DNA of 64,000 nucleotides from positions 1-64,000 of the forward strand of contig NZ_PIOB01000003.1 in assembly GCF_002909255.1 (NCBI RefSeq), written 5' to 3'. The notes beneath the pieces are model-generated. The model saw only the letters and a program-made list of their open reading frames with translations, had not been told where the DNA came from and ran no database searches. The number at the start of each line of letters is the position of its first letter. The stretch's first letter is position 1. This DNA is from Arenibacter hampyeongensis. GTDB lineage: Bacteria > Bacteroidota > Bacteroidia > Flavobacteriales > Flavobacteriaceae. The translations under genes and the position numbers were made by a program. Of the stretch, positions 1 to 64,000 are shown in pieces.

Positions 1-216
1 GGGTGTTGGTAGCCGTCCAAAGAGCATTTCACCCAAGTGAAAGCGGTCTGGACGGTGCGGCCGTGGAAAGTGCGTAGATTTAAAGAAATTTAAAATCCGC
101 CTAGCGTTTTTTGGTTCGTTTTTTGGGCGATGCAAAAAATGAACAGAACACAAACTCTGGGCAAGTCTATCCTATCTTTTTCTAATTCACACACAACTTT
201 TAGGATTGATCCATTA
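1..216. other. Window-edge non-coding segment with strong inverted repeats
   Basis: No gene is assigned here. The first 77 bases are clearly richer in G and C than the rest of the window. They contain a nested inverted repeat: CCGTCCA at 13-19 pairs with TGGACGG at 49-55 and encloses TTTCAC (27-32) and GTGAAA (37-42) around a 4-base loop. A second hairpin at 114-144 has a 12-bp stem (one G-T pair) and a 7-base loop. One plus frame is open from base 3 to a TAG at 75-77, about 24 residues, so the tail of an upstream gene cannot be excluded. I do not recognise that peptide. The segment could equally be a structured RNA end or a dispersed intergenic repeat. Confidence 0.4.
114..144. repeat. 12-bp-stem inverted repeat (hairpin)
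   Basis: The left arm at 114-125 and the right arm at 133-144 are complementary over 12 positions with a single G-T wobble, around the loop GGCGATG. A run of six T in the left arm faces six A in the right arm, so it could act as a bidirectional terminator between whatever lies left of the window and the minus-strand ankyrin gene. The upstream bases 105-113 resemble the left arm again, giving a short tandem look. Confidence 0.55.
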
Positions 217-612
217 CTACTTCAGATTGGCATTGATGACTTCCAACGCCTCTGTGGCATTGGAAAGCTCCGCATGCTTTTTTGCGTTGAAGCCATTGTC
301 GCACTTGATTTTTAAATCCGCACCATTTGCGATAAGGAGCTCCAATATTTCAACCTTATTGTAACGGGCGGCAAAAATTGCAGGTGTTTTTCCCAAGGAT
401 TTTTGATTAACATCCTCGCCTAATTCAATTAATCGCTTAACGGTTTCCAAGTCCCCTTTGACTATTGCCTTGCAAAAGGAACTCAAATCTCCAGGTTTAC
501 CCATTAATACCGATTCACTTAGGGTGTAAATGTTGTTACTACTACTCTCGGCGCTAACGCCTGCAACCATAAACAATAATGCCATGGTAACTGTTAAAAT
601 TGCTTTTCTCAT
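217..612 (-). CDS. Secreted small ankyrin-repeat protein
   Basis: This 131-residue protein has a clear Sec signal peptide: a hydrophobic stretch at residues 4-18 and a likely cut after VSA at about 21. It is therefore probably periplasmic. Residues about 50-120 carry two to three ankyrin repeats. Visible hallmarks are the GDLETVKRLIELGEDVN helix-turn and a following TPAIFAARYNKVEILELLIANG repeat, read as overlapping short segments. Ankyrin repeats mediate protein-protein contacts, and no enzymatic residue is evident. In other bacteria small periplasmic ankyrin proteins sit beside catalase genes, but the neighbour on that side is outside the window. The start is the ATG at 612. No TAnnTTTG element was found upstream. 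Confidence 0.85.
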   Translation of the reverse strand: MRKAILTVTMALLFMVAGVSAESSSNNIYTLSESVLMGKPGDLSSFCKAIVKGDLETVKRLIELGEDVNQKSLGKTPAIFAARYNKVEILELLIANGADLKIKCDNGFNAKKHAELSNATEALEVINANLK

Positions 613-809
613 GATGAATAAGATTAATTAGTGATTATTGATTACTATAACAGACCTTAAAACCTTAAATTTGTTTCATTTTTTTCCGTTAAATAACAAA
701 ATTTTAACAAAAAAGCCTTCACTTGGCTTTTCACATAAACCCCCTCTACGGGATACTAAAATTTTTAAAAAAGGTGACTTAAATCTTAGCAATCCATATA
801 CAATAGTTT

Positions 810-817
810 TATTTTTG
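810..817 (+). promoter_or_regulatory. Bacteroidota-type -7 element of gpmI
   Basis: TATTTTTG matches the Bacteroidota -7 consensus TAnnTTTG and lies 20 bases before the gpmI ATG. I do not see a -33 TTG at the expected spacing, so the call rests on the -7 match and position alone. Confidence 0.5.
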
Positions 818-837
818 ACGTCTACAACAAACATATT

Positions 838-2355
838 ATGAACAAGAAAGTTATTTTAATGATTTTGGATGGATGGGGCAAGTCCCCGGACCCCAAGGTC
901 TCCGCCATAGAAAACGCCAACACCCCTTTTATAGATTCACTTTATTCCAAATACGCCAATTCCAATCTCTTGACAGATGGAATGAATGTAGGCCTGCCCG
1001 AAGGACAAATGGGCAATAGTGAAGTTGGGCACATGAACCTAGGTGCCGGACGTATAGTATACCAAGATCTGGCCAAAATTAACCTTGCCATTGACCAAGA
1101 CACTTTAAAAGATGAACAGGTATTGAAAGATGCCCTCTTGTTTGCCAAAACCAATGACAAACCTGTCCATTTTTTGGGGTTGCTAAGTGATGGTGGCGTA
1201 CATAGCCATACATCCCACTTAAGAGGCCTTATAGATGCCAGTGAAAGTTACGGATTAAAAAAAACCTATATCCATGCCTTTACTGACGGTAGGGACGTAG
1301 ACCCTAAAAGCGGAATAGGTTATGTAAGTGCATTGAATGAATACTGCGCTGACAAGAATGCCAAACTGGCCAGTGTTATTGGCCGCTATTATGCCATGGA
1401 TAGGGATAAAAGATGGGAAAGGGTAAAACTGGCCTATGACCTATTGGTGAACGGCGAAGGCCAAAAGACATCGAATATTGAAGAATCTATTTTGGCCAGT
1501 TATGAATCCGGCATTACGGATGAGTTTTTAAAGCCCTTATTGGTCTCGGATGACCAGGGATCTCCTTTGTCCGTCATAAAAAATGGTGATGTCGTTATCT
1601 TTTTCAATTTCAGGACAGACCGTGGAAGAGAGCTGACCCAAGTTCTAAGTCAAGAAGACATGCATGAGCTTAATATGCATAAACTGGACCTTTATTACGT
1701 AACCATGACCAACTACGATGATTCCTATAAAGGAGTGAAAGTTGTTTATGACAAGGATAATATAAGTGAAACCTTAGGGGAAACTTTGGCCAAGGCACAT
1801 AAAAAACAAATTCGTATCGCCGAGACGGAAAAATATCCACATGTAACCTTCTTCTTTAATGGTGGCAGGGAAATTCCGTTTGAAGGTGAAGAGCGAATTT
1901 TATGTCCGTCTCCCAAAGTGGCTACCTATGATTTAAAGCCAGAGATGAGCGCTTATGAGATTAGGGATGCTATAATTCCGGAACTAAAAAAGGGAGAGGT
2001 CGATTTTGTGTGTCTTAATTTTGCCAACCCGGATATGGTGGGCCATACAGGAGATATGCAAGCCGCCATAAAGGCTTGTGAAACAGTAGATAGTTGTGCG
2101 GAGTCCGTTATTACGGCAGCCTTGGCAAATGGATATACCACTTTGGTAATTGCAGATCATGGAAATTGCGAAACCATGATCAATCCGGATGGAAGTCCCA
2201 ACACGGCCCATACTACGAATCCAGTGCCATTGATTTTGGTGGATAACGAATTGAAAAGTATAAAGGATGGTGTTTTGGGTGATATTGCTCCGACCATTCT
2301 AAAACTTATGGGTGTTCCGCAGCCAGCATTAATGACAAGAAAGCCATTGGTATAA
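838..2355 (+). CDS. gpmI: 2,3-bisphosphoglycerate-independent phosphoglycerate mutase
   Basis: It interconverts 3- and 2-phosphoglycerate in glycolysis and gluconeogenesis as a cytosolic Mn2+ enzyme. At 505 residues it has the normal family length. The first metal-binding aspartate is D11 in LDGWG, and the catalytic serine is S61 in MGNSEVGHMNLGAGR. Substrate and metal motifs follow in family order: HAFTDGRDVDP, VIGRYYAMDRDKRWERV, FFNFRTDRGREL, YPHVTFFFNGG, NPDMVGHTGD and IADHGNCE. All expected catalytic segments are present. The ATG at 838 gives the standard N-terminus. Only about 78 bases separate it from map, which carries its own promoter-like element. Confidence 0.98.
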   Translation: MNKKVILMILDGWGKSPDPKVSAIENANTPFIDSLYSKYANSNLLTDGMNVGLPEGQMGNSEVGHMNLGAGRIVYQDLAKINLAIDQDTLKDEQVLKDALLFAKTNDKPVHFLGLLSDGGVHSHTSHLRGLIDASESYGLKKTYIHAFTDGRDVDPKSGIGYVSALNEYCADKNAKLASVIGRYYAMDRDKRWERVKLAYDLLVNGEGQKTSNIEESILASYESGITDEFLKPLLVSDDQGSPLSVIKNGDVVIFFNFRTDRGRELTQVLSQEDMHELNMHKLDLYYVTMTNYDDSYKGVKVVYDKDNISETLGETLAKAHKKQIRIAETEKYPHVTFFFNGGREIPFEGEERILCPSPKVATYDLKPEMSAYEIRDAIIPELKKGEVDFVCLNFANPDMVGHTGDMQAAIKACETVDSCAESVITAALANGYTTLVIADHGNCETMINPDGSPNTAHTTNPVPLILVDNELKSIKDGVLGDIAPTILKLMGVPQPALMTRKPLV

Positions 2356-2419
2356 TTATTATGTGCGTTGCCGGACATTGGCAAATATCCTGCGACGTGC
2401 GGTTTTAAAAGTATTGTTT

Positions 2420-2427
2420 TACATTTG
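2420..2427 (+). promoter_or_regulatory. -7 element immediately upstream of map
   Basis: TACATTTG fits TAnnTTTG exactly and ends six bases before the map ATG at 2434. If it is functional, transcription would begin almost at the start codon, giving a leaderless or nearly leaderless message. No good -33 TTG is visible. Confidence 0.4.
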
Positions 2428-2433
2428 CATTCT

Positions 2434-3252
2434 ATGATAAAGATCAAAACTTTGGAAGAGATAGAATTAATGCGCGAAAGTGCATTGATTGTTAGCAAGA
2501 CCTTGGGAATGTTGGCCAGTGAGGTAAAACCTGGTGTTAGCACCTTGCAGTTGGACACCATGGCAGAAGCATTTATCAGGGATCACGGAGGGGTTCCAGG
2601 TTTTTTGGGATTGTATGATTTTCCAAATTCCCTGTGCATGAGTCCCAATGCCCAAGTTGTACATGGAATTCCCAATAACAGCCCATTGGTTGAAGGTGAT
2701 ATTATTTCTATTGACTGCGGTGTTCTTAAGAATGGATTTTATGGTGATCACGCATACACCTTTGAGGTTGGCGAGGTTACCCCTGAAACCAAAAAATTAT
2801 TGGACATCACCAAGGAGTCACTATATGTTGGAATTCGGGAATTTAAAGTTGGGAATCGCGTTGGCGATGTCGGCTATGCCATTCAACAATTTACCGAAAG
2901 TCATGGCTATGGTGTTGTACGCGAATTGGTAGGTCACGGATTGGGCAGGGAAATGCATGAAGATCCAGAAATGCCCAATTACGGAAAGCGTGGTAGAGGA
3001 AAGAAATTTGTAGAGGGCATGGTTGTCGCCATAGAACCCATGATAAATTTAGGAACCAGAAGAATAAAACAATTAAAGGACGGCTGGACCATCCTAACAG
3101 CGGATAATAAACCTAGTGCCCATTTTGAACATGACGTGGCCATTATAGATGGCAAGCCTGAAATACTTTCTACCTTTGCCTATATTTATGAGGCATTGGG
3201 GATAGAAAGTGACGAGGAGGCGGAATTTCGCCAAAAAGCACTGGTTCTATAA
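2434..3252 (+). CDS. map: Methionine aminopeptidase, type I
   Basis: It removes the N-terminal methionine from nascent proteins in the cytosol. I place the start at the ATG at 2434, giving MIKIKTLEEIELMRES and 272 residues. The frame is open further upstream to a TTG at 2368, but that extension does not resemble the family and would span the promoter-like element. The pita-bread fold metal ligands are all visible: the aspartates in IISIDCG and YGDHAYTFEVG, the histidine in LVGHGLGREMHEDP, and the glutamates in MVVAIEPMINLG and HFEHDVAI. The substrate histidine lies in VVHGIPNN. The sequence runs somewhat past the usual core, with an acidic C-terminus. Confidence 0.96.
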   Translation: MIKIKTLEEIELMRESALIVSKTLGMLASEVKPGVSTLQLDTMAEAFIRDHGGVPGFLGLYDFPNSLCMSPNAQVVHGIPNNSPLVEGDIISIDCGVLKNGFYGDHAYTFEVGEVTPETKKLLDITKESLYVGIREFKVGNRVGDVGYAIQQFTESHGYGVVRELVGHGLGREMHEDPEMPNYGKRGRGKKFVEGMVVAIEPMINLGTRRIKQLKDGWTILTADNKPSAHFEHDVAIIDGKPEILSTFAYIYEALGIESDEEAEFRQKALVL

Positions 3253-3425
3253 CACAAAGTAAGAAGTTCTACTGTAGCTCTCGTATTTATAGTACTTATT
3301 TCCAACTCCTTCTTTCAAGGCCAACACCAATTGCTATGGTTTACACCTTTAAAGTAGAATAAGATTACCTGATAACTCTCTTCAGTGTATCATTAAGATA
3401 ATACTGGATTACTCTGGATAACAAT

Positions 3426-4190
3426 TTGAAGAAATTATTTAAATATATACTAAATACGATTCCTAGACCCATCCTCATAAAACTAAGCTATTTGGTGCGT
3501 CCCCTTATGGCATACTTCATGCGTGGCAATCGCTATACAGATCCCATAGACGGAAAAAAATTCAAAAGTTTTCTCCCCTATGGTTACGAACACCCTAGGG
3601 AAAATGTATTGTCCCCCTCTACCCTATCCCTGGAAAGACACCGACTTTTATGGCTTTACTTAAAAAATGAGACCAATTTTTTTACGGACAAACTTAAGGT
3701 GTTACATTTTGCTCCTGAACAAGCTTTTTATAGGACATTCAGAAACCTAAAAAACATTACATATACCACTACCGATCTCCATTCTCCCCTAGCGGATGTT
3801 AAGGCGGATATTTGCAACCTGCCATTCACCGACAATTCCTTTGATGTTATTTTTTGCAATCATGTGTTGGAGCATATTCCCAATGACACCAAGGCAATGG
3901 AAGAATTGTACAGGATTTTGAAACCTGGTGGATGGGGTATTTTTCAAATTCCGCAAGACCTCAACAGAGCCGACACTTATGAGGACAATAGTATTTCCGA
4001 TAAAAAAGAAAGGGCAAAAATATTTGGACAATACGACCATGTCCGAATCTACGGTAGGGATTATTTTAATAAGCTTAGGTCTTTTGGCTTTAAGGTGGAA
4101 GAGGTAGATTACACTAAAAAGCTTTCCATTACCGAAGTGGATAATTATCGCTTGGCAATGGGAGAGATAATTCCTGTGGTCCACAAATAA
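3426..4190 (+). CDS. Class I SAM-dependent methyltransferase (Methyltransf_11 type)
   Basis: A 254-residue protein of the Bacteroidota methyltransferase type, with substrate unknown. The TTG at 3426 gives MKKLFKYILNTIPRP, a beginning I consider more natural than the first internal ATG at residue 29. The SAM-binding core runs from about residue 95: LKVLHFAPEQAF (motif I region), TTDLHSPLADVKADICNLPF (acidic motif II) and FDVIFCNHVLEHIPND, followed by ELYRILKPGGWGIFQIP. The basic, partly hydrophobic N-terminus suggests membrane association. Its TAA directly abuts the TAA of the convergent apbE gene, leaving no intergenic base. Confidence 0.85.
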   Translation: MKKLFKYILNTIPRPILIKLSYLVRPLMAYFMRGNRYTDPIDGKKFKSFLPYGYEHPRENVLSPSTLSLERHRLLWLYLKNETNFFTDKLKVLHFAPEQAFYRTFRNLKNITYTTTDLHSPLADVKADICNLPFTDNSFDVIFCNHVLEHIPNDTKAMEELYRILKPGGWGIFQIPQDLNRADTYEDNSISDKKERAKIFGQYDHVRIYGRDYFNKLRSFGFKVEEVDYTKKLSITEVDNYRLAMGEIIPVVHK

Positions 4191-5216
4191 TTACTCTATC
4201 ACATTATTCTTAAATCCGTCCGTCATATATTCCAATACATTCCCTTCTGGATCCAAGTAAATTATATAGCCATGTAGATCTTTATGTTGGGCCAAAATGG
4301 TTTTTGTTTTCTCCAGGTCCATGGCCATAAAAGATGTAGCAAAAGCATCTGCTGTAGCACAATCCTTTGCCATAACAGTGGCCGCTAGAATATTCGAATT
4401 CTTGGTATAACCCGTTTTGGGATCAATAGTATGGACGTATTTGGCACCTGTCTCCGGATCAATTTTAAACTTTCTATAATTTCCTGAAGATGCCATAGCC
4501 ACATCCTTCATATACACCGTTCTTTTGGATGACCTGCTTTCCTCCATCATGGGATCATCAATGGCTACCACCCATTTCTTTGCCTTGATCTTATTTTCTC
4601 CTTTTGCAACCAACTCCCCTCCAACTTCAATTAAATAATCGGTAATCCCCTTCTCCTGCAACATTACTGCCAAACGATCTACAGCGTATCCTTTGGCAAT
4701 GGCATTAAAATCAAAGTACATACCTGGGCTGGCCATTTTAATTTTGTTTTCGGAGCTTATACTAACTTTATCGAAGCCTACATAATCCAAAAGACTATCT
4801 ACCCTTGCACTGTCCATTTCCATTTCGGCTCCTGGACCAAACCCCCACGCATTCACCAACCCCCCCACGGTAGGATCAAAATAGCCATCCGTGGCAGCAT
4901 AAACTATTCCCGAAAGCTCAAAAACTTCCCTAAACATCCGATCCACAATTATAGTAGAGTCCCCACTGTTTATTCTTGAGATATCTGATGTAGGAATATA
5001 GGTGGACAAAGACGCATTTAAGACTTGAAAAACGGAATCTATTTCCCGCTCAAAATCCAATTCTTCCTTTGCCAAATAAATTATATTATAGGAAGTTCCT
5101 AGGGCAGCCCCTGAATTTACATTCTTGACCCATTTATCACCATCGGTCCTACATCCAGTGCAAAGCAAAACCAGAGTTCCTATAAAAAGGCAACTATATT
5201 TTAACAAGTCCTTCAT
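4191..5216 (-). CDS. apbE: FAD:protein FMN transferase (ApbE), lipoprotein
   Basis: ApbE transfers FMN from FAD onto a threonine hydroxyl of target proteins, classically NqrB and NqrC of Na+-NQR, at the periplasmic face. I use the ATG at 5216, which puts a lipobox (LVLLCTGC) about 20 residues in. An in-frame ATG at 5237 is possible but lengthens the signal awkwardly. Family segments include VGGLVNAWGFGPG, FDFNAIAKGYAVDRLA, LIEVGGELVAKG, SSGNYRKF, VHTIDPKTGY and the Mg-site region AKDCATADAFATSFMAM. It overlaps the upstream 119-aa gene by 23 bases, suggesting translational coupling, and lies just beyond the nqr terminator. The neighbourhood strongly predicts the Nqr subunits as substrates. Confidence 0.95.
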   Translation of the reverse strand: MKDLLKYSCLFIGTLVLLCTGCRTDGDKWVKNVNSGAALGTSYNIIYLAKEELDFEREIDSVFQVLNASLSTYIPTSDISRINSGDSTIIVDRMFREVFELSGIVYAATDGYFDPTVGGLVNAWGFGPGAEMEMDSARVDSLLDYVGFDKVSISSENKIKMASPGMYFDFNAIAKGYAVDRLAVMLQEKGITDYLIEVGGELVAKGENKIKAKKWVVAIDDPMMEESRSSKRTVYMKDVAMASSGNYRKFKIDPETGAKYVHTIDPKTGYTKNSNILAATVMAKDCATADAFATSFMAMDLEKTKTILAQHKDLHGYIIYLDPEGNVLEYMTDGFKNNVIE

Positions 5217-5553
5217 AGTCCAATATATAATCTTCATTGAGATAAACCGGCAAATTTCTATCTACCGCATTGTAAAGTCCCACTCCTGCGTAATAGGTCT
5301 CCCCGTTTTGGGTCAGGGCATGTTCCTTAATTTTTTCCATTAGTGGAATGTCATAGACTCTTGGGTTCTGCGGATGCAGCACACATCTAACAACTATAAA
5401 AAATAATGCTTTGTCCTTTAGACATACAAATTGCGGGTTCTTTTTAGGTTTACTGTTCACCCCCATAAACTCGAACCCTTCGGCTTCCAGTTGTTTTCCA
5501 ACTATATTCATGGCCAAATTGTGCAATTCCTGTTCCGTTAACGGCCTACCCAT
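5194..5553 (-). CDS. Conserved protein of unknown function next to apbE and nqr
   Basis: A 119-residue soluble protein with no signal peptide or membrane segment. It begins MGRPLTEQELHNLAMNIVG and contains PQFVCLKDKALFFIVVRCVL and TYYAGVGLYNAVDRNLPVY segments, consistent with a compact alpha/beta fold. I cannot assign a biochemical role. Its stop lies inside the beginning of apbE (23-base overlap with the 5216 start), and a promoter with both -7 and -33 elements precedes it, so it heads a two-gene apbE unit. Placement between the nqr terminator and apbE suggests involvement in Nqr maturation or respiratory flavoprotein biogenesis. This is inference from context only. Confidence 0.85.
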   Translation of the reverse strand: MGRPLTEQELHNLAMNIVGKQLEAEGFEFMGVNSKPKKNPQFVCLKDKALFFIVVRCVLHPQNPRVYDIPLMEKIKEHALTQNGETYYAGVGLYNAVDRNLPVYLNEDYILDYEGLVKI

Positions 5554-5564
5554 TTTCTAAAATT

Positions 5565-5598
5565 CAAAATTAAAAACAGATGCCCAAATTGAATCAAA
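5565..5598 (-). promoter_or_regulatory. Promoter of the 119-aa gene/apbE unit
   Basis: On the minus strand, TTTG at 5598-5595 is followed after 22 bases by TAATTTTG at 5572-5565. This matches the Bacteroidota -33/-7 arrangement. The -7 ends about 11 bases before the ATG at 5553, so the leader would be very short. Confidence 0.6.
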
Positions 5599-5620
5599 GC
5601 ACCTTTTAAAAAAATAGTCC

Positions 5621-5660
5621 CAAAAAAAGACCTGTCAGATTTAAGAAACCTGACAGGTCT
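5621..5660 (-). terminator. Intrinsic terminator of the nqr operon
   Basis: AGACCTGTCAG (5628-5638) and CTGACAGGTCT (5650-5660) form a perfect 11-bp stem around an 11-base loop. Read on the minus strand, the hairpin is followed by a run of seven T. It lies 43 bases after the nqrF stop and separates the operon from the apbE unit. Confidence 0.9.
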
Positions 5661-5703
5661 GAAATTAGACCTATAAGGTCCTGGAGATTTTGAAGCCTAT
5701 AAA

Positions 5704-7011
5704 TTAACCTCCAAAATCATCAAATCTAATATGCTCATCAGGGATACCAAAATCTTCTCCCATTTTTTGAACAGCCTTGTTCATCAACGGTGGTCCACAG
5801 AAGTATAGTTCTATATCTTCCGGTGAATCATGATGGTTCAAATAATTTTCTATCACACAATTATGTATAAATCCAACAAAACCGTCTCCAGGAGCATCTA
5901 TATTCTCTTTCACTTTCCAATTGTCCTCAGGTAAAGGTTCAGAAAGCGCCAAGTAGAACTTAAAGTTTGGAAATTCCTTTTCAAGCCTATAAAAATGGTC
6001 CAAATAAAACAATTCCCGCTTAGACCTACCACCATACCAATAAGTAACCTTTCTGTTGGTCTTTAAAGTATTGAACAGATGATATAAATGTGAGCGCATA
6101 GGAGCCATTCCTGCTCCACCCCCAACATATAACATCTCTGAATCCGATTCATTGATAAAGAACTCACCGTAAGGTCCTGAGATCGTTACAGGGTCACCTT
6201 TTTTCAAATTGAAGATATAAGACGATGCAATACCTGGATTAACATCCATCCAACCGTTCTTAGCTCTATCCCATGGTGGAGTAGCAATACGTACGTTCAA
6301 CATAATTTCTCTTCCTTCAGCAGGATAAGAGGCCATAGAATAGGCTCTTTCAACCGTTTCAGGGTTCTTCATCACCAAAGGCCATAAGTTGAACTTATCC
6401 CATTCCGCCTGGAACTTATCCGGAGTTTCGTGTTCCTCGGGATGTGCAGTGATATCCATTTCAGAGAATTTCACCTGACACGGAGGAATCTCAATTTGTA
6501 TATATCCACCTGCCTTATAACCCATGTCTTCAGGAATCTCAACTACAAATTCCTTAATAAAAGAAGCCACATTAAAATTACGCACAACGGTTCCTTGCCA
6601 TTTTTTAATCCCAAAAACTTCTTCAGGAATAGTAATTTCCATATCCTGCTTTACTTTCACTTGGCAGGCCAAACGAGCTCCATGATTTAATTCTTTCTTG
6701 GAGAAATGTGGTGTTTCCGTTGGAAGGGCTTCCCCTCCACCAGAAAGAACATGACATTCACACTGTATGCAGGTACCACCACCACCACAGGCGGAAGGAA
6801 GAAATATTTTCTGGTTACCCAAAGTGGACAACAAAGATCCACCGGAACCTACTTCAATCTTCTTTTCACCATTAATGGTTATGGTTACCGGTCCTGATGG
6901 AGAAAGTTTTTCCTTGGTAAACAGTAATAGTGCCACCAATAATAACAATAGTATTAAAAAAGCAACTACCGTTATCAGTATTGTTCCAATTGTACTTGTA
7001 GCTAAAATCAT
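5704..7011 (-). CDS. nqrF: Na+-translocating NADH:quinone reductase subunit F
   Basis: NqrF is the NADH-oxidising entry subunit of the sodium-pumping Na+-NQR complex in the inner membrane. This 435-residue protein has an N-terminal membrane helix at about 7-31 and then a plant-type ferredoxin domain with cysteines C75, C81, C84 and C116 (spacing C-x5-C-x2-C-x31-C) for a [2Fe-2S] cluster. The FAD-binding RAYSMASYP motif and the NAD-binding [12 protein letters not shown] loop follow. The C-terminal [11 protein letters not shown] is typical of the ferredoxin-NADP reductase fold. It is last in the operon, 2 bases after nqrE, and is followed by a strong terminator. Confidence 0.98.
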
Positions 7012-7013
7012 TT

Positions 7014-7751
7014 TTACTCGTTTATTATAGCGTTGTTATAAGAAACCGTATTTTCCTTGGTTTCCTTTATTATCTTGTCTTCCTCAACTTTCTGTGCAGT
7101 ATTCTGCTCCACTTCTTTAGGAGCTTCGTCACCACCCGTCAACATACCACCAAAACTCATAAAACCTATAGCCATTAGGCCAGTTATTATAAAGGTTATA
7201 CCTAATCCTCTAAGTGGTGGTGGAACATTGGAATATCTAATTTTCTCACGTATTGCGGCGATGGCCAAAATAGCTAAGAACCAACCGATTCCGGAACTAA
7301 GTCCATAATTAAAGGCCAATCCCAAAGTTTGGATATCCCTGGACTGCATAAACAATGACCCTCCCAATATGGCACAGTTAACCGCAATTAGTGGTAAAAA
7401 TATACCCAGTGAATTATAGAGTGCCGGAGAAAATTTTTCCACTACGATCTCTACCAATTGCACCATAGTAGCTATGGTTGCAATAAAGAGTATAAAAGAT
7501 AAAAAGCTTAGGTTGTAATCTGCATATTCCGGACCCAGCCAAGCTAGGGCGCCGTCTCTTAAGATATACTGATCCAATAGCCAGTTTAAAGGTACCGTTA
7601 CCGCCAGGACAAATATCACAGCTGCCCCAAGACCCACTGCAGTAGTCACTTTTTTAGAAACGGCAAGGTAAGAACACATTCCTAAGAACGTGGCAAATAC
7701 CATATTGTCTATAAATATGGATTTAAAAAATAATTCTACATGCTCTAACAT
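7014..7751 (-). CDS. nqrE: Na+-translocating NADH:quinone reductase subunit E
   Basis: An integral membrane subunit that, with NqrD, holds the intramembrane iron centre on the electron path. Six membrane segments are evident. The expected cysteines are C26 in [13 protein letters not shown] and C126 in AVNCAILGG. The protein is 245 residues against about 200 in well-known homologues. The excess is a C-terminal charged tail after the last helix, rich in Glu and Lys, from about residue 207 ([10 protein letters not shown]) to the end. The stop is 2 bases before nqrF, and 24 bases separate it from nqrD, the largest gap in the operon. Confidence 0.97.
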
Positions 7752-7775
7752 AACATTCTATTCTTATGATGACTA

Positions 7776-8423
7776 CTAGTTTTCTTCAATTAATGCTTTG
7801 TTGCGTGAACGCTGTACCCAGATAATGAGTCCGACTACTATCAACGCCATTGGGGACAACAACATAAATCCGTTGTTCTCATAACCTATTGAATACAATC
7901 CTGTTTTTTCAATGGGATCACCCAACACTTTAAATCCGAGCAAAGTTCCTGAACCCAAAAGCTCTCTAAAGAAACCGATTACCACCAATATTAAACCGTA
8001 TCCGGCAGCATTGCCAATACCATCCAAGAAGGACCTCCAAGGGCCATTCGCCAAAGCAAAAGCCTCAAAACGCCCCATGATGATACAATTGGTAATAATT
8101 AACCCAACAAAAACAGAAAGTGTTTTACTAAGTTCATAGGCAAAGGCCTTTAACACTTGATCTACCATAATTACAAGAGCCGCAACAACGACCAATTGTA
8201 CAATAATTCTAATTTTTGAAGGGATAATGTTCCTCATTAATGAGATAACAACATTTCCCATACCCAAAACGAACATTACGGAAACGGCCATTACAATTGA
8301 TGCCTTAAGTTCCGCAGTAATTGCCAGGGCAGAACAAATTCCCAACACCTGAATGGTTATGGGGTTATTATCGGCTAAAGGGTCTAATATTAGACTCGTA
8401 TCTTTTTTTGAAAGTAGTGCCAT
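7776..8423 (-). CDS. nqrD: Na+-translocating NADH:quinone reductase subunit D
   Basis: The NqrE paralogue and partner, a six-helix membrane protein of 215 residues, close to family length. C30 in VLGICSALAI and C113 in TNCIIMGRFEAFA are the cysteines that, with those of NqrE, coordinate the intramembrane iron centre. The GMGNVVISLMRN and LDGIGNAAGYGLIL stretches are typical. It begins 3 bases after nqrC, consistent with a single operon message. Confidence 0.97.
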   Translation of the reverse strand: MALLSKKDTSLILDPLADNNPITIQVLGICSALAITAELKASIVMAVSVMFVLGMGNVVISLMRNIIPSKIRIIVQLVVVAALVIMVDQVLKAFAYELSKTLSVFVGLIITNCIIMGRFEAFALANGPWRSFLDGIGNAAGYGLILVVIGFFRELLGSGTLLGFKVLGDPIEKTGLYSIGYENNGFMLLSPMALIVVGLIIWVQRSRNKALIEEN

Positions 8424-8426
8424 AGT

Positions 8427-9179
8427 TTAATTTTTAGCTCTTATTGATTCCAAATAGGATTTATATAGGTTTACACTTTCTTTGATCATTGCGGACAAAC
8501 CATTGCCAGTAATAGTTGCTCCTGCCAATGCATCAACTTCATTGTCATCTTTTATTTCGTTGGTAGGATCGTTATTTCCCTTGGCCACTGCAATACCGGC
8601 ATATTCTGTCCCTTTTAAAATGGATTCTCCCGCAAAATCATCCATAAAGTAACGCTGCTTAATATTTGCCCCCAAACCAGGAGTTTCACCCTTATGGTCA
8701 AAATACACACCTTTCACCACCAAATTATCATCCAAGGCAACAAAGCCCCATATAGCATCCCAAAGACCTTTACCTCTCATTGGAATGATATAATACTTTG
8801 CCCCATCCTTTTCTCCAATGAACAGCGGCAACTTTCTTGTTTTCCCAGCCTTGGCCTCTGTTTCCTGTTTCTTAAGATCAATAAGGTATGCCTGATCATT
8901 CTTGGTTATCTGATCTCCTTCAATTACCAATTGCTCGATAATGTATTTTTGAAACTCTCCAGCTACCTTATCGGTAGAAACAAAATTAACACTTCCTTCA
9001 TCCTCATTTTCATTAACGCCCATGGCGTAAAGAATGTTTTGCTGTTTTTCAAGCCTTTCGTTTTCCTTGATCTTTTCACTAAGTGACGATGCAAAAAATG
9101 CCAAGAGGGACCCCACAATAACCACCATAATGGCGGCGAAGATAACCGTGTAACTATTTTTATCTGTATTAACTGCCAT
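8427..9179 (-). CDS. nqrC: Na+-translocating NADH:quinone reductase subunit C
   Basis: A single-helix periplasmic flavoprotein of 250 residues with a membrane anchor at about 11-31. Its FMN is attached by ApbE to a threonine in the DALAGATITGNG segment. By family precedent this is T222, and here an alanine precedes the GAT instead of the commoner serine. The GLWDAIWGFVALD and HKGETPGLGANI segments are characteristic of the FMN-binding domain. The gene sits 2 bases after nqrB and 3 bases before nqrD. Confidence 0.98.
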   Translation of the reverse strand: MAVNTDKNSYTVIFAAIMVVIVGSLLAFFASSLSEKIKENERLEKQQNILYAMGVNENEDEGSVNFVSTDKVAGEFQKYIIEQLVIEGDQITKNDQAYLIDLKKQETEAKAGKTRKLPLFIGEKDGAKYYIIPMRGKGLWDAIWGFVALDDNLVVKGVYFDHKGETPGLGANIKQRYFMDDFAGESILKGTEYAGIAVAKGNNDPTNEIKDDNEVDALAGATITGNGLSAMIKESVNLYKSYLESIRAKN

Positions 9180-9181
9180 GA

Positions 9182-10450
9182 TTATACTGTTTCTGCTTTT
9201 AATTCCTGTGTTTTTCCTTCGCTGTCCTTAGGCAAAATAGTTGCGTTCTTAGCACGCTTCATTCTTCTTTTGATATTTCCTCTAATAACATAATGATCAA
9301 TTGTTGGTGCAAATACGTTCATCAACAAAATAGCCAAGAAAACTCCTTCTGGGTAAGCGGGGTTGAACACCCTTATCAATACCGATATAAATCCTATAAA
9401 AAATCCATAGAACCATTTACCTCGATTGGTCTGGGCACCGGTAACCGGATCGGTTGCCATATACACAATACCAAAGGCCAAACCTCCTACAATCAAATGC
9501 TGCCAAAAGGCAAAACTCATTAGTCCGTAGAATTTACTTGTTTCCGTTATCCAACCGGCATCAACTACACCGTTAAAGATAAGTCCCATTACCAAAGCTC
9601 CTGCAACCGCACTCACCATGATTCTCCAACTGGCAATTTTACTGAAGATTAAGAAAAGTCCCCCTAACAATATCAGTATAGTAGAAGTTTCCCCAACAGA
9701 TCCCGGAATAAATCCAAAAAACATATCGGAAATGGAATAACTCATTTCAGCACCTTTCCCTTGGGCCAAATAACCCAATACGGTTTCTCCGGAAATAGCA
9801 TCCGGTCCACCAGCCAAGTCAACCGCTTGGTGCACCCAAACTTTATCACCACTCATCCATGTAGGATAGGCAAAGAATAGAAAGGCTCTAATTGTAAGCG
9901 CAGGATTCAATATATTCATTCCTGTACCACCAAATACTTCCTTACCAATAACAACCCCAAAGACAACGGCCACAGCCAACATCCACAAAGGTGTGTCAAT
10001 TGGTACGATCAAAGGCACCAACATCCCGGTAACCAAATATCCTTCCTCAACCTCATGGCCCTTTATTACAGCAAATAAAAATTCCACTGCAAGTCCCACT
10101 GCGTAAGAAACAATCACCAAAGGCAAGACTGTCCAAGCACCCATGATAAAGTTCTCCCAAGTTAGGAAGTTTCCAAATATCGAAGCCTGTCTTATAATAC
10201 CATTGGCCGCATCTACAGCAGCATAGTGCTGATATCCGGCATTGAATATTCCGAATAACAACACAGGCACCAAAGCCATAATAACGGTGTTCATGGTCCG
10301 TTTTAAATCATCCACAACGCGGACATGGGAACCAGAATGTGTAGTTTCATTGGGAGCATACAAAAAAGTATGGATAGCATTGAATGCCGGTGCCATCTTC
10401 TTGCCCTTATACCGCTCCTTTAGGTTATGTAAATTACTTTTTAAGCTCAT
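9182..10450 (-). CDS. nqrB: Na+-translocating NADH:quinone reductase subunit B
   Basis: The largest membrane subunit (422 residues, about ten helices), involved in Na+ translocation and quinone reduction. The expected covalent FMN site is the threonine of the SGET segment (T223 in PDAISGETVLGYL). Most homologues I know have SGAT, so the alanine is replaced by glutamate, but the threonine is kept. GGTGMNILNPALTIRAFLFF and YMATDPVTGAQTNRGKW are family hallmarks. The basic C-terminal tail is cytosolic. It lies 3 bases after nqrA. Confidence 0.97.
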   Translation of the reverse strand: MSLKSNLHNLKERYKGKKMAPAFNAIHTFLYAPNETTHSGSHVRVVDDLKRTMNTVIMALVPVLLFGIFNAGYQHYAAVDAANGIIRQASIFGNFLTWENFIMGAWTVLPLVIVSYAVGLAVEFLFAVIKGHEVEEGYLVTGMLVPLIVPIDTPLWMLAVAVVFGVVIGKEVFGGTGMNILNPALTIRAFLFFAYPTWMSGDKVWVHQAVDLAGGPDAISGETVLGYLAQGKGAEMSYSISDMFFGFIPGSVGETSTILILLGGLFLIFSKIASWRIMVSAVAGALVMGLIFNGVVDAGWITETSKFYGLMSFAFWQHLIVGGLAFGIVYMATDPVTGAQTNRGKWFYGFFIGFISVLIRVFNPAYPEGVFLAILLMNVFAPTIDHYVIRGNIKRRMKRAKNATILPKDSEGKTQELKAETV

Positions 10451-10453
10451 CTT

Positions 10454-11806
10454 TTATCCTATTTCTTTATATAATAAATCCAACCCTTCCCTGATAATCT
10501 GTTGATGGGGTTGTTTAGAGATGCAAATAAATTCTGTAAGTGAAAAGTCTTCCGGAGCCACCTCGTAAAGACCAAGTTGTTCCATTTCATCCAAGTCCTT
10601 CACCATACAAGCTTTTAGAAGCTGTAAGGGATAGATGTCCATGGGAAAAACCTCCTCATATAATCCAGTAACCACAAATGCCCTGTGCTCACCATTGGTA
10701 TTGGTGTCCAAGTCATATTTCTTTTTAGGCTGCAACCATGAAAAGGTCAATGCCCTAGTAGTGGAAACTTTATTGAAAACCGGCTTGTTCCATCCAAAAA
10801 ATTCATAATCATCACCTTCCGGGATAACACTTACCGTATTGTTATAATGACCTAAATATCCGTCAGGTTTTGTTTTGGAACCTGTAAGGACATCCCCATT
10901 GATCACCCTAAAATTTTCTGTATTAACACCGCTGGCATAAAGAAATGTAGCCACTTCCGACCCAATTTTTGTAGTATAATATTTTGGAGCCTTTACGCTA
11001 GAGCCAACTAAGGCCACTACCCTTTCAGGGTTATACCTTCCGGTGATCAAAAGCTCTCCAATAATCACTAAATCCTGTGGTGTAATGGTCCAAATCACCT
11101 CACCTTTATTAATAGGGTCTATCTTATTGATCTGGGTTCCTACCAGACCAGCTGGGTGGGGACCACTTACGTTATGTATTTCAGCATCTTCCATTTTGGA
11201 AAAAATGGACTGGCCACCTTTACCAATTGAAACATGTACCTTTCCCGGACTTAATTTCCCCAATGCAGTAATTGCCGCCTGTAGTTCCTTTTCTTTGCCC
11301 TTTAGGGCATAATCCAAGTCTGCAGCCATAGGACTGGTAACATAGGCGGAGATAAATATCGCTTTGGGAGTTACAGCCGGGCTTGCTATTATATCATAAG
11401 GCCTTTGCTTAATAAAAGGCCAACACCCAGATTTTAAAAGCAATGCTTTAACTTCTTCGGCTTTGACACTTTTAGGGGACAAAGGTGTATGTGAAACAAA
11501 CTCTTGGCTTTTGTCCGCCAAAATTTTCAAGGTTAAAATTTTTCTTCTGGCACCTCTTACCACCTCTATCAATTCCCCACTTACCGGGGAAACAAAAAGC
11601 ATGTCTTCCACATTTTTATTATAAAAAAGTGGTTCTCCCGCCTTAACTTCGGCGCCTTGCTTTACTAATAATTTAGGGGTAATTCCGTGAAAATCCTGAA
11701 GATTAATCGCATAAACATTACTTAAAACAGCCTTGGAAGTAGTCTTTTCCGCCTCGCCAATAAGATTAATGTTCAAGCCTTTTTTAATTCGGATGTCTTT
11801 AGACAT
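10454..11806 (-). CDS. nqrA: Na+-translocating NADH:quinone reductase subunit A
   Basis: The soluble, membrane-attached cytoplasmic subunit of Na+-NQR, first gene of the operon, 450 residues and normal length. Recognisable segments include MSKDIRIKKGLNINLIGEAE at the N-terminus, the barrel-sandwich-like KQGAEVKAGEPLFYNKNVED, VSGPHPAGLVGTQINKIDPI and the late ERVVALVGSSVKAPKYY. No signal peptide is present. A -7 element lies about 33 bases upstream on the minus strand. Confidence 0.98.
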   Translation of the reverse strand: MSKDIRIKKGLNINLIGEAEKTTSKAVLSNVYAINLQDFHGITPKLLVKQGAEVKAGEPLFYNKNVEDMLFVSPVSGELIEVVRGARRKILTLKILADKSQEFVSHTPLSPKSVKAEEVKALLLKSGCWPFIKQRPYDIIASPAVTPKAIFISAYVTSPMAADLDYALKGKEKELQAAITALGKLSPGKVHVSIGKGGQSIFSKMEDAEIHNVSGPHPAGLVGTQINKIDPINKGEVIWTITPQDLVIIGELLITGRYNPERVVALVGSSVKAPKYYTTKIGSEVATFLYASGVNTENFRVINGDVLTGSKTKPDGYLGHYNNTVSVIPEGDDYEFFGWNKPVFNKVSTTRALTFSWLQPKKKYDLDTNTNGEHRAFVVTGLYEEVFPMDIYPLQLLKACMVKDLDEMEQLGLYEVAPEDFSLTEFICISKQPHQQIIREGLDLLYKEIG

Positions 11807-11839
11807 ATTTAGTAGACCTTAGGTTATCAAAATTTCGAG

Positions 11840-11847
11840 CAAATTTA
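11840..11847 (-). promoter_or_regulatory. -7 element of the nqr operon
   Basis: Read on the minus strand, TAAATTTG matches TAnnTTTG and lies about 33 bases before the nqrA ATG at 11806. No TTG is visible at the -33 spacing. The surrounding 160-base gap is very AT-rich and also serves the divergent DUF5103 gene. Confidence 0.5.
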
Positions 11848-11966
11848 CTACTTAATAAAAAGTTTTCATAATTATTACTTAATTATTACCTATAAATTTA
11901 GAGATTAAACCATGTGAGTCCATTTAGGCTTGCTTTTTGCTTACCTTTACTAGAAAATATTACCAA

Positions 11967-13211
11967 ATGAGATTGAATTTTTTTGCACTTTTAATACTCC
12001 TTTCTGCCCATTTAGCATATGCCCAGGTGCAATTGGAAATTAACCCTCCAACCAATATAAAATCTATCATATTTAAAGGTTCCACCGATGACCAATTTCC
12101 TGTGGTAAATTTGGGTGATCCCATTTATCTGGAATTTGATGATCTTTTGGCCAATGAACAGGATTACTATTATAAAATAGTACACTGTGATTACGATTGG
12201 ACACCATCCTCACTTTTAAAATCGCAATTTCTAAACGGAATGGACAATGAGCGAATAGTGGATTATGAAAATAGTTACTCTACGTTGCAGCCATACTCCA
12301 ATTACAAACTTATCATACCCAATGATAATACCCGATTAAAAGTTAGCGGTAATTACGTGTTGGAAATTTACAACAACTATAATGAGCTTCAATTTTCCCG
12401 TAGATTTTTAGTATACGAGGATTTGGTAAATGTGGGAGGCGTCGTAAAACGCTCAAGGGATTTTACCTATCTCAATGAAAAACAGGTAGTGCAATTTACC
12501 ATCAACACCAATCAGGTAAAATTGGTAAACCCCAACAAGGAGGTAAAAGTTGCCATTATACAAAACTATCAATGGCCCACGGCCATTACCAATATAAGCC
12601 CCCAATTTAATATGGGTACGGAATTGGTATATAAATACGACAAGGAAACCAGTTTTTTTGGGGGAAATGAGTACTTTAATTTTGACACAAAAGACCTAAG
12701 GGCCCCCAGCTCTTCCATCTCCCGTATAGAACTGGCAGAACTTTACAACCATTATCTATTTACCGATTACTTTAGGTATGACCGTCCTTACACTTATTAC
12801 CCCGACGTAAATGGGGATTTTGTAATTCGAACACTGCAGGGAGAAGACAGTTCTAGGGAAGCCGAATACAGTTATGTACACTTTACCCTGCCCTATACCG
12901 ATAAAATTGGCTTGAACGATGTATTTGTTTTCGGAAAATATAACAATTACGCCTTGGACGAGGAAAACAAGATGACCTATAACGAGGATACCGGCAATAT
13001 GGAAGCGGTTATTAAAATGAAGCAAGGATTTTACAATTACAAATATGTAATGAAAAATGATAAAGGGGTTATTGACATGAACACTATCTCTGGAGATTTT
13101 CATTTTACCGAAAATAGCTACCTGATCTTGGTATATTATCGAAATTTTGGTGATATGTACGACAGCATTATTGGAGTGGGCTCTGCAAATTCCCGTTCCA
13201 TCACCAATTAA
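11967..13211 (+). CDS. DUF5103 protein, type IX secretion plug-like
   Basis: A 414-residue exported protein. The ATG at 11967 gives MRLNFFALLILLSAHLAYAQ, a good Sec signal with cleavage after AYA. The frame is open to a TTG at 11937, but that adds an unnatural extension. The order of segments (KSIIFKG, FPVVNLGDPIYLEFDDL, CDYDWTPSSL, FLNGMDNERIVDYENSYST, YSNYKLIIPN) matches what I know of DUF5103. The structurally described plug that closes the SprA translocon from the periplasm in the absence of PorV belongs to this family. The rest is beta-rich, ending in a NYKYVMKNDKG domain. Whether this copy acts in T9SS is inferred from family membership. Confidence 0.85.
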   Translation: MRLNFFALLILLSAHLAYAQVQLEINPPTNIKSIIFKGSTDDQFPVVNLGDPIYLEFDDLLANEQDYYYKIVHCDYDWTPSSLLKSQFLNGMDNERIVDYENSYSTLQPYSNYKLIIPNDNTRLKVSGNYVLEIYNNYNELQFSRRFLVYEDLVNVGGVVKRSRDFTYLNEKQVVQFTINTNQVKLVNPNKEVKVAIIQNYQWPTAITNISPQFNMGTELVYKYDKETSFFGGNEYFNFDTKDLRAPSSSISRIELAELYNHYLFTDYFRYDRPYTYYPDVNGDFVIRTLQGEDSSREAEYSYVHFTLPYTDKIGLNDVFVFGKYNNYALDEENKMTYNEDTGNMEAVIKMKQGFYNYKYVMKNDKGVIDMNTISGDFHFTENSYLILVYYRNFGDMYDSIIGVGSANSRSITN

Positions 13212-13437
13212 CCTTTGACTTTAACCAGATTTATTAAATTTATCATTTTTTTCTTGGCCTTGAGGCCTCTACGGACATGGCTGCCAGGAAAAACATGTCG
13301 GCAACAAATGAATTCTACAGAAAAGACGTTCAAAAGAATATATTAACATTTGCTTAAACGTGTAAACAAAAAGACTTGTTATATTGCAACAAAATAATAA
13401 TGGGAATTACAACTTAATCCCTAACCCATAATTAAAA

Positions 13438-14313
13438 ATGTACAGCAGCCCTAACAGAACTTGGAACAAAGCTCTTTTTATCCTTCTCCTTTTCTTAAGT
13501 CTAACTTCCCAAGCCCAGGAAACAAAACTCGATAGTCTTTTAAATGATTACCATAACCACCCCGAACTTGTCCTTGTGGCGGCCCACCGGGCAACCAATC
13601 CCAATTATCCTGAAAATTCCTTGGCCGCCATTGCGGAAAGCATTCGCATAGGTGTAGATATCGTGGAAATAGATATTAGAAAAAGTAAGGACGGCGCACT
13701 TGTAATTATGCACGACAAAACTATTGACAGAACCACCAACGGCAATGGAAAAGTAGATGATTTTAGCCTTGAAGAGCTAAAGGAATACCGTCTTAACTTT
13801 GGAAGCGAAATTACGAAAGAGCAAATTCCAACCTTTGAAGAAGTACTGCAGCTAACGAAGGGAAAAATACTTCTGGATGTAGATTTCAAATTAGAAGATG
13901 AGGCTTCCGTTAAAGAAACCTTTGCCCTGATCGAAGAATACGGAATGGAGGATCAGATATTATTTTTCCTTTATGATTATCCCGAAACCACTCAATATCA
14001 AAAATTGAATAAAAAAATAAAAATAATGCCTAGGGCCTATTCCCGAAAGGACATTAGGGCCATTAAGGAATTGGACGATATTTCCATTATTCATATTGAT
14101 GAAAGTTTTTACAAAAAAGGAACCATGCGCAGGACCATAAAATCTGGATATAGGGTATGGATAAATGCCTTGGGCAAGTATGATGAAATGGAGCGACAAA
14201 AGAAAGATTCAGGTTTTGATGCATTATTGACCCGAAAATATGTCAATGTAATTCAAACCGATTTACCGGAAGAGCTTCTGGTCTATTTAAGAAAAAGAAA
14301 ATTACATCACTAA
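13438..14313 (+). CDS. Secreted glycerophosphodiester phosphodiesterase (GDPD)
   Basis: It hydrolyses glycerophosphodiesters to an alcohol and glycerol-3-phosphate. The 291-residue protein has a signal peptide (hydrophobic 12-22, cut near SQA at 26), so it works outside the cytoplasm. The active-site set is intact: H50-R51 in VAAHRATN, E59 in PENS, E77 and D79 in IVEIDIRKS, and H92 in IMHDKTIDRTTNG. The remaining TIM barrel is of normal length. It stands alone, 226 bases after the DUF5103 gene, and is followed by a hairpin terminator. It would fit phospholipid head-group or teichoic-like phosphate scavenging. Confidence 0.93.
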   Translation: MYSSPNRTWNKALFILLLFLSLTSQAQETKLDSLLNDYHNHPELVLVAAHRATNPNYPENSLAAIAESIRIGVDIVEIDIRKSKDGALVIMHDKTIDRTTNGNGKVDDFSLEELKEYRLNFGSEITKEQIPTFEEVLQLTKGKILLDVDFKLEDEASVKETFALIEEYGMEDQILFFLYDYPETTQYQKLNKKIKIMPRAYSRKDIRAIKELDDISIIHIDESFYKKGTMRRTIKSGYRVWINALGKYDEMERQKKDSGFDALLTRKYVNVIQTDLPEELLVYLRKRKLHH

Positions 14314-14335
14314 AAAAAAATCTTGAAACCCGCTA

Positions 14336-14364
14336 TCCCCGAGCAATTCCAACGGGGAATTTTT
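14336..14364 (+). terminator. Terminator after the GDPD gene
   Basis: TCCCCG (14336-14341) pairs with CGGGGA (14353-14358). An alternative stem AATTCC/GGAATT (14345-14350 with 14356-14361) overlaps it. Both are followed by a short T run. The site is 23 bases after the stop. Confidence 0.7.
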
Positions 14365-14530
14365 AGATTAATGTCCTCATTGAATAAAAAATCAACCTTA
14401 TTAATTAACCCAATGATGAACGAAACAAACTTGGCACTTTCCTAATATCCAATGGATATAAAATCAAATGCAAGGGAAAAAGTGAATTATTTTTCAAAGT
14501 TCAGTTTCCCTTCCTAGGCTTTTGACAATA

Positions 14531-14938
14531 TTACTTTGCAGCCCTTGTCATCGTAAATTCTCCTTCAACACCCGGTCCGCCCGAATAATTAATTAATATT
14601 TCATCAGCCTTCACCAATTTTCCCTTATGGGTATGGCGTACCTCATTAATATCAAAACTATATTCAAAACTATCCCCTGTCACCTTACCGTCAGAAAAAG
14701 GTAATTCGCCATATTCCGAGTTGATTACTCCGGAAATAATTTCATCCTGAACCTTATACGTAATTGTAAAACTCAATAATCCATTTTGCGTTTCTATTGA
14801 TCCATTCCAAGCTCCATCCACTTTGGACTTAATTACTTCCACAAGATCCGTCGCATCCACATTTTCAGGACACGAATTAAAGGCATAAGTCATGGATAGA
14901 CCCATGAACAGCATGGAAAACATCACTAATTTTTTCAT
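14531..14938 (-). CDS. Small secreted protein of unknown function
   Basis: A 135-residue protein with a signal peptide (MKKLVMFSMLFMGLSMTYA, cut near residue 19). The mature part starts with a cysteine-containing acidic stretch and continues as alternating beta strands: GAWNGSIETQNGLLSFTITYKVQ, GVINSEYGELPF, and a closing GPGVEGEFTMTRAA. This looks like a small lipocalin- or META-like beta barrel of the kind often annotated beside secreted hydrolases, but I do not recognise the family. It lies 105 bases downstream of the GH31 gene on the same strand. An inverted repeat (CTTCAAA at 14984-14990 with TTTGAAG at 14993-14999) lies in the gap. Confidence 0.75.
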   Translation of the reverse strand: MKKLVMFSMLFMGLSMTYAFNSCPENVDATDLVEVIKSKVDGAWNGSIETQNGLLSFTITYKVQDEIISGVINSEYGELPFSDGKVTGDSFEYSFDINEVRHTHKGKLVKADEILINYSGGPGVEGEFTMTRAAK

Positions 14939-15043
14939 AATCGCTAATTTTATTTACATTAATACCCTAAATTGAACTCTTTCCTTCAAATTTTTGAAGA
15001 GGTCCAAACGAGTTAGTAATGTACCTAAAAAATATAAAATAGA

Positions 15044-16819
15044 TTAATATTGGATCAAATACTTTCCTGTATTGTAGTCGATATCCGATTTTATTACAAG
15101 CTTCCTGGAAATGGAATCATACAACCAGGAACCCATATATTTTAACTCAACCCCATCCAGACTTACTTTTTTAGGTTTTGTTTCGGAATGGATTCTTAAG
15201 ATATGCGCGATTTTCGTACCAACCAATGAAAGTCTCATATTACCGTCTACAAGTTTATAAGAAATTTTGGTTTCCCCAACGCCATCCGTATGGTAAAAGT
15301 CAAAAATATTTTCACCCTTGGGATAAATTAAAATGGTATTAAAACCCTCCGAATCCAAGTCCCCCAAACCAGTATAGGAACGCTTAACATCCATGGGTAT
15401 TATGGCACCCTCCTTTATATAAACCGGAAATTCATCCATTGGAAATTCCCGTTCAATATTAGCCCCTCCCTCGAGGAGTTGATTATCATCAAAAAAGTAC
15501 CTCCATTGCCCCTTTGGCAAAGTAATGCCTCTCTTTTCTGAATCCATATAAATTGGAGCAACCAAAAAATCTTCACCGAACATATAGTGGTATTTTCCAT
15601 CCTTCAAAGGTGTCTGCAATCTTTTGCCCCCATTATGGGCTGTTACAACATAGTGGTACATATAGGGAACCAGTTCCGTATGCAACCAAGAGAACTTTCG
15701 TATCACCTGCAGCTCCTCTTCCGTTCTCTTCCAAAGCCGCCTTTCGCCGTGTCCACCATTCATGAACAGACCACAAAAGGTAGAGAACTGAGTCCAACGC
15801 ATATAAAGTCTTGGCGGTATTGTTTTCCCCGAAAACCCAGCCACATCGGACCCAACGATATTATACCCCAGCTCAGCACTTTTTAGGATATTCTCTATGG
15901 CCGACTCAAAACCTTGAATTCCTTCCAAAGCTATATCCACTTTATCGTCTTCGCTTGCCAATATCATCTCATCTGTAACCCATTTGTGCTCCTGGTCACC
16001 TACCCAATTTACAGGAGAGGCATCTATAGGCGAAAAGCCTTCAGGGTGGAACCCTCGGTCTATGGATCTGGAAAGTGTAACAAATTCCGGATTTTGCGTA
16101 AGTCCATGCCGGTACTCATCCCTATAATAATGATCCATATAGGTTCTGGTGGTCATTAATCCTTTGGATGTCCTCTTGTAAAATATAGGAATTGGCCCCA
16201 ATTGGCTCCAGAATAGTGTTGCCGTGCCATCCAACTTCCAGCCATCAATACCCAGATCAAAAACATTCTGTTGCAGACCCCGCCACCATTTCATTGCATT
16301 TGCATTGGTATAATCTATAAAACCCCCTTCGCCCTTCCACCATTTATTGGGACTCTTGGAATTGACCAGGTAGGCCTTATCAGCAGCTTCCCCATACCAA
16401 TCCTTGGAATCCTTTATCCGGGTGTCCTTGCTATAGTTATTTACCATAGAGGTCATCCACAGGACCACCCTATAATTATTGTCCTGAAGTTTCTTAAACC
16501 ATTGGACGGGTTTTTTATAAAGTATAGTATCAATTGCAAAATCGTTATAGCGTAAAGACCAAGGACTATCCAAAATAATGGTTCTCACCGGAATATCGTT
16601 CTCCTTATACCCCATTAATAACTCATCTACATACTCAGAAGTATTAACATCGTCTTCCCAAAGCCAACATTCCAAAGCCCATGCAGGAGTCAATGGCGGA
16701 TTTCCATGTCGCTGCCCGTTGAATGGCATGCCCCACACGGGTAAAACCCAATAAAAATAGGAGACCAGACTTAAAATCAGCAATACCAAAACACCAATCT
16801 TTAAGGCTTTCCTTTTCAA
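15044..16819 (-). CDS. Membrane-anchored GH31 family glycoside hydrolase
   Basis: A 591-residue alpha-glycosidase of family GH31. The start is a TTG at 16819 whose bases overlap the TGA of the upstream PHP gene (TTGA), so translation is probably coupled. The next ATG (residue 31) would remove the anchor helix at about 6-25. The barrel starts almost at once (PAWALECWLWEDDVNTSEYV), so the usual N-terminal beta-sandwich is missing. The likely nucleophile is D197 in GIDGWKLDGTA, and the likely acid/base is D325 in NIVGSDVAGFSG. Other marks are WKGEGGFIDYTN and FMNGGHGERRLW. C-terminal beta domains follow. Substrate specificity cannot be read. Confidence 0.9.
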   Translation of the reverse strand: MKRKALKIGVLVLLILSLVSYFYWVLPVWGMPFNGQRHGNPPLTPAWALECWLWEDDVNTSEYVDELLMGYKENDIPVRTIILDSPWSLRYNDFAIDTILYKKPVQWFKKLQDNNYRVVLWMTSMVNNYSKDTRIKDSKDWYGEAADKAYLVNSKSPNKWWKGEGGFIDYTNANAMKWWRGLQQNVFDLGIDGWKLDGTATLFWSQLGPIPIFYKRTSKGLMTTRTYMDHYYRDEYRHGLTQNPEFVTLSRSIDRGFHPEGFSPIDASPVNWVGDQEHKWVTDEMILASEDDKVDIALEGIQGFESAIENILKSAELGYNIVGSDVAGFSGKTIPPRLYMRWTQFSTFCGLFMNGGHGERRLWKRTEEELQVIRKFSWLHTELVPYMYHYVVTAHNGGKRLQTPLKDGKYHYMFGEDFLVAPIYMDSEKRGITLPKGQWRYFFDDNQLLEGGANIEREFPMDEFPVYIKEGAIIPMDVKRSYTGLGDLDSEGFNTILIYPKGENIFDFYHTDGVGETKISYKLVDGNMRLSLVGTKIAHILRIHSETKPKKVSLDGVELKYMGSWLYDSISRKLVIKSDIDYNTGKYLIQY

Positions 16820-18249
16820 GTTTTAATTTTTAATTTTCTGAAGAATCTAAAATAAATGGTCAAAAGCGAATAGATCATAAAGATGGCCCCAATGGTCAAG
16901 AGCAAGGAACTGTATTCCGCGAACACTTTACTATAGCCTTTTACAGCATTGCCCCGCACCATATAATACAAGCCCAAGGCAACCAAAAACATAGCACTGA
17001 CCAAACCTGTCAATGCCATTCTTTTATGCATCGGAATAAAATGCTCCCTCCTGTAATTCCAAAGCAATTGGAATAAAACCAACCAAATGGTCCAGGATAG
17101 AACCTGATAGAGGTTCAGCGTCCTAAAATAATTGCCCAAGGTAATAAAGGGTTGGAACAGCAGATTTTCATTACTATAAAAAGATCGATCCTGGTACATA
17201 AGTACCTTTACCCTGGTTTGATCCCTATTTCTGATGATTTCCAGGATGGATTTTTCCTTTTTATTGGGATCCATTTGATGCCAATTCGGAATTTGAAACG
17301 CATTCCAAATACCACAGGCCCTCCCGTAACCATGAAAATCCAGGCCACCGATCATAAGCAATTGGTTATCTTCACAGAACTTTTTTAGGTCTTTAAATTT
17401 GGTTCGATCATAATATAATTCCTTTCCCACATTTTCAATTTCAAAGCCATCAGCCCCAAGGTCCTTATAAAACTCTTTGTCATTTCCTTTACCATCAAAC
17501 CAATGATTAATTATTACGGCACCGCCATGTTTATGCACCAAATTCACTATTAGGGAATCCGATTTTTCCTTGGTATCAAACTTCCCGTTCAATCCCAATA
17601 AACTCATATGATTGGATCCCGAATGTTCTTGGCCCACCATTATCAACGGTTCCAAAGGAAATTGGCCATTCCTTTGCTTTGATGAGAAGTCCAAGGATTT
17701 TTTATGATTGGCATGATCGGTTATAAAAAAGGCGTCAAATCCATTTCTTTTATGCCATTCCCACATTTTGTCCTGTGATATTAATCCGTCATGACTAAAC
17801 TCGGTATGGGCATGGGTGGTGACCAAAATCTCATCCGAAGTATTGTTCACTATTGTATTATTGGGTAACGGAAGGAAAAGGATAACTACAAAAACAGAAA
17901 AACAAACACCAATAATTAAGGGCAAGTTTCCCAAAAATCTTAGTGCTATTTGCCGCCTAAGGACACCGGCAGAAACTCTAAAAACTTTAATTAGACTTAG
18001 GCTTATGTAAAAAACCATTATCCATAATAAAGTTATGGGTAATTCCTGCAGGGGATAAATGGAACGATTAAAATAAAGTAACAATCCCAATACAGGTTCA
18101 AAAAGAATTCTCCAGGTGTGGATTTTAACACCATAATTCGGAAGCGATTCCAAAGTAAGGGCATCGATAACCTGTAAATCCAAATGAAAAAAAAGCGCTA
18201 GGACAGCAATAATGATCAACGGAATTGCAACAAAAGACTTTTTCAACAT
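16816..18249 (-). CDS. Polytopic membrane protein with a PHP-type metallophosphoesterase domain
   Basis: From the ATG at 18249 the protein has 477 residues. A TTG at 18270 would add seven. Four hydrophobic segments in the first 130 residues are followed by a PHP domain: the HxH motif (THAHTEFSHDG, about 146-155), FFITDHANHKK (about 176-184), VGQEHSG and GGLDFHGYG. Then three or four more membrane helices lie between about 365 and 470. The catalytic domain would therefore sit on one face of the inner membrane, flanked by helices on both sides. PHP domains hydrolyse phosphoesters with metal ions; the substrate here is unknown. The gene overlaps GH31 by 4 bases and follows the aldolase by 102. 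Confidence 0.8.
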   Translation of the reverse strand: MLKKSFVAIPLIIIAVLALFFHLDLQVIDALTLESLPNYGVKIHTWRILFEPVLGLLLYFNRSIYPLQELPITLLWIMVFYISLSLIKVFRVSAGVLRRQIALRFLGNLPLIIGVCFSVFVVILFLPLPNNTIVNNTSDEILVTTHAHTEFSHDGLISQDKMWEWHKRNGFDAFFITDHANHKKSLDFSSKQRNGQFPLEPLIMVGQEHSGSNHMSLLGLNGKFDTKEKSDSLIVNLVHKHGGAVIINHWFDGKGNDKEFYKDLGADGFEIENVGKELYYDRTKFKDLKKFCEDNQLLMIGGLDFHGYGRACGIWNAFQIPNWHQMDPNKKEKSILEIIRNRDQTRVKVLMYQDRSFYSNENLLFQPFITLGNYFRTLNLYQVLSWTIWLVLFQLLWNYRREHFIPMHKRMALTGLVSAMFLVALGLYYMVRGNAVKGYSKVFAEYSSLLLTIGAIFMIYSLLTIYFRFFRKLKIKT

Positions 18250-18351
18250 TTTATTATTATCAATTGCCAAAAGGCTTCAATATAGCCCACTTTTCCTTAA
18301 CGGAAACAAAAACATATCCCAAAAGGTAGGGCTCCCTCCTAAGTATTAATT

Positions 18352-19275
18352 TCAATGAATAGAATCGTATTCATTTTTATATTTAAATTGAGCAATATAT
18401 TCTTTAATTTGACTTCGCTCAGTTTCGGTGAATCTCTGAAGTGGTTCTGCGTTATGATCCTGACAAATTTCCATGGCCAACAAAGCCGACTTGGTTCCCT
18501 TAATATGTCTAGAGGAATATTCCCCAACCTCATAAATTGTGGTATGAATCTTTAGCACTTGTTCTCGTAATGATCTTATCTTTTCCAAATCCCTGTCTAC
18601 TGCCGCATTGTACAAATCAACGAACAATTTTGGAAAAAAATTAGCTCCACCAGCTACAGCACCATGTCCGCCATTCATAATTGTTTCCGGCAAAAACAAT
18701 TCCGTTCCTGCTATTACTGAAAAAAGTGGATCAGCTTTAAACTCTTCGATCAACATATACAAATATGAAAGATCCCCAGAACTATCCTTTATACCAATTG
18801 CCCCCAGCTCTTTTGCCCTTTTTACAACTTCAATGGACAAATGTAGCTTTGTACAGCTTGGCATGTTATATAACATAAATGGCAAAGGCAGTTTAGGCAA
18901 CAGACTTTCAAGATAATCTCCCATCTCCTCCTGAGAAATTGGAAAATAGTATGGCGGAGCAACAACCAAGGCATCTGCCCCTACTTTTTTTGAGTGGTTT
19001 GCGATTTCCATTGTACCGTCGAAAGAAGTATCTGTAATCCCCACCAATACCGGGACTTTTTTGTTTACAATTTTACAGGTTTCCGTTATCAGTTGTTTCC
19101 TAACCTCATAACTTAAACTAGGGCCCTCCCCAGTAGTCCCCAAAATAAAAATACCATGAACGCCACCACTTATTAAATGATTTACCAAATTTCTCAACCC
19201 TAGTAAATCCAATTCCTTATTCTCCATTAATGGGGTAATCATCGGAGGTATTATTCCTTTTACAGGTAATTTCAT
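18352..19275 (-). CDS. Dihydrodipicolinate synthase/N-acetylneuraminate lyase family aldolase
   Basis: A 307-residue class I aldolase of the DHDPS/NAL superfamily. The Schiff-base lysine is K163 in AIGIKDSSGD, and the catalytic tyrosine is Y136 in MLYNMPS. The phosphate/carboxylate loop GTTGE is at 46-50. The family includes DHDPS, sialic acid lyase, KDG aldolase and others, and motifs alone do not settle which this is. It heads a cluster with a PHP membrane protein and GH31, opposite an AraC regulator. A catabolic sugar-acid aldolase is therefore more likely than lysine biosynthesis, as inference. The 308-base divergent region upstream holds two palindromes. Confidence 0.88.
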   Translation of the reverse strand: MKLPVKGIIPPMITPLMENKELDLLGLRNLVNHLISGGVHGIFILGTTGEGPSLSYEVRKQLITETCKIVNKKVPVLVGITDTSFDGTMEIANHSKKVGADALVVAPPYYFPISQEEMGDYLESLLPKLPLPFMLYNMPSCTKLHLSIEVVKRAKELGAIGIKDSSGDLSYLYMLIEEFKADPLFSVIAGTELFLPETIMNGGHGAVAGGANFFPKLFVDLYNAAVDRDLEKIRSLREQVLKIHTTIYEVGEYSSRHIKGTKSALLAMEICQDHNAEPLQRFTETERSQIKEYIAQFKYKNEYDSIH

Positions 19276-19583
19276 GATTTTATATTTAATGGATTAAATA
19301 TTGATTATACCTTACATCCGACTGATAAATTATTGCAATAAGTGCATTCATAGTGGTTGGTTTTTTTTAGGTTGTTCACGAATCTATTAGTACGTTATAA
19401 ATACCATAATTTAACAACTTGACCTACAGATACTAATTTCATGAGACATGAATTGTTGTTATAACAAATTAAATTCAATTTAATATCCCTCGCCACTACA
19501 ATATTGTTTTAATTGCATTAAATTTTAACCTTAAATCTGAATAATTTAATTATATTAGTCCAATATTGTCAATATACCAACTT
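19276..19583. promoter_or_regulatory. Divergent regulatory region between aldolase and AraC genes
   Basis: This 308-base AT-rich gap drives genes in both directions. It holds two perfect palindromes: TTCATG-AGA-CATGAA at 19438-19452 and ATTAAATT-C-AATTTAAT at 19468-19484. Their centres are about 31 bases apart, roughly three helical turns. They lie 100-145 bases before the AraC start. I found no exact TAnnTTTG on either strand. They are candidate operators for the adjacent regulator. Confidence 0.5.
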
Positions 19584-20432
19584 ATGGAATTTATCTTCGA
19601 AAAAATATTTGTACCAAACAAACATTCCTTTATATCAAGAAAATTACCTTTGGCATCAAATGCGAAAATACATTCCCACAAGAATTTTGAACTAAACTTT
19701 ATTACATCTGGATCGGGCAGGAGAATTGTCGGAGACAACATCTCCGGATTTGAAAAAGGTGACCTGGTTCTATTAGGTCCTAATCTACCCCACTGTTGGG
19801 AAGCCTTGGATTTTGAAATAGACAATGATCCGTTTTGTATTGTTACACACTTTTCCGAGGACATCATAAACTCCGATTTTTTTAGGATGCCCGAGTTGGA
19901 GCAGGTGGTAGATTTGTTAAAGCAGTCAAGCACCGGACTTCGTTTTAAACTCGAAAATGATAGCCATATTAGGAATAGTCTAGAGAAAATGACCCAATTA
20001 CAAGGATTGGAATACTATATTGAGATGCTTAAAATATTTAATTTTCTGCTGCAAATAGATGAAAGGGAAAATCTATCCAATCCTCATAATAGCTCGGCCG
20101 TTTTCTCCAAGAATCTGGATAAAATAAATAAGGTGTACGAATATGTCTTTCAAAATATTCAGGAAGGGGTTAAATTGGAGGAGGCAGCTTCTGTGTTGAA
20201 TATGGCCCCCAGTTCGTTTTGCAGGTATTTTAAAAAGAAGACCAATCTTACCTTTATGGAATATGTTAAAAGTGTAAGGGTGGGTATTGCGGCCAAACTT
20301 CTGGCGGAGACCGATAAGCAGATAACACAGATTTGCTTTGAAAGCGGCTATAATAATCTTGCCAATTTCAATCACTACTTTAAGCATATTATGGGCAAAA
20401 CCCCTTCGGATTATAGAAAAACATTTAGGTAA
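19584..20432 (+). CDS. AraC-family transcriptional regulator with N-terminal cupin
   Basis: A 282-residue DNA-binding regulator. I choose the ATG at 19584, not the in-frame TTG at 19566, because MEFIFEKIFVPNKHSF is a natural cupin-domain start. The N-terminal cupin shows HSHKNFELNFITSGSGRRIVG and GDLVLLGPNLPHCW. The two C-terminal helix-turn-helices are clear: the first contains SSFCRYFKKKTNLTFMEYV, the second ITQICFESGYNNLANFNHYFKHIMGKTPSDYRK. AraC/cupin proteins usually sense a sugar or sugar derivative. The divergent arrangement suggests control of the aldolase/PHP/GH31 cluster and of itself. Confidence 0.93.
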   Translation: MEFIFEKIFVPNKHSFISRKLPLASNAKIHSHKNFELNFITSGSGRRIVGDNISGFEKGDLVLLGPNLPHCWEALDFEIDNDPFCIVTHFSEDIINSDFFRMPELEQVVDLLKQSSTGLRFKLENDSHIRNSLEKMTQLQGLEYYIEMLKIFNFLLQIDERENLSNPHNSSAVFSKNLDKINKVYEYVFQNIQEGVKLEEAASVLNMAPSSFCRYFKKKTNLTFMEYVKSVRVGIAAKLLAETDKQITQICFESGYNNLANFNHYFKHIMGKTPSDYRKTFR

Positions 20433-20467
20433 TAAAGCAAAGAACTCCCTTAAGTTTAATTTGGTGT

Positions 20468-20490
20468 TTAAGACAATTAATTCGTCTTAA
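20468..20490 (+). terminator. Weak hairpin between convergent genes
   Basis: TTAAGAC (20468-20474) pairs with GTCTTAA (20484-20490) around a 9-base AT-rich loop, 35 bases past the AraC stop and before the end of the convergent VCBS gene. No long T run follows, so termination strength is uncertain. Confidence 0.35.
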
Positions 20491-20557
20491 TTATAGTGGA
20501 CTAACAATGTATTTAAAGACTGCTCAAAAATAATAATTGGGGTCTCACATTTATGTT

Positions 20558-23500
20558 TCAATACTCCACAAATTGTAACTTATCACTATTTTTTGCAAAA
20601 ACTACTAGTTTTCCATTTAAGTTCCTTGTCCTTAATATTCCTGCACTTTTTACATCTCCCCTTACCAACAAACCACTATTATTCGGATAAAGTGTTGAAA
20701 ACCGCCCCTTTCCATTACCTTTTAGAAAAACTCCGTAACCAGCGTCATTCCTTGGAGTTTCCACCTCCGACTGATACAAATTTCCAGACAATAGGGCATC
20801 TAAATTACCATCTTGATCATAATCATCTATCAAAATACTATTGACAGATGAGAATTGTACCGGCCCATCAATAATATGGGTTTTAAATTGGAAATTACCT
20901 AAATTCTCAACATAGGTTGTGGCAAATGTTGTTGCCTTATAATGAGTGGCCTTCTTTAATTCCTCTATACCATATACCGTGGTTAGATCTGCCATACCGA
21001 AATCATGATAACTAGGGAATTTTTCTTTTATAAACGGCATTTGATTGGATGTACATTCCCTTCCCCTTAAGGGATAGGCAATGCCCTTTTCTTGATAACT
21101 AAGTACAATATCCAAACTACCATTCTTGTCAAAATCGCTAGCATATACCTCAAAGGGCGATTCCGCAGATGCTTTATATTTATAGTTTAATCCCAAATTT
21201 CCGACTATAAAATCCATATCACCATCCTGATCAAAGTCGGCCGATGCAACACTAAACCACCAACCTGTACTATTTTCAAAACCCGAGGGTGTAGTAATAT
21301 CCGAAAATTTTGTTCCGGTATTTTTAACAATTCGTATAGGCATCCACTCCCCGACAATAACAAGATCTAAGTTTTTATCATTGTCCATATCCAACCATTC
21401 AGCATCCGAGACCATTCCCAAATTTCTCATGAACGGGGCCAATTCTTCGGTTACATCAACAAACTTTACATTACCATCACTACTGTCGTTTCTTAAGAGG
21501 TAACTACTGGCAGGTAGTGGGTATTTGCCAGGAATCAATTTACCGCCAACAAATAAATCCAGATCTCCATCATTGTCAAAATCTCCTGCCTTAACACAGG
21601 ATCCACTAACTAGATAATTAGGCAGGGCATTCTCCCTTTTAGCAAATTGATCATTGCCCAAATTTTCGTAGAAGCGATCGCGATAATACTCATCCTGTGC
21701 CAATTCCTCATTGCCCCCTGAAACTATATAAAGGTCAAGATCACCATCTTTATCGGCATCAAAGAATACTGAGGCAACATCCTCATGTGCTTTGTCCTTC
21801 TCCCAAAGGTTTGGTAGCACCGATATGAAACCACCATTTTGTTGCTGAAGGAACAATTCTCCTTTTTGTCCCTTTGCACCACCCACATAAAAATCATCCA
21901 AGCCATCATTATTTACATCCCCAACAGCTAAAGCTGGTCCGTTTTCAGAAAGTTTATGTGGTAATAAACTTTCCCTATCAAAATCGTCAAAATCATTTTC
22001 TACATGTTTATAATTTGTTCGGACAAGATTCGTTACATCACGAAAAATGGGGTTGTTATTTTCTTTTAAGGATCTATCGGGAAAAATTGCATCCAAATAG
22101 TCCAAAATAAGCTGCTGGTTGACATTTATTCCGTTAATAGACTGAGATTTCCCATCGGGCCATACAATATTTAAACTCTTAATATTGTCCGCTGTACCAA
22201 CACCAAAATGCACAATCTCACTTACGGAAGATTGAAAGCCCCTGGACAAATATTGTTCCTTGGTCTGTTTCTCATCATTAGTATTAACGGTAATCCTGGC
22301 TCCGATGCCGACACTATTTCCTACAGGTCCTTTTAATTTTACTTTTAAATAATTGTTTTTGAATGCCAACTCCCGGGAATTATTCCTGTAAACAAAGGCT
22401 GGGTCATTTATATTGTTCCCAATAATATCCAGATCACCATCGTTATCCAAATCCGCGTAAACGGCACCATTGGTACAGCTAGGAGTATTTAAATTCCATG
22501 TTTCGTTCATTGATGTAAATGTAAAATCCCTGTTGTTCAAATAGAGTAAATTTACCTCCTTCTTTTCCGGCATTCGTGCTAAAACATCATCGTAATAGGT
22601 TTTAATGAGGGAATCCCTATTCTTAAAATTTTCAAGATCTTTATATAACTGACCTACTCTTTTGCGCTTATAAATCACAAAATCATTATTTCTAAACGAC
22701 CTCAATATACCGTTGGAAACAAAAACATCTTGCCATCCATCGTTGTCCATATCAAATAAAAGGGGAGCCCAACTCCAATTGGTATTGGATATTCCGGCAT
22801 ACTTACCTATTTCCGAAAATGCCGGGACGCCATCTTCCACATAATTTCCATTGTTTACTTGCAAAGTATTAAACATGTATTGATGATGAAGCCCCTTGTC
22901 CACTATATCCTGAAACCTCTTTATGCTCATACCACTCATACTGGTCTTAAGGTCATAATTGTTATTGGACACCATATCTACCGAAATAAAATCCAATAAA
23001 CCATCATTGTTGATATCCCCAATATCGTTGCCCATTGAGAAATTGGAAATATGATTGGTAGCTTTCAAAATCACTTCCTTAAAACTTCCATCTTTTTGGT
23101 TTAAATAAAGATGGTCCTTTTCCGAATAATCGTGACCCACTATTATATCTGGCCATTGGTCATTGTTTAAATCCCCTATTGCAATACCTAGCCCAAAACC
23201 TATAGCGTTATTTACTATACCGCTGAACTCGGAGACATCTATAAATTTGCCATTGTCGTTCCTAAATAAGCGTTCACTACTGTAGTCCGACTTCTTGTTC
23301 AACAGAGTGCTTATATTAGGTTCAACGTCCGCAGGCTCAATCCCATGATTGATCAAGAACATGTCCAAATCCCCATCCCTGTCATAATCCAGAAATGCAG
23401 CTTGGGTAGAGTAATGGGGCAGATCTAATCCATAGTTGGAAGCCTCCTCCTCAAATACAGGTATTCCCTCTTTGTTATTTCCCTTATTTACATAAAGCTC

Positions 23501-23965
23501 ATTTCTTCTTTCCTCCAAATTACCATAATCACCGGATTTGCATACATAGATATCCAATAGTCCATCAGAATTTATATCCACCATGGTTACACCGGTAGGG
23601 AAACCATTGATACCCTTCACTTTTGACACATTGGTTGTTTCCTCAAAAGATAAATTGCCTTTATTTATAAAGAGTTTGTTGGAGTATAGATTTGAAATAA
23701 AGTAAATATCAGGGAGATCATCATTATTTAAATCCCCTACAGCTACACCACCTCCATTATATAAGTATTCATAAAGTACCCCATTGATTGTTGGGCTTTC
23801 GTTAATGACATTTATAAAATTTAATTTGGTTTCATTGGGGCCCAATAGTGTAAAAAGTGCTTCAGCCGAGGCTTTGCTGCCATCATCCGTCCCTGGTGCA
23901 TCTTTTTTTTCTCCACAACTAAGAAATATAAAACTTAAACCCAATATGATACTAATCCTGTTCAT
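20558..23965 (-). CDS. Large VCBS/FG-GAP and ASPIC/UnbV repeat lipoprotein
   Basis: An 1135-residue lipoprotein with lipobox IFLSC (C17). The sequence is a chain of FG-GAP/VCBS beta-propeller blades with calcium-binding loops of the form D-x-D/N-x-D-G-x-x-D, such as DLNNDDLPDIY, DINSDGLLDIYV, DYDRDGDLDMF, DFDNDGDLDLFVG and DYDQDGNLDALLSG. A central ASPIC/UnbV-type segment at about residues 545-620 (GNSVGIGARITVNTN, VHFGVGTADNIKSLNIVWPDG) separates two propeller regions. Such proteins are common beside SusC/SusD genes in Bacteroidota and probably face outward; no enzymatic residues are visible. It is separated from the upstream SusD gene by a terminator and has its own -7 element. Confidence 0.9.
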   Translation of the reverse strand: MNRISIILGLSFIFLSCGEKKDAPGTDDGSKASAEALFTLLGPNETKLNFINVINESPTINGVLYEYLYNGGGVAVGDLNNDDLPDIYFISNLYSNKLFINKGNLSFEETTNVSKVKGINGFPTGVTMVDINSDGLLDIYVCKSGDYGNLEERRNELYVNKGNNKEGIPVFEEEASNYGLDLPHYSTQAAFLDYDRDGDLDMFLINHGIEPADVEPNISTLLNKKSDYSSERLFRNDNGKFIDVSEFSGIVNNAIGFGLGIAIGDLNNDQWPDIIVGHDYSEKDHLYLNQKDGSFKEVILKATNHISNFSMGNDIGDINNDGLLDFISVDMVSNNNYDLKTSMSGMSIKRFQDIVDKGLHHQYMFNTLQVNNGNYVEDGVPAFSEIGKYAGISNTNWSWAPLLFDMDNDGWQDVFVSNGILRSFRNNDFVIYKRKRVGQLYKDLENFKNRDSLIKTYYDDVLARMPEKKEVNLLYLNNRDFTFTSMNETWNLNTPSCTNGAVYADLDNDGDLDIIGNNINDPAFVYRNNSRELAFKNNYLKVKLKGPVGNSVGIGARITVNTNDEKQTKEQYLSRGFQSSVSEIVHFGVGTADNIKSLNIVWPDGKSQSINGINVNQQLILDYLDAIFPDRSLKENNNPIFRDVTNLVRTNYKHVENDFDDFDRESLLPHKLSENGPALAVGDVNNDGLDDFYVGGAKGQKGELFLQQQNGGFISVLPNLWEKDKAHEDVASVFFDADKDGDLDLYIVSGGNEELAQDEYYRDRFYENLGNDQFAKRENALPNYLVSGSCVKAGDFDNDGDLDLFVGGKLIPGKYPLPASSYLLRNDSSDGNVKFVDVTEELAPFMRNLGMVSDAEWLDMDNDKNLDLVIVGEWMPIRIVKNTGTKFSDITTPSGFENSTGWWFSVASADFDQDGDMDFIVGNLGLNYKYKASAESPFEVYASDFDKNGSLDIVLSYQEKGIAYPLRGRECTSNQMPFIKEKFPSYHDFGMADLTTVYGIEELKKATHYKATTFATTYVENLGNFQFKTHIIDGPVQFSSVNSILIDDYDQDGNLDALLSGNLYQSEVETPRNDAGYGVFLKGNGKGRFSTLYPNNSGLLVRGDVKSAGILRTRNLNGKLVVFAKNSDKLQFVEY

Positions 23966-23969
23966 TATT

Positions 23970-23977
23970 CAAAAGTA
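23970..23977 (-). promoter_or_regulatory. -7 element abutting the VCBS/ASPIC gene start
   Basis: On the minus strand TACTTTTG matches TAnnTTTG and ends four bases before the ATG at 23965. If it is used, the message would be leaderless or nearly so. No -33 TTG is seen. Confidence 0.35.
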
Positions 23978-24175
23978 TTATTTTATAAATGGTACGTCCA
24001 TTAAACTTTGCATTGGTTCGCCTGTTTATACAATGAACACAAAATTTCAATTTACTTAAAATAGTACTAACCCTGAAGGTAAATGTTGAAGTATTAGAGT
24101 CGATCAATAGCTTCAAATATAAGATATTGAATCCTTCCAACTTCTCTTATTGGCATTAAGCCTATTATTAAAAAA
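23978..24175. other. AT-rich intergenic stretch, no gene recognised
   Basis: Together with the terminator hairpin this makes up the 354-base gap between the VCBS/ASPIC gene and SusD. A 62-codon minus-strand open frame crosses it but overlaps the VCBS start and has no recognisable features. Confidence 0.5.
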
Positions 24176-24231
24176 TACTGACAGATAATCTTAGAAAGGT
24201 TATTTTGTCCTTTAAAGAAAATCTGTCAGTA
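24170..24231 (-). terminator. Terminator of the downstream susCD operon
   Basis: TACTGACAGAT (24176-24186) and ATCTGTCAGTA (24221-24231) are perfect 11-bp inverted arms separated by 34 bases. On the minus strand the structure is followed by TTTTTT. It lies 88 bases after the SusD stop. The arms share the CTGACAG core seen in the nqr terminator. Confidence 0.65.
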
Positions 24232-24319
24232 CTAAGTTAATTACAACTGGATCGTTCAGGTTTTCACTAACTTCTACCTATAGGAACCATAAATATTCTA
24301 TAATAATTACCTATCCGAA

Positions 24320-25765
24320 TCAATAACCAGGATTTTGAATTAAAACCCCATTACTAAGGTCAATTTCACTCTGAGGTATGGGGAAGAAATAATTTTTAGG
24401 CTTGACAAAGACTCTTACAGGATCAAATTGCCCCCTATCTTCTCCATAAATCGCCACTATATCCACAATTCCCGCCTTATCCCATCTCATAAGATCCTGA
24501 TGACGCTGATTTTCACCCACTAATTCCACCCTTCTCTCGTGAATCAATTCTGGCATTCCAGCGTTGGATACTGGCAATAAACCTACCCTATCGCGAACAA
24601 CATTAATTTCATCATCTCCAGCCCCAGGACCACTTTTTCTAATCTTGGCCTCCGCAACCAACAAATAAACATCAGCCGACCTTAGAATTGGTACATTGGC
24701 CTGGTTACTTAGGCTACCGTCCTCATTAAAGGTGGTAAATTTGGATAAACTAAATCCTGTTTGGGTCAAATCTGCAGTGAATTCAGTTAATTCCGGACCT
24801 CTTTGTACCATATCACCGGGCTTAAATATAGAATACCCCAAGCGCGGATCGCCGTCCTCAAACTCATCTACCACATTTTGTACCGGGTTATGAAAATCCC
24901 AGCCACCCCATGGTCTTGGAGTTACAAAATATTGTGGATTATCGGACCAATCAGATCCTTGTGCAGCGAAGAGCATTTCTGGATTATTCTCTGTAGCAGG
25001 AGTAAAATTATCCCTGAAGTTATCGGCCAAAGGATAAGGACCGTTTATGACCTCTGTTCCGGCGGCAATGGTCCCGTCAAAATTTTCTTGATATAAATAC
25101 AGTTTTGCCAAAAGCCCATTGGCAGATCCTTTATTTGGCCTTCCCAAATTTTCACTGGTATGGGTGGCCGGCAACAAACCTACTGCAGCAATTAAATCCG
25201 TTTCAATTTGAGCCTGTACCTCTGCAAGAGTTGCTTTGGGCACATTAAAATTACTTTCCAAAATATTATCTTCAAGAATTAGTGGAACACCCCCATAAAT
25301 CACCGAAAATCGCCAGTATCCGAATGCCCTAATGAAATGTGCTTCACCCAACACTCTATTCTTTAAGGCCTCATCCATTCCCTCAATTCCGGGAACATTA
25401 ATAAGTACCGCATTGGCCCTATTGATCATTTCGTACTTATTTTTCCAGCCCGCTCTAACACCATTGTTACTGGCGTCCATAGTGAAGTTCTCCATGGCTT
25501 CTTCATAACCGTGATCGCCAGCCCTAAAAATATCATCCGCACAATTGTCGAATACATTTTCATTATGACCATAGGAATCTTCCTCACGCAAAGGTGTGTA
25601 CATGGCATTTGCCGCTGCTACAGCATCTTCCCCATTGCGCCAAAATGTTGCTGAAGTAGATTCCCCATAAGCTGTGGTATCCAATATATTCTTATCACAG
25701 CCGATAACCAACAGCGATAAAAACGCTATAGGCAATATGAATCTGTTTTTTATAATCTTTATCAT
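24320..25765 (-). CDS. SusD/RagB family nutrient-binding lipoprotein (downstream pair)
   Basis: SusD proteins cap the SusC channel on the cell surface and bind glycan or other ligands. This one has 481 residues with a lipobox (SLLVIGC, C23). Family features include ATFWRNGEDAVAAANAMYTPL, the TPR-like core with NRANAVLINVPGIEG and LGEAHFIRAFGYWRFSVIYGGVPL, and the C-terminal LIHERRVELVGENQRHQDLMRWDKAG followed by PIPQSEIDLSNGVLIQNPGY. It is 45 bases downstream of its SusC partner. Ligand specificity cannot be read. Confidence 0.96.
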   Translation of the reverse strand: MIKIIKNRFILPIAFLSLLVIGCDKNILDTTAYGESTSATFWRNGEDAVAAANAMYTPLREEDSYGHNENVFDNCADDIFRAGDHGYEEAMENFTMDASNNGVRAGWKNKYEMINRANAVLINVPGIEGMDEALKNRVLGEAHFIRAFGYWRFSVIYGGVPLILEDNILESNFNVPKATLAEVQAQIETDLIAAVGLLPATHTSENLGRPNKGSANGLLAKLYLYQENFDGTIAAGTEVINGPYPLADNFRDNFTPATENNPEMLFAAQGSDWSDNPQYFVTPRPWGGWDFHNPVQNVVDEFEDGDPRLGYSIFKPGDMVQRGPELTEFTADLTQTGFSLSKFTTFNEDGSLSNQANVPILRSADVYLLVAEAKIRKSGPGAGDDEINVVRDRVGLLPVSNAGMPELIHERRVELVGENQRHQDLMRWDKAGIVDIVAIYGEDRGQFDPVRVFVKPKNYFFPIPQSEIDLSNGVLIQNPGY

Positions 25766-25810
25766 GACTTTTTAATTTTCTATTTATTAAATCGAATCTT
25801 TAAGATTGGG

Positions 25811-28800
25811 TTAAAAACCAATATTGGCACCCAATAAAAATGTTCTTGCCTGAGGGTATTGGGCGTAATCCACATTTAATTGATTTCCATCGGTTAAACC
25901 CAATTCGGGATCATATCCGGAATAACCGGTAACAGTAAACACATTCTGTCCAGTTACATAGAACCGCAGTCGTGAAAGTCCAATTTTATCCGTAATATCC
26001 GAAGTAATGGTATAGCCTACCGTAAGGTTTTTCAACCTTAGAAAATCTCCTTTTTCAATAAACAGGTCGGATGTTCTGTGATTTAAATTGGTACGTAAGG
26101 TTGAAACCCTTGGGATATCATTACTTGTTCCAGGTCCTGTCCAACGCCCGGTAATGTCCGAGTATAAATTGAATGGATAACTGGCATCCAGTCCCTGCAT
26201 TCTGTCCGCGTTATAAATTTCAACACCTGCCACCCCTAAAAAGAACATGGTTAGATCGAAACCCTTATAATTTGCGCTGGCGTTTATGCCATAAGTCATT
26301 TTTGGATGGGGGCTTCCAATAATTTCCCTATCCTTATCATCTATAACATTATCATTATTTACATCTTTAAAACGTACATCCCCTGGCACCGCTCCCGGCT
26401 GATTGGCATGCGCATCGATTTCTGCTTGGGTCTGAAAAAGGCCATCTGCACGCCATCCGTAAAAGGTGCTAATTGGATTACCTTCATATGTACGCACTAT
26501 TTCTTGATTGGGTCTTCCATATAATGGGGATCCCAAAAAGGTACCACTAACCAATTTTACAACTTCATTTTTAACAAATGAAGCATTGGCCCCTATACTA
26601 TATCCGAAGTCTCCCTTGGAATCCTGCCAGTTCAATTCCATTTCCAAACCTTTGTTTCTTACTTGTCCAATATTCAGGAAAGGGGAAGGATTGCTACCTT
26701 GGGCGCCAATAACTGGAGGCCTAAGCAACATATCGTCCGTGTCTTTAATAAAATAGTTGAAATTGGATGTCAATTTATTATCCAAGAAACCCATGTCAAT
26801 ACCAAAGTTGGTCATTCTCACGGTTTCCCAGCTAATGTCCTCATTGGCATAACTTACTTGATTAGCACCCACAATATCAACACTGCCGTCCAAACCAAAG
26901 GAATATCTTTGTCCACGGCCAATTCTTGCCAAATATTGTAGCCTATCAATGTTCTGGTTACCCAGTTCTCCCCAGCCTCCTGTTACTTTTAAATTATCCA
27001 TAAAAGGGACATCAAAAAAAGACTCTTCGGAAACTCTCCATCCCAAAGAAAAGGCGGGAAAAACACCCGTTCTGTTGCCATCAGCGAATTTTGAAGATTC
27101 ATCGGATCTTACGGTAGCGGTAAGTAAATATTTATCTAGATAAGAATAATTAAGTCTTCCAAAAATAGATTCTAGTCCATCATGCGCCTTGTATTCACTA
27201 TTCCCGCTCAACTCACCTGTACTAAGTAGGCGTTGACTTGGATCTTCATCCGGTAAATTTTTTGAACTCGCAGAAAAACCCTGATAATCAAATGATTGCT
27301 GGGTATACCCCCCTACAACTCCCACTCTATGAGCTCCAAATATTTTATCATAGGTTAGAAAATATTCCATTAAAAACGAAAATTCCTCATCGTAGTTCCT
27401 ATTGGCATTATTTTCATTAGTAGTCCTAATCTGGTCTAAAACCTGTGAATTAAAACTTCTCCTATCCCTGACCAAAGCATCTATTGCGAAATTGGCCTTG
27501 AATTTTAAATCATTGGTCAACGAAATCTCAGGAGAAACACTTGTTAGCAAACGTGTTATACGATCATCAGCGTCCAGTCTATCAATTTCGAAAAGGGGAT
27601 TATTGATATCCCCAAACTCACCACTAATTTGATTGGAACTATACTTACCGTTGCTATCCTTAATAGGTAATCCTGGGTGAAAACGAATGGCGCTCCAAAT
27701 TAATCCATTTTGGGCGGAAGTTGTATTGAAGCCAGTTGTGGTTCTAGAGGATAAAGACATCGTCTGTCCTATTTTTAGCCACTTCTTTACTTTATGGTCA
27801 GAATTAATTCTCAAGCTTATCCTGTCGGCTGCCGACCTCTCAATAATTCCCTCTTCATTGTAATAACCCAAACCAAACAAAAATGTTGAGTTATCATTTC
27901 CTCCACTTATATTAAGGTCAACATTTTGCGTCATTCCAGTGGAAAAAACGGCATCTTGCCAATCCGTAAGCTGTGTTTGATATTGTGCATCTTGCCAAAT
28001 TGGATTAACAGGAATACCATCATTGGCATAGCGTTCCCTTTTTATTTCCGCCAAAGTGGATGCGTCCAATACGTCAAGGGTTTTTACTACATTGGAAAAA
28101 CCGGAATATACATCTATATTCATATTAAGCTTTTCCCCAGACTTTCCTTTTCTGGTAGTTACAATTACAACACCGTTGGCAGCTCTTGTACCATAAATGG
28201 CAGAAGCGGAGGCATCTTTTAAAACCTGAATGGATTCAATATCGTTCGGGTTGACCCCATTAATGTTTGCTGTAGGTATTCCATCAACAACATATAAAGG
28301 CTCTGAATTGTTAACCGTACCGGTTCCACGAATTCTTATGGCCACTGAACCTCCTGGAGCACCTCCATTGGGAACTACTTGTACACCTGCCATTCTACCT
28401 TGCAAGGCCTTATCAATTCCGGATACCGGCAAATTCTTGAAATCATCTCCTTTTATGGAAGAAATAGCCCCGGTAACATCCTTCTTTGCCGTAGTACCAT
28501 AACCCACTACGACAACCTCATCCAGAAAATTGGCATCCTCTTCCAGTTGAATATTAATATTGGTGTTTTGCCCTACAGTTCTTTCCACCGTCTGCATCCC
28601 TAAATAGGAAAATACCAATATGGCATTACTGGAACTTACTTCAATGTTATAATTACCGTCAAAATCTGCAACAGCTCCATTACTGGTATTTTTTTCCTGT
28701 ATGGAAGCTCCTGAAAGCGGCATTCCTTGGGAGTCGGTAATATTACCTCTCACCGAGATGGGATCTTGTGGATAATCAATCAGAGCATTGGGCGAATTGG

Positions 28801-28939
28801 CCCATGCATTTTCAACACCCACTCCAAAAAGAAGGGTGCAAAGCAACAAACAGTGCTTCATTTCCAATTTTGGCAAAAAGGATATATCCCTCCATTTTTG
28901 TAAGAAGAAGGAAAATACCAAGTGTTCTTGTTTTTTCAT
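25811..28939 (-). CDS. SusC/RagA family TonB-linked outer membrane transporter (downstream pair)
   Basis: A 1042-residue TonB-dependent transporter. The N-terminus is long (about 48 residues to the AWA cut site), then a carboxypeptidase-D-like domain (about 60-135) with VRGNITDSQGMPLSGAS. The plug carries the SusC signature: DEVVVVGYGT, ALQGRMAGVQVVPNGG, IRIRGTGTVNNSEPLYVVDG and IQVLKDASASAIYGTRAANG. The 22-strand barrel ends in ...ARTFLLGANIGF with a C-terminal aromatic. It works with the SusD encoded next. The 325-base upstream gap contains a terminator for the preceding genes; I found no exact -7 consensus. Confidence 0.97.
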   Translation of the reverse strand: MKKQEHLVFSFFLQKWRDISFLPKLEMKHCLLLCTLLFGVGVENAWANSPNALIDYPQDPISVRGNITDSQGMPLSGASIQEKNTSNGAVADFDGNYNIEVSSSNAILVFSYLGMQTVERTVGQNTNINIQLEEDANFLDEVVVVGYGTTAKKDVTGAISSIKGDDFKNLPVSGIDKALQGRMAGVQVVPNGGAPGGSVAIRIRGTGTVNNSEPLYVVDGIPTANINGVNPNDIESIQVLKDASASAIYGTRAANGVVIVTTRKGKSGEKLNMNIDVYSGFSNVVKTLDVLDASTLAEIKRERYANDGIPVNPIWQDAQYQTQLTDWQDAVFSTGMTQNVDLNISGGNDNSTFLFGLGYYNEEGIIERSAADRISLRINSDHKVKKWLKIGQTMSLSSRTTTGFNTTSAQNGLIWSAIRFHPGLPIKDSNGKYSSNQISGEFGDINNPLFEIDRLDADDRITRLLTSVSPEISLTNDLKFKANFAIDALVRDRRSFNSQVLDQIRTTNENNANRNYDEEFSFLMEYFLTYDKIFGAHRVGVVGGYTQQSFDYQGFSASSKNLPDEDPSQRLLSTGELSGNSEYKAHDGLESIFGRLNYSYLDKYLLTATVRSDESSKFADGNRTGVFPAFSLGWRVSEESFFDVPFMDNLKVTGGWGELGNQNIDRLQYLARIGRGQRYSFGLDGSVDIVGANQVSYANEDISWETVRMTNFGIDMGFLDNKLTSNFNYFIKDTDDMLLRPPVIGAQGSNPSPFLNIGQVRNKGLEMELNWQDSKGDFGYSIGANASFVKNEVVKLVSGTFLGSPLYGRPNQEIVRTYEGNPISTFYGWRADGLFQTQAEIDAHANQPGAVPGDVRFKDVNNDNVIDDKDREIIGSPHPKMTYGINASANYKGFDLTMFFLGVAGVEIYNADRMQGLDASYPFNLYSDITGRWTGPGTSNDIPRVSTLRTNLNHRTSDLFIEKGDFLRLKNLTVGYTITSDITDKIGLSRLRFYVTGQNVFTVTGYSGYDPELGLTDGNQLNVDYAQYPQARTFLLGANIGF

Positions 28940-29264
28940 CTAAAGTTTAATTAGTTGGTTAAGTAGTGTTCTTAGTTCAATAAAAATTCAATTTAGTGAA
29001 ACGTTTAAGCAAAGTAAAAAAAAAGACCCCAGAACTTTAAGGGCTCACCCATTCTTAACATTAAATTCACATTGAGCTATACTACAGCAGTTTTACAAAT
29101 ATTACAAATCTAAGGTAATAAAAAGAATTATTCGACGCCTATTTTCCAATGAAATTTTTCATTATATCCACCCCAATACGCATTCGAAATTGCTAAACGT
29201 TGAGGGCAATGGTCTTATTAATATTATTATGGCGGTAAAGCTTGGCAACCTCACCAATTACCTT
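28940..29264 (-). promoter_or_regulatory. Upstream region of the downstream susCD pair
   Basis: This 325-base AT-rich gap lies between the ferric-reductase-like gene and susC. It should contain the susC promoter, but no exact TAnnTTTG was found. The only clear structure is the terminator at 29016-29046. Confidence 0.35.
29016..29046 (-). terminator. Terminator after the membrane-protein genes
   Basis: On the minus strand GAGCCC (29046-29041) pairs, with one mismatch, with GGGGTC (29030-29025), and nine T follow. It lies about 220 bases after the 218-aa membrane-protein gene and before susC, isolating the two units. Confidence 0.5.
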
Positions 29265-29921
29265 TTACTTCCTAGAGGAGGGCCTACCAAGCACATTTAC
29301 AATGAATCCAAAGAACACTACCACAAAGGATATCAAACTTATGGGAGGTAAGCCTCCTTGCCATTTTGAAGGTGCCAACCAAGTGGAATATCCCATAAAA
29401 AAAAGGTGTATTCCCAGCATAAAGAGCAGACCCAATAAGAATTTTTTTGAAGTAATAATCTTGATAAGTATTTCTTTGCCCTTACTCCGGTTTCTAAAGC
29501 ACCAGTGATAAAGTCCCAGTACCATAAAACTGACCAATCCCGAAAGTAAGCTAAAATTCCCTATTACAGACAACGTATTATCTCCTTCAAAAAACTTAGG
29601 ATAATACTGGGGATTGAAAATTAAAAAACTTAGGAGCACGTGAAATATGGTCAACAGCAGGCCAGAAATACCCAACACCTTTCTACTTTCCAATCCTAAA
29701 TTAAAATTGGTCATTCGCAAATTGGTCAATGGTCTAATTGAAAAACTAAAGACCAGCAATACGATTGCTGCCAAGGACACTCCCTTGTTCAATATAAATA
29801 TTGGCAAATCTTTCCATGCAACCGTTCCCACCACATTATACCTTAATACCGCATAGCCCATAGAAATACCAAAAACGGCCCAAATTATCTTTTTGTATTT
29901 TCTTTGTTCACTCTCAATCAT
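29265..29921 (-). CDS. Ferric-reductase-like/MsrQ-like membrane protein
   Basis: A 218-residue protein with about six membrane segments. The pattern of short loops and helix-embedded histidines (LLLTIFHVLLSFL, VLGLYHWCFRN and MLGIHLFFMGYSTWL) resembles haem-binding cytochrome b-type ferric reductase-like domains such as MsrQ/YedZ. That would make it a haem-carrying electron conduit in the inner membrane. The similarity is by eye only, and a plain hypothetical membrane protein remains possible. It starts 17 bases after the 423-aa membrane gene, so the two are surely cotranscribed with the phosphoesterase. Confidence 0.65.
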   Translation of the reverse strand: MIESEQRKYKKIIWAVFGISMGYAVLRYNVVGTVAWKDLPIFILNKGVSLAAIVLLVFSFSIRPLTNLRMTNFNLGLESRKVLGISGLLLTIFHVLLSFLIFNPQYYPKFFEGDNTLSVIGNFSLLSGLVSFMVLGLYHWCFRNRSKGKEILIKIITSKKFLLGLLFMLGIHLFFMGYSTWLAPSKWQGGLPPISLISFVVVFFGFIVNVLGRPSSRK

Positions 29922-29938
29922 AAAAATTCATTCTCAAT

Positions 29939-31210
29939 TTAATTCATAGGAAATCTATCCCTATCACCCAAGTCGCCATGTACGCTTATGGCTATCAAGG
30001 CCAAAATAGCGATTGCTACAAGTACAACAAACAAGTAAACAAGCCACTTCTTAAGGTCCAACCTATCAATATCCCCAAATGAAAACTGTATGCTCTTGAA
30101 TCGGAGCAAAGCGAAAATCACTATAATATTTAACACATAAAGATGATGGTTCAGGTGCATTTCCCCTCCAAATATACCTGTTACGGCATAGCTCATAAAC
30201 GTGTATGCTACAAGCATGGCAAAAAATGTAACCAAAACATCTTTTTGTGAGAATTCTTCCTTTTTAAATTTCCAAAGGATAGTGATGACCATTGCCACTA
30301 AAACCAAAAGCACCATTAAAGTACTGATTGAGGCAATGGATTCAATATTGGGTAAACTCTCCAAACGCCTGGCAATATGACCATAGGTTAAAGATTCCCT
30401 ATAAACGATCAATGGAATAAAGAGTACTACAATGATAAAGGCGGACCAGTTTTCCCATTTTTTTGCACTCGGAATTTCTTTAGGCCATTTGGAACTAAAT
30501 ACACCATAGGCCATTCCAGTTCCACCAAAAAAACCAATACTGTATTCCATAACGTTCCACATGTTAAACGGAATTTCCCATGTATTTCCCAATACCTGTA
30601 AAAAATTACCAAAACTAAAACCAATTCCTCCGCCCAACATAGAGAACAAGGCCACCCTAATGGCAGAATTTCTATTTTCCTTGGCCATATACCACAACAT
30701 GGCCAGCCCGGCCCCAAAACACAGTGCCCATGCCTCAGATCGCGGTGGAGTCATTTTAAAGCCTATCTGTTCCACCAAAAAATAATAGCTTACAAGTGCG
30801 CCAGCAACCATCAAGGATAACAACTGTCCCCACTTAACCCTATTCCCTTCTGTGGAATCCAAGGTTAAACCTACCAGTCCTCCACCCAATAATCCAAAAA
30901 GTCCACCAATTACGAAAAGCATTCCAAGTCCGTAATAGGCGTTAATAAAGTTATCTGCAAAGCCATAACCAACTACCATACCATAGCTTATCATGCCACC
31001 TGCTCCCCAACCCACTGCCGAAGCCAAAGCAATTAACATCATTTTGCCATACCAATCCTTTCGCCCGGAAACTAGTACCAAGGCAAGCCCACCTATTGCC
31101 CCTGCCCAAGCGGCACCCTGTTCATGTCCAAACTGACCCCTTATGGCCCAAGCCGTTGCAAGCGCCATGGCAACAATCAATATCTGTATTCTTATCTTAC
31201 TAATTTTCAT
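29939..31210 (-). CDS. Polytopic membrane protein of unknown function
   Basis: A 423-residue protein with roughly eleven to thirteen hydrophobic helices. The N-terminal half is very glycine-rich (GAAWAGAIGGLALVLVSG, GLFGLLGGGLVGLTLDS, LGGGIGFSFGNFL), and histidines lie near the end (GGEMHLNHHLYVLN). I do not recognise the family. Context is an operon of purple-acid-phosphatase-like protein, this protein and a ferric-reductase-like protein, between two SusC/SusD pairs. Spacing is 14 bases to the upstream gene and 17 to the downstream one. A transport or lipid-modifying role is possible but unsupported. Confidence 0.75.
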   Translation of the reverse strand: MKISKIRIQILIVAMALATAWAIRGQFGHEQGAAWAGAIGGLALVLVSGRKDWYGKMMLIALASAVGWGAGGMISYGMVVGYGFADNFINAYYGLGMLFVIGGLFGLLGGGLVGLTLDSTEGNRVKWGQLLSLMVAGALVSYYFLVEQIGFKMTPPRSEAWALCFGAGLAMLWYMAKENRNSAIRVALFSMLGGGIGFSFGNFLQVLGNTWEIPFNMWNVMEYSIGFFGGTGMAYGVFSSKWPKEIPSAKKWENWSAFIIVVLFIPLIVYRESLTYGHIARRLESLPNIESIASISTLMVLLVLVAMVITILWKFKKEEFSQKDVLVTFFAMLVAYTFMSYAVTGIFGGEMHLNHHLYVLNIIVIFALLRFKSIQFSFGDIDRLDLKKWLVYLFVVLVAIAILALIAISVHGDLGDRDRFPMN

Positions 31211-31224
31211 GGTATTGCCGTAGA

Positions 31225-32346
31225 TTATTTTCTTCTTTTTATTTCCACTGTTTCAATCTCATTGCCATTTATGTCCGTCACATGCAAATAGGCGTTTTTC
31301 TTATTGATCTGTACATTGACGAAATGTTCTATTTTACTCGATTTCTTAGTTTCTGGCAAGGTAAGCTCAATATCATATAATGGAGCGCCTGCTCCGGCAG
31401 AGGTAATATAATGCACACCATTTTTAGTGGCACGGTGATAATGGTGGTCATGGCCGTTCAGGAACACCTGCACCTTGTGTCTTTCAAAAATATCGCCCCA
31501 AAACTTACGGGTCTGTTCGGCCTCGGCCTTTCTATTTTTCATTGCACTATACAATGGCTTATGCTGGAAAACAAAAACAAATCCCGCTTCCCTATTTAAT
31601 TCCAAAACGATTTCCAACCATTTTTTCTGGGTATTAAAATACTCTGAAAAGGCACTTTGCCAGAAGGCATCACTATTCTTTTCAGAAATAAAATCCGGTT
31701 CCGAAATTTGCTTCCCTTCGCTATCCAAAACAATAAAAAGGGCATCGCCAACGGTGAAATAGTAGTATTTTTCATTGTTTGGCAAATCGAACAAATCATA
31801 GTAATAGGGAGAATCCTTTTCGTGATTGCCCAATACAGGATAGTAAGGTGTACTTCTCATAAGGTCCTTGTTCACCCCAAAAAAGGCTTCCCAATCACTA
31901 ATAGACCGCCCATTGGCCACCAAATCTCCTGAATTGATGATAAACCTTGGATTTGTCTCCATAATTTTGGCCACTATTTTTGCATGCACATCGTGCCTAT
32001 TCCTGGAATCGCCCGTAACCGCAAAATTAAATGGCATTATTTCATCAGGATAGGTGGTCAATGTACCTTTACCTTCATCAGAACCATCATTAAGCACATC
32101 ATATTTATATTCGGTATTTGGTTCCAGATCCCCCAAATGTATTTTGTGGTGTTTATACTCCCCTATTGTTTTTACATTGCCCTCCTTATCCATAATTGTT
32201 GGCTCACTTTCCAGGGTAGACCAGCATATGGTGGCATCCTTGGTGCCCATTTGCTGAATATAGGGCCCAAAGGCAATTTTATCCTTTTCTTGTGCAATTC
32301 CAATGATACTGATAAACAAGAGGGATAAGAAAAATACTTTTTGCAT
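31225..32346 (-). CDS. Secreted purple-acid-phosphatase-like metallophosphoesterase
   Basis: A 373-residue exported enzyme with a signal peptide ending near IAQ (residue 19). An N-terminal fibronectin-III-like domain (about 22-105, IAFGPYIQQMGTKDATICWST) precedes the calcineurin-like domain. The metal ligands are complete: FAVTGDSRNR, INSGDLVANG, VLGNHEKDS, FQHKPLY and FLNGHDHHYHRA. It should release phosphate from organic esters in the periplasm or outside the cell. It heads a three-gene operon with two membrane proteins. The presence of a phosphatase between two SusC/SusD pairs hints at a phosphorylated or phosphodiester-linked substrate, as inference. Confidence 0.92.
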   Translation of the reverse strand: MQKVFFLSLLFISIIGIAQEKDKIAFGPYIQQMGTKDATICWSTLESEPTIMDKEGNVKTIGEYKHHKIHLGDLEPNTEYKYDVLNDGSDEGKGTLTTYPDEIMPFNFAVTGDSRNRHDVHAKIVAKIMETNPRFIINSGDLVANGRSISDWEAFFGVNKDLMRSTPYYPVLGNHEKDSPYYYDLFDLPNNEKYYYFTVGDALFIVLDSEGKQISEPDFISEKNSDAFWQSAFSEYFNTQKKWLEIVLELNREAGFVFVFQHKPLYSAMKNRKAEAEQTRKFWGDIFERHKVQVFLNGHDHHYHRATKNGVHYITSAGAGAPLYDIELTLPETKKSSKIEHFVNVQINKKNAYLHVTDINGNEIETVEIKRRK

Positions 32347-32411
32347 GATTTTAAAATTTAAAGTTCTGAACTATTAATCCGACATTAGAAAATGTTTTAA
32401 TAAATGGTATT

Positions 32412-32442
32412 GGACCTTAAGGCTAGCCTTGGTCCCTTTTTT
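32412..32442 (+). terminator. Plus-strand hairpin with T run, opposite to flanking genes
   Basis: GGACC (32412-32416) and GGTCC (32431-32435) enclose the perfect palindrome AAGGCTAGCCTT (32419-32430) with a TT bulge. The hairpin is followed by C and six T on the plus strand. Both flanking genes are on the minus strand, so it would stop antisense transcription or be a relic. Confidence 0.45.
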
Positions 32443-32450
32443 GAACCGAC

Positions 32451-32603
32451 CTAGGAGTCGCGATAGTACACCGTAACCCCTGCCAAAAAGTCGGCATTCG
32501 TTGGACTATCACATATCAAAGGCCCTTCGGCTTTTGAAATACGGGTCTCTCGAATAAAAAGAGGCAGCCCTTGCGGAATGCCTCCTTTAAAAAAGCTGCT
32601 AAA
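32451..32603 (-). other. Open 50-codon frame with dense secondary structure; possible gene remnant
   Basis: A minus-strand frame is free of stops for 50 codons and ends with TAG at 32453-32451. It has no ATG. The C-terminal part of the reading is coding-like (ISKAEGPLICDSPTNADF, then GVTVYYRDS). The same DNA also folds well: GATAGT (32462-32467) with ACTATC (32505-32510) around an inner GCC/GGC stem, and TCAAAGGCC (32516-32524) with GGCTTTTGA (32529-32537) around a CTTC loop. It is either a degenerate gene end or a structured intergenic element. I do not recognise it. Confidence 0.35.
32556..32584 (-). terminator. Terminator of the upstream PKD-susCD operon
   Basis: GAGGCA (32561-32566) pairs with TGCCTC (32579-32584). 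On the minus strand the stem is followed by TTTTT. It lies about 40 bases after the SusD stop at 32623. Confidence 0.75.
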
Positions 32604-32622
32604 CTAACTCAAATAATTATTT

Positions 32623-34281
32623 TTAATACGGTTTTCCAGTTCCCTGCAACAACCACATTTTGGACCATGCGCTGTTGTTACTGGTATCTTCTCCTTTAAA
32701 TGGAGTTGTTTCCAGTTTCTGAATGGCCGCATCTGCATTTTCGGAATTGGTATCTATTTCATTTATATGATAATAAAATCTCAATGGCAACGCATCTCTT
32801 TTAGTGGCAACTCCCACCTGAAGATCAGGCAATCCGGTTCTTCTATAGTCGAACCAAGATTCAGTGGCAGCAGACCAACTGGCGATCCACTTTTGCTCAA
32901 TGATATCTTCCAATCCACCATAGGCGGCACCTGCAATGTAAGCGTCATATTGACCCCCAACACCCCAAGTTTCCAAGGACTGCTTAATACCCGCATTATA
33001 ATGGGCCTCAGGACCACCGCTCACCCATCCTTTAAGGGCTGCTTCTGCCATAATAAAATGTACTTCTGCCGCAGAAATCAAACGGGCCTTCAATAAGGGA
33101 CCACTAGCGGCTTTATATATATCATTTAATTGAGAGGCATGAGGATTGCCACTTCCCTGTAGGGAACCTACCGTCTTAAGGTTATAGGCTCCAGCCAATA
33201 CCATTGCAGTAGGAAGACCAATATATTCCTTGTCATAATCTACGGGTTCACCTACTATATCTTCATAGGCGTCCACGATATCTTGTGAAATATGTCTTTC
33301 CCCATCTATAATCACATCCGTTCCATCGGGTGCACCGGCATCCAAAACCAAAGGTATTGCCACCTTATTTGCCCAAACCGCAAGTCGAGGGTCGTCCAAA
33401 GCTTGCAAGGCATCCACTAAAGTTTTTGCCATCTTAACTCTGAAATAGGACCCATTGGGACTATTGTCAAATTGGGTATTGGTAGGCCAGGAATCACTTC
33501 CAGTATTACCAACATACGACATGGCTGCATCATCAGAGGCATTTAATATTAAAGGATATTGCCCAGCATTGGATGTCAGCCTTCTTATACCTTCTTCTGC
33601 TAAAGCAGGTTCTTTAGACGATAACCGCATATAGTATCTCAATGCCAAAGAATTGGCAAATTTTCTCCATTTGGATACATCACCACCATAGAGAACGTCT
33701 TGATCCTCCTGAATACTAAAGTATGCACTTTGATTTTTGGAAAGAAGCGTATTTGCCCTTGCCAAATCGGCTAAAACACCCAAATAGATATCCTTTTGGT
33801 CGTCAAAAGCGGCGTCAAAAAATTCAGCTCCTTCATCCCCTCTCAGAGCCTCGGAATAGGGAGCGTCTCCCCATAAATCGGTAATCATTCCAAAAATATA
33901 GGCCTTCATAACCAAACCTACACCAATATGAAATTCCAAGTTATCCGCTTCTGCCTTTTCAATAAGTGTCTTATTATTGGTCAACAAGCTATAGTACCCA
34001 TTCCAACTATGCGAATCATTGCTCCAATCATAGGAGTTGTGCCCACCGGACCAACCATCCTTTTGAGTATGTTGCATAACCCCTCCAATATCTCCAAAAC
34101 CTAAGTTTAAGGCATTTTTTGCAGCACCGCTGATTACCGTTGGAACCAAAAGGTTTGGGTCCACAGTATCCGAACCAATTCTATTGGGATTTTCATTGAG
34201 GTCCTCAAGGCCGTGACAAGAGACCAAAACAATAAGTCCCGAAACCAATAAGGCCATTTTACTTTTTATCTGATACATCAT
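32623..34281 (-). CDS. SusD-like lipoprotein, SusD-like_2 type (upstream pair)
   Basis: A 552-residue surface lipoprotein with lipobox LIVLVSC near residue 22. It differs from the other SusD in the window and resembles the SusD-like_2 branch: LNENPNRIGSDTVDPNLLVPTV, GDIGGVMQHTQKDGWSG, FGMITDLWGDAPYSEAL, LALRYYMRLSSKEPALAEEG and a C-terminal WFDYRRTGLPDLQVG with LPLRFYYHINE. It follows its SusC by 17 bases. Ligand is unknown. The frame begins with two consecutive ATG codons and either could be used. Confidence 0.94.
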   Translation of the reverse strand: MMYQIKSKMALLVSGLIVLVSCHGLEDLNENPNRIGSDTVDPNLLVPTVISGAAKNALNLGFGDIGGVMQHTQKDGWSGGHNSYDWSNDSHSWNGYYSLLTNNKTLIEKAEADNLEFHIGVGLVMKAYIFGMITDLWGDAPYSEALRGDEGAEFFDAAFDDQKDIYLGVLADLARANTLLSKNQSAYFSIQEDQDVLYGGDVSKWRKFANSLALRYYMRLSSKEPALAEEGIRRLTSNAGQYPLILNASDDAAMSYVGNTGSDSWPTNTQFDNSPNGSYFRVKMAKTLVDALQALDDPRLAVWANKVAIPLVLDAGAPDGTDVIIDGERHISQDIVDAYEDIVGEPVDYDKEYIGLPTAMVLAGAYNLKTVGSLQGSGNPHASQLNDIYKAASGPLLKARLISAAEVHFIMAEAALKGWVSGGPEAHYNAGIKQSLETWGVGGQYDAYIAGAAYGGLEDIIEQKWIASWSAATESWFDYRRTGLPDLQVGVATKRDALPLRFYYHINEIDTNSENADAAIQKLETTPFKGEDTSNNSAWSKMWLLQGTGKPY

Positions 34282-34298
34282 GATCTTAGTTTTTTTTA

Positions 34299-37200
34299 TT
34301 AAAATGTTATACCAATTTTAAAACCAACTGGGACAACCCATGGATCTACATTATAGCGTTCAATACCTTGCTTAAACTGAGTACCCCGCTTATCCTGTCC
34401 GGCTTCTGCCTGATAGGCTCTTTCCGGATCAACTCCGAAAGATGAGTCTTTGGTCCACAACATTATATTCCTACTATACACGGATAGGTTTACATTGTCC
34501 AGACCTGCTTTTTCAACAAACTTACGAGGCAAGTCATACCCGAGTGATATCTCCCTTAATTTTATATAATCCGCATCGAACATGTGTGGCGTTCCAAAAT
34601 CCCAAGCATTGGCTACAGAGAACGGAATAAAAGCCGTTCCATCCAAGCCCAGATTTTCATTTTCCAATATAAAATTACCATTTTCATCATGATATCCCAC
34701 TACTCCAGCATTGAAAACCCCGTCATAAACAACCGTTCCAGAAAAGGCCTCGGGAAATCCTCCTTCACCTGGAGGGCCACCGATAGAAATAAAGTTTTCT
34801 CCATAAAGTAAAAGATCTGCATTATCCAGCACCCATTGCTTCAATTCGGGCCCGGTCTCATTTATTCCCGGATCGATCAAGTTATCCAACAGCTGTTGAC
34901 TATAACCATCCTCAGTCATGTATCTTGAGGTTTGTGACATATATTGCCCACCGGAACGCCAATCGAAGGTCATGTTCAAGGTAAAATTCTTATAAGAAAA
35001 ACTGGACTGTAATCCCATAACAAAATCAGGGTTATAGTTTCCTACCTTTACCCTTTCCTCTTCCGCAAGCCATTCTGCATCTTCACCTTCACCCAACATA
35101 GGGTATCCGAAATATGGTGAATTGGCATCGGTCACCCTTTGAATCTTGGGAGAATACAAGTTCCCGACCAAACCGTCTTCACCTGTGGCCGCATTGGCTA
35201 CATACCCTCTGGATACACTTTTGTTCTCACTCCAAAACTCAATATAATCCACACCATCGGCAAGGGCCAAAACTTTTGATTCATTGGTAGTAAAGTTAAC
35301 ATTCAAATCCCAATTAAAATTTTCTGTTCTTATAGGGGTAACGCCTAAGGAAAGTTCGTAACCCTTACTTTCCAAAACTCCTGCATTTATACTAACACTA
35401 CCATAACCAGATGATCCTGGAATAGGTACGCTAGGTACAATTTGATTTTTATTTTCAACAGTGTAATAAGTTCCCTCAAAACGGAACCTATTGTTAAACA
35501 TGGTCAAATCCACACCAAATTCTTTTGAAGTGGCTTCTTCCGGCTCCAAGGTCGGCGTACTTAATCCTCCCGGAGCACTGTAAAGAATCGCATTGTCCCA
35601 TTGTCCTGCATTGTTATAATAAGCACCAAGTTGATAGGGACTGGTATCGTTACCTACTCTGGCCCATCCACCCCTCAGCTTAAATAGATCAACCTTAGGT
35701 ATGTCCACAATTTCGCTTAACAAAAAGCTCAGGGAAGCCGATGGATAAAAATAAGATCTGTTATCAACAGGCAATGTACTTGACCAATCGTTCCTTGCGG
35801 TAACGTCCAAATACAACATATCCTTAAAACCAAAATTACCCAAAGCATACACACTATTAATTCCACGTTCGCTCATGAAACTGGAATACACCAAAGCCGT
35901 TGGGGCAATATTACTTATGGTAAATAGGTCTGGCACAACAAGACCTACCCGAGAGGCTGCAGAATTACTAATCCCAGAACTCTTTTGGTACATAAGATTG
36001 CCACCTCCAGATATTGACATATCAAAATCTCCGAATTCCTTCGAAAAAGTTGCCAATAGATCCACATTAGTTTCCACCCCATCGGTTTTAGAAATACCAT
36101 AAGTACCATTATTGGTTTCACCACTGTAACCTGGCGACATTTTAGTTTCCTGGGTCTGATTGGAGCTATTGAGGTTATAACTTGTCCTTATATTAAATGA
36201 AGGGGATAATTTCCAATCCAATGCCATATTCCCGAATATTCTATATCTAGAATAACTATTATTCACCTCGTTGGCCAAGAAATATGGATTATTATAGTCA
36301 CTTGAAAGGCTTAAAACATCGGTACCGGGCAAATCGTAATCCTTAATGCTCAGTATATCAATATTGGCAGGCATGGCATAAGCCCATTGCAATGGATTTG
36401 CCCCCCTGTTGGATGCCGGTCTATTGTCGGCAAAGCTATGTACCACATTAACATTGGTAGTTATTTCCAATTTATCGTTTAAATTGGACGAGGCTGACAA
36501 TGAGAAACTGTTTCTGTTCACATCAGAGTTGGGAACCAAACCAGTATTTTCCATATTGGTTACTCCCAACCTATAATTTAATGCTTTTGTACTATTGGTC
36601 ACCGTTAAACTATTGGTAGTGGTAATTCCTGTCTGTACAAAATTCTTGATATTATTGGGATACGATCTTAGTTCAGTTGGAATTGGAACACCATTGGCAT
36701 CCAAGGGCGCATTCCATTGTACCGCAAAATATCCTCGATCTAATTCAGATCCCGAATTTCCGCCAGAAAGTGCCACAGCCGGCATTAAATTACTTCCTCC
36801 CTGAGATTCCGGAGAAAATGAAAAATAACCGGATGCAAATCGGGTTTGTTGTTCCAAATATTTATAAGGAACATCAAATACTGTATTGGAAGTGAAGGAA
36901 ACCTTCATCTTTTCCTTTTCATTGGCCTTTTTCGTGGTAATCAAAACCACCCCATTACCAGCACGCGAACCATATAAAGCGGCTGCACTTGGTCCTTTCA
37001 AGATACTGACATTCTCTATGCTATTGGGATCCAAATCCGAAATAGCATTACCATAATCCACTTTGTTATCGTTACCAAAACCACCAATGTTGTTTACCGA
37101 GTTGGCAATGGGAACCCCATCCACAACAAATAAGGGTTGGTTGTCAGAACTTAACGAGATTGCCCCCCTTATAACCATACTTACCGAAGAACCTGTTCCT

Positions 37201-37700
37201 CCCGTAGAATTTAAGGTTACACCAGCTACCTTACCGGACAACGAATTTAAGACATTCTCCTGGGCAACCCTGGTCAATTCTTCCCCTGCAACATTTTCAA
37301 CGGAATACCCCAAAGATTTATCGGCACGTTTAATTCCCAAAGCCGTTACCACCACCTCGTCCAAGGCTTGGGCACCTGGCTCTAAGGTTACATTAATAGA
37401 AGTTCTTCCATTCACCGTCACCTCCTGGGCTTCAAAACCTATATAGGAAAAAACAAGGACACCATTCCCATTGGGAACATTTATACTATAATTTCCATCA
37501 AAATCCGATGATACTCCCTGAGTGGTTCCTTTTAATACAACACTGACCCCCGGCAAAGGCATTCCATCTTCTGAGGACGTTAAGTTACCCGATACCATAT
37601 GCTGAACAGATTGGCCCATTACCGATGCTGAGCAGAATACCAACAACATCAAGGACAATTGTCCAAGGCTCTGTATTTTATTTTTTAAATATGTGTTCAT
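34299..37700 (-). CDS. SusC/RagA family TonB-linked outer membrane transporter (upstream pair)
   Basis: An 1133-residue TonB-dependent transporter with a signal peptide (cut near VMGQ, about 30). A carboxypeptidase-D-like domain follows (VSGNLTSSEDGMPLPGVSV), then a plug with LDEVVVTALGIKR, LSGKVAGVTLNSTGG, VIRGAISLSSDNQPLFVVDG and VSILKGPSAAALYGSRAGNG, and a long barrel ending VVPVGFKIGITF. The LGIKR-type plug start is typical of transporters paired with SusD-like_2 proteins, which is what follows here. It comes 48 bases after the PKD lipoprotein gene, so the three form one operon. Confidence 0.97.
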   Translation of the reverse strand: MNTYLKNKIQSLGQLSLMLLVFCSASVMGQSVQHMVSGNLTSSEDGMPLPGVSVVLKGTTQGVSSDFDGNYSINVPNGNGVLVFSYIGFEAQEVTVNGRTSINVTLEPGAQALDEVVVTALGIKRADKSLGYSVENVAGEELTRVAQENVLNSLSGKVAGVTLNSTGGTGSSVSMVIRGAISLSSDNQPLFVVDGVPIANSVNNIGGFGNDNKVDYGNAISDLDPNSIENVSILKGPSAAALYGSRAGNGVVLITTKKANEKEKMKVSFTSNTVFDVPYKYLEQQTRFASGYFSFSPESQGGSNLMPAVALSGGNSGSELDRGYFAVQWNAPLDANGVPIPTELRSYPNNIKNFVQTGITTTNSLTVTNSTKALNYRLGVTNMENTGLVPNSDVNRNSFSLSASSNLNDKLEITTNVNVVHSFADNRPASNRGANPLQWAYAMPANIDILSIKDYDLPGTDVLSLSSDYNNPYFLANEVNNSYSRYRIFGNMALDWKLSPSFNIRTSYNLNSSNQTQETKMSPGYSGETNNGTYGISKTDGVETNVDLLATFSKEFGDFDMSISGGGNLMYQKSSGISNSAASRVGLVVPDLFTISNIAPTALVYSSFMSERGINSVYALGNFGFKDMLYLDVTARNDWSSTLPVDNRSYFYPSASLSFLLSEIVDIPKVDLFKLRGGWARVGNDTSPYQLGAYYNNAGQWDNAILYSAPGGLSTPTLEPEEATSKEFGVDLTMFNNRFRFEGTYYTVENKNQIVPSVPIPGSSGYGSVSINAGVLESKGYELSLGVTPIRTENFNWDLNVNFTTNESKVLALADGVDYIEFWSENKSVSRGYVANAATGEDGLVGNLYSPKIQRVTDANSPYFGYPMLGEGEDAEWLAEEERVKVGNYNPDFVMGLQSSFSYKNFTLNMTFDWRSGGQYMSQTSRYMTEDGYSQQLLDNLIDPGINETGPELKQWVLDNADLLLYGENFISIGGPPGEGGFPEAFSGTVVYDGVFNAGVVGYHDENGNFILENENLGLDGTAFIPFSVANAWDFGTPHMFDADYIKLREISLGYDLPRKFVEKAGLDNVNLSVYSRNIMLWTKDSSFGVDPERAYQAEAGQDKRGTQFKQGIERYNVDPWVVPVGFKIGITF

Positions 37701-37748
37701 AGAATAATATTGTAGTTAGTTATTTTGTTTTGATTATCCACATAAGGA

Positions 37749-38699
37749 CTATTTAACAGCCTCAAAAGTAAGCACAAGTGCGTGTGTATTGAGTGGCGCA
37801 TAATCCGGAGAGGCTGATATAAACATGATTGCCTTCAAGGTATTATCTTTAACTTCCTTTATAATCACCTTTCGCTCGTAATCTATCATTCCAAAAAACA
37901 TAGTTCCGGAAAAACTCAAGGTACTTACTCCATTATAAGTCAATGCAAAGCCAGGACCATATACAGATGATACGGTTAAATCCGTATTTTCAACATATGT
38001 AAAGGTAGCATTGGGCTCAGGGGTATAAAAGCCCGTGCACAAACCGAAATCCTGGTCGGAACTCGGATTTTTGATTCCCACCCCACCAGTAGTTAAAAAT
38101 TGATAGACCAAACCACTAAATGCAGCCCCGTCCTTTAAATCCATGGAATAATCCCCATTAAAATGGAAAGTATATTCATCCTGGTACACCTCACCCAAAC
38201 CTAAACCAGCTCCTAATATACCACCAGGAAGGGGATTAGGGGCCCCTGCAAATGGTGAAAGACTAGCATCTGCATTGGCGAAATAATCCCCAGCGGAATG
38301 CGCATTGGCTATGCGCCAAGTTTTACCATTGGTGGCAGTTGGCCCACCCGTAAGTAATATATAAGGTGTTAAATCTACAGCTAGGTCAATCTCCCTACTT
38401 ACAGAACTTCCATCTGCAGCAGTAGCCGTCAACTTCGCAGTGTAATATCCGCCCTCAGCAAAGACATGAACCGGGTTCTTTTCTGAACTTGTAGTCCCAT
38501 CTCCAAAATCCCACAACCATGAGGTTGCTTTATTGGTCAACCCTTGGAAGGCTACTTTCTTCCCGACTGTGCTCTGAAAAATATCAGCGGAAAGAGGAAT
38601 ATCTTCAGAACTGGTACTATCATCTGAACTACAAGAGGACAGGGATAGTATCATCGAAAATAAAACTCCATACAACAGTCTTAGATTTTTTTTAGTCAT
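37749..38699 (-). CDS. PKD-domain lipoprotein, first gene of the upstream susCD operon
   Basis: I use the ATG at 38699 (316 residues). A TTG two codons earlier keeps the frame open. The lipobox is LSLSSC. A PKD domain spans about 42-105 (FQGLTNKATSWLWDFGDGTTSSEKNP, given here in parts: WLWDFGDGTTSSEKNP and VFAEGGYYTAKLTATAADG). The rest contains TGGPTATNGKTWRIANAHSAG, a segment often seen in SusE/SusF-like surface glycan-binding proteins, and a beta-rich C-terminus. It is likely a surface ligand-binding protein. The position before susC is unusual, since such genes normally follow susD. The 294-base upstream region is shared with the divergent operon A. Confidence 0.82.
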   Translation of the reverse strand: MTKKNLRLLYGVLFSMILSLSSCSSDDSTSSEDIPLSADIFQSTVGKKVAFQGLTNKATSWLWDFGDGTTSSEKNPVHVFAEGGYYTAKLTATAADGSSVSREIDLAVDLTPYILLTGGPTATNGKTWRIANAHSAGDYFANADASLSPFAGAPNPLPGGILGAGLGLGEVYQDEYTFHFNGDYSMDLKDGAAFSGLVYQFLTTGGVGIKNPSSDQDFGLCTGFYTPEPNATFTYVENTDLTVSSVYGPGFALTYNGVSTLSFSGTMFFGMIDYERKVIIKEVKDNTLKAIMFISASPDYAPLNTHALVLTFEAVK

Positions 38700-38993
38700 A
38701 AACAATAGTTTTAAGTTAGTTTTTATGTAATCAAATATTAAGAATTACCAAAATCTTGTTCCAATTTGATAACCCCCAGTTAACGATATGTTAATTTTAG
38801 GACCGATTAATTACACTCTTACCAAAAATATATTTAAATTTTTCAATACAATTCAGATATATTATTAAATATGCATTATATATTAACCATTGAATTAATA
38901 AATTAATTATATTTTTGTGAAATAAGTCAATATTCTTATTAAGTTTTATGCATGCATAATAAGAGCATTTTTAACATTTAAATGTGAATATTT
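38700..38993. promoter_or_regulatory. Divergent regulatory region, PKD-susCD versus operon A
   Basis: A very AT-rich 294-base gap with a well-formed plus-strand promoter (38890-38917) and two perfect palindromes downstream of it, TTATGCATGCATAA (38946-38959) and ACATTTAAATGT (38974-38985). Both lie in what would be the leader of operon A, positions suited to repression. No exact -7 was found for the minus-strand PKD gene. Confidence 0.45.
38890..38917 (+). promoter_or_regulatory. Promoter of operon A (TTG-N17-TATTTTTG)
   Basis: TTG at 38890-38892 is followed after 17 bases by TATTTTTG at 38910-38917, agreeing with the Bacteroidota -33/-7 layout. The leader to the ATG at 38994 would be about 70 bases. 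Confidence 0.65.
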
Positions 38994-40286
38994 ATGAAAA
39001 TAAAATCTTACACATCATGTAGGGCAATATTAGATCTCTTACTTATTCCATTTTTCATCCTAGTTTCACTTAATGTCCATTCCCAACAACTAAATGTGGG
39101 TGCGGCCCAACGAATTATTACCCCCAACCCACTTATTGCGGTTTCTGGTGGTGTAGGAACTCCCAAGCCCACTACTGAAAAGAAAGGAGAATTATATGTT
39201 AGGGCCATGGTGTTGGAAAAGGGCGGGGAAAAAATAGCCATTGTTAATGTCGATAATCTCGGATGGCCGGCATCTCTTGGCAATAGGGCCAGAAAACTGA
39301 TCAAGGACATTCCGTTCAATAATATATTAATAGGAGCCACACATACCCATAGCGCTCCTGATGCCTATGCTTTTCCGGACGAAAAAGGGAATTTTGCAGC
39401 CGATTTAAAATACCTTGATTGGTGCGTGATCCAAATTGCGGATGCCGTGAATGAAGCTTCTCAAAATTTAGAACCCGCCCAACTGAAAATCGCTGTAGGA
39501 GAGGCCAAAGGAAAAATAGCGTACAATTATTACGCCCCGGAATTGTACGATCCAAGATGTGGGGTAATTCAGGCTTTGGGCACCAAGGGAAAAAATAAAG
39601 ACCGGCCTATTGTTACTTTGCTAAACTATGCCATACATCCGGAGGTAATAGGCAGCGATCGTGGAATTTTGAGTCCTGATCTCATTGGACCACTATATGA
39701 TAGAATTGAGGCAAAGACCGGTGGGATGGCCCTTTTTATGAATGGTGCCCAAGGAGGAATGGTCACTGCAGACAATAGATTGGGAAACGGCCATGAAGCC
39801 TTTGATTGGGAAGAATGTAAGCGTATCGGGAATTTGTTGGCAGATGAAGCCCTAAAAATCATTTCAACTGCTGATATCCAAGAGAACCCTGAACTATATT
39901 GTACCTCCAAACAAACCGAATTCCCTATAGATTCGGAAATGATGCGATATATTATAAATAATTCCCCTTTAAATATGGGCGACTCGGACAGTGCCGTGAG
40001 TACAACCCTGAACCTTTTAAATATTGGATCGGCCCAAATACTGACCATTCCTGGAGAAGCCCTACCCAATATAGGCTATTATTTAAAAAGAAATATGCCC
40101 ACGGAACATCCCTTCCTTTTTGGATTGACCAATGATGCATTTGGGTATATATTGACAAAAGAAGATTTTAACAGTTTTAAAAGATACGATTACGTAAGTC
40201 GCACCAGCCTAGGGGAAAAAACAGGAGAAATCCTTATCAATGACCTATTGGCCCTAATCAAAAGCAGTCCTAAACCCAAGAAGTAA
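38994..40286 (+). CDS. Neutral/alkaline ceramidase-family secreted protein (copy 1)
   Basis: A 430-residue exported protein (signal peptide to about residue 30, VHS-QQ). It follows the N-terminal domain of the neutral/alkaline non-lysosomal ceramidase family: VGAAQRIITPNP, VSGGVGTPKPTTEKKGELYVRAMVLE (in parts), and the metal-site loop LIGATHTHSAPDAY (HTHS 117-120). At the place where true ceramidases, as I recall them, have GDVSPN with the nucleophile serine, this reads MNGAQGGMVTADN. It is also shorter than classical enzymes and lacks the C-terminal Ig-like domain. It may therefore hydrolyse another amide or ester. First gene of operon A, 30 bases before the next. Confidence 0.85.
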   Translation: MKIKSYTSCRAILDLLLIPFFILVSLNVHSQQLNVGAAQRIITPNPLIAVSGGVGTPKPTTEKKGELYVRAMVLEKGGEKIAIVNVDNLGWPASLGNRARKLIKDIPFNNILIGATHTHSAPDAYAFPDEKGNFAADLKYLDWCVIQIADAVNEASQNLEPAQLKIAVGEAKGKIAYNYYAPELYDPRCGVIQALGTKGKNKDRPIVTLLNYAIHPEVIGSDRGILSPDLIGPLYDRIEAKTGGMALFMNGAQGGMVTADNRLGNGHEAFDWEECKRIGNLLADEALKIISTADIQENPELYCTSKQTEFPIDSEMMRYIINNSPLNMGDSDSAVSTTLNLLNIGSAQILTIPGEALPNIGYYLKRNMPTEHPFLFGLTNDAFGYILTKEDFNSFKRYDYVSRTSLGEKTGEILINDLLALIKSSPKPKK

Positions 40287-40316
40287 AATAATTGCTAACA
40301 TTAACAAAATATCTTT

Positions 40317-41702
40317 ATGAAAAAAATGCTTTCCCTTTTCTTAGTGATGTCCCTATTATTTATATCCTCCTGCAAGGAGAGTCCAAAAAAGCTGGTGGAA
40401 AATGTTGGCCCAGTTGAAGCGACAGTAACACCTGAAACGGCACTCCGGAGCTATCTAAACAATGCCGACCATACCTATAAATGGGAACTAAAAGAGAATT
40501 ACCCCATAGGGGATGTAACTGCCTATGAGCTCTTATTGACCTCCCAGAAATGGAGAGAACATGTGTGGAGCCATGAACTAACGGTATTGGTACCCAAGGA
40601 AGTTGCCCATGACGGGGCACTATTATTGATTACTGGAGGAAGTATAAAAGAGGGAATCCCCAATTGGTCCTCCAATGAAGATGACAAAAAGTCGATTAGT
40701 TTTGCCCAGGTAGCGGAAAAAAACAAGGCCATAGTTGCTATTGTAAGACAGGTTCCCAACCAACCGCTTTACGACGGCTTAACGGAAGATGAACTTATTT
40801 CCTTCACCCTTCACAATTACAAAAATGATAAGGACCTAACATGGCCTCTACTTTTTCCAATGGTAAAAAGTGCCGTTAAGGCTATGGATGCAGTTCAGGA
40901 ATTCACAAGTAAAAATCTGCAAAAGGAAGTTACACGCTTTACGGTAACCGGAGCTTCCAAAAGAGGCTGGACCACCTGGCTAACCGGGGCCAACGATAAA
41001 AGGGTTGAAACAATTGCCCCAATGGTAATAGACGTTTTAAATATGCCTGTTAGTTTGGATTACCAAATTACAGCTTGGAACGAGTATAGCGTACAAATAA
41101 ATGATTATATAAAATTGGAAATCCCACAAACCGTAGGAACAGAGGACGGGAAGGCCATAACCCAAATGGTAGATCCCTATTCTTATAGGACCAATTTAAC
41201 CATGCCAAAATTAATATTTATCGGAACCAATGATGAGTATTGGCCTGTAGATGCCATCAAGAATTATATCAATGATATCCCCGGTGAAAACTATATTCAC
41301 TATGTACCCAATGCCGGACATGATTTGGGAGATGGGGAACAGGCTATGCGGGCCCTAAGTGCTTTTTGGGGGAAATCGCTGAACAAGACTCCCCAGACTT
41401 CCTTGGCCTACAACCTTACAACGGACAAAACCTCGGCAACCTTAACGGTCAAAACTACCTCGGATGAACTTCAAAATGCCTATATATGGTCGGCAGATTC
41501 GTCAGATAGGGACTTTAGGGACGAAAAATGGACCTCAAAAAAAATAGATTCAAAAGACCATGACCATATTTTTCAGCAGGTGAAATTTCCAAAAAGCGGC
41601 TTCAAGGCTTTTTATATTGATTTGGAATACGCCGACCCTAATGGTGGAAAATATACCAAGAGCTCTAGAATGTATGTAGCAGACGACGATGAAATCCTTT
41701 AG
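40317..41702 (+). CDS. PhoPQ-activated pathogenicity-related (PF10142-type) lipoprotein hydrolase
   Basis: A 461-residue lipoprotein (lipobox LFISSC, C19) of the PhoPQ_related alpha/beta hydrolase family. The triad is visible: S214 in TVTGASKRGWTTWLTG, D306 in IFIGTNDEYWPVDA and H335 in PNAGHDLGDGEQAM. The C-terminal about 100 residues form a beta-rich extension. The family is named from a PhoP/PhoQ-induced Salmonella gene, but its substrate is not settled. It is more likely an esterase or peptidase acting in the periplasm or at the surface. It overlaps the next gene by 14 bases, indicating tight coupling. Confidence 0.9.
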   Translation: MKKMLSLFLVMSLLFISSCKESPKKLVENVGPVEATVTPETALRSYLNNADHTYKWELKENYPIGDVTAYELLLTSQKWREHVWSHELTVLVPKEVAHDGALLLITGGSIKEGIPNWSSNEDDKKSISFAQVAEKNKAIVAIVRQVPNQPLYDGLTEDELISFTLHNYKNDKDLTWPLLFPMVKSAVKAMDAVQEFTSKNLQKEVTRFTVTGASKRGWTTWLTGANDKRVETIAPMVIDVLNMPVSLDYQITAWNEYSVQINDYIKLEIPQTVGTEDGKAITQMVDPYSYRTNLTMPKLIFIGTNDEYWPVDAIKNYINDIPGENYIHYVPNAGHDLGDGEQAMRALSAFWGKSLNKTPQTSLAYNLTTDKTSATLTVKTTSDELQNAYIWSADSSDRDFRDEKWTSKKIDSKDHDHIFQQVKFPKSGFKAFYIDLEYADPNGGKYTKSSRMYVADDDEIL

Positions 41703-42606
41703 TAAAAAACAGGCATATTGGTTTACCGGAATTATCGCCATTCTTTTGATGCTGGCATTTACCATCATTTACGCCAGTGACACAAGCGAGAGCTTCACTG
41801 TAAGTGGATACTACGGTTATGATAAGGCAATCCCTTTAAAGGATTCCATTACAGTGTTAAAGGATACAACGGACTTTACCCTCTATCATGTAACCTACAG
41901 TAGCGTACACGACAAAAAAGTTACTGGTCTGCTAAGTATTCCCAAAAATAGCACCAAACCATTCCCCTTAATTATCCTAATGCACGGCCTAGGGGATAAC
42001 AAGAATGTAGATTACGTGGCCTATGGCAACGATCTTTTCCTTAAAAACGGTTATGCGGTGTTAAGGCTCGATTTTAGTCAGCACGGCGAACGAAAAAATG
42101 ATGTGTATGATTTTAATCTTACCGGGACCTATAAACACTGGACCAGGGACATCATTAGTCAGACCGTATTCGACTTAAGAAGGGCTGTGGATTTTATTGA
42201 AACCCGTGAAGAATTGGATGCCCAAAGAATTGGATATTATGGCATAAGTTTAGGAGGAATTACCGGTACCATTTTTTGTGGAGTGGAAGAACGTATAAAA
42301 GTCCCTGTAGTAGCGTTGGCTGGTGGGCAAATGAATCTACTATACAAAGAGAACGCTCTTTCCAAGGAAGCAAAAGATTTTGTCAGTATTGTTGAGCCAC
42401 TCAACTATGTAAAAGAGATTGCTCCACGTCCCTTCCTAATGTTAAATGCAAAAAATGATGAAATAGTACCTCCCTTAATGAGCAAACTACTCTATAATGG
42501 AGCTAAGGAACCCAAGGAAATTATATGGTACGATGCCAAACACAGGGATGCCCCTTTGGATATAATTTTCGGTGACGGACTCAACTGGTTTAAAAAATAT
42601 TTATAA
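41689..42606 (+). CDS. Membrane-anchored alpha/beta hydrolase
   Basis: A 305-residue serine hydrolase with an N-terminal anchor helix at about 11-28. The fold is of the dienelactone hydrolase/acyl esterase type: LIILMHGLGDNKNVDYV (oxyanion strand), nucleophile S187 in GYYGISLGGITG, acid in LMLNAKNDEIVPP and histidine in YDAKHRDAP. It overlaps the PhoPQ-related gene by 14 bases and precedes the deacetylase by 26. Likely substrates are ester decorations on the molecule handled by operon A; this is inference. Confidence 0.88.
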   Translation: MKSFSKKQAYWFTGIIAILLMLAFTIIYASDTSESFTVSGYYGYDKAIPLKDSITVLKDTTDFTLYHVTYSSVHDKKVTGLLSIPKNSTKPFPLIILMHGLGDNKNVDYVAYGNDLFLKNGYAVLRLDFSQHGERKNDVYDFNLTGTYKHWTRDIISQTVFDLRRAVDFIETREELDAQRIGYYGISLGGITGTIFCGVEERIKVPVVALAGGQMNLLYKENALSKEAKDFVSIVEPLNYVKEIAPRPFLMLNAKNDEIVPPLMSKLLYNGAKEPKEIIWYDAKHRDAPLDIIFGDGLNWFKKYL

Positions 42607-42632
42607 ATCTATACGTTAAAAAAATAATTAAA

Positions 42633-43646
42633 ATGAAAAAGTCTTATCCATTCTCCTTATTCCTGAGCCTTAGTATGGCTTTCTTGCTAATTAGTTGTGG
42701 GGAAAAGAAAAAAAACAACGCGGTAACAGTGGAAGAACAGCCTGTTGAAGTAGCCAAAACCTGGGCGGAAAAACTGGGATGGCCTGCCGGAAAAAAGGTT
42801 ATTATGCTGCACGCCGATGACATTGGGATGTGCCCAGAGGCCAATATAGCTGCCAAAGATCAACTGAACAATGGACACATTCAGTCCGCTGCCGTAATGA
42901 TTCCATGTCCCAATGCCGAAGAATTCATCAATTGGGCGAAGGAAAACCCAGCTATGGATATCGGACTTCATCTTACACTGACCAGTGAATGGAAGAAGCA
43001 TCGTTGGGGCCCTATAACCCCGGACGCCGAAGTCCCTGGATTATTGGACCCTGAAGATAAACTGTGGCGAAGTGTCCCTGAGGTAGTACAACACGCCACT
43101 GCCGAGGAGGTTGAAAAGGAAATAAGGGCCCAAATTGAGCAATCCATAGCATGGGGCTATAGACCAGACCATATAGACACCCACATGGGCACGTTGTTCG
43201 GCGACCCTAGCTACGTAAAGGCATATATTAAAGTTGCCCAAGAATACGGTATTCCTGCAAACATTATTGATCTTTCCGTACCTTCGGTACTAGCCGAATT
43301 CAGGGCAAAAGGATATCCTATGGATGATTCGGTCGTTAAAATGTCCGAGGCCTACACATTGCCCAAATTGGATTATTTTACAAGTGCACCAAAGGCGGAT
43401 ACTTATGAAGAAAAGCTGGATAGCTTTAAAGAATTGATAAAATCCTTAAAACCAGGTCTAACAGAAATCATTTTTCACCCTTCCGTAGATACCGATAACT
43501 TAAGAAGTATTACTGGATCTTGGCAACAAAGGATTTGGGAATCACAGATTTTTTCCGATCCGGAACTAATCAATTTCTTCAAGGAAGAAGGTATTATTTT
43601 TACCAATTGGAAAGAAATCATGAGTCGGTTCAATGCTATGAACTAA
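42633..43646 (+). CDS. YdjC/ChbG-family carbohydrate deacetylase, lipoprotein
   Basis: A 337-residue lipoprotein (LLISC, C22) of the YdjC/ChbG family. Its members remove an acetyl group from N-acetylated oligosaccharides such as diacetylchitobiose. The metal and catalytic positions are visible: MLHADDIGMCPEANIAA (HADD 60-63), MDIGLHLTLTSEW and PDHIDTHMGTLFG. A late EIIFHPSVD completes the set. Unlike cytosolic E. coli ChbG, this copy is lipid-anchored, so it acts outside the cytoplasm. It ends operon A. In this context an N-acetylhexosamine-containing glycan is a natural substrate, by inference. Confidence 0.9.
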   Translation: MKKSYPFSLFLSLSMAFLLISCGEKKKNNAVTVEEQPVEVAKTWAEKLGWPAGKKVIMLHADDIGMCPEANIAAKDQLNNGHIQSAAVMIPCPNAEEFINWAKENPAMDIGLHLTLTSEWKKHRWGPITPDAEVPGLLDPEDKLWRSVPEVVQHATAEEVEKEIRAQIEQSIAWGYRPDHIDTHMGTLFGDPSYVKAYIKVAQEYGIPANIIDLSVPSVLAEFRAKGYPMDDSVVKMSEAYTLPKLDYFTSAPKADTYEEKLDSFKELIKSLKPGLTEIIFHPSVDTDNLRSITGSWQQRIWESQIFSDPELINFFKEEGIIFTNWKEIMSRFNAMN

Positions 43647-43715
43647 AAAGAATAACCTGTTAAATATTCATAAACCAAACATACCAAGGAATTATTGGGC
43701 AACTGCTTTCCATCA

Positions 43716-43759
43716 CCAATAAACTTGTTGGTTATTGGCCAAGAATTTGCCCAAATTCT
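43716..43759. terminator. Two hairpins between convergent genes
   Basis: CCAATAA (43716-43722) pairs with TTATTGG (43732-43738), and AGAATTTG (43742-43749) pairs with CAAATTCT (43752-43759). They lie between operon A and the convergent fadL-like gene. Neither has a long T run, so function as bidirectional terminators is tentative. Confidence 0.4.
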
Positions 43760-43773
43760 CCTAAACACGATTA

Positions 43774-45162
43774 CTACTGTCCAAAGGCAAAGCTAAACCC
43801 TACTATTACAAGGTCAGTGGTCATATCATATCCCACTTCGCTTCCAGGGATAGCCCCGGTAGGGTTGGTGTCCGCGTTCCATGGACCTCCCGAACTATCA
43901 GGCGTTGGATTTAACAACGGCCCAGTGGTTGAACCGCTGCTAGTTCCGTGGTGATAGGCAAAATCTAGGCTCAAACGCTCAGATACCTGGTAGCTGAGCC
44001 CAAACTGAAATGCATTTTTAATGACCGCGGTGGCTGGAGAGGACATGAAAACAAATTCTTCCTGAATAGGGTTTTCACTATAAGTATAGCCAATACGCAG
44101 GGGTAGCTTTTGGATACCCTTATATTGAAGTCCTGTAGAGATTACAGAAATATTTTGCCATCCAAACCCTTGTACGGCACCTGTGGGAAATCCTGCGAAA
44201 TCACCGCTTTCTGCCAATTGCCAGCCTGACTTTTTAAAGCCATCCGTGTTTTCATAGTCAATGTACCTGTAATCCAGGGCATAATCAAAATCTCCTTTAG
44301 AATAGCCCAGTCCAACCGAATATATTGCCGGATAGTCCATATTGAAATCTACGCTAGGGGCATCGCTTCCATCCAGATAGGTATTGTTAAAACTAAAATC
44401 ATTGAAAACCTGTTTGGATTTGTATGAAGCACCGAGCTTAAATCCACTTCCGGAATCATAAAAAAGGCCTAACTGTGCTCCAATACCAAAGGCGTCGGCT
44501 TTATCACTATTGGGATAACCAAGAGTCTGACTTGGTGCTGCCAATGGGTTGGGCCCAATTTCCAAGGTGGCATAATTAAAATTCGGTTGTATCCCCAAAG
44601 ATATCTTGTCGGTTATTTGATAGGTATATGCAAAACTTATCTGCAGTAGTGCATAATCCGATTCTATGCGTCCGAACCCCCCTGAGCTCTGTGGCATGGT
44701 TATAGGGTTGTCCTGACTTTCGGGAAAAGTTACACCAAAACCGGAAACGCCATAGGCAGAGATTCCATAGTTATGTTTGCTTTCTGCATTTCCCCAAGCA
44801 TAGGCCAGAGCCGGCAGTATAGAAATTCCGCGATCATCTCCCGTAGATCCGCTGAATGGCCCGTTTTGTGTTGGCACGGTGGAGGAAATGGAAGGATCCG
44901 AAAAAAACAAACCAGCATTAAAGGACAGTATCTGCCCATCAAATGTTGAGAGCGTAGCAGGATTCCACAATAAGGCTCCGGCTATATCCAACGGCTGTGC
45001 TGTAGCTGCCCCGCCCATGGAGGTATTGATACTCCCTACCCCTTGAAGTACATGGCCTACTTGTGCCTGTGTAGATGCTCCCCACAGCAGTAATATAATT
45101 GTAATAAAAAATCCCTTGGATATCCTAGATAAGCTAGAGATGTTACATGCTAATTTGTTCAT
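43774..45162 (-). CDS. OmpP1/FadL/TodX-family outer membrane transporter
   Basis: FadL-type barrels let hydrophobic molecules such as long-chain fatty acids cross the outer membrane. From the ATG at 45162 (462 residues) there is a clean signal peptide ending at STQAQ. The frame is open upstream to 45234, but that part covers the -7 element. Family features: GVGSINTSMGGAATAQPLDIAGALLWNPATLS (in parts: SINTSMGGAATAQPLDIAGA and LLWNPATLS), LGIQPNFNYATLEIGPNP, GLGYSKGDFDYALDYRYIDY and the terminal MTTDLVIVGFSFAFGQ. It faces operon A convergently and is divergent from operon B. Next to three ceramidase-family genes, uptake of a released fatty acid or lipid is a reasonable inference. Confidence 0.9.
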   Translation of the reverse strand: MNKLACNISSLSRISKGFFITIILLLWGASTQAQVGHVLQGVGSINTSMGGAATAQPLDIAGALLWNPATLSTFDGQILSFNAGLFFSDPSISSTVPTQNGPFSGSTGDDRGISILPALAYAWGNAESKHNYGISAYGVSGFGVTFPESQDNPITMPQSSGGFGRIESDYALLQISFAYTYQITDKISLGIQPNFNYATLEIGPNPLAAPSQTLGYPNSDKADAFGIGAQLGLFYDSGSGFKLGASYKSKQVFNDFSFNNTYLDGSDAPSVDFNMDYPAIYSVGLGYSKGDFDYALDYRYIDYENTDGFKKSGWQLAESGDFAGFPTGAVQGFGWQNISVISTGLQYKGIQKLPLRIGYTYSENPIQEEFVFMSSPATAVIKNAFQFGLSYQVSERLSLDFAYHHGTSSGSTTGPLLNPTPDSSGGPWNADTNPTGAIPGSEVGYDMTTDLVIVGFSFAFGQ

Positions 45163-45223
45163 TTTTTGCAATCGTTTATTAATTTCTGACCAGGCCAATT
45201 TCTGGAATCTGGCCAATCGGGGA

Positions 45224-45231
45224 CAAAAATA
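45224..45231 (-). promoter_or_regulatory. -7 element of the fadL-like gene
   Basis: TATTTTTG on the minus strand matches TAnnTTTG and lies 62 bases before the ATG at 45162, leaving a leader of about 55 bases. Confidence 0.5.
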
Positions 45232-45257
45232 CAAAATAAAATCTATAGGCTTAGTAG

Positions 45258-45274
45258 GTTAATTACTAATTAAC
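45258..45274. promoter_or_regulatory. 17-bp palindrome, candidate operator upstream of fadL-like gene
   Basis: GTTAATTA-C-TAATTAAC is a perfect palindrome centred about 40 bases upstream of the -7 element, close to the -48 position relative to the inferred start of transcription. It has the shape of a dimeric regulator site. No regulator gene lies beside it in this window. Confidence 0.45.
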
Positions 45275-45643
45275 GAAGAAGTACCCAATGACCTATTGCA
45301 TAATTAACCAGGTTACCATCTCAACCTTAGCCATGGCATGCAAGCAGTACCCGCCTAAAAATATGTAAGTCTGTCTTATATTGGGAGTTTAATCGCTGTT
45401 AGTTTGAAAATTGGAATATTTAAAAAGTCCTTTTCGATAATAAAACCAGAAAACCTTCCCGAACCAAAATTTCAAATATTCTAACACTTTCTAGAAATAA
45501 TTAAACATATTTTCACTTTTTTGGTAAAATATAATGCAAATCAAATAAAATTTAATAGGGAAAATACTTTTTAATAAGTTTTATTTGTGTGTAACCCCTT
45601 ATTTTGGGAAAATGATAATAATTTTCAATAATATCTGTTTATC

Positions 45644-46534
45644 ATGAATTCAACCTCTGGAATAATCCTAGCCATTTCTTTGATAATTATTATGTTCGGG
45701 ATGGGCCTGTCCTTGACCATGTTCGATTTTAAGAGAGTGGTTAGCTATCCTAAGGCTATGATCATAGGTCTCCTATGTCAGATGTTGTTACTGCCGTTAA
45801 TTGGCTATTTTATTGCCATTTCCCTTAGCTTGTCCCCCACCACAGCCATAGGCATTATGTTATTGGCGGCCTGTCCTGGTGGACCAACATCCAACATGCT
45901 ATCTTATTTGGCCAAAGGGGATTTGGCCTTATCCGTTTCATTGACTGCCGTGTCCAGTATTTTGTCCATTTTAACCATTCCATTAATCGTGCAATTTGCC
46001 TTGGAAGAATTTTCCAATAAAAGCATGGCCGTAACTGTTGATGCCCTAACCATGGTAAAACAGTTATTGGTAATAGTGATCATACCCGTTGGAATTGGGA
46101 TGCTTATAAAAAGTAAATTCGAAGCATTTGCCAACAAAATGGAGAAACCTGTTAAAATAGCCTCTGCCATTATTTTTATTTTAGTAATCATTGGCGTGAC
46201 AATCAGCGTCAAGGATGTTTTTATGAGCTATTTAAGTGAGGCTGGGCTACCGGCTATACTACTAAATGTAAGTACCATGACCATAGGGTTTCTAATGGCC
46301 GTCCTGTTTAAACTAACAAGACCACAAGCCATCAGTATTTCCATTGAAACAGGAATCCAAAATGGGACTTTAGCAATTACCCTTGCAACAATTGCCTTGA
46401 ACAATGCCGAATACTCCATTGTGCCTGCCATTTATGGGCTGTTAATGTTCATCACGGCCACCGTAATTATTTTTATCAGAAAACCACTTGGTGTAAAGGA
46501 TGAATTAAGTCTGGAAAAAGAATCTGCCAAATAA
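45644..46534 (+). CDS. Bile acid:Na+ symporter (BASS/SBF) family transporter
   Basis: A 296-residue inner-membrane protein with nine to ten helices. The family motif AACPGGPTSNMLSYLAKGD at about 73-91 and the AVSSILSILTIPL crossover region match BASS transporters, which use the Na+ gradient to import organic anions such as bile acids, pyruvate or pantoate. It opens operon B, 15 bases before the MFS gene. Na+ coupling fits an organism carrying Na+-NQR. The substrate is unknown; an acidic product of the operon's hydrolases is plausible. Confidence 0.92.
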   Translation: MNSTSGIILAISLIIIMFGMGLSLTMFDFKRVVSYPKAMIIGLLCQMLLLPLIGYFIAISLSLSPTTAIGIMLLAACPGGPTSNMLSYLAKGDLALSVSLTAVSSILSILTIPLIVQFALEEFSNKSMAVTVDALTMVKQLLVIVIIPVGIGMLIKSKFEAFANKMEKPVKIASAIIFILVIIGVTISVKDVFMSYLSEAGLPAILLNVSTMTIGFLMAVLFKLTRPQAISISIETGIQNGTLAITLATIALNNAEYSIVPAIYGLLMFITATVIIFIRKPLGVKDELSLEKESAK

Positions 46535-46549
46535 TCCTCACACCTTAAG

Positions 46550-47830
46550 ATGAAAAAAAATCAAATCATTGTAGTCCTTATTTTATTCATCTTTTTTGTC
46601 ATTTCCTTCCTTACCAATATTTTAGGGCCTTTAATCCCCGATATCATTACTGATTTCAAGGTCAGCTTAACCATGGCCGCCTTATTGCCATTTGCCTTTT
46701 TTGTTGCCTACGGCGTGTTTTCCATTCCCGCAGGAGTAGCAGTGGAAAGCTACGGGGAAAAGCAGGTAATCTTGGCTGCATTTTTGGTTTCCTTTTTTGG
46801 TGCTATTCTATTTTCCTTGTTTCCCAATTTCCCTATAGCCTTGGTATCCCTATTTTTAATAGGCTCGGGAATGGCCATGTTACAAGTAGCCATTAATCCC
46901 TTGCTTCGGGTTGCAGGGGGGGAAGAACATTTCGCCTTTAATTCTGTAATGGGACAGCTCGCATTTGGACTTGCTTCCTTTATCAGTCCCTTCCTTTTCT
47001 CTTATCTTGTTCTCAACCTGGAAAACTACTCGGGTCCGGGCAATTCCAATTTTGTTATCGAAACATTTCACAAAATTGTACCAGAAGATTTACCATGGGT
47101 TTCCCTCTACTGGATTTTTGGGATTATTTCACTGCTTATGGTCATATTCATATATCCCATAAAATTACCCAAGGTAGAAAGGAATGAAGACGAAAGGGCC
47201 GGTACTTGGGCCACTAATAAGCTATTATTGAAAAACAAAAAAGTAATCCTATTCTTTATGGGCTTGTTCGCATATGTTGGAACCGAACAGGGTGTCGCCA
47301 ATTGGATGTCCCAGTTTCTGTCCGAATATCATGGGTTGGACCCAAGGGTGGAAGGAGCCAGCGCCATTTCATTGTTTTGGGGCCTATTAACTGTAGGCTG
47401 TATTCTTGGGCTGCTATTATTGAAATTTATGGATAGCAAATTGGTTCTGAAACTATTTGCAGGAGCAGCCATCTTAAGTTTGACAGCCGCACTTTTTGGC
47501 TCTGCGCAAATTGCCGTCGTGGCATTCCCTTTGGTCGGATTCTTTGCTTCGGTCATGTGGTCCATTATATTCTCCTTGGCCTTGAACTCGGTAAAAGACA
47601 ACCATGGTGCCCTCTCCGGTATACTTTGTTCAGGAATAGTGGGCGGGGCCGTTGTTCCTCTAATTGTAGGGGCAATAGGTGATCTGATTGGGCTTAAAGG
47701 AGGTATGATCTTTTTATACCTGACTTTAGGCTTTATTTTTAGTATAGGGTTTTGGGCCAAACCTCTGGTAAATAATAAAACCATAAGTATTAAAGAATTT
47801 TTTGAAACTGGAAAAACATCGAAACCTTAA
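46550..47830 (+). CDS. MFS transporter, FHS (fucose permease)-like
   Basis: A 426-residue, twelve-helix major facilitator protein. The segment GSGMAMLQVAINPLLRVAGG resembles the NP-containing helix of the fucose/glucose:H+ symporter (FHS) branch. The N-terminal FLTNILGPLIPDIITDF and the central hydrophilic loop with a PKVERNEDERAG stretch agree. It probably imports a monosaccharide released by the operon's glycosidases. It starts 15 bases after the BASS gene and ends 12 bases before the esterase gene. Confidence 0.88.
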   Translation: MKKNQIIVVLILFIFFVISFLTNILGPLIPDIITDFKVSLTMAALLPFAFFVAYGVFSIPAGVAVESYGEKQVILAAFLVSFFGAILFSLFPNFPIALVSLFLIGSGMAMLQVAINPLLRVAGGEEHFAFNSVMGQLAFGLASFISPFLFSYLVLNLENYSGPGNSNFVIETFHKIVPEDLPWVSLYWIFGIISLLMVIFIYPIKLPKVERNEDERAGTWATNKLLLKNKKVILFFMGLFAYVGTEQGVANWMSQFLSEYHGLDPRVEGASAISLFWGLLTVGCILGLLLLKFMDSKLVLKLFAGAAILSLTAALFGSAQIAVVAFPLVGFFASVMWSIIFSLALNSVKDNHGALSGILCSGIVGGAVVPLIVGAIGDLIGLKGGMIFLYLTLGFIFSIGFWAKPLVNNKTISIKEFFETGKTSKP

Positions 47831-47842
47831 GTTAAATTAATT

Positions 47843-48799
47843 ATGGGCATTAGAATAGTACTCATTTTATCGATATTCTTATTAATTGTTGGATGTAAAT
47901 CAAAACAATATGATATCTCCCAACCGCCCAAAGGCTACTCTAATAATACCACCCTAAAGATAGCCTATGCAACTGGGGCCCTAAAAATAATAGAAACAGA
48001 CTTCCCCATACCAGAAGATATTGAGGAATACAAAGATGTAGTTTATAAAACTGTGGACACCACACAACTCAAATTGGACATTTACCACTCCAAGGGACTT
48101 GATAAGGACGCCCCGTTAATTATTTTTATACACGGCGGAGCATGGAAAAAAGGTAACAAACACGATTATTTGGCGTATTTGATCAGTTATGCAAAAAAAG
48201 GATATATAACGGCTACCATACAATACAGATTAACCAATGTTGCCAAATATCCTGCACAGCTAAATGATGTTGAAGATGCCGTAAAATGGTTAAAAGTAAA
48301 CGCGGACCAGTACCATATAAATCCTAAAAAAGTAGCCATGGTTGGTGGTTCAGCCGGTGGGCATTTGGCCATGATGAACGCCTATTCCAACACTCCCCAA
48401 GATGTAGATGAGAACGGAAAAACTGCCGCTGTACAAGCCATCGTGAATTTTTATGGCCCATCCAATCTAACGGATGAAACTGCCATTAAAGCAGCCTCGG
48501 TGCAATATTTAATAGGTAAATCCTATGACGAGGCCCCTGAACTGTACAAAAATGCCTCTCCCCTATTTCTAATTTCAAAAAATGTCCCCCCAACCATTAC
48601 ATTCCAAGGTACCCTGGACGAATTGGTTCCCTATGAACAATCGGATATATTGCATGCCACCCTACAGGAAGCTGGTGCCACCTCCTATTACCATAAACTA
48701 AAAGGCTGGCCACATACTATGGATGCTTCTGTAAAAGTGAATGCTTATTGCCAATACCATATGGATCGGTTTTTTGAAAAGTACATTCCCATAAATTAG
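47843..48799 (+). CDS. Lipoprotein alpha/beta hydrolase (HGGxW carboxylesterase)
   Basis: A 318-residue lipoprotein (LLIVGC, C18) of the BD-FAE/hormone-sensitive-lipase-like esterases. HGGAW at 97-101 is the oxyanion loop, S170 lies in MVGGSAGGHLAM, the acid is in FQGTLDELVPYE and the histidine in GWPHTMD. Such enzymes remove acyl or acetyl groups from carbohydrates. It sits in operon B between transporter and GH92 genes, so deacylation of the same glycan is the likely task. Confidence 0.9.
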   Translation: MGIRIVLILSIFLLIVGCKSKQYDISQPPKGYSNNTTLKIAYATGALKIIETDFPIPEDIEEYKDVVYKTVDTTQLKLDIYHSKGLDKDAPLIIFIHGGAWKKGNKHDYLAYLISYAKKGYITATIQYRLTNVAKYPAQLNDVEDAVKWLKVNADQYHINPKKVAMVGGSAGGHLAMMNAYSNTPQDVDENGKTAAVQAIVNFYGPSNLTDETAIKAASVQYLIGKSYDEAPELYKNASPLFLISKNVPPTITFQGTLDELVPYEQSDILHATLQEAGATSYYHKLKGWPHTMDASVKVNAYCQYHMDRFFEKYIPIN

Positions 48800-48814
48800 A
48801 ACTAAGTATAAGTT

Positions 48815-51181
48815 ATGAAATGGCTAAAAAAAACAGCAAAAATCACAGCCTATTCCCTTGGAATAGGCATGGGCATTGTGCTCCTTGCTATTTTTCTTGC
48901 TAGTTGGAAATATAAAAGTACTGTAAATGCCACCCCAAATAACCAAACAGAAAACTTACGTCCAGGAGAATTAGGTAAATATGTAAATACTTTTATTGGC
49001 ACTGGAGGCTTCCCCAGTTGGGTCTGTGGATTCAACTTTCCTGGTGCAACCGTGCCTTTCGGCATGGTCCGATTGAGTCCTGAAACCATGTCAATCCTTA
49101 ACGACATCAAAAGTTTTAGTACCTCGGGCTATTATTACGGAGACAGTAAAATATTAGGCTTCAGCCATACAAGATTGGCCGGTACCGGGGCTACGGATGG
49201 AGGTCATTTTCTATTTACCCCTACAACAACGCCAAGGAACGATATAAACTTTAAGCTAGATTATGCACATAAGTTTTCCCATAAGGACGAAGTCGCCTTT
49301 CCTGGATATTACCGGGTAAAATTACCGAAAGAGAAAATAGAGGCGGAATTATCGGCTACGGTGAGGACTGGCCTGCATAGATATAATTTTCCTGCTAGTG
49401 GGGAAAAGAATATCCTAATTCATATAACCAATACCACAGGTAATCATAAAGCACAGGACGGGTCAATAAAAATACTTCAGAAAAGCAATGAAATTGAAGG
49501 TTCCGTTAAGACCTTTGGTAGTTTTGCCGGCCGATTTGGAGGTATACAGGTATACTTTGTGGCAAGGTTTAACCAGCCCTTTTCCGATCATGTCATTTGG
49601 GATGGAAAAATATTGGACGAAACTACTACTAGCAAGAAAAGCGATAGCCTAAAAGTGATTCTCGGCTTTAAACAAGAAAGCGTAACGGCCAAAGTTGGAA
49701 TTTCCCATGTTAGCATTGACAACGCTCGATTGAATTTGGAGACTGAAGTAGGATTATTGGATTTTGATGAAATATTGGATCGTGCCAAATCCGGTTGGGA
49801 GGAAAAATTAGGGCTGATTAAAATTGAGGGGGGCTCACTGGAGGAAAAAAAAGTCTTTTACAGTGCTTTATATCGAAGTTTTCAAATGCCAACTACCTTC
49901 AATGATGTAAATGGCCAATATATTGGTTTCGACAAGAAAGTCCACCTGGCAACCGACTTTACCTACTATACAGATCTATCTTTATGGGACACTTTCCGAA
50001 CTGTACATCCACTGTTTAACCTAATTGCCCAGGATGAACAAAGGGACATGTTGGTCTCTTTGGTAGAAATGGCCAAACAAGGGGGCAGTCTGCCGCGTTG
50101 GCCATCAGGGTATGGTTATAGCAATTCAATGTTGGGCTCCCCGGCGGATATGGTCATCGCAGAATCTTACATAAAAGGTATCCGCAATTTTGATGTGGAC
50201 CTTGCCTATAAAAAAATGAAACAAGTTGCCTTGGAGCCCATTCCCAAGGACAGTTCCGCAACCGGCCGTGAAGAAATAACCGGATATATTACCTACGGCT
50301 ATTGTCCGACCGAATATGGGGATGAAGCTGTTAGTAAGACCTTGGAGTATGCTTGGGCCGATCATTCCATAAGCCTTTTGGCGAAGGAACTAAATTTTCC
50401 CGAAGACCAAATATTGTTTGAAAAACATTCCAAAAATTACAAGAATGTCTGGAATGCGGAAACACAATATTTTCAACCAAGACATAAGGATGGGCATTTT
50501 GTAGAAAAATTTAAACCTTTGCAACTTACTTATACGGATTGGGACAAGGAATATACCAAGGATTATACGGAAGGGAGTGCCTTGCAATGGAGATGGGCAG
50601 TACCTTTTGATACGGATGGACTGGTATCCCTTTTTAAAGATAAAGACTATTTTATCAGTGAACTTAACAATTTCTTTGCCAAGGCAGATCCAAAAAAAGC
50701 TACTTGGTCCCCAGGCTCCTACTACTGGCACGGAAATGAACCGGATATCCATGCCGCTTATTTATTCAATGCGGCTGGGAGACCAGACCTGACCCAAAAA
50801 TGGGTACGTTGGATTTTGGATAACAAATATGACAATACCTACGTGGGTATAGACGGAAATGATGATGCAGGTACATTGTCCGCCTGGTATATTTTTAGCT
50901 CACTTGGGTTTTATCCCATTGCAGGTACGGATATATATCAACTGGGAGCTCCATTATTTAAAAACGCAGTTCTTAAAATGGGTAAAAACCTATTGACCAT
51001 AAATACGGAAAACTATAATCCAAAACATATCTATGTAAAACAAGTGCTGCTCAACAATATACCCTTGGAGCACACATGGATAAACCATAAAGAAATAGCC
51101 AATGGTGGCAATTTAACCTTCATCATGGCCAATCTTTCGCAATATTCAATTAACGAACAATCATCTAAATCGATCTTATGA
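48815..51181 (+). CDS. GH92 family alpha-mannosidase, membrane-anchored
   Basis: A 788-residue GH92 enzyme. Characterised family members are Ca2+-dependent exo-alpha-mannosidases acting on N-glycans or yeast mannan. It starts with a membrane anchor (about 8-28) in place of a cleavable signal. Family segments are PGATVPFGMVRLSPET, ILGFSHTRLAGTGATDGG, SLWDTFRTVHPLF, GYSNSMLGSPADMVIAE, WHGNEPDIHAAYLFN with the likely general acid E642, and GIDGNDDAGTLSAWYIFSS with the likely base in D683/D684. Full-length and intact. Its stop overlaps the next start (ATGA). Confidence 0.96.
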   Translation: MKWLKKTAKITAYSLGIGMGIVLLAIFLASWKYKSTVNATPNNQTENLRPGELGKYVNTFIGTGGFPSWVCGFNFPGATVPFGMVRLSPETMSILNDIKSFSTSGYYYGDSKILGFSHTRLAGTGATDGGHFLFTPTTTPRNDINFKLDYAHKFSHKDEVAFPGYYRVKLPKEKIEAELSATVRTGLHRYNFPASGEKNILIHITNTTGNHKAQDGSIKILQKSNEIEGSVKTFGSFAGRFGGIQVYFVARFNQPFSDHVIWDGKILDETTTSKKSDSLKVILGFKQESVTAKVGISHVSIDNARLNLETEVGLLDFDEILDRAKSGWEEKLGLIKIEGGSLEEKKVFYSALYRSFQMPTTFNDVNGQYIGFDKKVHLATDFTYYTDLSLWDTFRTVHPLFNLIAQDEQRDMLVSLVEMAKQGGSLPRWPSGYGYSNSMLGSPADMVIAESYIKGIRNFDVDLAYKKMKQVALEPIPKDSSATGREEITGYITYGYCPTEYGDEAVSKTLEYAWADHSISLLAKELNFPEDQILFEKHSKNYKNVWNAETQYFQPRHKDGHFVEKFKPLQLTYTDWDKEYTKDYTEGSALQWRWAVPFDTDGLVSLFKDKDYFISELNNFFAKADPKKATWSPGSYYWHGNEPDIHAAYLFNAAGRPDLTQKWVRWILDNKYDNTYVGIDGNDDAGTLSAWYIFSSLGFYPIAGTDIYQLGAPLFKNAVLKMGKNLLTINTENYNPKHIYVKQVLLNNIPLEHTWINHKEIANGGNLTFIMANLSQYSINEQSSKSIL

Positions 51182-52257
51182 GACTTTTGTTTTTATTATG
51201 TACCTTGTTAGTAGCATCATGTAAAGGAAAAATGGATAAATTACCTGAAGTAGTTCCATTAGAACATCCTGCCATTTTAGAACAGGAATTTATATACGAA
51301 ATTGAAAATGCACTTACCCCAGAATGTCATGCCTCCACAGTAGAAGTAAGTAATGGAACGGTTATCTCCTCTTGGTTTGGTGGAACGGAAGAAAAGAACG
51401 ACGATGTGGGAATTTGGGTATCCCGAAAAACTGCAGGCTCATGGTCTACCCCTATCGAAGTTGTAAATGGCGTACAGGAAGATGGTACCAGATACCCTTG
51501 TTGGAATCCAGTACTGTTTAAACCAAAAGACCAACCGTTAATTCTATTTTACAAAGTAGGGCCCAGTCCTACTGAGTGGTGGGGACTATATATGACCTCT
51601 AAGGATGATGGAAAAACCTGGTCCAGCCCTGTAATGCTTCCAGACGGCATACTAGGACCTATAAAAAATCAACCCATTCAATTGGCAAGTGGGGAAATAC
51701 TTTCTCCCTCCAGCACGGAAGACGACACCGACGGATGGAAAATACATCTCGAACTTAGTTCTGATAACGGAAAGACCTGGTCCAAGACACAAGCCCTTAA
51801 TGATGGCAAGGAATTTGGCGCCATTCAACCTGTGGTACTAAATTATGGAAATGGAAAAATACAGCTATTGAGTAGAACAGAAAATGAGGTTGTCACAGAA
51901 AATTGGTCTACGGATTACGGCAGTACTTGGAGCAAAATGACAGCCACTTCATTACCCAATCCCAACTCTGGAATTGATGGAGTAAGCTTAAAAGATGGAC
52001 GACAATTATTGGTGTACAATCCCACCGGTAAAAATTGGGGCGATCGGGTACCTTTAAGTTTGGCCCTGTCCACTGACGGTAAAAATTGGAAACGCGTGTT
52101 GGACTTGGAACCATTAAGGGAAAACACCGATAAGGACGGGGAAGAATATTCATACCCCACCATGATACAGGCCCCTGACGGAAAGGTGCATATTGTTTAT
52201 ACCTGGAACAGAAAAACGGTAAAATATGTCGTTATAGATCCCGAAAAACTTAATTAA
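51178..52257 (+). CDS. Sialidase-fold (BNR repeat) lipoprotein
   Basis: A 359-residue lipoprotein (LLVASC, C15) with a six-bladed sialidase-type propeller. Asp-box repeats are visible: SKDDGKTWSSP, SSDNGKTWSKT, STDYGSTWSKM and a degenerate STDGKNWKRV. The VSNGTVISSWFGGTEEKND opening and GPIKNQPIQLASGEILSPSS match the BNR_2 type used in many Bacteroidota. It may be a true exo-sialidase or act on another sugar; the arginine triad cannot be confirmed by eye. It overlaps GH92 by 4 bases and precedes ceramidase-family copy 2 by 5. Confidence 0.88.
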   Translation: MRLLFLLCTLLVASCKGKMDKLPEVVPLEHPAILEQEFIYEIENALTPECHASTVEVSNGTVISSWFGGTEEKNDDVGIWVSRKTAGSWSTPIEVVNGVQEDGTRYPCWNPVLFKPKDQPLILFYKVGPSPTEWWGLYMTSKDDGKTWSSPVMLPDGILGPIKNQPIQLASGEILSPSSTEDDTDGWKIHLELSSDNGKTWSKTQALNDGKEFGAIQPVVLNYGNGKIQLLSRTENEVVTENWSTDYGSTWSKMTATSLPNPNSGIDGVSLKDGRQLLVYNPTGKNWGDRVPLSLALSTDGKNWKRVLDLEPLRENTDKDGEEYSYPTMIQAPDGKVHIVYTWNRKTVKYVVIDPEKLN

Positions 52258-52262
52258 TAACA

Positions 52263-53666
52263 ATGATGTTAAAATGGTTAAAGATCTTGGCTAAAATCTT
52301 TGGGGCACTTATCCTGCTCCTGATTCTTCTGTTCTTTTTTGCTACCAGTACTATAGATACCTCTCCATATTTTGAAACCCAATATTACAGGAATACTATT
52401 CAAAATATAGAGGAAGCCGTTAAAAATAAAACGGAAGCCGAGGGATCTTTACTTGCCGGATTTGCAAGAACAAATATCACCCCTAAAATTGTAAGTGGAA
52501 CTCCAGACCCCAATAAGGGGGAATTCAATAGCATTAAAATGGCGGGTTATGGCAGTGGCAAAATTGCAACGGGTGTGCACGATTCCATATTTGCCAAAGC
52601 AATCGCCATAGATGTCAACAATGAGTCCATTATACTGATCAACGCGGATCTGGTAGCCATACCTGAAGATGTTGTCTTAAAGGTAACCGAAATCTTAAAA
52701 GGAAAAATATCCAGGAAACAGCTTTTTTTCGGAGCCACCCATACCCATTCCAGTATTGGAAATTGCATGCCGGGCTATGTAGGCAAAAGTTTTGGGGGAG
52801 AGTATCAACCGGAAGTAGTAGCATGGCTTGCCCAAAAATTTTCCGACCTTATATTAAAGGCTTTGGCAGACAAACAACCGGCCCAGTTTTCATCAGGCTA
52901 CATAAAGGTTCCCCATCTGGTACGAAATAGGATAATTGGAGAATCTGGGCGCCTCAATGATAAACTAGATCTATTATCCTTTATTCAGGAAAACGGTAGA
53001 AGAGCCAGCATTGGCGTTTTTTCTGCCCATGCCACCGTAATAGGTACCGATAATGAACAATACACGGGAGATTATCCAGGATACTTTCAACGTCATATGG
53101 AAGAAAATGGTGTGGACCTCGCCATGTTCTTCGCTGGAACAGTGGGTAGTCATTCCAATAAAGGTATAGGCGAGAAGTTTGTCAAAGCGAAATACATTGG
53201 GGAAACCCTTGCCGATTCGGCCCAAGTGGCCCTGAACAAAATGGAACATTCCGGAAATATGGAATTAACGGCAATATCCTCAGAGATTGAAATTCCAAAG
53301 TTACAGTTCCTATATATTTCTGACCGTTTACGACTTTCGCCCTACTTAGGAAGGAAGCTGATGCCAGAAATGAACCCGGTTCATGTACAGGGCCTGAAAT
53401 TAAACAAGCTCGTTTGGCTTGCACTGCCTTACGAACTTAGCGGTGAATATGGTTTGGATTTAAAAAACGCCTTGGAATTGCAGGGCTATAATTCCGTGCT
53501 CAGTAGTTTTAATGGGCAATATTTGGGTTATATCGTACCGCAAAAATATTACTATTATGATACTTACGAAGCGCGGTTAATGGGGTGGTATGGCCCCAGT
53601 ATGGGCGATTACCTGATGGAACTCAATTTTAAAATGGCCAATGAACTAACTCATACCAAGCTATAA
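52263..53666 (+). CDS. Neutral/alkaline ceramidase-family protein (copy 2), membrane-anchored
   Basis: A 467-residue protein with an N-terminal anchor helix (about 7-29) instead of a cleaved signal. The ceramidase-family segments are AGFARTNITPKIVSG, GYGSGKIATGVHDSIFAKAI and FFGATHTHSSIGN (H160/H162). The serine region reads MFFAGTVGSHSNKG, not GDVSPN, so the catalytic detail differs from classical ceramidase. The C-terminal NGQYLGYIVPQKYYYYDTYE is shared in type with copy 3 (SNDEIGYIIPKSEW). It has a double ATG start; 52266 is equally possible. It is 11 bases ahead of copy 3. Confidence 0.85.
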   Translation: MMLKWLKILAKIFGALILLLILLFFFATSTIDTSPYFETQYYRNTIQNIEEAVKNKTEAEGSLLAGFARTNITPKIVSGTPDPNKGEFNSIKMAGYGSGKIATGVHDSIFAKAIAIDVNNESIILINADLVAIPEDVVLKVTEILKGKISRKQLFFGATHTHSSIGNCMPGYVGKSFGGEYQPEVVAWLAQKFSDLILKALADKQPAQFSSGYIKVPHLVRNRIIGESGRLNDKLDLLSFIQENGRRASIGVFSAHATVIGTDNEQYTGDYPGYFQRHMEENGVDLAMFFAGTVGSHSNKGIGEKFVKAKYIGETLADSAQVALNKMEHSGNMELTAISSEIEIPKLQFLYISDRLRLSPYLGRKLMPEMNPVHVQGLKLNKLVWLALPYELSGEYGLDLKNALELQGYNSVLSSFNGQYLGYIVPQKYYYYDTYEARLMGWYGPSMGDYLMELNFKMANELTHTKL

Positions 53667-53677
53667 AACCAAATACA

Positions 53678-55243
53678 ATGAAAACTTTAAAAAAGGGATT
53701 AAAAATAATCGGGATATTGGTCCTTTTACTGCTGTTGGTAGGAGCATCCATAGTGATGTACAATTGGCGCGATCGCCATCCAGATTACACCATAGATCTA
53801 AAAATTGAAAACAAAACTCCTCAGCCCATTAAGGCCGGATTTGCCAAAAAGCCTATAACACCTACCATAGTGGACACTTGGAACGACGCCAATGGAAACA
53901 ATAAATACAGTAAAGATGAAGGGGATACGTATAATGACAATAACAACAATGGAAAATTTGATGCGTATTGGATAGCCGGAATGAGCAATGCCAAGCCGGC
54001 ACAGGGCGTCCATGATGATGTGTGGTCCCGTGTCATGGTAATGGACGATGGCAAAAGCAGGATCGCTATGATTTCTATGGATGCCATTGGTTTTTTACAT
54101 GGCGATGTGATCGATATCAGAAAACGTATACCTGCGGAATTAGGAATAGATTACACCTTAATATCCTCTACCCATACCCATGAAAGCAATGACCTTGTAG
54201 GCATATGGGGAGAAAATATATTCAATTCGGGAGTAAATCCTGAAATGATGGAATATGTAAAATCCCAGACCGTTGAAGCCATTACGGAAGCCGTTCAAAA
54301 TTTACGCCCGGCCAAACTGGTGTTCGCCGAAGATCTATCCGGTAACGATGGCAAACTCATTAAAGACACCCGAAAACCGATCGTAAAAGCCACTGGAATA
54401 CATTTAATGCAGGTCTTGGATGCCGAAAACGATACTACCTTGGGGACCATCATCAATTGGGCCAATCACCCGGAAACGCTATGGTCCCAAAATCTATTGA
54501 TCAGTTCCGATTTTCCGCATTTTATACGTGAAGCAATGGAAAACGGCGTATATAATGGAAAAGAATTGGTACATGAAGGACTTGGCGGTGTCGCCATTTA
54601 TTTTTCAGGAGCCATTGGTGGCCTAATGGCCCCCCACCCTTCCCTTGGTATTCCAGACCCCTTTACCGGAGAAGAATATTTTGAACCCACTTTTGAAAAA
54701 ACCAAAGCGCTTGGCGATCAAATTGCACTGATGTCCTTAGCTGCCTTAAAACAAAAAGGGGATACTCTGGCCAATTCCAATATTTCGATAAGGGCAAAAA
54801 CCATAATGGCTCCTTTGGACAATACTACCTTTAAAATTGCCAGTGGTATTGGCTTGATTAAAATGGGTATGCCAGAATATTTTAAATCGAGAACGGAAGT
54901 GGGCGCCATTCGGATAGGCCCGGCTTTCTTTTTAAGCATCCCTGGAGAAATATATCCCGAAATTGTTTATGGCGGAATTGAAGCACCTGAAGGGCGAGAA
55001 TTTGACATCCAGCCCATGGAGATACCTCCACTTCAGGAATTGATTACCGACAAGTACAAATTCTACTTGGGACTTTCCAATGATGAAATAGGGTACATAA
55101 TACCCAAAAGTGAATGGGATACGGGAAAACCTTATCTCTATAATGATGAAGGTGATACCTATGGGGAAGAAAATTCTTTGGGACCAGAAACGGGTCCCAT
55201 AATTTACAATGCTCTAACGGAAGTTATACAAGACTTAAAATAA
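53678..55243 (+). CDS. Neutral/alkaline ceramidase-family protein (copy 3) with Ca-loop insert
   Basis: A 521-residue membrane-anchored relative of copies 1 and 2 (anchor about 9-28). After the AGFAKKPITPTIVDTW strand it carries an insert at residues 70-95 with two calcium-loop-like runs, DANGNNKYSKDEG and NDNNNNGKFD, similar to EF-hand or dockerin/thrombospondin-3 loops and absent from the other copies. The metal loop is SSTHTHESNDLVG (166-169), with Glu replacing Ser, and the nucleophile region reads YFSGAIGGLMAPHP. The C-terminus has SNDEIGYIIPKSEW and a second acidic NDEGDTYGEEN. Last gene of operon B. Confidence 0.85.
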   Translation: MKTLKKGLKIIGILVLLLLLVGASIVMYNWRDRHPDYTIDLKIENKTPQPIKAGFAKKPITPTIVDTWNDANGNNKYSKDEGDTYNDNNNNGKFDAYWIAGMSNAKPAQGVHDDVWSRVMVMDDGKSRIAMISMDAIGFLHGDVIDIRKRIPAELGIDYTLISSTHTHESNDLVGIWGENIFNSGVNPEMMEYVKSQTVEAITEAVQNLRPAKLVFAEDLSGNDGKLIKDTRKPIVKATGIHLMQVLDAENDTTLGTIINWANHPETLWSQNLLISSDFPHFIREAMENGVYNGKELVHEGLGGVAIYFSGAIGGLMAPHPSLGIPDPFTGEEYFEPTFEKTKALGDQIALMSLAALKQKGDTLANSNISIRAKTIMAPLDNTTFKIASGIGLIKMGMPEYFKSRTEVGAIRIGPAFFLSIPGEIYPEIVYGGIEAPEGREFDIQPMEIPPLQELITDKYKFYLGLSNDEIGYIIPKSEWDTGKPYLYNDEGDTYGEENSLGPETGPIIYNALTEVIQDLK

Positions 55244-55381
55244 TCGTAAATGAAGTTCTTTGTGGGTGTAACTTTATTTGGGGACCTGCAATGATACAAC
55301 CAGCATTTTCTTACAGAAATCTATGGATGGTCTGATGTAACCTTGGATAATCAAATTTTTTTTTTAATATGTTATAGGTCC

Positions 55382-55389
55382 TATTTTTG
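55382..55389 (+). promoter_or_regulatory. -7 element of the DnaQ/GIY-YIG gene
   Basis: TATTTTTG matches TAnnTTTG and lies about 49 bases before the ATG at 55439. No -33 at proper spacing is visible. Confidence 0.45.
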
Positions 55390-55438
55390 ATCATTTTCCC
55401 ATAACTTTAATGTTCTGTTATGCCCAGCGCCATTTTTT

Positions 55439-56818
55439 ATGTACACCATCATAGATATAGAGACAACCGGAAACGGAATAAAAGGAAATAAGATTACGGA
55501 GATTTCCATCTTCAAATTTGATGGTTATGAGGTGATAGATGAATATACTTCCTTGGTAAATCCGGAATGTGAAATTCCATACTTTATAACCGGTCTAACG
55601 GGAATTGATGACAATATGGTACGCAATGCCCCAACTTGGGAAGAAATTGCCCCAAAGGTCTTGGAAATGACCCAAGAGACGATCTTTGTGGCTCACAGCG
55701 TAAATTTTGATTACAACATCATCAAAAATGAATTTCAGAATATTGGCATTGGTTTTTCCCGTAAAAAATTGTGTACAGTACGTTTGTCCAGAAAATTGAT
55801 TCCAGGTTTAAATTCCTATAGCCTGGGCAAATTATGTACCTCACTAAATATTCCCTTGACCGATCGGCATAGGGCAAAAGGAGATGCCCAGGCGACCGTA
55901 ATTCTATTTAAAAAATTGCTAAGGACCGATGGTGCTGATAAGATTTTTAAATCCTTTCTGAATGCACGCTCCCAAGAAGCTACACTTCCGCCCTCATTAT
56001 CCAAGGAAATATTTGAGAAGTTGCCCAACGCTCCCGGAATCTATTATTTTAAAGATGAAAAAGGAACCATTATTTATATTGGTAAGGCCATTGATATAAA
56101 AAAGCGGGTGTTGAGCCATTTTTATGACAAGGCCACCAAAGAAATTTTAATGTGCAAGGCCACGCATGATATCGATTTTGAATTATCGGGAAGTGAGCTA
56201 ATTGCACTATTAATGGAATCTGCGGCAATCAAACATCATTTCCCATTGTACAACCAAAGTCAAAAGCGAACACCACAAGAGTATGGGATCTTCACCTATG
56301 AAGATAGAAATGGCATATTACACTTAGCCTACAACAAATTAAAATTGACTCCCAAGCCTTTATCCACTTTTAACTCCATAACAGAATGTAGGTTATTTAT
56401 GGAAGAACTTTGCAAGTCCTATGGGCTATGTCCAAAGTTCTGCCATTTACAGGAAAACATTTCTAGCTGCTCCCATTACAGCATAACCAGTTGTAACGGT
56501 ATATGCAGAGGTACAGAATCCCCTGCCGACTATAATTCCAAAGTAAAAATGGTCATTGAGGAGTTAGCGGTCCAAAATCAAAATATCGTAATTAAGGAGA
56601 AGGGAAGATATAAAAAGGAGGAGGGATTTATTTTGGTTATCAACAACCAATATAAGGGCTACGGATTTATTCCAAAAAATGAACAGGTAAGTACCATAGA
56701 CGACTTGGAAAACTTTTTGGAACTCCAAAAGGAAAATATGGACACTAAACGAATTCTTTCATGGTATTTAAAAAAATACCCAAACAAAGCAATTCAATTA
56801 ACCCCTATTTCAATTTAA
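55439..56818 (+). CDS. DnaQ-like 3'-5' exonuclease fused to a UvrC/Cho-type GIY-YIG nuclease
   Basis: A 459-residue two-nuclease fusion. Residues 1-165 form a DEDDh exonuclease: DIETTG (6-11), FVAHSVNFDYNII and HRAKGDAQAT. From about 197 a GIY-YIG domain follows with NAPGIYYFKDEKG, IIYIGKAIDIKKRVLSHF and the later ESAAIKHHFPLYNQSQK, as in the UvrC N-terminal half and E. coli Cho. A cysteine-containing tail (YGLCPKFCHLQ, SCNGICRG) resembles the UvrC cysteine region. This arrangement is known in other bacteria, annotated as a DNA polymerase III epsilon-like protein. A DNA repair role is likely. It stands alone after operon B. Confidence 0.93.
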   Translation: MYTIIDIETTGNGIKGNKITEISIFKFDGYEVIDEYTSLVNPECEIPYFITGLTGIDDNMVRNAPTWEEIAPKVLEMTQETIFVAHSVNFDYNIIKNEFQNIGIGFSRKKLCTVRLSRKLIPGLNSYSLGKLCTSLNIPLTDRHRAKGDAQATVILFKKLLRTDGADKIFKSFLNARSQEATLPPSLSKEIFEKLPNAPGIYYFKDEKGTIIYIGKAIDIKKRVLSHFYDKATKEILMCKATHDIDFELSGSELIALLMESAAIKHHFPLYNQSQKRTPQEYGIFTYEDRNGILHLAYNKLKLTPKPLSTFNSITECRLFMEELCKSYGLCPKFCHLQENISSCSHYSITSCNGICRGTESPADYNSKVKMVIEELAVQNQNIVIKEKGRYKKEEGFILVINNQYKGYGFIPKNEQVSTIDDLENFLELQKENMDTKRILSWYLKKYPNKAIQLTPISI

Positions 56819-56857
56819 AGAAATGAACTGGGAATTATAAGCAGGTATATTCCCAGA

Positions 56858-56986
56858 CTATTTTTTCTTTCCACTGTTCATTAACATCAATACCGCGGTA
56901 ACCAAACCGACGCAAACGGCTCCAAAAACAGAAATCATTATTATTCCGTTGCTCCAATTTACTAAGGGTAAGTATTGTAAAATCAT
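56858..56986 (-). CDS. 42-residue single-pass membrane protein
   Basis: A short minus-strand frame from ATG at 56986 to TAG at 56858 encodes 42 residues: a short N-terminus (MILQYLPLVNWSNG), a strongly hydrophobic helix of about 22 residues and a basic tail SGKKK, a positive-inside topology with the tail in the cytosol. It fills the gap between the DnaQ/GIY-YIG gene and the persulfide dioxygenase gene, 72 bases after the latter. Small proteins of this shape occur in many Bacteroidota, but I assign no function. Reality is inferred from length, hydrophobic pattern and fit to the gap. Confidence 0.65.
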   Translation of the reverse strand: MILQYLPLVNWSNGIIMISVFGAVCVGLVTAVLMLMNSGKKK

Positions 56987-57058
56987 AGGTGTGAATTTTA
57001 GATTGAGTAGGCTAAAATATACACAAACCAAACTTTAAAATATGATAAATGTCACTTT

Positions 57059-58468
57059 TTAAAGTGTAGTCGGACATACATAGTTGGTAACCTCATAGCC
57101 GGAACCCTTTATTTCCGCAAATCCCCCGGCAATATCCACTAGGTTGTGTATGCCCCTACTTTTTAGGATGGAAGCCGCTATTACGGACCTATACCCCCCA
57201 GCACAATGCACGTAAAAAGTATCATCCTTGGGAAATTCCGCCATATGGTCATTTAAAAAATCCAAAGGAGTGTTATTAGCATTTACCATGTGTTCTGAAA
57301 CATATTCGGATTCCTTACGAACATCAAAAACAGGAACTTCCCTGTTATTGAGGGTATCCTTCAAATCCTTTGCTGCAATTGAAGTAATGGTATCGTATTC
57401 CTTGCCTGATGCTTTCCAGGCCTTAAAACTTCCTTTTAAATAACCTACAGTTGCATCAAAACCTACCCTAGACAACCTTATTATGGCTTCTTCTTCCTTA
57501 CCTTCAGGCGCTACCAATAAGATAGGCTGCTTGGTATCGGCTATTAGAGCGCCTACCCAGGGTGCAAAACTTCCATCCAGACCAATGAAGATCGATCTTG
57601 GAACATATCCTTGAACAAAATCGACCTGATGCCTTACATCCAAGATTATGGCATCTGTTGCATTGGCGGCCTCTTCAAATTCATCTAGGGACAAAGCCGT
57701 AGTACCTCTTTCCAAAATTTCCCCAATATCTTCATACCCTTCCTTGTTCATCTTAACGTTAAGCGGAAAATATTTTGGCGGAGGCAAAAGGCCTTCCGTA
57801 ACCTCCTCAACAAACTCCTTCTTGGTCATATTTGCACGAAGGGCATAATTCATTTTCTTTTGATTTCCCAAGGTATCCACTGTTTCCTTCATCATGTTCT
57901 TTCCACAGGCAGAACCTGCACCATGGGCCGGATAAACCACAACCTCATCTGCCAAAGGCATAATTTTATTTCTAAGACTGTCAAACAATAAACCAGCCAA
58001 ATCTTCCTGGGTCATATTGGCTGCTTTTTGTGCCAAATCCGGTCTACCTACATCACCAAGAAACAAGGTGTCGCCGGAAAATATGGCATAATCCTTACCT
58101 TTTTCATCCTTTAGTAAATAGGTAGTACTTTCCATGGTATGCCCTGGAGTATGCAATGCTTTAATAGTGATGTTGCCAAGTTTAAACTCTTGGCCATCCC
58201 TAGCTATAATAGCTTCAAAAGAAGGATTGGCGGAGGGTCCGTAAACAATGGGAGCCCCCGTTTCCTTGGACAAGGTAACGTGACCACTGACAAAATCTGC
58301 GTGAAAATGGGTTTCGAAAATAAATTTTATGGAGGCATTATCCGCCTTGGCCCTTTTTAAATAAGGTTCTACCTCACGCAAAGGATCAATAATAGCTACC
58401 TCTCCATCACTTTCTATGTAATAAGCCCCCTGTGCCAAACATCCAGTATATATCTGTTCTATTTTCAT
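57059..58468 (-). CDS. CstB-like persulfide dioxygenase-rhodanese fusion
   Basis: A 469-residue cytosolic protein: metallo-beta-lactamase domain (1-250) with THFHADFVSGH (HxHAD at 54-58), an ETHE1-type persulfide dioxygenase core, then two rhodanese domains. The first (about 265-360) lacks the active cysteine and reads LLVAPEGKEEEAI, so it is a pseudo-rhodanese. The second has C422 in VHCAGGYRSV and should be active. This order is that of CstB, which converts persulfides or polysulfides to thiosulfate. The adjacent SulP transporter and a nearby Crp regulator support a sulfur-handling locus. It has its own well-formed promoter. Confidence 0.93.
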   Translation of the reverse strand: MKIEQIYTGCLAQGAYYIESDGEVAIIDPLREVEPYLKRAKADNASIKFIFETHFHADFVSGHVTLSKETGAPIVYGPSANPSFEAIIARDGQEFKLGNITIKALHTPGHTMESTTYLLKDEKGKDYAIFSGDTLFLGDVGRPDLAQKAANMTQEDLAGLLFDSLRNKIMPLADEVVVYPAHGAGSACGKNMMKETVDTLGNQKKMNYALRANMTKKEFVEEVTEGLLPPPKYFPLNVKMNKEGYEDIGEILERGTTALSLDEFEEAANATDAIILDVRHQVDFVQGYVPRSIFIGLDGSFAPWVGALIADTKQPILLVAPEGKEEEAIIRLSRVGFDATVGYLKGSFKAWKASGKEYDTITSIAAKDLKDTLNNREVPVFDVRKESEYVSEHMVNANNTPLDFLNDHMAEFPKDDTFYVHCAGGYRSVIAASILKSRGIHNLVDIAGGFAEIKGSGYEVTNYVCPTTL

Positions 58469-58537
58469 AATCTTAATTTTTTGTGATCTGATTAAAATAA
58501 AATAATCAAAATATTTTTAATTGGAAAATCACATTTA

Positions 58538-58571
58538 CAAAGGTAGATAATCCATCCCTGTGCTTCTGCAA
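58538..58571 (-). promoter_or_regulatory. Promoter of the persulfide dioxygenase gene
   Basis: On the minus strand TTG at 58571-58569 is followed after 23 bases by TACCTTTG at 58545-58538. This is close to the Bacteroidota consensus and leaves a leader of about 65 bases. It lies between sulP and this gene, so the two are separately transcribed or only partly coupled. Confidence 0.6.
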
Positions 58572-58573
58572 CA

Positions 58574-60298
58574 TTAGTTACTTAGGTTCTGATATGCTAT
58601 TTTATCCCTTAAACTTGTAATAGTGTTGGGATCATCATAATAGGCCACAGCTTCCTTTATTTTCACAAACAGATACTTTTTGTCCAAACAATTAACGATT
58701 CCACTCTCAAATATAATGTCCCTTGCTGGACCTATAGCTCCAGCTATGTAGAACTGAACATTCATTTCATGAATCTCATCTATAACACTCATTAACATAG
58801 TGGAAGCAGTAGAATCTATATAATTAATTGCTTCGGCATTTAAGATCACTGCCCTTAGTCCAGGCCCCTTGGCTTTAATATATTTAAAGAGCTGACTTTT
58901 GAAATAGGCCGAATTCCCAAAATACAATTGGGAATCGAACCGGACAATTAAAAGGTCTGGTCTAACTTCAACTTCTGGGCCAAAACGCTCAATATTTTTA
59001 TAGTAGTCGGAACCGTTTATATTTCCCAATACGGCAAAATGTGGCTTGGAAGTCCTGTATACCATCAATAGCAATGACATTAATACTCCGATCAAAATTC
59101 CTTCCACTATACCTATGGCCAAAGTGATTAAGAACGTGATCAAGAGTACCATGAACTCATCCTTGCGCTGTTCCCATAAATTTTTAGGGTAGGACAGATC
59201 TATCAATCCAAAAACAGAAACCATAATGATGGAGGCCAATGCAGCTTTTGGTAAATTGTAAAATAATGGGGTCAGAAACAAAAGGGTGAGAGCCACCATA
59301 ATAACGCTTATTATAGAGGCCACAGTAGTTCTGGCACCAGCTTCGTAATTAATGGCCGATCTGGAAAAACTGGCTGTAACGGAGTACGACTGAAAAAATG
59401 AACCTAACATGTTTGAAGCTCCCAATGCTATCAACTCTTGATTGGGTTCTATGGTTTCAACCTTATTTTTTTCCTCAAATGCCCTACCAATGGAAATAGC
59501 CTCCAAATACCCTACCAAGGCCAGCGTAAGCGCAATGGGCCAAATATCCCTGATTTTATCAATACTAAAGTTATGCATCGTAAATGAAGGCAATCCTGCC
59601 GGTACCACCCCCACTACCTGAACATCATAGGCTTCCAAGTTAAATAAGTAAACGACCAAACTGCTCAATACGACAACCAATAGGATTGCCGGAAATTTTT
59701 TGTACCACTTTTTAAAAGAAACAATAATTAGTATGCCAATAATCCCTATCCCAAAATCATAGAGATTGGTTTCTGAAATATGTTGAAATGCGTTAATTAC
59801 CAATTGATGAAATTTATTGCTACTGGCAATATCTGCTCCCAATAAATGTTTTAACTGACTAAAAATAATGATTACTGCTGCGGCCGAGGTAAATCCACTG
59901 ATTACCGGTCTGGACATAAAATTTACCAAAAAACCCATGCGTAAAAACCCTAACAACATCTGAAAAGCTCCGATCATAAAAGCAAGGAACAACGCCATGG
60001 CAATATAGTTCTCAACACCCGTAATAGCCAGGGTTCCCAATCCGGCAGCGACCAAAAGTGAATCCATTGCCACGGGGCCAACTGCAATCTGCCGGGAAGT
60101 GCCCAAAAAAGCATACACCAAAATAGGTAACAATGAGGCATATAGGCCATAAACCGGAGGTAGTCCCGCAATCATGGCATAGGCCATACCTTGGGGAATC
60201 AGAATTATACCCACGGTTATGCCGGCCACCAAATCTTTTCCAAAAAGGTTTTTGTTGTATTTTGGTAGCCAGTCCAAAAAAGGCAAATATCTCCTCAT
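58574..60298 (-). CDS. SulP-family anion transporter with STAS domain
   Basis: A 574-residue inner-membrane transporter of the SLC26/SulP family. The N-terminal signature is DLVAGITVGIILIPQGMAYAMIAGLPPVYGLYAS, visible in two parts (VGIILIPQGMAYAMIAGLP, VYGLYASLLP). About twelve to fourteen helices follow, and a C-terminal STAS domain at about 450-560 contains AVILNAEAINYIDSTASTML. Members carry sulfate, bicarbonate or other anions. The neighbouring persulfide dioxygenase, whose product thiosulfate or sulfite must be handled, favours a sulfur oxyanion. The STAS region includes the serine position (DSTAS) often used for control. Confidence 0.94.
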   Translation of the reverse strand: MRRYLPFLDWLPKYNKNLFGKDLVAGITVGIILIPQGMAYAMIAGLPPVYGLYASLLPILVYAFLGTSRQIAVGPVAMDSLLVAAGLGTLAITGVENYIAMALFLAFMIGAFQMLLGFLRMGFLVNFMSRPVISGFTSAAAVIIIFSQLKHLLGADIASSNKFHQLVINAFQHISETNLYDFGIGIIGILIIVSFKKWYKKFPAILLVVVLSSLVVYLFNLEAYDVQVVGVVPAGLPSFTMHNFSIDKIRDIWPIALTLALVGYLEAISIGRAFEEKNKVETIEPNQELIALGASNMLGSFFQSYSVTASFSRSAINYEAGARTTVASIISVIMVALTLLFLTPLFYNLPKAALASIIMVSVFGLIDLSYPKNLWEQRKDEFMVLLITFLITLAIGIVEGILIGVLMSLLLMVYRTSKPHFAVLGNINGSDYYKNIERFGPEVEVRPDLLIVRFDSQLYFGNSAYFKSQLFKYIKAKGPGLRAVILNAEAINYIDSTASTMLMSVIDEIHEMNVQFYIAGAIGPARDIIFESGIVNCLDKKYLFVKIKEAVAYYDDPNTITSLRDKIAYQNLSN

Positions 60299-60302
60299 TC
60301 AC

Positions 60303-60310
60303 CAAATTTA
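60303..60310 (-). promoter_or_regulatory. -7 element abutting the sulP start
   Basis: On the minus strand TAAATTTG matches TAnnTTTG and ends four bases before the ATG at 60298. If it is active, the transcript is essentially leaderless. No -33 TTG is visible at normal spacing. Confidence 0.4.
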
Positions 60311-60445
60311 ATGTTTAATACCTAATTTGTGTGTAACCGTGGTTACAGAATATTAACTGAAAAAATCCTTTCCTTCATAAAATTGGATATTTATATAGTC
60401 TAAATAATTTATCTTGTGCCTTAAAATCAATTAATTCCATATAAT

Positions 60446-61324
60446 ATGCAAAAAATCCATTCTGTTATCTGTGGCCTCTCCTTAGCATTTCTTCTTTGCC
60501 AGTGCAGTACCGTAAAATCTGTTACCCAAGAAAATAACGATGGTTGGATTTCTATGTTCAATGGACAGGACATTGATGATTGGACCACTAAAATACACCA
60601 TTACGATGTTGGGGATAATTATGGAGATACCTTTAGAGTGGAGGATAGTATCATTAAAGTACGTTATGACAAATATGAGGGCGATTTTAACGAAAGGTAT
60701 GGGCACCTTTACTATAACACCCCCTATTCTTACTACCATTTTGTGGTGGAATATCGTTTTGTGGGAGAGTTACATCCAGGTGCACCCAGTTACACCATAA
60801 AGAATAGCGGTGTAATGTTCCATTCCCAAGACCCAAGGAACATGCCCAAGGAACAAGATTGGCCTATTTCAGTGGAATTGCAGTTATTGGCCGGATTGGA
60901 AGAAGGAAAATCAAGACCTACAGGAAATATGTGTTCCCCGGGAACCGATGTGGTATACGAAGGTAAAATTGACCCAAGACATTGTATTAATTCTTCTTCC
61001 AAAACCTATTTCGGAGATCAATGGGTACGTGCCGAGGCCATTGTTTTAGGAGACTCCATAGTAACCCACATTGTTAATGGCGAACAAGTATTACAGTACA
61101 CCAAACCACAAATCGGAGGTGGTGTTGCCAACAGATATGACCCAGCAATTAAGATCGATGGCAAATTGTTAAAGGATGGTTTTATTGCCTTACAGGCCGA
61201 AGGACAGCCCATAGATTTTAGAAAAGTGGAAATTAAGAACTTAAAGGGATGTATGGATCCCAAAGCCTCAAATTACCGTAAATACTATATTAAACCAGAC
61301 CCAGAGGATTGCAAGTACAACTAA
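60446..61324 (+). CDS. DUF1080 (3-keto-disaccharide hydrolase-like) lipoprotein
   Basis: A 292-residue lipoprotein (LLCQC, C20). The concanavalin-like DUF1080 fold is recognisable from GWISMFNGQDIDDWTTK, YNTPYSYYHFVVEYRF, NSGVMFHSQDP, PISVELQLLAG, WVRAEAIVLGDSIVTHIVNGE and the closing GFIALQAEGQPIDFRKVEIKNL. Some family members hydrolyse 3-keto-glycosides, so a carbohydrate role is reasonable. A C-terminal Cys-containing addition (KGCMDPKASNYRKYY) extends the domain. It is convergent with the peroxidase gene, 18 bases apart. Confidence 0.9.
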   Translation: MQKIHSVICGLSLAFLLCQCSTVKSVTQENNDGWISMFNGQDIDDWTTKIHHYDVGDNYGDTFRVEDSIIKVRYDKYEGDFNERYGHLYYNTPYSYYHFVVEYRFVGELHPGAPSYTIKNSGVMFHSQDPRNMPKEQDWPISVELQLLAGLEEGKSRPTGNMCSPGTDVVYEGKIDPRHCINSSSKTYFGDQWVRAEAIVLGDSIVTHIVNGEQVLQYTKPQIGGGVANRYDPAIKIDGKLLKDGFIALQAEGQPIDFRKVEIKNLKGCMDPKASNYRKYYIKPDPEDCKYN

Positions 61325-61342
61325 TTTTACCGGACCATTGGA

Positions 61343-62521
61343 TTATTGAATGTCTCCCCCAACCGGCAAGCCACTTGGGACCTTTTCCGGAATTTCCTTA
61401 TCAAAATTGTCGTCGTTAAGGGTGTTCAAAAAAGAAATAATCAAAGACATATCCTTAACGCTGAGTTGTAGTTCCCTAACAAAGGGATCGAACATTTCCT
61501 TGGATACTGAAGGATTACGTGTTTTCCCAAAGGAGATATCCTCATAAAATTCCAATACCTGTTTTAAATTTTGAAAGGCTCCATTGTGCATATAGGGCGC
61601 CGTAAAACGCAAATTTCTGAGTGAGGCCGTTCTAAATGCGAAACTTTCCTCAAATCCACTATCCGGTTCAGGTACCTTATTATTCTCCGGAACTCCCAAT
61701 ACGTGCAATTTATAGTCCGAAAACATAGGCCCATTATGGCAATTGATGCAACCTACGGATTTAAAAAGTTCAAAACCTTCTTTTTCCGAATGGGAGATTG
61801 CGTTTACATCTCCCGCCATATATTGGTCAAAACGTGAATTGTTGGCAACCAAAGTCCTTTCAAATGCCGCAATCGCCTTTCCTATATGAATGCTGTCTAT
61901 TTCCGTGTTAGGCCCAAAAGCATCTTCAAAAAGGTCTTTATATTCAGGAATAGATTGAAGCCTCGTTGCCACTTCCGTTAAAATCTGTGACTTGGTAAAA
62001 TGAAGCCCTTTCATTTCTTCCATGGTCTTAATGGGTTCCAAGGCCTGTTTTTCCAAGCTCTTTACCCGGTCGTCCCAAAACATGGGAGCATTTTCTGGGT
62101 CATACTCATCCTTTCCAAGTATACCATTAAATGCTGTGTTTAAAATAGTCGGGGAATTACGTTTCATTAAGGGAATGTTATTGGGCTCCTTAAAAACTCT
62201 TTTGCTGCCCAATCCCCTACCGTTACTACCAATGGAAAGATCTAAGAACTCGGCATAACCTGTAGCTGGATGATGGCAACTTGCACAGGCAATGTCTTTG
62301 CCTCCTGCAAGAATGGGGTCGTAAAACAATAGTTTCCCCAAAAGTTCCTTCTCCTTTGAATTTGGATTGTCAAGGGGCATTTTAATGCTTTTTGGTAAGG
62401 CCGCTACCTTGGCTATTTCTTTAGACTGTACGGAGTCCCCATGCTTCTCCTTTGCAGAATTGCCGCAACCCACCAGCAGTATGGACAGTATTATGGCACT
62501 CTTACAAAAATAAATCTTCAT
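61343..62521 (-). CDS. Di-haem cytochrome c peroxidase/MauG-family lipoprotein
   Basis: A 392-residue lipoprotein (ILLVGC, C19) with two c-type haem motifs: CASCH at 79-83 and CINCH at 258-262. Typical family segments are LGKLLFYDPILAGGKDIAC, NSPTILNTAFNG, RVKSLEKQALEPI, AIAAFERTLVANNSRFDQY and APYMHNGAFQNLKQVLEFY. It reduces hydrogen peroxide or oxidises another substrate in the periplasm with electrons from cytochromes. It is longer at the N-terminus than minimal members because of the lipid anchor and linker. It lies 70 bases downstream of the Crp/Fnr gene on the same strand and may be one of its targets. Confidence 0.93.
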   Translation of the reverse strand: MKIYFCKSAIILSILLVGCGNSAKEKHGDSVQSKEIAKVAALPKSIKMPLDNPNSKEKELLGKLLFYDPILAGGKDIACASCHHPATGYAEFLDLSIGSNGRGLGSKRVFKEPNNIPLMKRNSPTILNTAFNGILGKDEYDPENAPMFWDDRVKSLEKQALEPIKTMEEMKGLHFTKSQILTEVATRLQSIPEYKDLFEDAFGPNTEIDSIHIGKAIAAFERTLVANNSRFDQYMAGDVNAISHSEKEGFELFKSVGCINCHNGPMFSDYKLHVLGVPENNKVPEPDSGFEESFAFRTASLRNLRFTAPYMHNGAFQNLKQVLEFYEDISFGKTRNPSVSKEMFDPFVRELQLSVKDMSLIISFLNTLNDDNFDKEIPEKVPSGLPVGGDIQ

Positions 62522-62591
62522 AAATCTCTACTTTTTCCTAGACAAGTTTAGCACTTAATATCCTCAATAACAAACACTAAACCTTCAAAAT

Positions 62592-63224
62592 CTATAAATC
62601 CAACACTTTTATTTGATTTCTATAAAGTTTTATTTTGCCTTCGTTTTCCATTTTTTTCAATAATCGTGACACCACCACTCTCGAGGTGTGAAGGTCATAA
62701 GCTATTTCTTGATGTGTGGCGTACAACAAGTCATCATTGGTAACTTTGGCCTTATCCTGCAAATGCTTCAGTAATCTTTCGTCCATTCTAAGAAAGGCAA
62801 GAGTATCTATAGTCTCCATAAGCTCCATCATCCTTGCATTGTAACTGTCCAGGATAAACCGCTGCCAAGTCTTATATTTTCCCATCCAAGTTTCCATGTA
62901 ACCTACAGGAATCATTAATATTTCGGTATCGGTTTCTGCTACAGCCCTTATTCCACTTTTTTTATTTCCCATGCAACAGGAAAAAGTCATGGCACAGGTG
63001 TCCCCTTTTTCAACAAAGTACAACAACAGTTCATTGCCGTCATCATCCTCCCTTAATACCTTAATAGCTCCACTTAGCAACAAGGGCATGGACTTAATGT
63101 TATCACCGATTTCCATTAGAGTTTGGCCTTGACTAACTTTTTTATAGCTACCAACTGTCCTAATTTCCTCCAACAACTCTGGTTCAAAAAGATAGCCATA
63201 ATGTAATTCCAATGCTTCTGTCAT
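62592..63224 (-). CDS. Crp/Fnr-family regulator with a Cys cluster
   Basis: A 210-residue transcription factor with an N-terminal cyclic-nucleotide-binding-like barrel (SQGQTLMEIGDNIKSMPLLLSG, in parts) and a C-terminal winged helix with recognition segment DLHTSRVVVSRLLKKMENEG. Three cysteines, C77, C83 and C84 (GDTCAMTFSCCMGNKKS), lie in the sensor domain. The spacing differs from the Fnr iron-sulfur set, but it could be redox- or persulfide-responsive. It follows the aldose-epimerase-like gene by 10 bases. Persulfide dioxygenase, SulP and di-haem peroxidase genes lie nearby. Confidence 0.9.
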   Translation of the reverse strand: MTEALELHYGYLFEPELLEEIRTVGSYKKVSQGQTLMEIGDNIKSMPLLLSGAIKVLREDDDGNELLLYFVEKGDTCAMTFSCCMGNKKSGIRAVAETDTEILMIPVGYMETWMGKYKTWQRFILDSYNARMMELMETIDTLAFLRMDERLLKHLQDKAKVTNDDLLYATHQEIAYDLHTSRVVVSRLLKKMENEGKIKLYRNQIKVLDL

Positions 63225-63234
63225 ACTTACCGTA

Positions 63235-64000
63235 TCAAATATTTGGTTGTATAATTACCGAAAAAATCTTCTCCATCCTATTTATATTTAGAAATCCGGT
63301 ATGCAGTTGTTCCTGGCGAACCGCATAGGGATAAAAGGAAATAGGTTCTATACACAGCATATTGGGAACCTCTGTCCACAACATAAAATTTCCAAAACCT
63401 TCCGTTTTTATGCCAAGTCCCCCAATATCCAATAAAGTAATGGAATTGCATTCCAAAATTGGCAGTGCCCTGCTTCCTGCTGCAAGTACCTCTTGTAAGG
63501 TAATTGTTCTATCACCGGCTTGTATCGTTACATTTTCTGAATGTAACTTAAAGGCCGGATGGTATCCCAACATAAATGGCATTCCCTCTTCACCCCTTAT
63601 CTTAAATTGAATTTTAAGTCCCTTTTCCATGATTTCGTAAGATTTCAGGAATTCGAAATCATAGGGCCATGCTAAATATTCTTCCGTGGATTTCGCTGGA
63701 AATTTAGAGTTTTTTATTTGAGTGCCGGAAACATATATTTTACTGAAAACTGCTTTCGTTTTGGTTTGGGAAACAAGTTCATATTCCATTTCCCTCAATA
63801 GACCATGTTGATCCTGTATTGCATTTCCTTTTGGAGTTGTAACCCTAAAATTGGCCTCAATGGTGGGACCTATTATTGGAAACATTTCAGTATCGGAATT
63901 TCGCCATCCCGGGCTACCCTTTTGATGAATATACTCATGGCCATGCACCTTATAGCCTACCAACTCACCAGCATCGATACCTACTATTTGATTATGTAGT
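63235..64000 (-). CDS. Aldose 1-epimerase-like protein, 5' end outside window
   Basis: The frame is open through the right edge, so the gene is 5'-partial: upstream of the internal TTG at 63963 it still reads ...QIVGIDAGELVGYKV. About 255 residues are visible. Segments such as HEYIHQKGSPGWRNSDTEMFPIIG, LREMEYELVSQTKT, PFMLGYHPAFKL and the late MLCIEPISFYPYA with the conserved glutamate are typical of LacX/galactose-mutarotase-like proteins, which interconvert sugar anomers in the cytosol. The Crp/Fnr gene begins 10 bases after its stop, so both probably share a promoter beyond the window. Confidence 0.85.
   Translation of the reverse strand, partial: LHNQIVGIDAGELVGYKVHGHEYIHQKGSPGWRNSDTEMFPIIGPTIEANFRVTTPKGNAIQDQHGLLREMEYELVSQTKTKAVFSKIYVSGTQIKNSKFPAKSTEEYLAWPYDFEFLKSYEIMEKGLKIQFKIRGEEGMPFMLGYHPAFKLHSENVTIQAGDRTITLQEVLAAGSRALPILECNSITLLDIGGLGIKTEGFGNFMLWTEVPNMLCIEPISFYPYAVRQEQLHTGFLNINRMEKIFSVIIQPNI

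What the first reader, a model, noticed from the sequence alone, without database searches (positions are those of the whole stretch)
38994..55243. Catabolic island with three ceramidase-family proteins, GH92, sialidase, deacetylase, esterases, FadL-type porin and BASS/FHS transporters
Seen: two tight plus-strand operons and a FadL-type gene between them. Operon B gaps are 15, 12, 15, -4, 5 and 11 bases. All hydrolases are lipid- or membrane-anchored or exported. Known: GH92 trims alpha-mannose, sialidases remove sialic acid, ChbG removes acetyl from N-acetylhexosamines, neutral ceramidase cleaves N-acyl sphingosine, FadL passes hydrophobic molecules. Inference: the set could dismantle a glycolipid or lipid-linked glycoconjugate and import both sugar and lipid parts, an unusual combination for a polysaccharide utilisation locus. 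Neither operon contains its own SusCD.
Basis: partly seen in the sequence, partly recalled or inferred. Interest (0 to 1): 0.7.

Follow-up and report, generated by a model that had tools for sequence, protein, structure and literature searches.

The report
Uncharacterised Bacteroidota nutrient-uptake locus, ceramidase-like enzymes
Marine Arenibacter and related bacteria share a long, well-conserved gene block that probably imports and dismantles an unknown acylated, phosphate-bearing sugar compound; three of its enzymes look like ceramidases but probably do not cut ceramide.

Summary
The genes and spacings reported are real, but the reading needs redrawing. The two operons are the right half of a larger locus that includes a SusC/SusD/PKD-lipoprotein trio diverging 288 bp from operon A. 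A SusD orthologue (60-93% identity) lies within 20 kb of ceramidase-like gene 3 (CER3) in 29 of 31 genomes tested. The shared core is CER1-PhoPQ-related-AXE-YdjC-BASS-BNR-CER2-CER3, with AraC-regulator and DHDPS-aldolase families in 15 of 15 regions. The ceramidase-like proteins share the neutral-ceramidase fold and the residues aligned with its zinc site; no C-terminal domain was detected, and in two of the three the residue aligned with the catalytic serine is Val or Met. The 'sialidase' lacks the RIP motif. Aldolase, fucose isomerase and ribulokinase links hint at a Kdo-like acidic sugar passing through D-arabinose; this is inference. Best reading: an apparently undescribed SusCD-type locus for an acylated, phosphorylated acidic glycoconjugate. 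Substrate unproven.

The parts
13438..14313 (+). glycerophosphodiester phosphodiesterase-like (gdpd); family near the locus in 12 of 15 regions
   Evidence: Pfam GDPD 101.6 bits; synteny
15044..16819 (-). GH31 alpha-glycosidase-like
   Evidence: Pfam; PDB best hit Lmo2446; in 7 of 15 regions
16816..18270 (-). PHP/CehA-McbA-like metallohydrolase with predicted membrane segments (by eye); adjacent to CER3 in 6 of 6 Bacteroidales loci where both were called
   Evidence: below the CehA/McbA cut-off (36.2 against 80 bits); 12 of 15 regions
18352..19275 (-). DHDPS-family pyruvate-dependent aldolase, subfamily unassigned (below dapA and nanA cut-offs)
   Evidence: family present in 15 of 15 regions
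19566..20432 (+). AraC-type regulator
   Evidence: HTH_18 82.3 bits, weak Cupin_2 below cut-off; 15 of 15 regions
29939..31210 (-). polytopic membrane protein u30, unknown
   Evidence: 13 of 15 regions
31225..32346 (-). metallophosphatase
   Evidence: Metallophos 55.8 bits; relatives of 61-67% identity near CER3 in L047, L049, L051, L053, L076
32623..34281 (-). SusD-like lipoprotein (SUSD)
   Evidence: PF12771 263 bits; orthologue within 20 kb of CER3 in 29 of 31 genomes
34299..37700 (-). SusC/RagA TonB-dependent transporter (SUSC)
   Evidence: TIGR04056 625 bits, above cut-off
37749..38705 (-). PKD-domain lipoprotein, first gene of the SusCD operon, divergent from CER1
   Evidence: adjacent to CER1 in 10 of 10 loci where both are seen
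38706..38993 (.). 288-bp AT-rich divergent intergenic region between the PKD-SusCD operon and operon A
38994..40286 (+). CER1, short neutral-ceramidase-fold protein, signal peptide (by eye)
40317..41702 (+). PhoPQ_related alpha/beta hydrolase lipoprotein (PQR)
   Evidence: PF10142 354.7 bits
41689..42606 (+). AXE1-like alpha/beta hydrolase, membrane-anchored by eye (AXE)
42633..43646 (+). YdjC-like carbohydrate deacetylase lipoprotein (YDJ)
   Evidence: below the carbohydrate deacetylase and chitin disaccharide deacetylase cut-offs
43774..45234 (-). FadL/OmpP1-type porin, accessory, found at this place only in some Arenibacter
   Evidence: 2 of 21 loci
45644..46534 (+). BASS-type sodium symporter (BASS)
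   Evidence: SBF 143 bits; below TIGR00841 cut-off
46550..47830 (+). FHS-type MFS sugar permease, accessory
   Evidence: 7 of 23 loci, all Arenibacter
47843..48799 (+). BD-FAE esterase lipoprotein, accessory
   Evidence: 14 of 23 loci
48815..51181 (+). GH92 alpha-mannosidase-type protein, accessory
   Evidence: TIGR01180 560 bits; 8 of 23 loci
51178..52257 (+). BNR_2 sialidase-fold lipoprotein without RIP motif (BNR)
   Evidence: next to CER2 in 33 of 33
52263..53666 (+). CER2, membrane-anchored neutral-ceramidase-fold protein
53678..55243 (+). CER3, membrane-anchored neutral-ceramidase-fold protein

Best explanation
A PUL-type locus that imports and dismantles an acylated, phosphate-bearing glycoconjugate containing an acidic sugar. 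Proposed order of steps: SusC/SusD/PKD bind the ligand at the surface and import it. Periplasmic enzymes then strip it: CER1-3 as metal-dependent amide or ester hydrolases that remove acyl groups, PQR/AXE (and BD-FAE where present) as esterases, YdjC as N-deacetylase, metallophosphatase, GDPD-like and PHP enzymes on phosphate, and BNR, GH31 (and GH92 in some Arenibacter) as glycosidases. Na+ symporters (BASS; in non-Arenibacter genomes also SSS) bring the acidic sugar in, and a DHDPS-type aldolase splits it to pyruvate plus a smaller sugar. An AraC-type protein regulates. Shown: gene content, synteny, fold, conserved zinc-site residues. Inferred: localisation, each reaction, the substrate class. 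Leading but unproven candidate for the acidic sugar: Kdo or a close relative, because fucose isomerase plus ribulokinase (a D-arabinose route) lie beside or inside the locus in several relatives.
For: Core adjacency: CER1-PQR 15 of 15, PQR-AXE 16 of 16, AXE-YDJ 22 of 22, BNR-CER2 33 of 33, CER2-CER3 34 of 34 loci in which both genes are visible (48 loci examined). SusD orthologue within 20 kb of CER3 in 29 of 31 genomes; the 31 were chosen from the 48 loci. DHDPS and AraC families in 15 of 15 regions, SSS in 12, the three without it being the Arenibacter regions. A Prolixibacteraceae MAG keeps SSS, DHDPS, AraC, CER2, YdjC, GH31, AXE, PQR, CER1, PKD, SusC, SusD and CER3 in a different order. 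In G363, another family, CER1 and PQR follow a SusC/SusD pair. Profile of 12 CERs finds neutral ceramidases 2zws (1.8e-28) and 4wgk (2.2e-25). AlphaFold2 models match only neutral ceramidases in PDB at E<=0.001. Residues aligned with the zinc site conserved in 16 of 16 CER1, 36-37 of 37 CER2 and 44-45 of 45 CER3. FucI lies within 20 kb of CER3 in 6 of the 23 genomes that have FucI (33 genomes searched). Three kinases beside those FucI genes were scanned and all pass the ribulokinase cut-off NF003154 and not the fuculokinase one.
Against: No substrate, expression or activity data. CER3 relatives (46-48% identity) occur away from any such locus in G844, G363, G253 and G743, so CER3 does not need this pathway. 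BNR, BASS, PHP and u30 were not found in the Prolixibacteraceae region. SSS was not found in the window or the two other Arenibacter regions. In 17 of the 23 FucI genomes FucI is elsewhere, and in the window's own genome it is with a BNR paralogue but no aldolase in the 20 kb read. One FucI genome, G169, has it beside an aldolase of the rhamnulose-1-phosphate type, as in an ordinary deoxysugar operon. The kinases near CER3 pass only one of the two ribulokinase models.
Confidence: 0.55

Rival explanations
1. One reading: the set dismantles a eukaryotic glycosphingolipid or ganglioside-like lipid, with sialidase, mannosidase, deacetylase and true ceramidases, and FadL imports the lipid.
For: CERs belong to the neutral ceramidase fold family; BNR is distantly related to GH33; YdjC and GDPD-like proteins are present.
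Against: GH92, FHS and FadL not part of the conserved set. No C-terminal ceramidase domain detected and neutral ceramidase equivalog score 18.8 (CER2) and 27.1 (CER3) against a cut-off of 1200, no hit for CER1. Serine-equivalent is Val in 16 of 16 CER1 and Met in 45 of 45 CER3. BNR lacks RIP. DHDPS protein below both nanA cut-offs.
Confidence: 0.12
2. Bacterial LPS or lipooligosaccharide (or Kdo-bearing algal glycan) utilisation: CERs remove N-acyl chains, esterases O-acyl chains, phosphatases phosphates, BNR releases Kdo, the aldolase gives pyruvate and D-arabinose, FucI and ribulokinase feed D-ribulose-5-phosphate to the pentose phosphate pathway; heptose enzymes in Bacteroidales variants.
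For: Aldolase family in 15 of 15 regions; FucI-ribulokinase pairs; GmhA-like and RfaE-like/HAD genes in the CER3 gene cluster of Bacteroidales MAGs; GH33 is listed as including Kdo hydrolase (PMC9120202 passage).
Against: No direct test; the GmhA-like gene is the only copy found in 6 of 11 such MAGs searched, so it may be the biosynthetic gene; FucI can also act on L-fucose (recalled); BNR may act on another sugar.
Confidence: 0.25
3. CERs are not amidases but lactonases or esterases for small acylated or lactonised sugar acids, and the locus feeds on an algal uronate or ulosonate polysaccharide.
For: Zinc-site residues kept, serine-equivalent lost in CER1 and CER3; acidic-sugar-type transporters and aldolase; genera found are Arenibacter, Maribacter, Zobellia and allies, which I recall as marine and often alga-associated.
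Against: Little to separate it from the best explanation; no polysaccharide lyase family among the window proteins scanned.
Confidence: 0.2

Closest known systems
Bacteroidota polysaccharide utilisation loci (SusC/SusD systems)
   Same: SusC and SusD pair, surface lipoprotein, exported hydrolases, Na+ and MFS permeases, linked regulator
   Different: dominated by deacylase-, esterase- and phosphatase-type proteins rather than glycosidases; AraC regulator; pyruvate-dependent aldolase; triple ceramidase-fold set; no substrate assigned
Neutral ceramidase (P. aeruginosa 2zws, human 4wgk; PF04734)
   Same: fold and residues aligned with the zinc site
   Different: shorter proteins of 430-521 aa, no C-terminal domain detected, serine-equivalent absent in CER1 and CER3, scores far below the NCBIfam equivalog cut-off
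Sialic acid utilisation loci, e.g. the Tenacibaculum maritimum PUL (PMC5561996, passages only)
   Same: SusCD, sialidase-fold enzyme, DHDPS-superfamily aldolase, sodium symporter
   Different: BNR lacks RIP; aldolase below nanA cut-offs; no N-acylglucosamine 2-epimerase among the locus proteins scanned (the whole genome was not searched for one); CER set present

Membership tests
SusCD-type utilisation locus (PUL) | adjacent SusC and SusD genes | tested here: met
   34299-37700 TIGR04056 above cut-off and 32623-34281 PF12771
SusCD-type utilisation locus (PUL) | linked exported carbohydrate-active enzymes | tested here: met
   GH31, GH92, BNR_2, YdjC, but most conserved hydrolases are not glycosidases
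SusCD-type utilisation locus (PUL) | induction by and binding of a defined glycan | not testable with these tools
   no expression data
Neutral ceramidase | fold and zinc ligands (ligand identities recalled) | tested here: met
   models made for CER2 and CER3 only
Neutral ceramidase | catalytic serine (recalled S274 in P. aeruginosa; position 250 of the solved chain counted by eye) | tested here: not met
   Val in 16 of 16 CER1, Met in 45 of 45 CER3; CER2 has Ser 29 and Thr 8 of 37 but the local alignment is uncertain
Neutral ceramidase | C-terminal domain and full-length equivalog score | tested here: not met
   only the N-terminal Pfam model hit; 18.8 and 27.1 bits against 1200, no hit for CER1
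GH33 sialidase | RIP motif with first arginine of the triad (recalled) | tested here: not met
   PECHAST or a close variant at that place in eight of nine rows of alignment A8 and no RIP in the ninth; placement by eye
GH33 sialidase | Asp-box propeller similarity | tested here: met
   best 6.5e-11, best-scoring stretch profile positions 140-301
N-acetylneuraminate lyase (NanA) | curated NanA score | tested here: not met
   107.1 against 281 and 84.5 against 382 bits
Kdo catabolic aldolase | cleavage of Kdo to D-arabinose and pyruvate | not testable with these tools
   context only

The most novel reading that the evidence does not exclude
This is a dedicated utilisation system for Kdo-containing lipo-glycoconjugates (LPS/LOS inner core with lipid A, or Kdo-bearing algal glycans). 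A new clade of ceramidase-fold zinc enzymes N-deacylates the lipid part, a sialidase-fold enzyme releases Kdo, and a DHDPS-type aldolase, fucose isomerase and ribulokinase route it through D-arabinose; the Bacteroidales form adds a heptose branch.
Probability: 0.2. Interest if true: 0.8.

Novelty: new variant of a known kind. Interest (0 to 1): 0.5.

Why it matters
If right, it defines a SusCD locus type built around deacylation and dephosphorylation, gives a genomic context for short ceramidase-fold proteins that are easily annotated as ceramidases, and offers a testable route for how marine Bacteroidota recycle acylated acidic glycoconjugates. It also warns against reading 'ceramidase' and 'sialidase' annotations as sphingolipid or sialic acid use.

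Tried and rejected
Sulfoquinovose route: GH31 at 15044-16819 has as best PDB hits Lmo2446/cycloalternan-forming enzyme and alpha-glucosidases or xylosidases, and no chain named sulfoquinovosidase among the 29 listed. Sialic acid route: aldolase below NanA cut-offs, BNR without RIP. L-fucose as the main product: the kinases next to FucI that I scanned in L024, L048, L101, L097 and L104 score 563-727 bits on ribulokinase NF003154 (cut-off 428) and 40-56 on fuculokinase (cut-off 470.9); on the second ribulokinase model, TIGR01234, only L097 passes (606 against 583). I looked at the FucI surroundings in 10 of the 23 FucI genomes; of these only G169 (L102) has FucI with a rhamnulose-1-phosphate-aldolase-type gene, and L-fucose is weakened, not excluded. 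C9 ceramidase paralogues of the own genome: neighbours are sulfatase, DUF7133/HEAT/cytochrome c, Gfo/Idh, esterase and mannitol dehydrogenase, a different context that did not help. PhoPQ-related protein against PDB gave only weak FimH matches judged to be chance. A promoter pattern scan of the window gave 2 matches against 0.69 expected, neither in the divergent region. Literature: ten searches listed no paper that, from titles and abstract starts, describes such a locus; only passages of PMC5561996, PMC9120202 and PMC4016182 were read; the library holds open-licence papers only.
Full report
Observation. Families are as named, with the caveat that CER1 (25.2 bits) and CER3 (31.9) fall below the Ceramidase_alk gathering score of 32.1 on their own. 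Profile comparison shows CER1 and CER3 to be homologous over nearly their whole length (hhalign E 9.7e-28) and CER1 and CER2 to be related over 256 columns (3.8e-13). The own genome has five Ceramidase_alk hits: these three and two on contig C9.

Where it is. A scan of genome contigs with CER3 gave 48 loci. By my sorting they are 14 Arenibacter, 22 other Flavobacteriaceae or Flavobacteriaceae-like, and 12 Bacteroidales or other. The closest are ten Arenibacter at 91-97% identity (four more at 80-85%), so the window is very probably Arenibacter. In evenly drawn samples, CER2 was found in 6 of 149 family genomes, CER1 in 3 of 395 phylum genomes and CER3 in 6 of 395 class genomes, own genome included and each at its own E-value limit. 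It is therefore uncommon.

Conserved set. In the 48 loci, gene neighbours hold whenever both genes are in view: CER1-PQR 15 of 15, PQR-AXE 16 of 16, AXE-YdjC 22 of 22, BNR-CER2 33 of 33, CER2-CER3 34 of 34, PKD-CER1 10 of 10; YdjC-BASS 19 of 21, the two exceptions holding FadL in between. Many loci end at contig edges or at the 10-kb flank, so absence is often not visible. Some members are truly missing in places, for example CER2 in L054. FadL is present in 2 of 21 loci with both YdjC and BASS, FHS in 7 of 23 and GH92 in 8 of 23 loci with both BASS and BNR; FHS and FadL were seen only in Arenibacter, GH92 also in L067 and L076.

SusCD. PKD, SusC and SusD diverge from CER1 across 288 bp. With SusD as query in 31 genomes chosen from the 48 loci, 30 have a match. 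It is missing in the Urechidicola MAG (L075). In Kriegella aquimaris it sits 358 kb away together with CER1, PKD, SusC, DHDPS, PHP and GH31 (L099), so the locus is split there rather than lost.

Wider locus. Clustering of 15 regions (several do not reach the whole locus) finds DHDPS and AraC in 15, u30, SusC, SusD, PQR and YdjC in 13, SSS, PHP, PKD, AXE, BNR and GDPD-like in 12, Gfo/Idh and the unassigned family F3 in 10, a purple-acid-phosphatase-like family F4 in 8, and GH31 in 7. The three regions without SSS are the Arenibacter ones, the window included. In two of those three, a second SusCD plus an ASPIC/FG-GAP gene (20558-28939 in the window) lies between AraC and the core. In the own genome a second DHDPS and a Gfo/Idh relative lie on contig C1. 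The Prolixibacteraceae MAG keeps most of the set in a different order, without BNR, BASS, PHP, u30, GH92, FHS or FadL in view, which argues for functional linkage beyond shared descent of a block. In G363, of another family, CER1 (67%) and PQR follow a SusC/SusD pair.

CER proteins. The joint profile (12 sequences) hits only the two solved neutral ceramidases significantly. The AlphaFold2 models (mean pLDDT 80.5 and 80.3) match the same two enzymes and nothing else at E<=0.001 (TM-score by query 0.64-0.67 for CER2, 0.59-0.60 for CER3). CER1 was not modelled. The residues aligned with the zinc site are conserved almost without exception. The residue aligned with the catalytic serine (recalled as S274 of the Pseudomonas enzyme; position counted by eye) is Val in all 16 CER1 and Met in all 45 CER3 examined. 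In CER2 it is Ser or Thr, but the model is poor there (pLDDT below 50 at 295-304). No C-terminal domain was recognised. I therefore infer metal-dependent hydrolases of changed specificity. Against a strict tie to this pathway, CER3 relatives of 46-48% identity lie away from any such locus in four other genomes, one of which (G363) has the CER1 locus elsewhere.

BNR and the aldolase. The BNR profile reaches GH33 sialidases at best E 6.5e-11, mostly over the Asp-box blades, and lacks the RIP motif. The aldolase is below the dapA, nanA, HpaI and KDG aldolase cut-offs; its best PDB hit is 4xky, named dihydrodipicolinate synthase.

D-arabinose hint. FucI gives one match in each of 23 of 33 genomes searched. 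In 6 of those 23 it lies within 20 kb of CER3 (L048, L050, L054, L076, G165, Sediminicola). Taking 40 kb of about 5 Mb per genome, about 0.2 would be expected by chance if genomes were independent, which they are not fully. Four of the six carry a kinase beside FucI (L024, L048, L076, L101). Of these I scanned three, and all three pass the NF003154 ribulokinase cut-off but not that of TIGR01234. In the window's own genome FucI and a ribulokinase lie on contig C2 next to a BNR paralogue of 55% identity and an SSS symporter. FucI as a D-arabinose isomerase and Kdo aldolase giving D-arabinose plus pyruvate are recalled facts. From these I infer a Kdo-like sugar, with the caveat that L-fucose, or direct release of D-arabinose by BNR, is not excluded.

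Heptose hint. In ten Bacteroidales loci displayed, a GmhA-like gene is in 7 and an RfaE-kinase/HAD fusion in 6, in line with CER3 (in L074 with PHP, CER3 being cut by the fetched stretch), often with PHP; several contigs end there. The abstract start listed (PMC11056994) states that GmhA makes heptose-7-phosphate from sedoheptulose-7-phosphate. In 6 of 11 such MAGs searched it is the only GmhA-like gene found (MAGs may be incomplete), so it may serve LPS synthesis rather than catabolism. The Prolixibacteraceae MAG has its GmhA-like gene elsewhere, and the own genome gave no match at that limit.

Verdict. The substrate remains inference.

Noticed in passing
L013:16634-18838 and F3 relatives: A family of about 735 aa with no Pfam or NCBIfam hit for the members scanned, found in 10 of 15 regions near the locus; by eye it looks like a propeller followed by an alpha/alpha barrel.
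   Followed up: partly
L097:7471-18409 (own genome contig C2): Ribulokinase, fucose isomerase, a BNR paralogue (55%), two weaker BNR-like proteins and an SSS symporter form a separate cluster, repeated in another Arenibacter (L103).
   Followed up: partly
L069:39-11563: Bacteroidales gene run PQR, GSU2086-family, RfaE-kinase/HAD, ROK, GmhA-like, phosphoesterase-propeller, PHP, CER3 with short or overlapping spacers.
   Followed up: partly
L115-L118 (G844, G363, G253, G743): CER3 relatives at 46-48% identity away from any such locus.
   Followed up: partly
L027:14038-15861 and L002:940-2340 (own genome contig C9): Two further ceramidase-fold paralogues flank a DUF7133/HEAT/cytochrome c protein, with a sulfatase nearby.
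   Followed up: partly
window 20558-28939: Second SusC/SusD pair with a 1135-aa FG-GAP/ASPIC protein inside the locus, seen in two of three Arenibacter regions and in none of the twelve others clustered.
   Followed up: no
window 55439-56818: DEDD exonuclease fused to a UvrC/Cho-like GIY-YIG region directly after the island, seen at that place only in Arenibacter loci.
   Followed up: no
window 29939-31210: Polytopic membrane protein u30 without family assignment, linked to the locus in 13 of 15 regions.
   Followed up: no
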